Shown: piece after piece, positions 1 to 29,975 of the stretch
How positions within the stretch are numbered: the stretch's first letter is position 1
How the letters are laid out: each line of letters opens with the position of its first letter
Made by a program: the position numbers and the translations under genes
Assembly (NCBI GenBank): GCA_020283715.1
Contig: JAIQCW010000191.1
Span: 1 to 29,975, forward strand
From: Cytauxzoon felis
Lineage: Eukaryota; Apicomplexa; Aconoidasida; Piroplasmida; Theileriidae
DNA: 29,975 nucleotides
Reading direction: 5' to 3'
Notes under the pieces: generated by a model
What the model saw: only the letters and a program-made list of their open reading frames with translations
Databases searched by the model: none
What the model was told of the DNA's origin: nothing

Positions 1-113
1 CCACGATCTCCGGGAGTGGCTCTACTCTTTAGAGATAGGTAATTAGAAGAGCTGTCTGCAAGACCAACGGTGGAGGCGAGTGGAACAGTGGTTGTAACCT
101 CAGGTGGAATTAA
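1..113. repeat. Dispersed hairpin-module repeat, cut by the window edge
   Basis: The copy begins with the CCAC/GTGG hairpin module (loop GATCTCCGGGA). It continues through the CTCTTTAGAG hairpin, the GTCTGCAAGAC hairpin and a GGCGAGTGG box, and ends with the terminal box CCTCAGGTGGA. It is clearly richer in GC than the adjoining DNA. It lies about 25 bp beyond the stop codon of the RAP gene. Confidence 0.85.
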
Positions 114-138
114 GATATGGATTAAGTATATTACAAGA

Positions 139-3100
139 TTATATATCATTATAGTATTGTTTGAGTATATTGTATAGTACTTGATGTAGTGTTGATTTAT
201 ATGCTTCATACCATGGTAATGATATGATATTATATCCCATTAATTTTAATATTCTATAATATTCAAAATTATTAATTAAATAAATTACCTATTTCTATAT
301 TTTGTTTTCCCATTTGATATTAATTTCAAATTACCAAATGATTGATAATCACAATTATAATCACCACTAAAAAATGGGGTAAATTAATATAAATTTGTGG
401 TGTTTTTACCATATAATATTGAAATGATGGGGTCCATCTAATTCTATAATTAGAAATGGTATAAATTCATTGTAATCATTGGACAAAATAAAATCTACAA
501 TAATGCCTTTATAAATTTCATATTCTCCCTTGTATAATAATTTAAATCGATCTAATACTCTTCTAACTTTATCTTGTGTTACAGACATTATTCCATGATC
601 GTATATAACTCTTGATCCATTTATTGCCATCTCTAATACATTTTCTGGTATCATCGATACTATATAATGAAATTTTATGTAATGAATATATACATACCAT
701 CTAAATTCAATTCAAATTTAATTGTAGCATAAATTTGTAAAATCTATAAATGTAAATATTATAATGGGGTTAAATTACCCTCCTTAAGTCGGGTATATTT
801 GAATGTGATGTAAAATAACCCCAGTTCACATTTGATAATATTTGAATAGCATCATTAATAGCCTATAATGTATGTGACTAATATAATATGACTCACATTC
901 TTATCAATCTTTGATACATTTGATATAAATATAGACCATAATATACAAATCAATTTTAAATCATCAAATTTATCATTACATTTCATTATAACCTTCAATC
1001 TATCCAACGATTTATATACCAAATCTTCATTCAATACATCAAAATATGCTATAGTATGCAAACATAATGATAATTGACCCAATGTTGTGCTGTTAATTAA
1101 CACCATAATCTGTGGGGTAGAAATTAATAATATTAAATATTAACGAACCTGTTTTATAATTTTCTTCAATACAGCTTCATGATAAATTCTATTCTTCTGT
1201 AATGACCATAATATCTGTACCAGAGCCTCAATCTTGACCCTCGACTTGTGATCTATAAAGGAATATTTTTTATCCTTTACACTATTCTCTCCACTTGATG
1301 TTACATTCCTGCCGTCAGCTTCTCTATTTACTTCCCCTTCCAGCTCCCATAGATCGCTTCCAGGTTATCAGGGTTTATTAGACTAATTGAGGAGTATACG
1401 AAGGAGTTGAATGGAAATAACGAATGTATTTGTAGACCTTATATATTGATGAAATACTTTTGTCACCTAATACGAGCCAAAGAATTCATGAAACGGCGAT
1501 GTAAAGTACGAATAGTAGGTTATAGGTGTTCGTGCTGCAAAACTGATCATAAAAACTGTTTAAAAGATGGAAATAAGTGCGGTATAAGTTACATAGACTT
1601 AACATCATCACCCGCAGCTGATCTCAGGGAAGCGAAGGGGGAAGTAAATAGAAGAGCTGACGGCAGGACGACTTCAGGTGGAAATGGACTAACCTGTGAT
1701 ATTGATCCATTTATTACAGAGTAGATTATAATCATCTAGTGTAAAGTTATCTATGGTGCTCGAAATGTAAAATATAAAATTCGATAGACATTGTACATCA
1801 TCAAATTCCTAAATATAAAATAAAAAACCCCACTTTACATACATTTAGTCTTTTTATGCATGTAGATTTGATTAATTTAAGTAGATATGAAATAATATCT
1901 TTACTTGATGTATTTGTATTGAATGATAAAAATTCATCTATTGTAACTGTATCATCTTTTATAAATGTTAAATGACTTCTACTTAGTATATAATGTGTAT
2001 TTATTGTCCTATATTGACTATAATCATCAATGTATGAATATAATCCGCCCAATAATTTGACATTATTTATAATTGTGGTGTTTTTTAAGTTGGGCACTAT
2101 AAATTTCAAAATTTTATGAACCCCAGAAAAATCAACTTTTAAGTATAGCAAGGACCAGCATAGATCAATTGATATGTCCATTGAACATGTAATGTTGTTA
2201 TTGTAAATTCTATAGGTGTACAATTGAGATTAATGACTTTAACTTACAAGTCGAGAAGTTCTTGTGGTACATTTGATAATTCAATTTGATTCTTGGCATA
2301 AAAATACAATACATTAGAGAGCGATGAAAAAAATTCATCTCCACTCAATAGCTCCAATTTGCCCAACAATTTATTGAATAATTGCCCAATTAAATGTATT
2401 CTATCCCCATTTAATTTAACCCCACTTGATGATTTACAAATTACACTAAATTCATTAAAGGATATATTTCCTATATTAATATTATGATTAATGATATATA
2501 ATTTAACCTTTCCCATCATTATATAAGGAATTTATATCTTTAACCCTCAATTTCTCGTCTATAAGTGACTTGAGGATAGTGTCGTAGAAATTTAAGTCCA
2601 AGGCTTCTAATTTGATTAAATTTATCAAACCCAACAAATCATCAAGTTTAATAGTAATCCCCACATTTTTTATGCGTTTGGAAAGTTCATTTGATAATAA
2701 GTGTGTAATAAATGAATTATTTAATTTATATGAGGATGATGAGATAATGTTATTAATCAGTTGATTATCATCTATGGATTCCATGCTTTTATCCAGAATA
2801 TTCCCGACAGTATCAATCACAGCTTTAGAAAGTTCTTTTTGTTCCATAGGGTTGATTAGTCCTGGAGTGCATAAACTTCTACCAACATTTAACAAACCTC
2901 GTGTTTCAGTTTTCAATACCTCACATGCGATCATAATAATCTGTTGTACATCCAAATTATTAACTTCAACACTACCATCTTCCACCAAAGCCAAAACATC
3001 CTTTACAACAGTCAGTGTTTTGTGCGACAACATCTCCAGAGACGAGGGCACAACACTCGCTCCCTCCTTGATGTTACAGTGACGAAACTCCTTTAACATT

Positions 3101-3637
3101 TTAACAAACACCCAAATCATTCCAATCAAGTGCTTACCCTTGACAGAACGATACGATCCTGCATATATATGAATCATCGTTGAATTCAACGCACCATCAC
3201 CGAGTGTAGACTCAAATGACTTTAAAATTTCCAAGAAGACTAAAGATAGATACCGATGGTCATTGGAGAATTCACTATCGTCCAACTCATACGTATCATT
3301 GAATTTGTCAGTATAGTTCCGTCTTAATAGATTCGACGCCTGAATTGTCTTTAAGAGTAGGAATTGATGAACAAATGGGAGATTACCAACGTAAACATGA
3401 GAATCTACAAATGTAAAGCAGTAAATGTGCGATTAACATACTGAGATTTGAGTTTCCATCCACGGTGATGAATGATTTAAGACATTCTACACTCTTACAC
3501 TCCTTTATTCTCTTCCTCAAGTTATATTCAGCTTTACTAGACTTTGCAAAGGCTCTACAGGATAACAAACTCGAATTACTGGGAAATTTGACAAAACACA
3601 GCAGTAATTTGATGTCATTTCCGCTGACATTACACAT
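139..3637 (-). CDS. RAP-domain protein, 12 exons
   Basis: Probable organellar RNA-binding protein; RAP proteins of apicomplexans are mostly mitochondrial or apicoplast RNA factors. I read the exons on the minus strand as 3637-3442, 3404-2508, 2470-2248, 2209-1843, 1808-1694, 1252-1149, 1109-897, 862-779, 743-698, 659-410, 366-289 and 253-139. They sum to 2688 bp, giving 895 residues. The body is leucine-rich and helical. The C-terminus (about residues 800-878) is a RAP domain: IIVDF, then the signature IIELDGPHHF, a YRNRILKLMGY helix and LPWYEAY. Ten introns are 34-43 bp, but intron 5 (1693-1253) is 441 bp and contains a repeat with foreign cargo. The start at 3637 has an in-frame stop 21 bp upstream; an extra 5' exon cannot be excluded. 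The domain call is firm; organelle targeting is inferred. Confidence 0.88.
1289..1684. repeat. Dispersed repeat carrying gene-fragment cargo, inside a RAP-gene intron
   Basis: The left part (1289-1370) is an inverted set of modules: a TCCACTTGATGT terminal box, TGCCGTCAGC, and the AGC/GCT hairpin in reverse. The right part (1611-1684) is a forward set: the GCT/AGC hairpin, GAGCTGACGGCAGG and the terminal box ACTTCAGGTGGA. Between them lies a fragment of a cysteine-rich gene. Outside the repeat, roughly 10 bp and 35 bp of intron remain at the two ends, which together would make an ordinary short intron. The repeat therefore appears to have landed in an existing intron. Confidence 0.85.
1371..1590 (+). 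pseudogene. 3' fragment of the cysteine-rich gene family
   Basis: The plus-strand reading resembles the C-terminal part of the 657-codon cysteine-rich ORF at 4140-6113. FIRLIEEYTKEL matches FIRLVEVYTEKL there, and a CSCC...NCLKDG block matches CKCC...NCLKDG. The middle part has diverged. No start codon or upstream domains are present, and modules in inverted orientation flank it on both sides. It lies antisense in an intron of the RAP gene and would be spliced out of that transcript. I read it as a displaced gene relic, not a functional gene. Confidence 0.75.
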
Positions 3638-4139
3638 ATTACAAGAAATCAGGGATATTTATCATTTGTAATCTACAACTTCACATCAATGTAGGCGTCA
3701 ATGAATGATCTATGCTACTTCTAGGCGATTTACAAATGGATTCCAGGGTCAATTGAAATATTTATAGTTGATTGAAGTAAATGATCCATATTTATCAATG
3801 TATAAATTAAAATTTTTAGAGTTATAAACTACACCCACATGGAAGGATACGTAGTCAAAATACTAACACATTACAACAAAATAACTAATTTCGCATTAAT
3901 TTATATAATACATTTGGGGTGTATAATAAGATTTACATTTTATAAGGGGATTCCTGAAAGAATACAACCCTTTACTCCGTCTACCAGACGGGTTTCCTCG
4001 AAGATCCATCTATTCCTCCATTGTAATGATCTTCTCTATTAAATCAATCCTCCACTTCACGTAGATCAGCTACAAGTGAGGTTGATTATTGTAATTTTAA
4101 TTTAATTTAATTATTTATACATGTATATTAAAGCGTCAG
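3638..4139. other. Intergenic region between divergent RAP and cysteine-rich genes
   Basis: About 500 bp with no convincing gene. It must hold 5' regions for both neighbours. A 67-codon open frame at 3839-4042 has no recognisable features. At 4050-4083 there is a degraded hairpin module and terminal box (cacgtagatcagct followed by acaagtgagg), which may be an old 5' boundary of a repeat around the cysteine-rich gene. Confidence 0.5.
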
Positions 4140-6113
4140 TTGAGTATAACATCTCATACACTCCAGGAGATTATTAATCTATGCAATGAGAAGGTGGAGA
4201 TTAAGTGTCCAGTGAAGAAGGAGGAAGAGAAAAAGGTTGGGACTAGTTGTGGAACTAATCCTGTTCAAGTAGCATCTCAAGGTGGTCAACAGAATAATTG
4301 TTGCTGCATCAGTGGGTTGAAGGGATCAAAAGATAATATTACAAATGCGAGTATTAAAGCATTATTGGATAATATACAAGTTAATGGTTGTAAATGTTGT
4401 TCCAGTACTGAGACTGATCACATGCAAACATTCGTAACTAAATCTAAGGATGCTCTGAAGACATCAGGGAAGGTCTTGATAAAGGAGATAGAGAAGGTTC
4501 CGTTAGGTGATAATGAAAGTACAATTGAAGATGTGAAATTGTTAAAGGAATATACACATCAAGTCTTGTGGTTCTTACTCTCTTATGTTGCAGTGGAAGA
4601 ATATATTTTAATATGCACATGGCTGTGTAGACTTAAAGAGTATTTGTGTAAGATTATCAATTGTCTGAAGAGTCAGGAGAATAGTCCATGTAAACAGTGT
4701 TGCGAACATTTAAAAGGCAAGGAGGACAAAAAGGATTGTATATGTAGGATATTATGTAACATCATATGTCTACTTATAAAATCTATAAAGAGGTTACATA
4801 ATCATAAGAGGGAGATTATTTTAAGGAAGGATACTACGACCCCTGTTGATTCTAAATGTAAATGTGAATGTTGTCAAAAGGATGGAGCCAATGGAAAATG
4901 CACATGTGTTGAGAATGTAAAGAAGAAGGAGGATGAATCTTTTACTGTATCTACGAAATCTTTGGATAATATAAGGTCGACGATTCTCATATTTTATGGT
5001 ATGGAGAAGATAATTAAAAAGTATGAAAAATTAGGTTGTAAGGATGGCAAATGCAAATGTGAGGATAAGTCTGAAAACTACACAGAATGTCTATCGTTAT
5101 TATCTGTATGTTATAACATTCTGGTAGATCTTTCATCAATGAAGGACGGTACTCTACCCATGGCTGTCACGTGGTTATCCAATTGTTTGATGTTTGCAGG
5201 TGAGAATGATAAATCTTCTTTGAGTCTGGATAATGAGTATAGCTGCCGCCAATCTAAGTATAAATCTGATTCTGATTGCAATAATAGTAAGGTTGATGAG
5301 TTGGTTAAGAAATATAATGCGATGATTGAAAAGGCTGAGGAATTGAGTGGAGTTACAGATAATATAAATAGTGGAACGAATTGTACTGGTACTCTTCAAT
5401 CATGTGGTTCAAGTACTGGAGATTCAGGTACTTGTGGGAGTGGTGAAACAGGTAAAGAATGTAGTTGCAATGATGACTGTGGATGCCAAAATTCGGCTAG
5501 TAGTACAACTGAAGATAAAAATGTATTTAAGAAATTGTGCGAAATGATGTGTTGCAATGGAAGTGGAAATTGTACTTGTAGTAGTAATTCTGGGAAGTGT
5601 CAATCTATAAGATCGTTTTGTAAGGAAGTAGATGGTTTTATAAAATTGGTGAATAGTGTTATTAAACCAAATGGAGCATCACAAGAATCTACATCTCCAA
5701 CTACTCAATGTGAATGTAAGAACAGTAATTGCGATTATTGTAAAACCCGTCGCTTCATTAGACTCGTTGAGGTGTATACTGAGAAGTTAAAGGAGGTACA
5801 TAAATGTAAATGCAATAAACCCGATTGGGGTGATGCGGTCATTGATATAACGTTAGACGTAGGCTTTGCCCTAGCTAGAACTACAAAAGTTGCCTTAGAT
5901 ATGTTTGGTTTAAGTTCTAAGAATGGTAATACCGAAAATGGCCAAGGAACAAAACAAATTACTCAAGGATCCAAGCTAAAATTTTATGAGTGCAAGTGTT
6001 GTATAGATAAAAAAGAAGGAAACTGCCTAAAGGATGGAAAATATATGATGTATGCCGTATATAGTAGACCTCAAGTGGAACCCGTAGCTGATCTCAGGGA
6101 AGCGGAGGGATAA
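4140..6113 (+). CDS. Large cysteine-rich protein, possible multigene-family antigen
   Basis: A single 657-codon open frame very rich in Cys and Lys, with repeated CxC and CC groups (for example CKCECC, CCCISG, CDYCK) spread from the N-terminal third to the C-terminus. Two hydrophobic helical stretches lie at about residues 140-180 and 200-220; no clear signal peptide or terminal membrane anchor is visible. The frame opens at TTG, not ATG, directly after CAG at 4139, so this is probably a 3' exon whose first exon I cannot place, or a gene broken at its 5' end. A second, partial member lies at 1371-1590. The C-terminus runs into a repeat module read in the usual frame and stops where that module departs from consensus (6111-6113). 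The cysteine pattern is loosely reminiscent of piroplasm variant surface proteins such as Babesia VESA, but I cannot show homology. Confidence 0.7.
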   Translation: MSITSHTLQEIINLCNEKVEIKCPVKKEEEKKVGTSCGTNPVQVASQGGQQNNCCCISGLKGSKDNITNASIKALLDNIQVNGCKCCSSTETDHMQTFVTKSKDALKTSGKVLIKEIEKVPLGDNESTIEDVKLLKEYTHQVLWFLLSYVAVEEYILICTWLCRLKEYLCKIINCLKSQENSPCKQCCEHLKGKEDKKDCICRILCNIICLLIKSIKRLHNHKREIILRKDTTTPVDSKCKCECCQKDGANGKCTCVENVKKKEDESFTVSTKSLDNIRSTILIFYGMEKIIKKYEKLGCKDGKCKCEDKSENYTECLSLLSVCYNILVDLSSMKDGTLPMAVTWLSNCLMFAGENDKSSLSLDNEYSCRQSKYKSDSDCNNSKVDELVKKYNAMIEKAEELSGVTDNINSGTNCTGTLQSCGSSTGDSGTCGSGETGKECSCNDDCGCQNSASSTTEDKNVFKKLCEMMCCNGSGNCTCSSNSGKCQSIRSFCKEVDGFIKLVNSVIKPNGASQESTSPTTQCECKNSNCDYCKTRRFIRLVEVYTEKLKEVHKCKCNKPDWGDAVIDITLDVGFALARTTKVALDMFGLSSKNGNTENGQGTKQITQGSKLKFYECKCCIDKKEGNCLKDGKYMMYAVYSRPQVEPVADLREAEG

Positions 6114-6171
6114 CTAAATAAAGGAGCTGTCTGCAGGACGAAGAGAGTATGACTGGACTTCGAGTGGAGAG
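6067..6171. repeat. Dispersed repeat at the 3' end of the cysteine-rich gene
   Basis: Order: terminal box acctcaagtgg, GCT/AGC hairpin with loop GATCTCAGGGA, then GAGCTGTCTGCAGGACG, then box ggacttcgagtgga. The first half is translated as the end of the cysteine-rich ORF (VADLREAEG, then stop). The usual GGGGGAAGTAAAT is altered here to GGGATAACTAAAT, and this change creates the stop. Confidence 0.85.
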
Positions 6172-6209
6172 TAAAGAAGTTGTAGATAATGAGTAATAAA
6201 AGATTGAAT

Positions 6210-7553
6210 TTATATAGAGTTATTGATTTCATCATCATTACCGTTATTATTTTTACCTTTATCATTATCATTATCATCATTATTATCATTTAAGATTGTA
6301 TTCTCATCATTATCTAATTCGATATTAATTTTATTTTTATTATTTTCATTAATATTTTTAAACATTGTAGCGATATCTAATTGATGTTGTGCGATAGATT
6401 TATGTTCTTTATTATTATTATTATTATTAGGATTTAATAAATAATTTTTTTTACGATTAGATGTGATATGTAATTTTAATTCATATGGTATTTTACCTTC
6501 AGAATCCATTAAATTATATAAATTATCAAAATTTTCTTTTAAATTTTCATATTCATATTTAAGCATACATGTTATTTGATTATTTACATCTAATTTCTCT
6601 TGTAATATATGTAAACCTTTTATCCTTAATCTCTGTATATTATCAAACTCATTATTCGAATCCATCATCAAATCAGATGATCCATCCCTACTCGTAGTCC
6701 TCTTACCTAAATAATATCATATTTAAACAATCATCAATACTATCTTCCACCTGAAGTCCAATCCACCCCTTTTCATCCTGCCGTCAGCTTCTCTATTTAC
6801 TTCCCCTTCCAGCTCCCGTAGATCGCTTCCAGGTTCCACTTGAGGTTATAATCTAATCTCGACGAGATAAGGATAAAGTGATGGAATCCATGTTTGAAGG
6901 GTTATCTCAATGAATATAAATTGAATTAAAGTGAGGATGAGTATACTCAATACAATCATCAAATTCCTTTTCATTGAAGTATTGACATCTGAATTTCATC
7001 CAATGGTCATTCCACAATTTTCATGAGTTTCGCCAGAAATTGAGATTTTCCTTCAAATTTTAGAGGTAAATGTGAAGGTAGTGTTTGGACCTCAAGTGGA
7101 GACCTCAAATGGAATACCCGTAGCTGATCTCAGGGAAGCGGAGGGGGAAGTAATTAAAAGAGCTGACGGCAGGACGAAGAGAGTTGTATTGGACCTCGAG
7201 TGGAGTGGAAATGAAGATTAGGGTGAAGGTGATGAAGTATTTCAATTATTGTCATGCTTACCTTTTGATATTCTAGATGAAGAAGATGACGATGGTGTAT
7301 TACAAGAGTTCTTGGAATTATTGATTGAAGATGATGAATTACTTTTATCTGAATCTTTTTTGGTATTGTTAATTGATGATGATGTATTATTACAAGAATT
7401 CTTTTCATTATTAAATAAAGCTTGTGCTCGTTCATCAGCATCATTAAATAAAGCTGAAGATTTCAAATCCAAATCACGCATTAATAATAAATTACGTCTA
7501 ACAAAACCTGGTAATCCTAATAAATCATCTGTAACATCATCAGAATTATCCAT
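6210..7553 (-). CDS. ING-family (inhibitor of growth) N-terminal domain protein, two exons
   Basis: Probable chromatin-associated subunit of a histone acetyl- or deacetylase complex. Exon 1 is 7553-7262 and exon 2 is 6706-6210; together 789 bp, 262 residues. Residues about 8-45 carry the ING signature (LLGLPGFVRRNLLLMRDLD...DADERAQALF). After a low-complexity Ser/Asn stretch, the second ING helix follows (NIQRLRIKGLHILQEKLDV, then a coiled-coil-like segment). The tail is Asn/Asp-rich. No PHD finger, normally C-terminal in ING proteins, is encoded before the stop or in the 96 bp before the convergent cysteine-rich gene. The ATG at 7553 follows a possible short leader intron. The single intron (7261-6707, 555 bp) is filled by a core-bearing repeat. 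Its donor is AAAAG/GTAAGC and its acceptor ATTATTTAG/GT, phase 1. Confidence 0.78.
6745..7206. repeat. Core-bearing dispersed repeat in the ING intron
   Basis: The left side is an inverted module set starting TTCCACCTGAAGTCC, with the AGC/GCT hairpin. The middle is the ~240 bp AT-rich core. The right side is a forward set (box acctcaagtgg twice, GCT/AGC hairpin, GAGCTGACGGCAGG) ending ggacctcgagtgga. Unique intron sequence flanks it on both sides, so the splice sites are not part of the repeat. Confidence 0.85.
6846..7086 (+). repeat. AT-rich core element, copy 1
   Basis: It opens with the near-palindrome ATCTCGACGAGAT and continues aaggataaagtgatgga. It ends near ttttagaggtaaatgtgaag, followed by a terminal box. 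Three other copies occur (15999-16239 reversed, 23728-23974, 27223-27470). This copy is closer to the 27 kb copy than to the other two. Confidence 0.85.
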
Positions 7554-7905
7554 CTTTAGACAACAATCTACAACAGGTACAAAAAAAATCAACTTGTCTA
7601 ATAAATTTTAAATAATAAAAACATTATTACAATTAATTTTATTTATTTATGATCCATTTTTTATTTTTAAATGTGAGCTCTATCATTAACAATAGGTCCA
7701 TAACAACACCCAATAGCTGTATATAAAAAAATTAATTATGTTTATACGTATATTTAGATAGATTTTAATATATTTTCAAGTAGATTTATATGTATTTAAT
7801 TAAATTTTCAATTATAAAATTGTAGTTAGACACCTGAAATCATCAATTTTAAGGTGCATATACAGTACAAAGCAGTAGAGGATGATTTGAATTAATTATA
7901 TACAA
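7554..7905. other. Divergent promoter region between ING and SBDS
   Basis: About 350 bp of AT-rich DNA between two head-to-head genes, so probably a shared 5' regulatory region. No repeat module and no credible coding segment was found. TTTTGTACCTGTTGTAG just above the ING start could be a leader-intron end. Confidence 0.5.
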
Positions 7906-9597
7906 ATGTGTGGCCTATTTCAACCTATAGGTCAAGTAAGATTAACAAATGTAGCAACTGTACGGTTAAAAGTTAAAGATCAACGATTTGAAATTGCATG
8001 TTATAGGAATAAGATTGTTAATTGGCGTTCAGGTATAATATATAATCTCTATTATATTACATATAAATATATTAATAGGTGTAGAAACAGATATACAAGA
8101 GGTATTACAATGTCCATATATTTTCACGAGTATATCAAAGGGTAAATTAGCTAAAAATGCTGAGTTAATTAAAGCATTTAATACAACAGATACATTTACA
8201 ATCTGTAAACAAATATTAGATAAAGGTATTGTCATACTCTCTATCATTTTATAACATCTACCATAGGTGAATATCAAATCAGTAAAGAAGAAAGAGAACA
8301 ATTACTAGAATCAACTTTTAAAGATATTGTCTCAATATTACATGAAGTTACAATAAATCCAAACACTGGTCATCCATTAGCTCGTAGTCTATTAGAAAAT
8401 GCATTAAAATCTACAGGATTTAGTGTTACATTAAATGAACCAGCAAAAAAACAAGCACTTAAAGCATTAAGCCTATTACAAAAATTTTACCCAGATGATA
8501 TCGCAAGAACAAAAATGAGATTAAGAATCACATGCCTCTCACAACAACATGATCAAGTACTAAATTATCTCAAAAACAATAATGCATACATCGAACAAGA
8601 TGAAGGATATAATTTTAATTATCAACATCATGTTCCATCCGCCGAAGGTACTACACTCGAGGTCCAATCCGACTCCTCTTCCACTTCCACCATAGGTCGT
8701 CCTGCAGACAGCTCTTCTCCACTTGAGGTCCATCCTGCCGTCAGCTCTTCCAATTACCTATCTCTAAAGAGTATAGCCACTCCCAGAGATCGTGGCGAAG
8801 AATCCGAGACGATCCATGGGAGTCGAGGTGAGGTAAATAGAGAGGCCACCACGCCTAGTGGAATGAGGAGTAGTACTGGACCTCAGGTGGAACCCGTAGC
8901 TGATCTCAGGGAAGCGGAGGGTGATATAAATAGAGAAGGCTCCACGCCGAGTGGAATGACCTCAGGTAGAATGGAGAGTAGTATTGTAACCTCAGGTGGA
9001 GTTGATGATGATGTTATGGATTCATCTAGATATAGTGGTGTTATAAGGATATTATTTTTATGTTGTCCTAGTTTATTTAGGGAGATTGATTCATTTGTTG
9101 TTGATGTTATGGATCCTCCTGGTTCATTACAGTTAGTTTCATTAAATGTTAAAGATATTACTAATAAATCTATTGATAATGATGGTAATATATTATCCCC
9201 ACATAAAATAAAAAATATGGTGGTTAAAGGGGGTAATTTAACCCCATCAGTAGAATCATCTATTATTGATGGTGATAAAACTATACAAGATGTTACATCT
9301 AATGAATTTAATACATCATTAAGTGGGGATTTTGATAAAAAAATGTCTATAAATGAAGTAATAAATACAGATTCTATCAATACCAATATGAATAACCTAG
9401 TCACATCACCAACATCTGGATCATTTAAATGTACAAGCTGTAATATTTATCTACCAAGCGCCTCAAATTATAGAAATCACTGCAAAAGCGATCTACACGT
9501 ACTAAATTCAAAAAGGAAATTAAAAGGAATGGAACCAATCACAGAAGATGACTACAAATTCATTAAAGATAATATTGAAAATAATACAGAAAAATGA
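7906..9597 (+). CDS. SBDS: SBDS/Sdo1 ribosome maturation protein with an in-frame repeat insertion
   Basis: SBDS works with the EFL1 GTPase to release eIF6 from nascent 60S subunits. Exons are 7906-8032, 8079-8225 and 8267-9597 (1605 bp, 534 residues); the introns are 46 and 41 bp. Domain I is clear ([48 protein letters not shown]). Domain II and the start of domain III follow ([30 protein letters not shown]). Domain III is then interrupted by about 116 codons of dispersed repeat (8653-9000) and resumes with [19 protein letters not shown] and [13 protein letters not shown]. The C-terminal extension ends in a C-x2-C-x12-H-x5-H zinc finger (residues about 475-495), as in plant SBDS proteins. 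Eukaryotic SBDS is usually about 250 residues, so the excess is the insertion plus this tail. The identity is firm; whether the insert is translated is not tested. Confidence 0.93.
8653..9000. repeat. Exonic dispersed repeat inside SBDS
   Basis: 348 bp (116 codons) without an in-frame stop. It begins acactcgaggtcc and ends gtaacctcaggtgga. It contains the CTCT-AA-AGAG hairpin, the CCAC/GTGG hairpin in reverse, the GAC/GTC hairpin, the GCT/AGC hairpin and two CCAC...GTGG boxes. Read in the SBDS frame it gives [21 protein letters not shown] and VADLREAEG, as in other exonic copies. No AT-rich core is present. Confidence 0.9.
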
Positions 9598-9608
9598 TCC
9601 ATTTACTC

Positions 9609-9826
9609 TTCCACCTGAGGTTACAACCTCTGTTCCACTCGCCGTGGTGGCTTCTTCTATCTACTTCCCCTTCCAGCTCCCGTAGATCGCTTCCAGGTTT
9701 TCCACTTGAGGTTACATCACTACCCTCTCATTGCCACGATCTCTGGGAGTGGCTCTACTCTTTAGAGATAGGTAATTAGAAGGGCTGACGGCAGGACGAC
9801 CTACGGTAGAGGTAACCTCGGGTGGA
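9609..9826. repeat. Intergenic dispersed repeat just downstream of SBDS
   Basis: It starts 12 bp after the SBDS stop. Order: tccacctgaggttac, CCACTCGCCGTGG, AGC/GCT hairpin reversed, tccacttgaggttac, CCAC/GTGG hairpin, CTCTTTAGAG hairpin, GCTGACGGCAGG, then gtaacctcgggtgga. The rest of the gap to 9971 is unremarkable AT-rich DNA, presumably the promoter of the next gene. Confidence 0.85.
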
Positions 9827-9970
9827 GTGTACATACGTTTAAGTTTTATATGGATGGGGTGTATGTGACAGCGGAAAAATTATACACGTGGAATTTTCCT
9901 CTTTGGGTGGAATTTCTTTATTCTAACTTCACGCATAATTTACTTTTTTGAATGTATGCTTGTATGAAAA

Positions 9971-12900
9971 ATGTATAGTGCTTGTGTTTCTATGTTGAAT
10001 ATGAGTGATTTTAATCTTCATTTATCATGTGAAGATGGTAAATGTACTGAATGTGTATGTAATGTGTTATTATCACCTGTATCTGATACTGTAAAATTAA
10101 AACTATTAATTCGTATATCGTATATAATATCATCTATAAATGATAAAAAAATTCCAAATTTCATTAATGATGATTATAAAATTTCTAAATTACAGGAGAT
10201 ACTTGTATGTCTATTCCATGTTCAATGTAATTTCAACCTTATTAGGTCCTTGTCATTTCCGATTCTGTATATTTAGAAGCTGATGGACCATTCAATAAAT
10301 CTAGGGAATTGATTGATAGAATAATAGAGTAGGTGAATTTTTGGAAAATAATGAAATTTTTAGTATATTGTTATGTATGAATTTATTATTACCGAGGTCT
10401 ATCAATGCTATTGATGGCACTTGTTCATTGGTTTTGATCATATTGAAGCGGTTAAAATCAATGGAAATTGATCAATTACCAATTGAGGATTATAAATTTA
10501 TATTGATTTTATTGGAAGAAGTTGTTAAACGTGGCAGAGGGATTAAAGAGGTATTTAAATCACTTGGTAATTATAATCTCTGTAGGCTAGAGATATAATT
10601 TCAACATCTTGTTCAATAATCCTTCGGTTAAAGAATGAAAATATTCTTCAAGTATCGATATTGTTGCATATAATCATGTTGTTATTGGATAAATCATTTG
10701 AAAAGACATTTGTATATGGACTTGAATTGAAGCTTATAAAATTCTTAAAGGATTACAAGTATAAATATAATATACGTTTATTATCATTAGGTATATTAAC
10801 TATTATATATAATAAAATAGATAATGATGCTATTGATAAATTGGTATCGGTATTGATTAATATAATTATATCCATGAGGAATAGTAATGATATTAAAATA
10901 CATTCAGCATCTTTGCTGAGTAAAATGTTAAATGAACGAGTGATTAATATGGATGAGATTATAAATGGTATTGGATTATATCGATGGTTATTTGAATGTT
11001 TAAGGGTGAATGATTATATTATTGGGTATAAGATGGTAAAATTCATCATGAAAAACTATATGGAATGCACTATAAACTTGAATAATGGTATAGTCAAAGG
11101 TATTTTTCTCTAAATTTAAATTCATTACCACCCCACTTAGATGTTGAAATGTTGATTTCAATAATAATAAATATAGTCGAAACAAATGTATATAACAAAG
11201 ACATATTGAATTACGCGTTAATAGTAATAGATCTTATTAAACATATCATTAATAAAAATGACGCGCGCGTCGAGAAAGAAATTTTAACGCTGTTAATTTA
11301 TGGAATACAGAAGGTGATGAAAATTAATGAAGACGAGAGTGAATCTCCACCTGAGGTTACCTCTACCGTTGGTCTTGCAGACAGCTCTTCCAATTACCTA
11401 TCTCTAAAGAGTAGAACCACTCCCAGAGATCGTGGCGTATGTAGGGTTGTGGGGGAAAGTGGGGATAAAAAACACTATAATTTTCCACCTGAGGTTACCT
11501 CTACCGTTAGTAGAATATCTGTTCCACTCACCGTGGAGGCCTCTTCTAATTACCTATCTCTAAAGAGTAAAGCCACTCCCAGAGATCGTGGCAGTGTTAA
11601 AGGTAGTACTGGACCTCGAGTGGAGACCTCAAGTGGACTACCCGCAGCTGATCTCAGGGAAGCGGAGGGGGAAGTAAATAGAGGAGGCACCACGCCTAGT
11701 GGAAAGACCTCAGGTGGAGATGAGTACAGGAGTTCGAGTGGAGATGTTCATATGTTGATGAGGAATTTATCAATTTCGATAGAATTTTGTGAGATTTTAC
11801 ATAATTTTACGATATTAACAATGGATTATATAAATTGTATATTGAATAAAAGAGTAAATTTTTATTAATTTTCAGGTATAAAAATGAATAAAATGTTTAA
11901 TTTATTCAATGAATTTTATAAATTGATGTAAGGATATCCAAAATTTCATCTCATTTTTATATACTTCAGGCTTAATATTTTAATAAATCTTATCTCATAT
12001 GTCAATGTCACATCAAAATATCATAATCTAAATCAATTCATCAAGACCACCATACATCTCGCCACTATTATACTGGAAATACCCAATCATAATAATCAAC
12101 TCTATAATAGAGGTTTTCTCCCACCTGAGGTTACCACTCCTTTCCCACTAGCCGTGGATACCTCTCCACCTGAGGTCCATCCTGCCGTCAGCTCTTCCAA
12201 TTACCTTCCCGTAAACGGTAGAGCCACTCCCGGAGATCGTGGCATAGAATCCGAGACGATCTATGGGAGTCGAGGTGAGATAAATGGAGAAGGCCTCCAC
12301 GGCGAGTGGAAGATTTCAAGTGGAGACTGCAGGAATGTAACCTCAAGTGGAAGAGCTCTATGTAATGGGAAACGAACGTTGAATTTTAATAATGATCATA
12401 CCTCGATAATAATGGGGCAATGTAGGGATAAAAAACCTCATAATGGTAATAAACCCCATAATTCTAATACTATTGATCGTGACTTTACAAATGATGAAGG
12501 TAATGATCAGACCTCAAGTGGACTACCCGAAAACGATCTCTGGGAGTTTGAGGGGGAAGTAAATAAAGGAAGCTCTCTGCAAGAGGAAAATAAGGTTGTA
12601 ACCTCAGTTGGAACGCCTAGTGGAAAGACCTCAGGTGCATCTGAGTGGCTCATAATAGTATATACATTAGATATGATATTGGTATGTTAATTAAATTTAT
12701 GTTATATATATATATAGTTGAATGATGTTGATGATAATATTAATGTATATATAAAATTCTTGTATTATACTTGTAAATCATTAAGGGATGGTTATAAATA
12801 TTCAAAGGATCAGAAGATTTATATTCATGGTGCTATAGGTATATTAGATGTTATTAATGGGGTATATTTATTATTATAGTGTCAATTGATATTATAAAGT

Positions 12901-15900
12901 ATGTTTTGTATGATTAAATAATTATAATTTATGGGGTAAAATTTATTTATTATTAAATTATAGGAGAATATTTCATAATGATTATACAATATATTTAAAT
13001 AGTAATTTATAATTGAAATATAATATTATTATATAGAAAATTTTAAAAAATATTTATGTTTTATATTAGAATATTTAATATTACCATTAATTTTTATAAT
13101 TAAAAGTAAATATAAATATAAAAATATAAAATTTATAATATTTCAATTGCTCTATTCTAATGAAGAAAAAATTTTTTAATTTGTTAAATGAAATTGTTAA
13201 TGTTAAAAAACCCCATAAATTATTAAAATAAATTTTAGATTAATATTGAAATTACAATATGTTTAATATCTATTTTAAATAATAATACGTTAATATTATT
13301 AAATTTATTTAATAATTTATACATTCAGATGGAAATTTATACAAATCAATAATATCCTAATCTCAATATTAAATAAGAAATATAATAAAATTCATACATA
13401 TAATCATTCTATACCCATCATCATAACAATCGATATCATACCCATACTCATTATACTACTACTCAAAATACTAAAATATAGCATACATCAACATGAAATT
13501 AACCATAACTCCCCACCTGAGGTTACCTCTACCAATGGTACATCCAGTCATACCACTACAACCTCTCTTCCCACTGCCGTGGAGGCCTCTTCTAATTACC
13601 TATCTCTAAAGAGTAGAGCCACTCCCAGAGATCGTGGCGAATGTGATGGTGAGGATGTAACCTCAAGTGGAGTATCCGAGACGATTAATGGGAGTCGAGG
13701 TAAGGTAATTGGAAGAGGCACCACGCCTAGTGGAAAGGAAGGTGAGGATAGTGATTGGACCTCAAGTGGAAAAAATGGGGTAATAGGGGGTTATGGGGAT
13801 AATAAACCTCACAATAACAAATTGCCCCATTATAGTGTTAATAATCCCCATAATTCACGTGAAATGCAAGATGAAGTTATGGATGTAACCTCATGTGGAA
13901 AACCCGTAGCTGATCTCAGGGAAGCGAAGGGGGAAGTAAATGGAAGAGCTGTCTGCAAGACGGATTTCGAGTGGAAGGCCACCACGGCGAGTGGAACAGT
14001 GGATATAACTTCAGGTGTTAGTATAGTTGATATATCTATATATGAGTTATGTATATTGGGTATGTATGGTAGGGTATGTTTATATGATTGGTATAAGATA
14101 TGTATTGATGAGTATTCGTATGGTTTTATGATTGGTATAGAGTGTTATATAAAGGGTATAATGGAGAGATGTATAAAGAATAAGAATAAATTTAATGAAT
14201 TAGAAATTGTATTTTTGAAATGATAAACTTTTTTTAAATAAAAAAATTTTTTTTCTTTTAGTTATTTTATTATATGGATTTGGATATAAAATTACAAGAA
14301 GAAAATGAAAATTATAATGGGGTTATAATAAAAATTATAAAAATTACAAATGTTTGTTGATTAAATTTATAAATAAATTTTATACATTAGAAATTTCAAA
14401 ATATATTATATACTTATTTAATTAAAAATATACATATCAATACAAAATATATTATTCATCGTATCCTCTGGATCTATAAATATATCCCAATTATCCATTA
14501 CAACAATCACAATTATAATAAAATCTTCAATCTCATCATCAAACTCCTACTACAAAATATACTCAATGTACAATCCTCTCCACCTGAGGTCCAATCCAAC
14601 TCCATTCCACTCCACTCCACCGTAGGTCTTGCAGACAGCTCTCCACCTGAGGTTACAACCACTGTTCCACTAGGCGTGGAGCCTCCTAATTACCTATCTC
14701 TAAAGAGTAGAGCCATTCCCAGAGATCGTGGAGGTAGAGAAGTTAGTGATGGATCATCCATCATGGGAATGATGGAAGATGGTTCTAAGGATGTGTCGGA
14801 TGTAACCTCAAGTGGACTACCCGCAGCTGATCTCAGGGAAGCGAAGGGTGAGGTAAATAAGAGGGGCCACCACGGCGAGTGCAATGAAAGTGTGGCAGTG
14901 GGGTATTATGGGGATAAAAAACACTATAATTATAATCCACCCCATAATCTAAATAATAAACACCATAAAAATAATTTACCCGATAATGTGCCCAATAAAT
15001 TATCAGCTAGAATAAGAAATATCAACCAGGAAGAATGTGAAGGTAATAATGTAACCTCAAGTGTAATACCCGTAGCTGATCTCAGGGAAGCGGAGGGGGA
15101 AGTAAATAGAAGAGCTCCATGCAATGGGAAAGAAGGACCTCAGGTGGAAGCTGACGGCAGGACGACCTCAGGTGGAGTATATTCATTGTATATGAGTGAT
15201 GTAGATTTGATAAATCTATTGGATTTATTGCGTGTAGTATTGAGATATATGGATATTATAGAATCATGTTATATAATGGTTATGGATATTACAAGGTTAA
15301 TTTTATGATGATGAATATGTATATATATGATATAGGTATATAAATAAAGATGATATAATATATAAAGAATTAAATGAGTTGATAATAATAATAATAATAA
15401 ATTTATTATTAAAATTAAATATAAATGAATTAATAAATTTTATTAATTATAATTTATATAAATTTATAAATTATATAATTTCATTTAATAATTTAATATT
15501 ATTAAAATATCAATCATTAATTTGTTTATCATTAATAATAATTAAACAAAGAAAATTAAATATAAAAATAATTAATAATAATTATCGTATGTTAAATTAT
15601 TTATTATTAAATAATTATTTTAATTTATAGAATATACAATTTGGTATAATAATAATAATCAACATTATAATAATTATTTATTAATACCAATATTATGTAT
15701 TTCATTACAAGAATTACTCACAAATGTAATTATTAAATCCCCTCCTTTCCACATTCATTATATATCATTTTAGCAACTAGAATTCAATACATATAAATGG
15801 CATAATATCATACTCTCCATCTCTAATATCATCATCAATGTTTGTTGAAGATGACAATGTGAATACACTCGAGGTCCAATCATCTATACCTTCCTTTCCA

Positions 15901-17156
15901 CTCGCCGTGGTGGCTTCTTCTATTTACTTCCCCTTCCAGCTCCCATAGATCGCTTTCAGGTATTACACTTGAGGTCTCCACCTGAGGTCCAATCACTGTC
16001 TTCCACTACTTCATTTTTACCTCCAAAATTTGAAGGAATTTCATCATTTCTGGGGAAACTACCGACAATATCTCAATGAATATTGAATGTAATATAAATG
16101 TCAATACTTCATTGAATAGTTTTTGATGATTGTATTTAATATACTTAACCTCACTTCATTCCAATTTATATTCATTGATATATCCTTCCAAACATGAATT
16201 CCGTCACTTTATCCTTATCTCGTCGAGATTAGAAATATAACCTCAAGTGGAATACCCGCAGCTGATCTCAGGGAAGCGAAGGGGGAAGTAAATAGAAGAG
16301 CTGTCTGCAAGACGGACCTCGAGTGGAAGGCCACCACGGCGAGTGGAACAGTAGATGATAGTGATTGGACTTCGGTGGAATGATATAGTATTTATATATA
16401 TATATGATATAGTCGGTATATGATAGGAGTACTATTGTGATAGAGTTATGTTCATGTATATTATCATTATTATTATTATATACGTATGACAATGAGATAT
16501 TTATATCGATAATAAATTCGTGTATATTATCGATTGTGATAGAGGATGTTATATTGATACCATTAGAATTATATTTAATTAATAATAATATAACATTATT
16601 AACAAAATCATCAATATTATTATTTACAATAGTAAGTATCCTTAATATCATTTTTTATTAATAATAATTTAGATTATTAAATTAAAACCATTATGGTTAC
16701 ATGAAATTAATTATCATCAAATTGTATAAATTTTATAATTTAAATTAAAATATATTATTTTTTTTATTCATTTTAGATTAAGAAAATATTTAAAAATTTA
16801 TTAAATGATAATTATGAATTTATTGATGAAAATATAATCTCTTATTTATTATCTGATGTAAATTCCATTATTATTTCTCATTTATTTATTATAGGATAAT
16901 TATTTCAATAATAATATTAATATTCAATCAAATTCAATAACAATTAATAATCAATTATCTATTATATCAATTAATAATATAAATGGTATCATTCTATAAT
17001 AATCTTCATTTATATATCATTATCATATCAGATTCAATCATTAATGAATTCTATAACAATTGTATTCAATACATTATCAATGACGCATATAATACAATCA
17101 AATTTATACTCTTGAATAATCATCAAAATATAAAATTATCGTACATTAATAAATAA
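9971..17156 (+). CDS. Large helical-repeat (ARM/HEAT-like) protein, 23 exons, repeat-invaded
   Basis: Function not recognised. The sequence is a run of Leu/Ile-rich helices, as in ARM/HEAT solenoids. Exons by hand: 9971-10204, 10246-10328, 10364-10566, 10593-11099, 11141-11836, 11876-11927, 11970-12681, 12718-12838, 12880-12898, 12964-13001, 13037-13195, 13239-13288, 13329-14208, 14262-14351, 14391-15295, 15336-15586, 15631-15725, 15774-15839, 16413-16631, 16673-16723, 16777-16857, 16895-16985, 17032-17156. Every junction keeps phase except one: exon 11 is one base too long, in an A6T6 run at 13166-13177. Total is about 1908 residues. Exons 5, 7, 13 and 15 each contain an in-frame dispersed repeat, lying between helical blocks; intron 18 (15840-16412) holds a core-bearing copy. 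The first ATG is a guess. Alternatively the span holds more than one gene, but the phase agreement argues for one. Confidence 0.72.
11346..11743. repeat. Exonic dispersed repeat in exon 5 of the helical gene
   Basis: Starts tccacctgaggttacc. It holds two copies of the CTCT-AA-AGAG plus reversed CCAC/GTGG hairpin pair, then the GCT/AGC hairpin and a CCACGCCTAGTGG box. It ends acctcaggtgga with a further tcgagtgga. Open throughout in the host frame (SSNYLSLKS twice, [21 protein letters not shown]). Host helical sequence resumes at about HMLMRNLSISIEF. Confidence 0.88.
12120..12637. repeat. Exonic dispersed repeat in exon 7 of the helical gene
   Basis: Begins cccacctgaggttacc, ends acctcaggtg, and is in frame. 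This copy carries two rare stem variants: CCGT-AA-ACGG in place of CTCT-AA-AGAG (12209-12218), and an AAAC/GTTT arm pair around the GATCTCTGGGA loop (12531-12549). It also holds non-module sequence encoding an Asn/His-rich stretch, and a GAC/GTC hairpin at 12256. Confidence 0.88.
13511..14017. repeat. Exonic dispersed repeat in exon 13 of the helical gene
   Basis: Begins cccacctgaggttacc and ends aacttcaggtg. It contains the CTCT-AA-AGAG and reversed CCAC/GTGG hairpins, a GAC/GTC hairpin with loop GATTAATGGGA, a CCACGCCTAGTGG box, the GCT/AGC hairpin and GTCTGCAAGAC. Frame as in the other exonic copies ([30 protein letters not shown]). A His/Asn-rich spacer similar to that of the exon 7 and exon 15 copies is present. 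Confidence 0.88.
14578..15176. repeat. Exonic dispersed repeat in exon 15 of the helical gene
   Basis: Begins tccacctgaggtcc and ends acctcaggtgga. Two forward GCT/AGC hairpins, one CTCT-AA-AGAG hairpin, one reversed hairpin with a slightly damaged arm, the CCAT-GCA-ATGG hairpin (15117-15127), and the unit gatggatcatccatc. In frame throughout ([31 protein letters not shown]). Helical sequence resumes at YMSDVDLINLLDLL. Confidence 0.88.
15866..16380. repeat. Core-bearing dispersed repeat in intron 18 of the helical gene
   Basis: Runs from cactcgaggtcc to ggacttcggtgga, with the AT-rich core in reverse orientation between module sets. Together with about 60 bp of unique flank it forms an intron of 573 bp, where nearby introns of the same gene are mostly 35-55 bp. 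Confidence 0.85.
15999..16239 (-). repeat. AT-rich core element, copy 2 (reverse)
   Basis: Ends on the plus strand with ATCTCGTCGAGAT, the reverse of the palindrome that opens copy 1. It shares ggggaaactaccgacaa with copy 3 (reversed there), so copies 2 and 3 form one subfamily. Confidence 0.85.
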
Positions 17157-17208
17157 TCAATCTAATACAACCAACGAAATTATATATCATACATTCATCC
17201 TCAGACAA

Positions 17209-17378
17209 CACTCCATATAAGGTCCTTTCCACTCGCCGTGGTGGCCTCTTCCTTTTACTTCCCCCTCCGCTTCCCTGAGATCAGCTACGGGTATTCCACC
17301 TGAGGTTACATCCAACATATCCTTAGTACCATCTTCCATCATTCCCATGATGGATGATCCATCACTAATCTTCCACCT
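17209..17378. repeat. Intergenic dispersed repeat after the helical gene
   Basis: Inverted modules: CCACTCGCCGTGG, GCT/AGC hairpin reversed, box ttccacctgaggttac, then the gatggatgatccatc palindrome unit also found at about 14745 and 28465. It begins about 50 bp after the stop of the helical gene. Confidence 0.8.
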
Positions 17379-17667
17379 TCACCATAACCCCATAATTATG
17401 TGGTAAACCCCATATCTTCATTACAATATATCAATTACATATACTTCCAGTAATTTATACCTTATAATAATACAATTGAAGGAAGATGTATAGTTGTATC
17501 AAGGTATATAAGTAATAATATAAATAATTAATATAATATATATACTATATAACTACTAACATGATGTATAACTACTATAGTAACTATATTATACTTATAA
17601 TAATACTAACTTAACTAACTTCTATAAAATTAATTCAATACTAAACTTCAGTTATAATGAGTTATTT

Positions 17668-17777
17668 CACCCGTAGCTGATCTCAGGGAAGCGAAGGGGG
17701 AGGTAAATAGAAAAGCTCCATGCAATGGGAAAAAAAAGGATAGGTGGATGAAGAGTAGGATTGTAATATCGGGTGGA
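17668..17777. repeat. Intergenic dispersed repeat, short form
   Basis: Begins with the GCT/AGC hairpin (cccgtagct), continues with gaggtaaatag and the CCAT-GCA-ATGG hairpin, and ends in a weak terminal box (tcgggtgga). The leading terminal box is missing. Confidence 0.75.
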
Positions 17778-18199
17778 ATGTTGACGATATGAGTTTAGGT
17801 TGATGAATAAAAGATGAGGTTTGTAGATTGTACATCAAGTCTATAGAATGGAAAAATTATGAATAGACGCAATATGTATTCGGATAGGCATTATGGTGAA
17901 TAAAGTGTAAAAGGTATTTAATGAATGTTGTCTATGAGACAAGATAATGTTGTATTAATTCATTATTAAATATGTGAATATTTAATAAGAGAGTATGTAT
18001 TAGGTATTAAGGTGGGTTATTTGATATCATTGGATTTAGTATTTAGAGATGTATTGAAGATATATCATTTTTTTAAAATAATCCCCCATTTTACTGTATT
18101 GCATATTAAGTATAGATTAATTAAGCATATTCATGTTATATATATATTATTATTATTTAAATAGTATTTATAGTATATTAGGTTTATAAAATTAATAAA

Positions 18200-18755
18200 A
18201 TGAAAGTGATATTGTTATTTATTATATTAGGTTATTATCAGACACATGCAGGATGGAGAGATTATATATGTTGTTGTTGTGGAAGAGGTGATGATAAAAG
18301 ACCTATAGATTTAGATATATATTCAAGATGTACTACATCATCTGTTAAAGTAACTAAAAGAGAGGAGGGTTATATGGTAACATATAAAATTGAACCTCAA
18401 AATGGTTATATAGTTGGCAGATATACAGATAATGGAAATACTATTTATAGAGTAAAAAAAGGTGAAAAATATAAACATCTTGAGGTTAGATGTTCCAACA
18501 TTAGTGATGAACCAATTTTAGTGACATTAATATGTTCAAGGGGATTTTTTTCGACGCAACAAGAGATATAATTATTATAAGTTTAAATATGGATGGAAAT
18601 TAATGAGTGATGGATTCTATGAATGGATTCTTGACATGATACGTGATGGTAAGGAAATTGATGGTGAAGAATCTGTGAGAGAATATAGAGAATTTCTTAG
18701 ATATATTAGTGAAGAAGATGGTATAATATTACAACCAAAAGTTGATTTATATTAA
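18200..18755 (+). CDS. Small secreted FAINT-like protein, one-base frame break
   Basis: An N-terminal signal peptide (residues 1-17, hydrophobic, ending in THA) is followed by a short Cys-rich segment. A beta-rich block of about 75 residues follows, with the FAINT-like pattern of a hydrophobic start, YKIEP, YRVKKGEKY and a hydrophobic end. The ORF stops at 18571, but a second open frame picks up and runs to 18755 with helical sequence (KLMSDGFYEWILDMI and onward). The switch occurs at a run of seven T (18545-18551), and one base fewer would join the frames. The order of blocks parallels the N-terminal third of the protein at 19971. It is either a recent pseudogene, a variable homopolymer, or a sequencing error. 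In Theileria, FAINT proteins are typically exported or host-exposed; that is inference here. Confidence 0.65.
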
Positions 18756-19970
18756 TATATACATATATTATAAAGTTTGTTTATCAAATGCAGTTATAAA
18801 TTGGGATATTATTGGATTTAACTGTATATGGGGTAAATACATTATAACTACATATCTAGTTGTTATGATATTAGATATACCTTTAAAGAAGCCCCATAAC
18901 ATAAAAATGTGGTATAAATCAATTATATATTTTCAATATAAATAAAATATTATAATAATGATATAAATGATTCAATATTATTAATGATATATTTTAATTT
19001 AATGGAACTATCATTATTCATATTAAATAATGAAAATAGTTTACCACATATTCAATCACGATTAAATTGTTGTATAATATTATTAATTATTATCAATAAA
19101 TATAAAGTTTAATTTTAATCACTTATAATTCAATAAACAACCCAATATAATTTTTTGTATACATAATATTCACATATACTTACTATTATTATAAATATAA
19201 TATACCAACTATATAATATCACATCATGTTATACTATTATAGTATATATAGTATAATAATTATTTATATTAATACATATATACCATCATATAACTATACT
19301 TCATCCTTCAATTGTATTGATATAGTAGTATATATTATATTCATAGAGATATCATCAATAGACACCATGAAGTGGGTAATTATAGTGCATTCACCCTACA
19401 TTAATGGGGTTGTGGTGAAGTTAAGGATGTAACCTCAAGTGGAACCCGTAGCTGATCTCGGGGAAGCGAAGGGGAAGTAAATAGAGAAGCTGTCTGCATG
19501 ACGAAAAGAAGTGGTATAGAGAAGGTAGGGATTGGACACCACTTGGTGATTTGTGTCTTAAGATTTGACATTGATTCAAATTTAATGATATTGATATAAT
19601 TTTCATTTTTGGGTTTATGGTAATGTTAATAGCTCAGATTATGCCACTTTTGTAGGTAGTAACTGAAGTTATAACGTTCATACCCCATTATTGTTAATTT
19701 ACCCCAGTTTGTTAAGTTTCAAAAACGTTGAAATAACAAGGGATGTCTTATATAATATAGACAATTGAATTTCCATTATTTTGTCAAATTAATTGTTAAA
19801 TAATTCAACTGTATAACTTGTGTTTTATGTTAATTTTGTAACATTGTATATATTGTTGCCCCATTATTCATAGTAATTGTATGGAAGGAGTAAAATCATA
19901 GCATTCATCACCTGAATGATAACTTCTTCCAATAATATGTTACCAATTGCTTTAGTACAACAATTAGAAG
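18756..19970. other. Intergenic region, little coding evidence
   Basis: AT-rich. A stretch at about 18946-19111 reads open as a Leu/Ile/Asn-rich helical segment on the plus strand and might be a lost exon fragment, but has no start, partner exon or recognised domain. One dispersed repeat lies at 19429-19547. The region from about 19600 is presumably the promoter of the next FAINT-like gene. Confidence 0.4.
19429..19547. repeat. Intergenic dispersed repeat
   Basis: Starts gtaacctcaagtgg, then the GCT/AGC hairpin with loop GATCTCGGGGA, then gaagtaaatag and GTCTGCATGAC. It ends in a decayed box (attggacaccacttgg). A short single forward module set. Confidence 0.8.
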
Positions 19971-22031
19971 ATGAATTATCTTCTATTATGCATTGTAGTA
20001 TTATGTAAATATTCAATCGCAGGGGAACGACGTACTAAACGGGTTAATGTAGATATAAAAATTAAGGAGGGAACAGATGAAGTTGAAGTGTCAAAAGGAG
20101 AGACTGGCAATGTTATTGCCTACAGCATTAAACCTAAACTTGACCGTGGATTTCGCAAAATTTCGGATGATAGGTGTTTACTTTATTTATCCAAAGATGG
20201 TGATAATTTCGAAGGAACAGAAGTTTTTTACTTGAAGGGCATTGAAGGACCTATTATTGTCAAACTGATGTTTGTAAATAGTTATGCTAGTGGTAAATTT
20301 AGGTACATTTATTATCTTCGCTTTGTTGATGAATGGACAATGGTAACGCAACGAATATTTAATTATGCCGTGAAAAAACTAAATGAATGTAAACCTGACA
20401 GTGAGGGGAAGATGATTCTTCCAAAATTTATAGATATTGACCTTAACAATAGAAAGAGTAGTGATGGGATTGATGTTGAATGCAATAAATACGGTGATGA
20501 CAAATGGAATATAAAATATGTGCCAAAGAGTGGATGTCATATATTGATAATAAATGTTGGCATACAGACTTTATGGTTTCTAGGTGGAAATTATAATGTT
20601 CCTAATGAGGTTAATGTAACCATTACAGATGATGTTGTTATTTCTTTGACCTTTAAGGGGACTGATATAGGGGAGCTGACAATTATCAAATATAAACTAT
20701 ACCCAGGAAAAACTAAATACAGTGTATCAGGTCGCGATGATATTGATATTAAGAAAAAAGCAACTTTGGTTAAACATGTTGAAGATGCAGGTGAAGATGA
20801 TGAAGATGAACATGGATTAATAGAAGATCAATATGAATGGATAGGGGGAATAGAAGTCACTGAAGGAGAGATGAAACAATTGAACGAATATCTACAAAGG
20901 AAAGCTAGGGGTGAAGTACATGAAGAATTTGTAGTGGCCGAATTACCAGAGATAGAAGTTGATGAACAAGAGAAGGAATATATTGAACCTGAAGCCGATC
21001 TCGGGGAGGCGGAGGGGGAAGTAATTGAAGAAGGCACCACGCCTAGTGGAGAAGATGTTGAAATTGAAGTAGCTCTCGAGGAGGTGAAGGAGAGCGTAGA
21101 AGTACAAGATCCTATAGTAGATATTGTAGATGGATTATCATATGAATCTATAGATGTAGATGATTTAATAGTACCTGAGGTTGAGGATATAGAGATTGAT
21201 ATACTCTTGTTGGATCCATCATGTCATATCAAGAGAACATATGGTGAGACTACACATACTATAGCATTCATAACTCCTCATCGTGCTGTTAAAGTAAAGT
21301 ATGGTGATTTATTACTATGGGAATCTGAGAATATGGATGAACATTGTAAGATCATTGATGTATTTAGTAAAAATGGGAATGATTTAATGGTACTCTCCAT
21401 CCTCAATGATAAAACCTCCTCAATCCTCCCTGGTTTCTACCATTGTAGTAGAGATTTTGAATGTAATAAATTCAATTATGAGAACTTCGTATATATGTGG
21501 AATGAATTTAAATTCACATTTGACACCATTGGGGGTATCATTGATTACTCGGATTACAGCCGAGTGATGGAAATTGTCGGTGAACCTTTAGATGATGAAC
21601 TCCCATATGGTAGATGTGGTATCGATGATTACTTCAAAGACTTGAAACCAATTACACTAGACATTTACAATCACGAGACTGAAGGGTTAGAAGTTAAGGT
21701 TAAACAATACTCAAATTATACATCTACTATTCACACATGTAGACCGAAAGATGGATACATACTGGACTCTGTCTATGATTCACAACGTAATGAAATGTTA
21801 TGGAAGAGATATAGGAATAATAAATATGCTGTAGTGGCACTCGTTGACGCTAATGACCTTGAACTCATTGTAATATTTGTAATTGATGTCAATCCTCAAA
21901 AGTCTGAGGTTATATATTACAAGTACTCATTGTTATATGGATGGGAGGAATGCTTCAGAGAACCTCTCACAAAATGTTACTTAGATACTGTCATTAAAGG
22001 AGAATGGAGAATCTCCGATAAAATTTTGTAA
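19971..22031 (+). CDS. Large secreted protein with FAINT-like blocks
   Basis: 686 residues in one exon. A signal peptide is clear (MNYLLLCIVVLCKYSIA, then GERR). Residues about 25-270 form repeated beta-rich blocks separated by a helical segment. A very acidic linker follows (about 280-410, Glu/Asp-rich). Residues about 415-670 carry further blocks (HIKRTYGETTHTIAFI and TLDIYNHETEGLEVKV starts; LLWESEN and MLWKRYRNNKYAVVAL cores) that resemble the FAINT domain common in Theileria secreted proteins. No membrane anchor or GPI signal is evident, so it is probably released. Within the linker (codons about 340-360) is one hairpin-repeat module in the standard frame, now encoding EADLGEAEGEV and GTTPSGED. 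The ATG at 19971 is chosen because it begins the signal peptide. Confidence 0.8.
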   Translation: MNYLLLCIVVLCKYSIAGERRTKRVNVDIKIKEGTDEVEVSKGETGNVIAYSIKPKLDRGFRKISDDRCLLYLSKDGDNFEGTEVFYLKGIEGPIIVKLMFVNSYASGKFRYIYYLRFVDEWTMVTQRIFNYAVKKLNECKPDSEGKMILPKFIDIDLNNRKSSDGIDVECNKYGDDKWNIKYVPKSGCHILIINVGIQTLWFLGGNYNVPNEVNVTITDDVVISLTFKGTDIGELTIIKYKLYPGKTKYSVSGRDDIDIKKKATLVKHVEDAGEDDEDEHGLIEDQYEWIGGIEVTEGEMKQLNEYLQRKARGEVHEEFVVAELPEIEVDEQEKEYIEPEADLGEAEGEVIEEGTTPSGEDVEIEVALEEVKESVEVQDPIVDIVDGLSYESIDVDDLIVPEVEDIEIDILLLDPSCHIKRTYGETTHTIAFITPHRAVKVKYGDLLLWESENMDEHCKIIDVFSKNGNDLMVLSILNDKTSSILPGFYHCSRDFECNKFNYENFVYMWNEFKFTFDTIGGIIDYSDYSRVMEIVGEPLDDELPYGRCGIDDYFKDLKPITLDIYNHETEGLEVKVKQYSNYTSTIHTCRPKDGYILDSVYDSQRNEMLWKRYRNNKYAVVALVDANDLELIVIFVIDVNPQKSEVIYYKYSLLYGWEECFREPLTKCYLDTVIKGEWRISDKIL
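20984..21052. repeat. Single repeat module inside the FAINT-like gene
   Basis: Contains gccgatctcggggaggc, gaggggg, gaagtaat and then CCACGCCTAGTGG. The arms of the hairpin are GCC/GGC in place of GCT/AGC, so pairing is kept. Terminal boxes are not recognisable, which suggests an old, adapted insertion. Confidence 0.75.
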
Positions 22032-22097
22032 TGTGTATACCAAATAGGTATTCATAAATTAATGTAGATTTAAATTCATATATATAATACATTGTAA

Positions 22098-22418
22098 TCC
22101 ACATGAGGTCTTCCACTCGCCGTTCCACCTGAGGTTATATCCACCTATCCTTCGTCTTGCAGACAGCTCCTTTATTTATATCCCCCTTCGCTTCCCTGAG
22201 ATCAGCTACGGGTTCTCCACCTGAGGTTACATTGTTAACTTCCTGTTCTTCCGGGTTAACATTCTCTGTTCCTCCGGGTAGATTTCCTGTTCTTAGGGGT
22301 TGAACATCTACGTTCTTCCGGGTAGACATACCGAGGATGATCTACGGGAATCCGAGGGGAGGTAATTAGAAGAGGCTCCACGCCTAGTGGAATAGATGTG
22401 GATTGGACCTCGAGTGGA
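22098..22418. repeat. Dispersed repeat between convergent genes
   Basis: Starts tccacatgaggtc and ends ggacctcgagtgga. It holds a reversed GTCTTGCAGAC hairpin, a reversed GCT/AGC hairpin, a local tandem repeat, a GGAT/ATCC hairpin with loop GATCTACGGGA (22335-22353) and a CCACGCCTAGTGG box. It fills most of the gap between the FAINT-like gene and the end of the NOT4-type gene. Confidence 0.85.
22235..22322. repeat. Imperfect tandem repeat, four units of 21-23 bp
   Basis: Units begin ttaac, ttaac, tagat and ttgaac. Three of the four end in tccggg and the third ends in agggg; each holds a gttcttccggg-like part. Found only here within the window, embedded in a dispersed repeat. Confidence 0.75.
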
Positions 22419-22448
22419 TATGTATATATAATTTTTTAATAAATTAAT

Positions 22449-25281
22449 TTAGCTATTGTATAATTCTTGTAGATGATTGAAACATTCTTGTTGTCTTTTG
22501 ATTTGTTGATTGATTAATTTTTCGGTTTGTAATTGTAATTGTTTATGTATTTTACCTTGTACTATTAATTGTGATTCATCTAAAGATGGATCATATAATA
22601 TACTGAGTGCATAGCATTCGAATGAATTATTATTATTATTATTATCAGACCAATTATTAGAACTATCAATAGTAGGTGATGATGTTTGTAATTGTAAATC
22701 ATTATTATTATTATTTAATGTATTAATAATTTTAGAATCAGGATTATATTGTCTAGATAAATTATCTAATAATAATGTATGTCTTTTAATTTTATGTATA
22801 ATATCATTAATAATATTATCATCAGGTATTAAATCATTAGGTTTTATATTTAATTTATTTAATTCTATAGGTAATTTTAATTTAATATTATTAATTTTTT
22901 TATAATAATCTAATTGTTGTCTATAACGATCTATATTTAAATTATTAATTATTGTTGTATTATTATTATTATAATTATATAACCATTTCCATAATTTTTT
23001 AACATTATTATCTTCATGTTCATGTTCATCTTTATTATTATTAGATGATATTATATTTACTATAGATTCTAAATTATTATTATTCTTCTCTTGTTTTGTT
23101 ATATCTAATACAAATAATATTTGATCACAATTATTATATCTTAACATTGTATTATCAATTGGTATATCAAATATTGATTGATTAATATTTATACTATCAA
23201 TACCAATTGTATTCTATAATAATTTAAATATATATAAAATATAACATGAAACATACAATATTTAATGAACGTTGACGAATATTATCATATAAATATGATG
23301 TATTCTTTATACCCGTATATTCATTCATATTATGTAACTTTTTAGATAATAAATGTAAATCCACATCATTATTATTATTATTTATTTTTATAGATGCTAT
23401 ATTAATATTATTTAACAATAACCATAAACTCACAATTTATCATCGAATGTCCCATACTCTCCATCTTAACATCGTCATATACACGCTGCGATTTCTTCTC
23501 TTCTATATATGAATTTAGTAAAATATTTATATACAATACACTCAACTCGAAGTCCAACCGACGACCGTTAGGTCTAGGTCCAATCCACCTCTTCACTTCC
23601 ACTCGCCGTTCCACCTGAGGTCGTCTTGCAGACAGCTTCTCCACTCGAGGTCGTCTTGCAGACAGCTCTTCTATTTACTTCCCCCTTCGCTTCCCTGAGA
23701 TCAGCTGCGGGTATTCCACTTGAGGTTATATTTCTAATCTCGACGAGATAAGGATAAAGTGACGGAATTCATGTTTGGAAGGATATATCAATGGAAATAA
23801 CTAAGAATCTAATGGAATTCAGGAAATTAAATACAATCATCAAAAACTATTCAATGAAGTATTGACATTTATATTACATTCAATATTCATTGAGATATTG
23901 TCGGTAGTTTCCCCAGAAATGATGGAATTCCGCTTAATTCTGAGGGTAAAAATGAAGGTAGTGGAAAACAGTGATTAGACCTCAAGTGGAAGTGGAATAC
24001 CTGGAAGCGATCTCTGGGAGCTGGAAGGGGAAGTAAATAGAGAAGCTGTCTGCAAGACGATGGAAGGTGGAACAGCGAGTGGAAGGAGAGTTGGATTGGA
24101 CCTCAAGTGGAAGACCCGTAGCTGATCTCAGGGAAGCGGAGGGGGAGGTAAAAGGAAGGGGCGCCACGCCTAGTGGGAGAGGCGAATGTAATGATTGGAC
24201 CTCAGGTGGAGGACCCCGAGTGGATTGTCAACATACTATGATTGATGATATGTGTTATATTGTTAGACTTTGTTGATAGAATGGGTGTAGGATTGATGAG
24301 TAATTTTTGTTGAACATCGAATCGATTATTACCAGCGGCGACATTAGCCCAAGATTTATCTTGATTGGATGTATCTCCATTATAGATTGATGATGTATTA
24401 TCTCTTATATTGATTAATTTATTACTTCGTTGTAATAGATTTAATAATTTCATTGGTGAGTTACCATCTGTGGATTGATATGTTGTTACATCTTTATTTT
24501 TGATGGATTGTTGTGATGTATCATTATTTGATGGTAATGGATATTTTGTAAATCCCATATCTTTAGTATATCTATCATGTTCATCACCATATTCATGTAG
24601 ATAGAAGCAATCTGTATTACAACATTTCATACCTTTTAAGAAATAAGAGCAATATTTTGTTGTACCATAAGATGCACGAAGAAATTTACTTTCAGTTTGC
24701 ATAGAATTTATACCTTGTATAGCAGCAGATGCTTCAGTATTTTTAGAATATGTTATATATGCAGTATATGATGAACCACCCCAATGTGAATTATATGTAT
24801 TACTTTTATTTATAACTATATGTTGTATACGACCATATTGTCCAAAATATTCATGTTTTTTTAATATTTCTTTTTTAGCTAATTTTAATGGTATACCAAC
24901 AACATATACAAGATTTCTTTGTATAACTCTAACATCTTTTAATGATTCACTATTATTATTAGGTGTATCACCTTTATCATCTTTACATGATGAATCTTTA
25001 TCTAATCTACCTCTTTTCTTTTTAACACCTGATACACGTGATGTATTACTTCTAGTCTTTGTCATATATTTAAAATTCGATTCATCATAATCACGTCTAC
25101 ATGCTGGACATTTATTACCCATTGTAGTCCTTATATAATGAAGACACCATAAACATACTTGATATCCACAACTACAAGGATATAAATTGCGATCTGTTTC
25201 TTCCAATACTTCCATACATAATGGACATGTCTTATCATCATCACTCTCATCACTAGTTATCTCATTATATTCATCCTCCAT
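22449..25281 (-). CDS. CNOT4: NOT4/CNOT4-type RING-RRM protein, probable ubiquitin ligase of the CCR4-NOT complex
   Basis: Residues about 18-65 are the C4C4 RING of NOT4 (CPLCMEVL, YPCSCGYQVCLWCL, CPACRRDY). An RRM follows at about 115-205 (NLVYVVGIPLKLAKKEILKK, YFGQYGRIQHIVI), then the characteristic GTTKYCSYFLKGMKC...YLHEYGDE CCCH segment. Suggested exons: 25281-24237, 23502-23434, 23396-23257, 23213-22449, phase-consistent, 2019 bp, 672 residues. The 734 bp intron (24236-23503; donor GTATGTTG, acceptor TATATATAG) contains a core-bearing repeat. The downstream exons encode an Asn-rich helical region with no domain I know. Alternatively the RING-RRM protein ends within the repeat at 24202, and the 311-codon reading from ATG 23464 is a separate gene. 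The first exon is certain as NOT4; the join is inferred. Confidence 0.8.
23541..24225. repeat. Core-bearing dispersed repeat in the NOT4-type gene
   Basis: The longest copy. The left side has reversed modules with two GTCTTGCAGAC hairpins and a reversed GCT/AGC hairpin. The core follows, then AGC/GCT and GCT/AGC hairpins, CCACGCCTAGTGG and box acctcaggtgga. It is spliced out if the exon join proposed for the NOT4-type gene is right. Confidence 0.85.
23728..23974 (+). repeat. AT-rich core element, copy 3
   Basis: Opens with ATCTCGACGAGAT and contains ttgtcggtagtttcccc, shared in reverse with copy 2. It ends before gattagacctcaagtgg. Confidence 0.85.
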
Positions 25282-26129
25282 TTTTAAATGATAATATTTT
25301 TAATCATCCCATTCAAAAAAAATTACAATCCCTTTGAAATATGTTATAATATACAGTAAATTCATTTAAATAAATATATCATATATAGATAAATAACAAA
25401 TTTTAATATATTAAAGTGTAATCACCACTTATATTTATAGTTATACGTGATAACAAATACAATTTTATAAATGTGAAATTATATATGATACTTATATCAA
25501 TTAATAAAATATATACAAGTATCAAAACATAAAATGTATGGTAACATAACATCTACCATGTGCATATACATATAATTATAAAACTATCTATCATTCGCTG
25601 CGCTAGTATTATATAACCCACATAAGCATGACTAACCCCAAACTCTATAATATTAATTTGAATAATATATTACATTGTAAAATTAAACATGTATTATTTT
25701 TAATCAATTTTTATGTGTATCATCGATGTGTTTTTTTTAAAAATTTCCTTCACTTTTAACTCTCTGTGTGTTTCCACACTGACTATATATTATAATTGAT
25801 GATGATTTATCTATATTAACAAAATTTAATTGAAATTAATTGAAAATAATTAGACTTGTTATTTTTGTATTATTCAATGATTTGTATTTAATAAGAAATT
25901 AAAATATTCAATTTATAAATTTAAAATTATAAAAATACACCTCATAATTATAACCATGTTGATATAATCACTTTATAGTACCTATAATAAAATTACAAGG
26001 AAAAAATTCGCGATTTTGCCCTGCTCTGATATGTTACTTGTATTGTTAATTGGGTACTCTATATATATTAATCTTAATTAAATATATTTATAAATTTAAA
26101 AAAATGCAGTATAATCAATAATAATAATA
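25282..26129. other. Divergent intergenic region between NOT4-type gene and ZPR1
   Basis: About 850 bp, free of repeat modules, very AT-rich, and presumably holding both promoters. Small GC-richer islands stand out at about 25590-25640 and 26005-26040, and there is a short hairpin GTGTG-TTTC-CACAC near 25770. Any of these could belong to a small RNA, but no known RNA fits and I make no call. Confidence 0.45.
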
Positions 26130-28319
26130 ATGTCAATTAATATATGTCATGATGATTCTTTAGAGAATCATGAAAATTTAACTACATTATCTAGTATATG
26201 TCTATCATGTGGATCTGATGGACTTACTAGTGTATTATCTACAAAAATTCCTCATTTCAATGGTATATTATATATATATATATATATATTAAAGTTAATT
26301 AAACTTTAGATATCGCTATAATCTCATTTGAATGTAAAGAATGTGGTTATCATAATAATGAAATACAAAATATATCTTCATTAAAAGATTATGGTATTAA
26401 ATTAATTATTAATATTAATGAAGCCAAGGTAAGTGACACTTGTTCTATTTTCAACATCCATAATGATTGTATCTCCTACATCAAGTAAATAATATTTACT
26501 TTTAGGGTTTAAATAATCAAATTGTATTATCATGTTATTCTTATATTAAATTTGGTATCTTTTTTTTAAATAATGTCTTACTTCAATATTTTCAGTTGAA
26601 TTAGATTTTGAAGTACCACCTGTACCACAAAAATCTATTATAACTACTATAGAAGGATTAGTTACATCTATAATTAATAATCTTAATGAACATATCACAT
26701 CTATTAATGATATTTTATTAAATGGTAATACAGAAATACAATTAAGTACTGGTGAAATTAAACCTATAACTGAATATTTAATATTATTATTAAAAATTAA
26801 AGATGAATTATTATCATATACTAATGGTACACATGTAAGTCTAATATAAAAAAAATTTCCAATCATTATTAATAATCATTCAAGTTTACACTAGAAATTA
26901 ATGATCCATCCGGATGCAGCTATGTAGAAATTAATGATTCTATTAAAATTCAAGAAGATAAATATACAAGAAATGATGAAATGATGAAGGTATTTTAATC
27001 ACACAATCTCTAAATCATACTCAGGATATGGGATTCGTTACAAAAAATAATGCAAGAGGTTTGTTATCTACTATACTAATCTACACACGAGGTCAAATCC
27101 ATCTCTCTTTATCCTGCCGGCAGCTCTCCACCTAAGGTCGTTCATTTCCACTCGCCGTGGTGGCCTCTTCTATTTACCTCCCCCTTCGCTTCCCTGAGAT
27201 CAGCTACGGGTTCCACTTGAGGTTATAAATCTAATCTCGACGAGATAAGACTAAAGTGATGGAATCAATGTTTGTAGAGATATCTCAATCAATATAAATT
27301 GGAATGAAGTGAGATTAATTAAACTCGATACAATCATCAAAGACCTTTTCAATGAAGTATTGAGATTTAAATTACATCCGATAGTCATTTCATAATCTTC
27401 ATGAATTTCCCAAGAAATTCAGATTTTCCTTCAAATTTTAGAGGTAAAATGAAGTAGTGGAAGTCAGTGATGTAACCTCAAGTGGAACCTGGAAGCGATC
27501 TACGGGAGCTGGAAGGGGAAATAAAAGGAAGAGTCCTCCACGGCAGTGGGAAAAGAAGTGGATAAGAATGTATAATGAGATGATAATTTTTTTATATAAT
27601 TATGTATAGAGCTAGATTTGAATAAGCCATTGGAGGATGAGGTATTTGATAGGGAGGGATTATTTATAAGTGTTGATTGTCCGAATTGTGGTATGGAGGG
27701 TCAGAATAAGATATGTGAATTATGTGAGTTGATGATATAAATAAATATATATTATATAGTGGTTCCTGGTTTTGGTGAATGTATTATAATGGCATTTACA
27801 TGTAATAATTGTGGTACAAGAACAAATGAATTAAAACCAGGTGGTGGTTATAAAGAATATGGTAAAGAATGGATATTATTAATAAATGATATAAATGATT
27901 TAAATCGTGATGTAATATTATCAGAAACTGCAACAGTAATTATTAAAGAATTAGAATTTGAAATGACACCTGGTACAATAGGTTCATTATTTACAAGTAT
28001 AGAAGGATTAATTATAAAAATTATAGATAATTTAGAAAATTCTTATCCATTTTTAATAGGTGATTCAGCTATAGATTTTAATAATCAATTAAAAATAAAA
28101 ATTAAACAATTATCGCAATTAATTAATAATGATTCATTATTATTTAATAATCAATTCACTATTATTATTAATGATCCAGCTGATCATTCATTCATTAGTA
28201 ATCGACCCACTATTCATAATGATAATGATGATGATAATCTTACAATCAATAAATATAAAAGAACACCCGAACAAGATGAAGAATTAGGACTCACATCAAT
28301 CAATACAGAAAATTATTAA
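26130..28319 (+). CDS. ZPR1: ZPR1 zinc-finger protein, eight exons
   Basis: ZPR1 is a conserved eukaryotic protein that binds eEF1A and acts in its folding. Exons: 26130-26262, 26310-26428, 26506-26554, 26596-26834, 26885-26989, 27025-27058, 27610-27723, 27760-28319; 1353 bp, 450 residues, all junctions in phase. Both halves of the family are present. The first C4 finger (CLSCGSDG, then CKECGYHNNEIQ) is followed by its beta domain (TTIEGLV, FTLEINDPSG). The second finger (CPNCGMEG, then CNNCGTRTNELKPGGG) has its own beta domain (TSIEGLI, IIINDPADHSF) and ends YKRTPEQDEELGLTSINTENY-like, as is typical. Intron 6 (27059-27609) is 551 bp because of a repeat; the others are 35-77 bp. Length is as expected for the family. 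Confidence 0.95.
27084..27551. repeat. Core-bearing dispersed repeat in ZPR1 intron 6
   Basis: Left terminal box is weak (cacacgaggtc). Then CTGCCGGCAG, a second box, a reversed CCAC...GTGG box and a reversed GCT/AGC hairpin lead into the core. The right side has tgtaacctcaagtgg, an AGC/GCT hairpin and CCACGGCAGTGG, where it stops without the usual final box. Confidence 0.85.
27223..27470 (+). repeat. AT-rich core element, copy 4
   Basis: Opens ATCTCGACGAGAT and then aagactaaagtgatgga. It contains aattcagattttccttcaaa, as in copy 1, and ends gtaaaatgaagtagtgg. Copies 1 and 4 form the second subfamily. Confidence 0.85.
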
Positions 28320-28370
28320 ATACAACTAATATTATTATCCAACATCTATATCATATCCATTCATACACAA

Positions 28371-28623
28371 CTCCATACGAGGTTACCACCACCGTTGGTC
28401 TTGCAGACAGCTCTTCTATTTACCTATCTCTAAAGAGTGAAGCCACTCCCAGAGATCGTGGTGAGGTTAGTGATGGATCATCCATCATGGGAATGATGGA
28501 AGATGGTGCTAAGGATGTGTTGGATGTAACCTCAAGTGGAATACCTGGAAGCGATCTACGGGAGCTGGAAGGGGAGATAAATAGAGAAGGCCACCACGGC
28601 GAGTGGAAAGACCTCAGGTGGAG
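28371..28623. repeat. Dispersed repeat between convergent ZPR1 and right-edge gene
   Basis: Starts near ctccatacgaggttacc and ends acctcaggtgga. Modules: reversed GTCTTGCAGAC, CTCT-AA-AGAG, reversed CCAC/GTGG hairpin, gatggatcatccatc unit, box gtaacctcaagtgg, AGC/GCT hairpin and CCACCACGGCGAGTGG. Its layout matches exonic copies, though it lies between two gene ends. Confidence 0.85.
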
Positions 28624-28654
28624 AGTTGTTATATATATATGTTTGATAATTGAG

Positions 28655-29975
28655 TTAGAATAGATTAAGTAGTGATTCTAATAGTGTTATTGTATTTAAT
28701 TTTGTGTTTACATTACTTTTATTATTGATTATTTGTGTATAGATATTATTTGTATAGATGCACCAATGGTGTTTTACTGATTTGTTGATTTGATTGATTA
28801 GTTGAAGGTATTTATAAATTTCAAGTTTGACTTTGTTATTATTGAATGATGATGACAATGTTAGGCAGCATTTACAAAATCCGATTATTAATGATTGTGT
28901 AATGATTGGATCTAATGTTAAACTATGAATGATTGGAACATGTTGTCTTGAAAAGTATTCAAACATTTGAGATTTATCATCTTGTGGTGTAAAATCAATC
29001 TAAATTATTAAATTAAAATTATGGGGAAATTATTATTTGTCATCAACTTACATAATTTTTTAATCTTTTAAATAATATATCCATCGACTGTCTTGACATG
29101 TCCAATACAAATGAATTTATAAATGACAATTCATTGAAGGAAGTTCCGAGCGTAGTGAGGAGGGAGGAAGATGAGTCATTGAAGGCAGTGGGGTCATTGA
29201 AGGCAGTGGGGTCATTGAAGGCATTGGAGTCATTGAAGGCATTGAAGTCATTGAAGGTACCAACAGTCTCATCCACATCTTCCATACATGTCAATATACT
29301 TTTAATCCTTTTACATAATAATTCATCTATCCTAATGGTGTAAATAATTTGTTCCATGAATAAATTTGATGATTCTTCATGGAAAATTGTATCCATTTCA
29401 GCTAATTTATATAAATTTTCATCATTAATACATGTTAATGTATATAAATTATCATTTTTTTTAGAAAATTTAATAATTAATTCATTGATTGGTCTATATA
29501 TATTTAAATCCAAATATATTAATTGATTAAATAATTTCAATACAAATTCAATATTATAACACTATATTAATAAATATATTATTATATATATATATACTTA
29601 CCCCATATATCATTTCCAATAATTCATATATACAATTATTGTGGTGTAAATTAACCCCATTTGCACTATAACTTTCTAGTATTATAGAACAATATTTAGA
29701 AGTAATATAACGTATAAAATTATTTTCATCTTGTAATGATAAAAATAAAAATGTATATAAATGTAATGAATAATTATTAGATGGTAATATATCAGGTCTA
29801 TTAATCTTATATAAAAAGTCCAAAAACTCAAATTTTATACCCGAATTAAATATAGGCTGAATAAATCTAAATATAATATCCGAACCCAACCTTATTAAAT
29901 ATAATACATCAATCATTGAAATGTCGTAATTATCATACCGTACCCCACTTGAGGTCCAATCTCTATCTTCACCTC
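28655..29975 (-). CDS. 3' part of a helical-repeat protein gene, cut by the window edge
   Basis: Function not recognised. Exons on the minus strand: the exon ending at 29602 (open leftward from the window edge), 29561-29052 and 28999-28655; introns of 40 and 52 bp, all phase 0. The protein is Leu/Ile-rich and helical (FEFLDFLYKINRPDIL, IRYITSKYCSIILE, EIYKYLQLINQINKSV), similar in style to the 9971-17156 product but not obviously homologous. A five-fold six-residue repeat (AFND plus two residues) sits in the middle exon. At the right edge the frame continues upstream into a repeat module (DWTSSG), the same frame as other exonic copies, so this gene too seems to carry an insertion. Confidence 0.7.
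29176..29265. repeat. 18 bp tandem repeat within coding sequence
   Basis: Five units starting at 29176, 29194, 29212, 29230 and 29248, each tcattgaaggcattgga-like. On the minus strand they encode AFND followed by two variable residues. The opposite strand is open too (SLKAVG units). Confidence 0.9.
29941..29975. repeat. Start of another dispersed repeat at the right edge
   Basis: Reads ccccacttgaggtccaatc, a terminal box in inverted orientation, and then runs off the window. It is continuous with the open frame of the minus-strand helical gene. Confidence 0.75.

What the first reader, a model, noticed from the sequence alone, without database searches (positions are those of the whole stretch)
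1..29975. Hairpin with conserved loop GATCTNNGGGA and at least six different, always complementary stems
The same 11-base loop recurs between changing arms: CCAC/GTGG (1-19, 9736, reversed at 8780s and 11420s), GCT/AGC (1615, 6080, 14826), AGC/GCT (24006, 27493, 28550), GAC/GTC (8808, 12256, 13680), GGAT/ATCC (22335-22353) and AAAC/GTTT (12531-12549). In several, an outer CC/GG pair and a GA opposite GA sit just outside the arms. Changes in one arm are matched in the other while the encoded residues change, and the GAC/GTC version sits one base out of register with the codons of the others. That is hard to explain by protein selection. It suggests a nucleic-acid structure that is read by a factor, or stem renewal by template switching.
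Basis: seen in the sequence. Interest (0 to 1): 0.93.

Follow-up and report, generated by a model that had tools for sequence, protein, structure and literature searches.

The report
Shape-shifting DNA hairpins inside parasite proteins
A small blood-parasite-like genome carries thousands of copies of a short repeat built of tiny hairpins whose loops stay the same while their stems change in matching pairs, and some copies sit inside protein-coding genes without breaking the reading frame.

Summary
The loop GATCTNNGGGA occurs 36 times in the window (35 with at least 3 flanking complementary bases) and 7,145 times in the 8.62 Mb genome, against 14 for the reversed control. With stems left free, the three inner pairs are Watson-Crick in 96-97% of the 100 copies listed of 628, versus about 50% if arms were independent. 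Two more hairpins of the same repeat, loops TGCAA and TTYA, also have swapped matching stems. The host is a piroplasm-like apicomplexan. Copies form divergent pairs. Units of the L-R form lie in frame in conserved genes: 13 of 13 with open flanks on both sides keep the frame, though 40 of 64 have neither flank open. Shared variation spares the loops, while private mutations differ less than two-fold, so pairing seems needed for copying the element rather than at each site. Best reading: a recently amplified palindromic mobile element, resembling Rickettsia coding palindromes, read as a folded strand. No mobilising enzyme, empty site or target duplication was found; RNA versus DNA folding is undecided.

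The parts
1..19 (+). hairpin, CCAC/GTGG stem (L type)
25..34 (+). second hairpin module, CTC-TTTA-GAG
   Evidence: sequence; genome-wide
54..64 (+). third hairpin module, GTC-TGCAA-GAC
   Evidence: sequence; genome-wide
1342..1358 (-). hairpin AGC/GCT (R type)
1617..1633 (+). hairpin GCT/AGC (R type)
6087..6103 (+). hairpin GCT/AGC at the 3' end of the cysteine-rich ORF
6811..6827 (-). hairpin AGC/GCT
7123..7139 (+). hairpin GCT/AGC
8776..8796 (-). hairpin GCCAC/GTGGC (L type) in the SBDS-like ORF
8808..8824 (+). hairpin GAC/GTC with variant loop GATCCATGGGA
8899..8915 (+). hairpin GCT/AGC in the SBDS-like ORF
9675..9691 (-). hairpin AGC/GCT
9733..9753 (+). hairpin GCCAC/GTGGC
11417..11435 (-). 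hairpin CCAC/GTGG
11572..11592 (-). hairpin GCCAC/GTGGC
11647..11663 (+). hairpin GCT/AGC
12209..12218 (-). TTTA module with the alternative stem CCG/CGG
   Evidence: sequence; genome-wide
12223..12243 (-). hairpin GCCAC/GTGGC
12255..12271 (+). hairpin GAC/GTC
12531..12549 (+). hairpin AAAC/GTTT
13618..13638 (-). hairpin GCCAC/GTGGC
13680..13696 (+). hairpin GAC/GTC with variant loop GATTAATGGGA
13909..13925 (+). hairpin GCT/AGC
14713..14731 (-). CCAC/ATGG copy, the one that lacks the innermost pair
14826..14842 (+). hairpin GCT/AGC
15075..15091 (+). hairpin GCT/AGC
15938..15954 (-). hairpin AGC/GCT
16261..16277 (+). hairpin GCT/AGC
17269..17285 (-). hairpin GCT/AGC
17676..17692 (+). hairpin GCT/AGC
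19451..19467 (+). hairpin GCT/AGC
20994..21010 (+). hairpin GCC/GGC, a seventh stem type
22190..22206 (-). hairpin GCT/AGC
22335..22353 (+). hairpin GGAT/ATCC
23689..23705 (-). hairpin GCT/AGC
24006..24022 (+). hairpin AGC/GCT
24121..24137 (+). hairpin GCT/AGC
27188..27204 (-). hairpin GCT/AGC
27494..27510 (+). hairpin AGC/GCT
28443..28461 (-). hairpin CCAC/GTGG
28550..28566 (+). hairpin AGC/GCT
8224..9594 (+). SBDS-like open frame with an L-R repeat unit in frame in its linker; the T. equi homologue aligns on both sides and has no such stretch
11086..11865 (+). open frame carrying an L-L-R array in frame
11932..12687 (+). open frame carrying L, GAC and AAAC modules in frame
13303..14220 (+). 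open frame carrying an L-GAC-R array in frame
14391..15305 (+). open frame carrying an L-R-R array in frame

Best explanation
The hairpins are modules of a recently amplified, non-autonomous palindromic repeat (MITE-like, most like Rickettsia coding palindromes) in the genome of a piroplasm-like parasite. A unit is two arms pointing outward from a centre. An arm carries the hairpin CC-GA-[3-4 bp]-GATCTNNGGGA-[3-4 bp]-GA-GG (or the CCAC form), then smaller hairpins with TTYA, TGCAA and other loops, and ends such as ACCTCRRGTGGA. Shown: copy number, divergent arrangement, matched stems in three modules, in-frame presence in ORFs with conserved domains. Inferred: (1) the element spreads through a single-stranded DNA or RNA form in which the hairpins fold; (2) an unidentified enzyme or binding protein reads the invariant loop and the GA-GA steps, not the stem letters, so replicating lineages change stem sequence only in matched pairs; (3) after insertion copies drift almost freely; (4) insertions into exons survive only when the L-R unit lies in sense and in frame, and are then translated as low-complexity inserts.
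For: 7,145 copies vs 14 for the reversed control. Divergent order: 88 '-+' neighbours (82 within 400 bp, median 106) against 79 '+-' (3 within 400 bp), 24 '++' and 14 '--'. Stems left free: 628 genome copies, control 0; of the 100 listed, pairs 1-3 are Watson-Crick in 96/97/96% vs 54/50/49% expected, pair 4 in 61% vs 40%; 17 distinct arm types, 41 of 51 inner cells paired vs 22.5 permuted, 0 of 20,000. 27 distinct rows: 90.1% paired vs 75.1% shuffled, 38 double-changed cells vs 14.3, 0/500; slid partners at most 48.9%. GAC/GTC in 93 of the 100 listed of 179, counted by eye. TGCAA (2,123; control 9) and TTYA (1,501; control 0): 91 of 100 listed fully paired in each, three main stem types in each. 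L-R units open on + in 16 of 32 and on - in 1; R-L open on - in 14 of 35 and on + in 1; R-R 0 of 15. 13 of 13 units with both 300-bp flanks open link the frame. 7 of 10 unit-bearing ORFs scanned match Pfam families (tRNA-synt_1, SMC_hinge, Sec1, MIF4G, Peptidase_C48, Gpi16, SBDS). Loop letters 0-4 changes of 98 while spacer positions reach 27 of 98. Private alleles: loop 13/2745, stem 10/2186, spacer 53/6107 cells.
Against: No empty site or insertion polymorphism was seen, so mobility is inferred. No target-site duplication: 0 matches of 3-5 bases in 44 units (of 87; the others had no clear end motif), and 3 vs 2.8 expected for 2 bases. No mobilising enzyme: RVT_1 gave one locus and no transposase profile was searched. 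Hairpins are weak alone: as DNA -1.3 to -4.2 kcal/mol, z -1.9 to +1.0, and 3 of the 7 main types fold otherwise; as RNA -5 to -9.5, z -1.55 to +0.73, with the stem formed in 7 of 7. Inside families, scanned with up to 7 mismatches, one-sided stem changes outnumber paired double ones 33 to 15, and 12 to 1 in the CCAC family. One-sided variants show no strand bias: 15 vs 13 (GCT type), 10 vs 7 (CCAC type). Two of five measures do not differ from shuffles (244/500, 257/500). 40 of 64 units have neither flank open. No RNA or protein data show translation.
Confidence: 0.6

Rival explanations
1. Stem renewal without function: template switching or palindrome-directed gene conversion copies one arm onto the other, so a change becomes compensated automatically.
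For: Explains matched arms without selection; private mutations differ less than two-fold between loop, stem and spacer; arm chimeras suggest recombination between copies.
Against: The GA opposite GA mismatches and the non-complementary loop abut the stem yet are not healed. The renewed tract would have to stop at the same 3-4 bp each time, in three modules.
Confidence: 0.15
2. The hairpin works in each host transcript (for example as a protein-binding or processing signal), so every copy is kept paired by selection on the host gene.
For: As RNA the proposed stem is in the predicted fold of 7 of 7 types, often with an inner UC/GG pair closing a four-base loop; loops are conserved while stems vary, as in structured RNAs.
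Against: Private mutations are only weakly depleted in loop and stem (p 0.046 and 0.062, uncorrected); synonymous wobble and mismatch variants are about equally frequent, 15 vs 13; units lie in ORFs and outside them.
Confidence: 0.12
3. Introner-like elements: the units are spliced out as new introns.
For: The inverted-repeat ends contain GAGGTTACA and TGTAACCTCAG, which look like splice sites by eye; introners with inverted repeats are known (recalled).
Against: 13 of 13 units with open flanks on both sides are open in the linking frame, as ordinary coding sequence is (94.7% of 3,000 random segments); L-R units are open in one direction only.
Confidence: 0.05
4. Protein-level repeat: selection for a disordered peptide, with the DNA palindromes incidental.
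For: GEVNR-, NYLSLKS- and PPEVTS-like peptides recur in frame in many ORFs.
Against: Synonymous paired change AGC/GCT to AGT/ACT; the GAC type keeps the hairpin but shifts register by one base; R-R units, 0 of 15 open, keep the same hairpin.
Confidence: 0.05
5. Chance sharing of an 11-mer by unrelated sequences.
For: None found.
Against: 7,145 vs 14 copies; family consensus extends well beyond the 11-mer on both sides.
Confidence: 0.005

Closest known systems
Rickettsia palindromic elements (protein-coding palindromes)
   Same: Short palindromic repeats dispersed between and inside genes, fused in frame in conserved proteins (passages of PMC2229807).
   Different: Those are 105-146 bp bacterial elements with 19 intragenic cases in the study cited there. 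Here: a eukaryote, thousands of copies, several hairpins with fixed loops and swapped stems. Sequence relation was not tested.
MITEs
   Same: Small, dispersed, inverted-repeat ends, no coding capacity of their own seen.
   Different: No target-site duplication, no transposase known here. A survey of 64 apicomplexan genomes reported no class II transposons and discarded its MITE candidates (abstract and passages of PMC9141347).
Repetitive hairpin-forming elements of sponge mitochondria
   Same: Dispersed hairpin repeats thought to be mobile (passages of PMC2800124).
   Different: There stems are conserved and loops vary; here loops are conserved and stems vary in pairs. Organelle versus an 8.6 Mb genome.
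Coding palindromes of nematomorph mitochondria
   Same: Inverted repeats inside translated genes (passages of PMC6649704).
   Different: Long perfect inverted repeats in mitochondrial genes, not a dispersed family with shared loops.
PARCELs
   Same: Palindromic coding repeats (abstract of PMC2996958).
   Different: A 25-residue tandem amphipathic protein motif; the words Theileria and Apicomplexa do not occur in that text.

Membership tests
Rickettsia palindromic elements | in-frame presence in conserved protein genes | tested here: met
Rickettsia palindromic elements | unit of 105-146 bp folding into one long stem-loop | tested here: not met
   the 13 in-gene units measured 189-521 bp between end motifs and are built of several short hairpins
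Rickettsia palindromic elements | sequence similarity to known RPE families | not tested
   no RPE set at hand; an element-rich ORF had no protein hit at E 10 among 912 candidates
MITE | terminal inverted repeats | tested here: met
   outer TCCACYYGAGGT-like and ACCTCRRGTGGA-like ends in 44 of 87 units examined
MITE | target-site duplication | tested here: not met
   0 of 44 units for 3-5 bases; ends are not exactly known
MITE | related autonomous transposase in the genome | not tested
   only RVT_1 was searched
Known Rfam RNA families | match above gathering score | tested here: not met
   0 matches in the window; other loci not scanned
Introner-like introns | removed by splicing, hence no need for an open frame | tested here: not met
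   13 of 13 linked in frame; no RNA data

The most novel reading that the evidence does not exclude
A eukaryotic mobile element copied through a folded strand whose enzyme reads loop and GA-GA geometry and is blind to stem letters, so that stems are re-invented in matched pairs at several hairpins; it has colonised a compact parasite genome at thousands of sites and become part of many proteins.
Probability: 0.4. Interest if true: 0.92.

Novelty: new variant of a known kind. Interest (0 to 1): 0.8.

Why it matters
Piroplasm genomes are held to be nearly free of mobile elements, and class II elements were reported absent from Apicomplexa (PMC9141347). A dense, partly in-frame palindromic family would contradict that. 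It would also give thousands of natural replicates of loop-conserved, stem-swapped hairpins with which to test what a structure-reading factor needs, and show how far conserved proteins tolerate inserts.

Tried and rejected
Known RNA family: no Rfam match in the window at gathering score. tRNA genes: none in the window. Homologues of an element-rich ORF: 912 candidates, none at E 10. Strand-specific wobble test to separate RNA from DNA folding: no asymmetry in small numbers, inconclusive. Frame between arms: distance class 0 in 34 of 68 L-R/R-L pairs, a moderate bias. Target-site duplication: none in 44 of 87 units. Retrotransposon source: RVT_1 at one locus, two pieces of one 1010-aa frame, perhaps telomerase (inference). 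LeuRS as proof of insertion was weakened: the best structure match runs on without an editing domain, and our copy matches only positions 2-106 of 185 of that domain. The SMC structure match covered one side of the insert only. Three of ten ORFs scanned had no Pfam family. Organism: Cytauxzoon felis was considered (9.1 Mb, 31.8% G+C; passages of PMC3748084) against 8.62 Mb and 30.0% in the window; not decided. Paper searches whose listed rows showed no report of this family: (no papers).
Full report
What was checked. The window holds 36 exact copies of GATCTNNGGGA, 35 of them flanked by at least three complementary bases. One copy (14717-14727, minus) lacks the innermost pair, and two of the three GAC/GTC places have variant loops. 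The host assembly G000 has 8,623,106 bases in 181 contigs and carries 3,565 + 3,580 copies against 8 + 6 for the reversed pattern.

What the host is. One ORF has a FAINT domain. A NOT4-like ORF is 68% identical to Theileria orientalis over 67% of the query, and an SBDS-like ORF is 42% identical to T. equi over half its length. This points to a piroplasm of the Theileria side; the species is not known to me, and the rows listed by the three protein searches held no near-identical protein.

Matched arms. In 230 kb (window plus 20 stretches of 10 kb) there are 226 copies: AGCT/AGCG 83, CCAC/GTGG 77, AAGC/GCTG 34, and 32 others in 21 minor arm combinations, some matched (GGAT/ATCC 4, AAAC/GTTT 2, AAGT/ACTT 2), some chimeric or mismatched; 213 of 226 have at least three pairs. 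To avoid choosing stems, the genome was searched with only the outer CC-GA / GA-GG and the loop fixed: 628 copies, none in the control. The tool lists the first 100 in contig order; there pairs 1 to 3 are Watson-Crick in 96, 97 and 96%, against 54, 50 and 49% expected if the sides were independent, and pair 4 in 61% against 40%. Among 17 distinct arm types 41 of 51 inner cells pair, permuted mean 22.5, 0 of 20,000 as high. On the 27 distinct sequences 90.1% of cells pair (shuffled 75.1%), 38 cells are changed on both sides (14.3) and the covariation score is 0.544 (0.251), each 0 of 500; partners slid by one to three columns give at most 48.9%. Two measures there, the number of pairs with a double change and of further pair types, do not differ from shuffles (244/500, 257/500). 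The three-base version is mostly GAC/GTC: 93 of the 100 listed, by eye, of 179. AAC/GTT has 158 copies. Families share ancestry, so copies are not independent events.

The same behaviour in other modules. TGCAA hairpins (2,123 copies; control 9) carry GTC/GAC 61, CCA/TGG 19, CTC/GAG 11 and 9 imperfect among 100 listed. TTYA hairpins (1,501; control 0) carry CTC/GAG 69, CCG/CGG 12, CCC/GGG 10 and 9 imperfect; the third pair of TTYA is uninformative (0.97 observed and expected). The swap AGC/GCT to AGT/ACT changes both arms without changing the peptide PESDLRELEG, by translation of the listed sequences.

Anatomy. Neighbouring copies are ordered divergently: 88 minus-plus neighbours (82 within 400 bp), 79 plus-minus (3 within 400 bp), 24 plus-plus and 14 minus-minus. 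There are two arm classes: L (CCAC) and R (most others; GGAT is counted as G). Of 87 minus-plus units within 600 bp, 35 are R-L, 32 L-R, 15 R-R, 3 R-G, 1 G-R and 1 L-L. Outer ends are ACCTCRRGTGGA-like in the 44 units where they could be placed. Repeated 12-mers, of this and any other family, cover 12.4% of the 230 kb, 0% in a Markov control. Several R-R units share a core of about 250 bp.

Coding. L-R units are open on the plus strand in 16 of 32 and on minus in 1; R-L open on minus in 14 of 35 and on plus in 1; R-R none of 15. Random segments of the same lengths are open on some strand in 43%, so the signal is the direction, not openness as such. Of 67 L-R/R-L units, 3 were at edges; of the other 64, 13 had both 300-bp flanks open and all 13 were open in the joining frame (94.7% of 3,000 random segments with open flanks), 11 had one flank open and 40 neither. 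Seven of ten unit-bearing ORFs scanned match Pfam families: tRNA-synt_1 with a LeuRS editing domain, SMC_hinge, Sec1, MIF4G, Peptidase_C48, Gpi16 and SBDS domain II. The T. equi SBDS aligns on both sides of the unit and has no such stretch. Translation is thus likely but not shown.

Mode of constraint. In the GCT family (98 copies) loop letters other than NN have 0-4 changes per position while spacer positions reach 27. Split by frequency, rare (private) alleles are 0.47% of loop cells, 0.46% of stem cells and 0.87% of spacer cells (p 0.046 and 0.062 against spacer, uncorrected), while all variation is 0.5-1.2% in loops and 7-17% in spacers (the scans there allow 10 mismatches, so families overlap). 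This suggests that the constraint acted on replicating lineages, with young copies that then drift. It is an inference; gene conversion between copies could give a similar picture.

Against. Inside the families one-sided stem changes outnumber paired double changes, 33 to 15 in all and 12 to 1 in the CCAC family, as expected of drift after insertion but not of strict maintenance. No hairpin reaches z -2 against shuffles; as DNA 4 of 7 main types, as RNA 7 of 7, have the proposed stem in the predicted fold. One-sided synonymous variants show no strand preference (15 vs 13; 10 vs 7). There is no target-site duplication and no identified enzyme; only reverse transcriptase was searched, with one locus.

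Literature. A survey of 64 apicomplexan genomes reports no elements in C. felis, T. parva, T. annulata and T. orientalis, no class II transposons in the phylum, and discards MITE candidates (abstract and passages of PMC9141347). The closest published idea is the Rickettsia palindromic element as described in PMC2229807 (passages); the one original paper I asked for was not held. The listed rows of ten paper searches showed nothing describing this family.

Noticed in passing
window 4140-6113 (+): Cysteine-rich ORF of a multigene family with 33 matches in the genome; by eye the ends L049, L051 and L053 share its junction with a repeat arm.
   Followed up: partly
window 1345-1630: An R-R pair encloses a fragment that resembles, by eye, the cysteine-rich family's 3' part, as if gene pieces can be carried between arms.
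   Followed up: no
window 6813-7136, 15940-16274, 23691-24019, 27190-27507: A second dispersed core of about 250 bp with a palindrome near TCTCGACGAGA lies between R arms.
   Followed up: partly
L025:334-2343 (-): Repeated NPEEQ/YPEEQ peptides beside the hairpin modules; GGAT arms follow related CCGGGTAGAC repeats in several R-G units.
   Followed up: no
window 19971-22031 (+): ORF with a FAINT domain (PF04385).
   Followed up: no
L022:3321-6284 (+): LeuRS-like ORF whose editing domain matches only profile positions 2-106 of 185, next to a repeat unit.
   Followed up: partly
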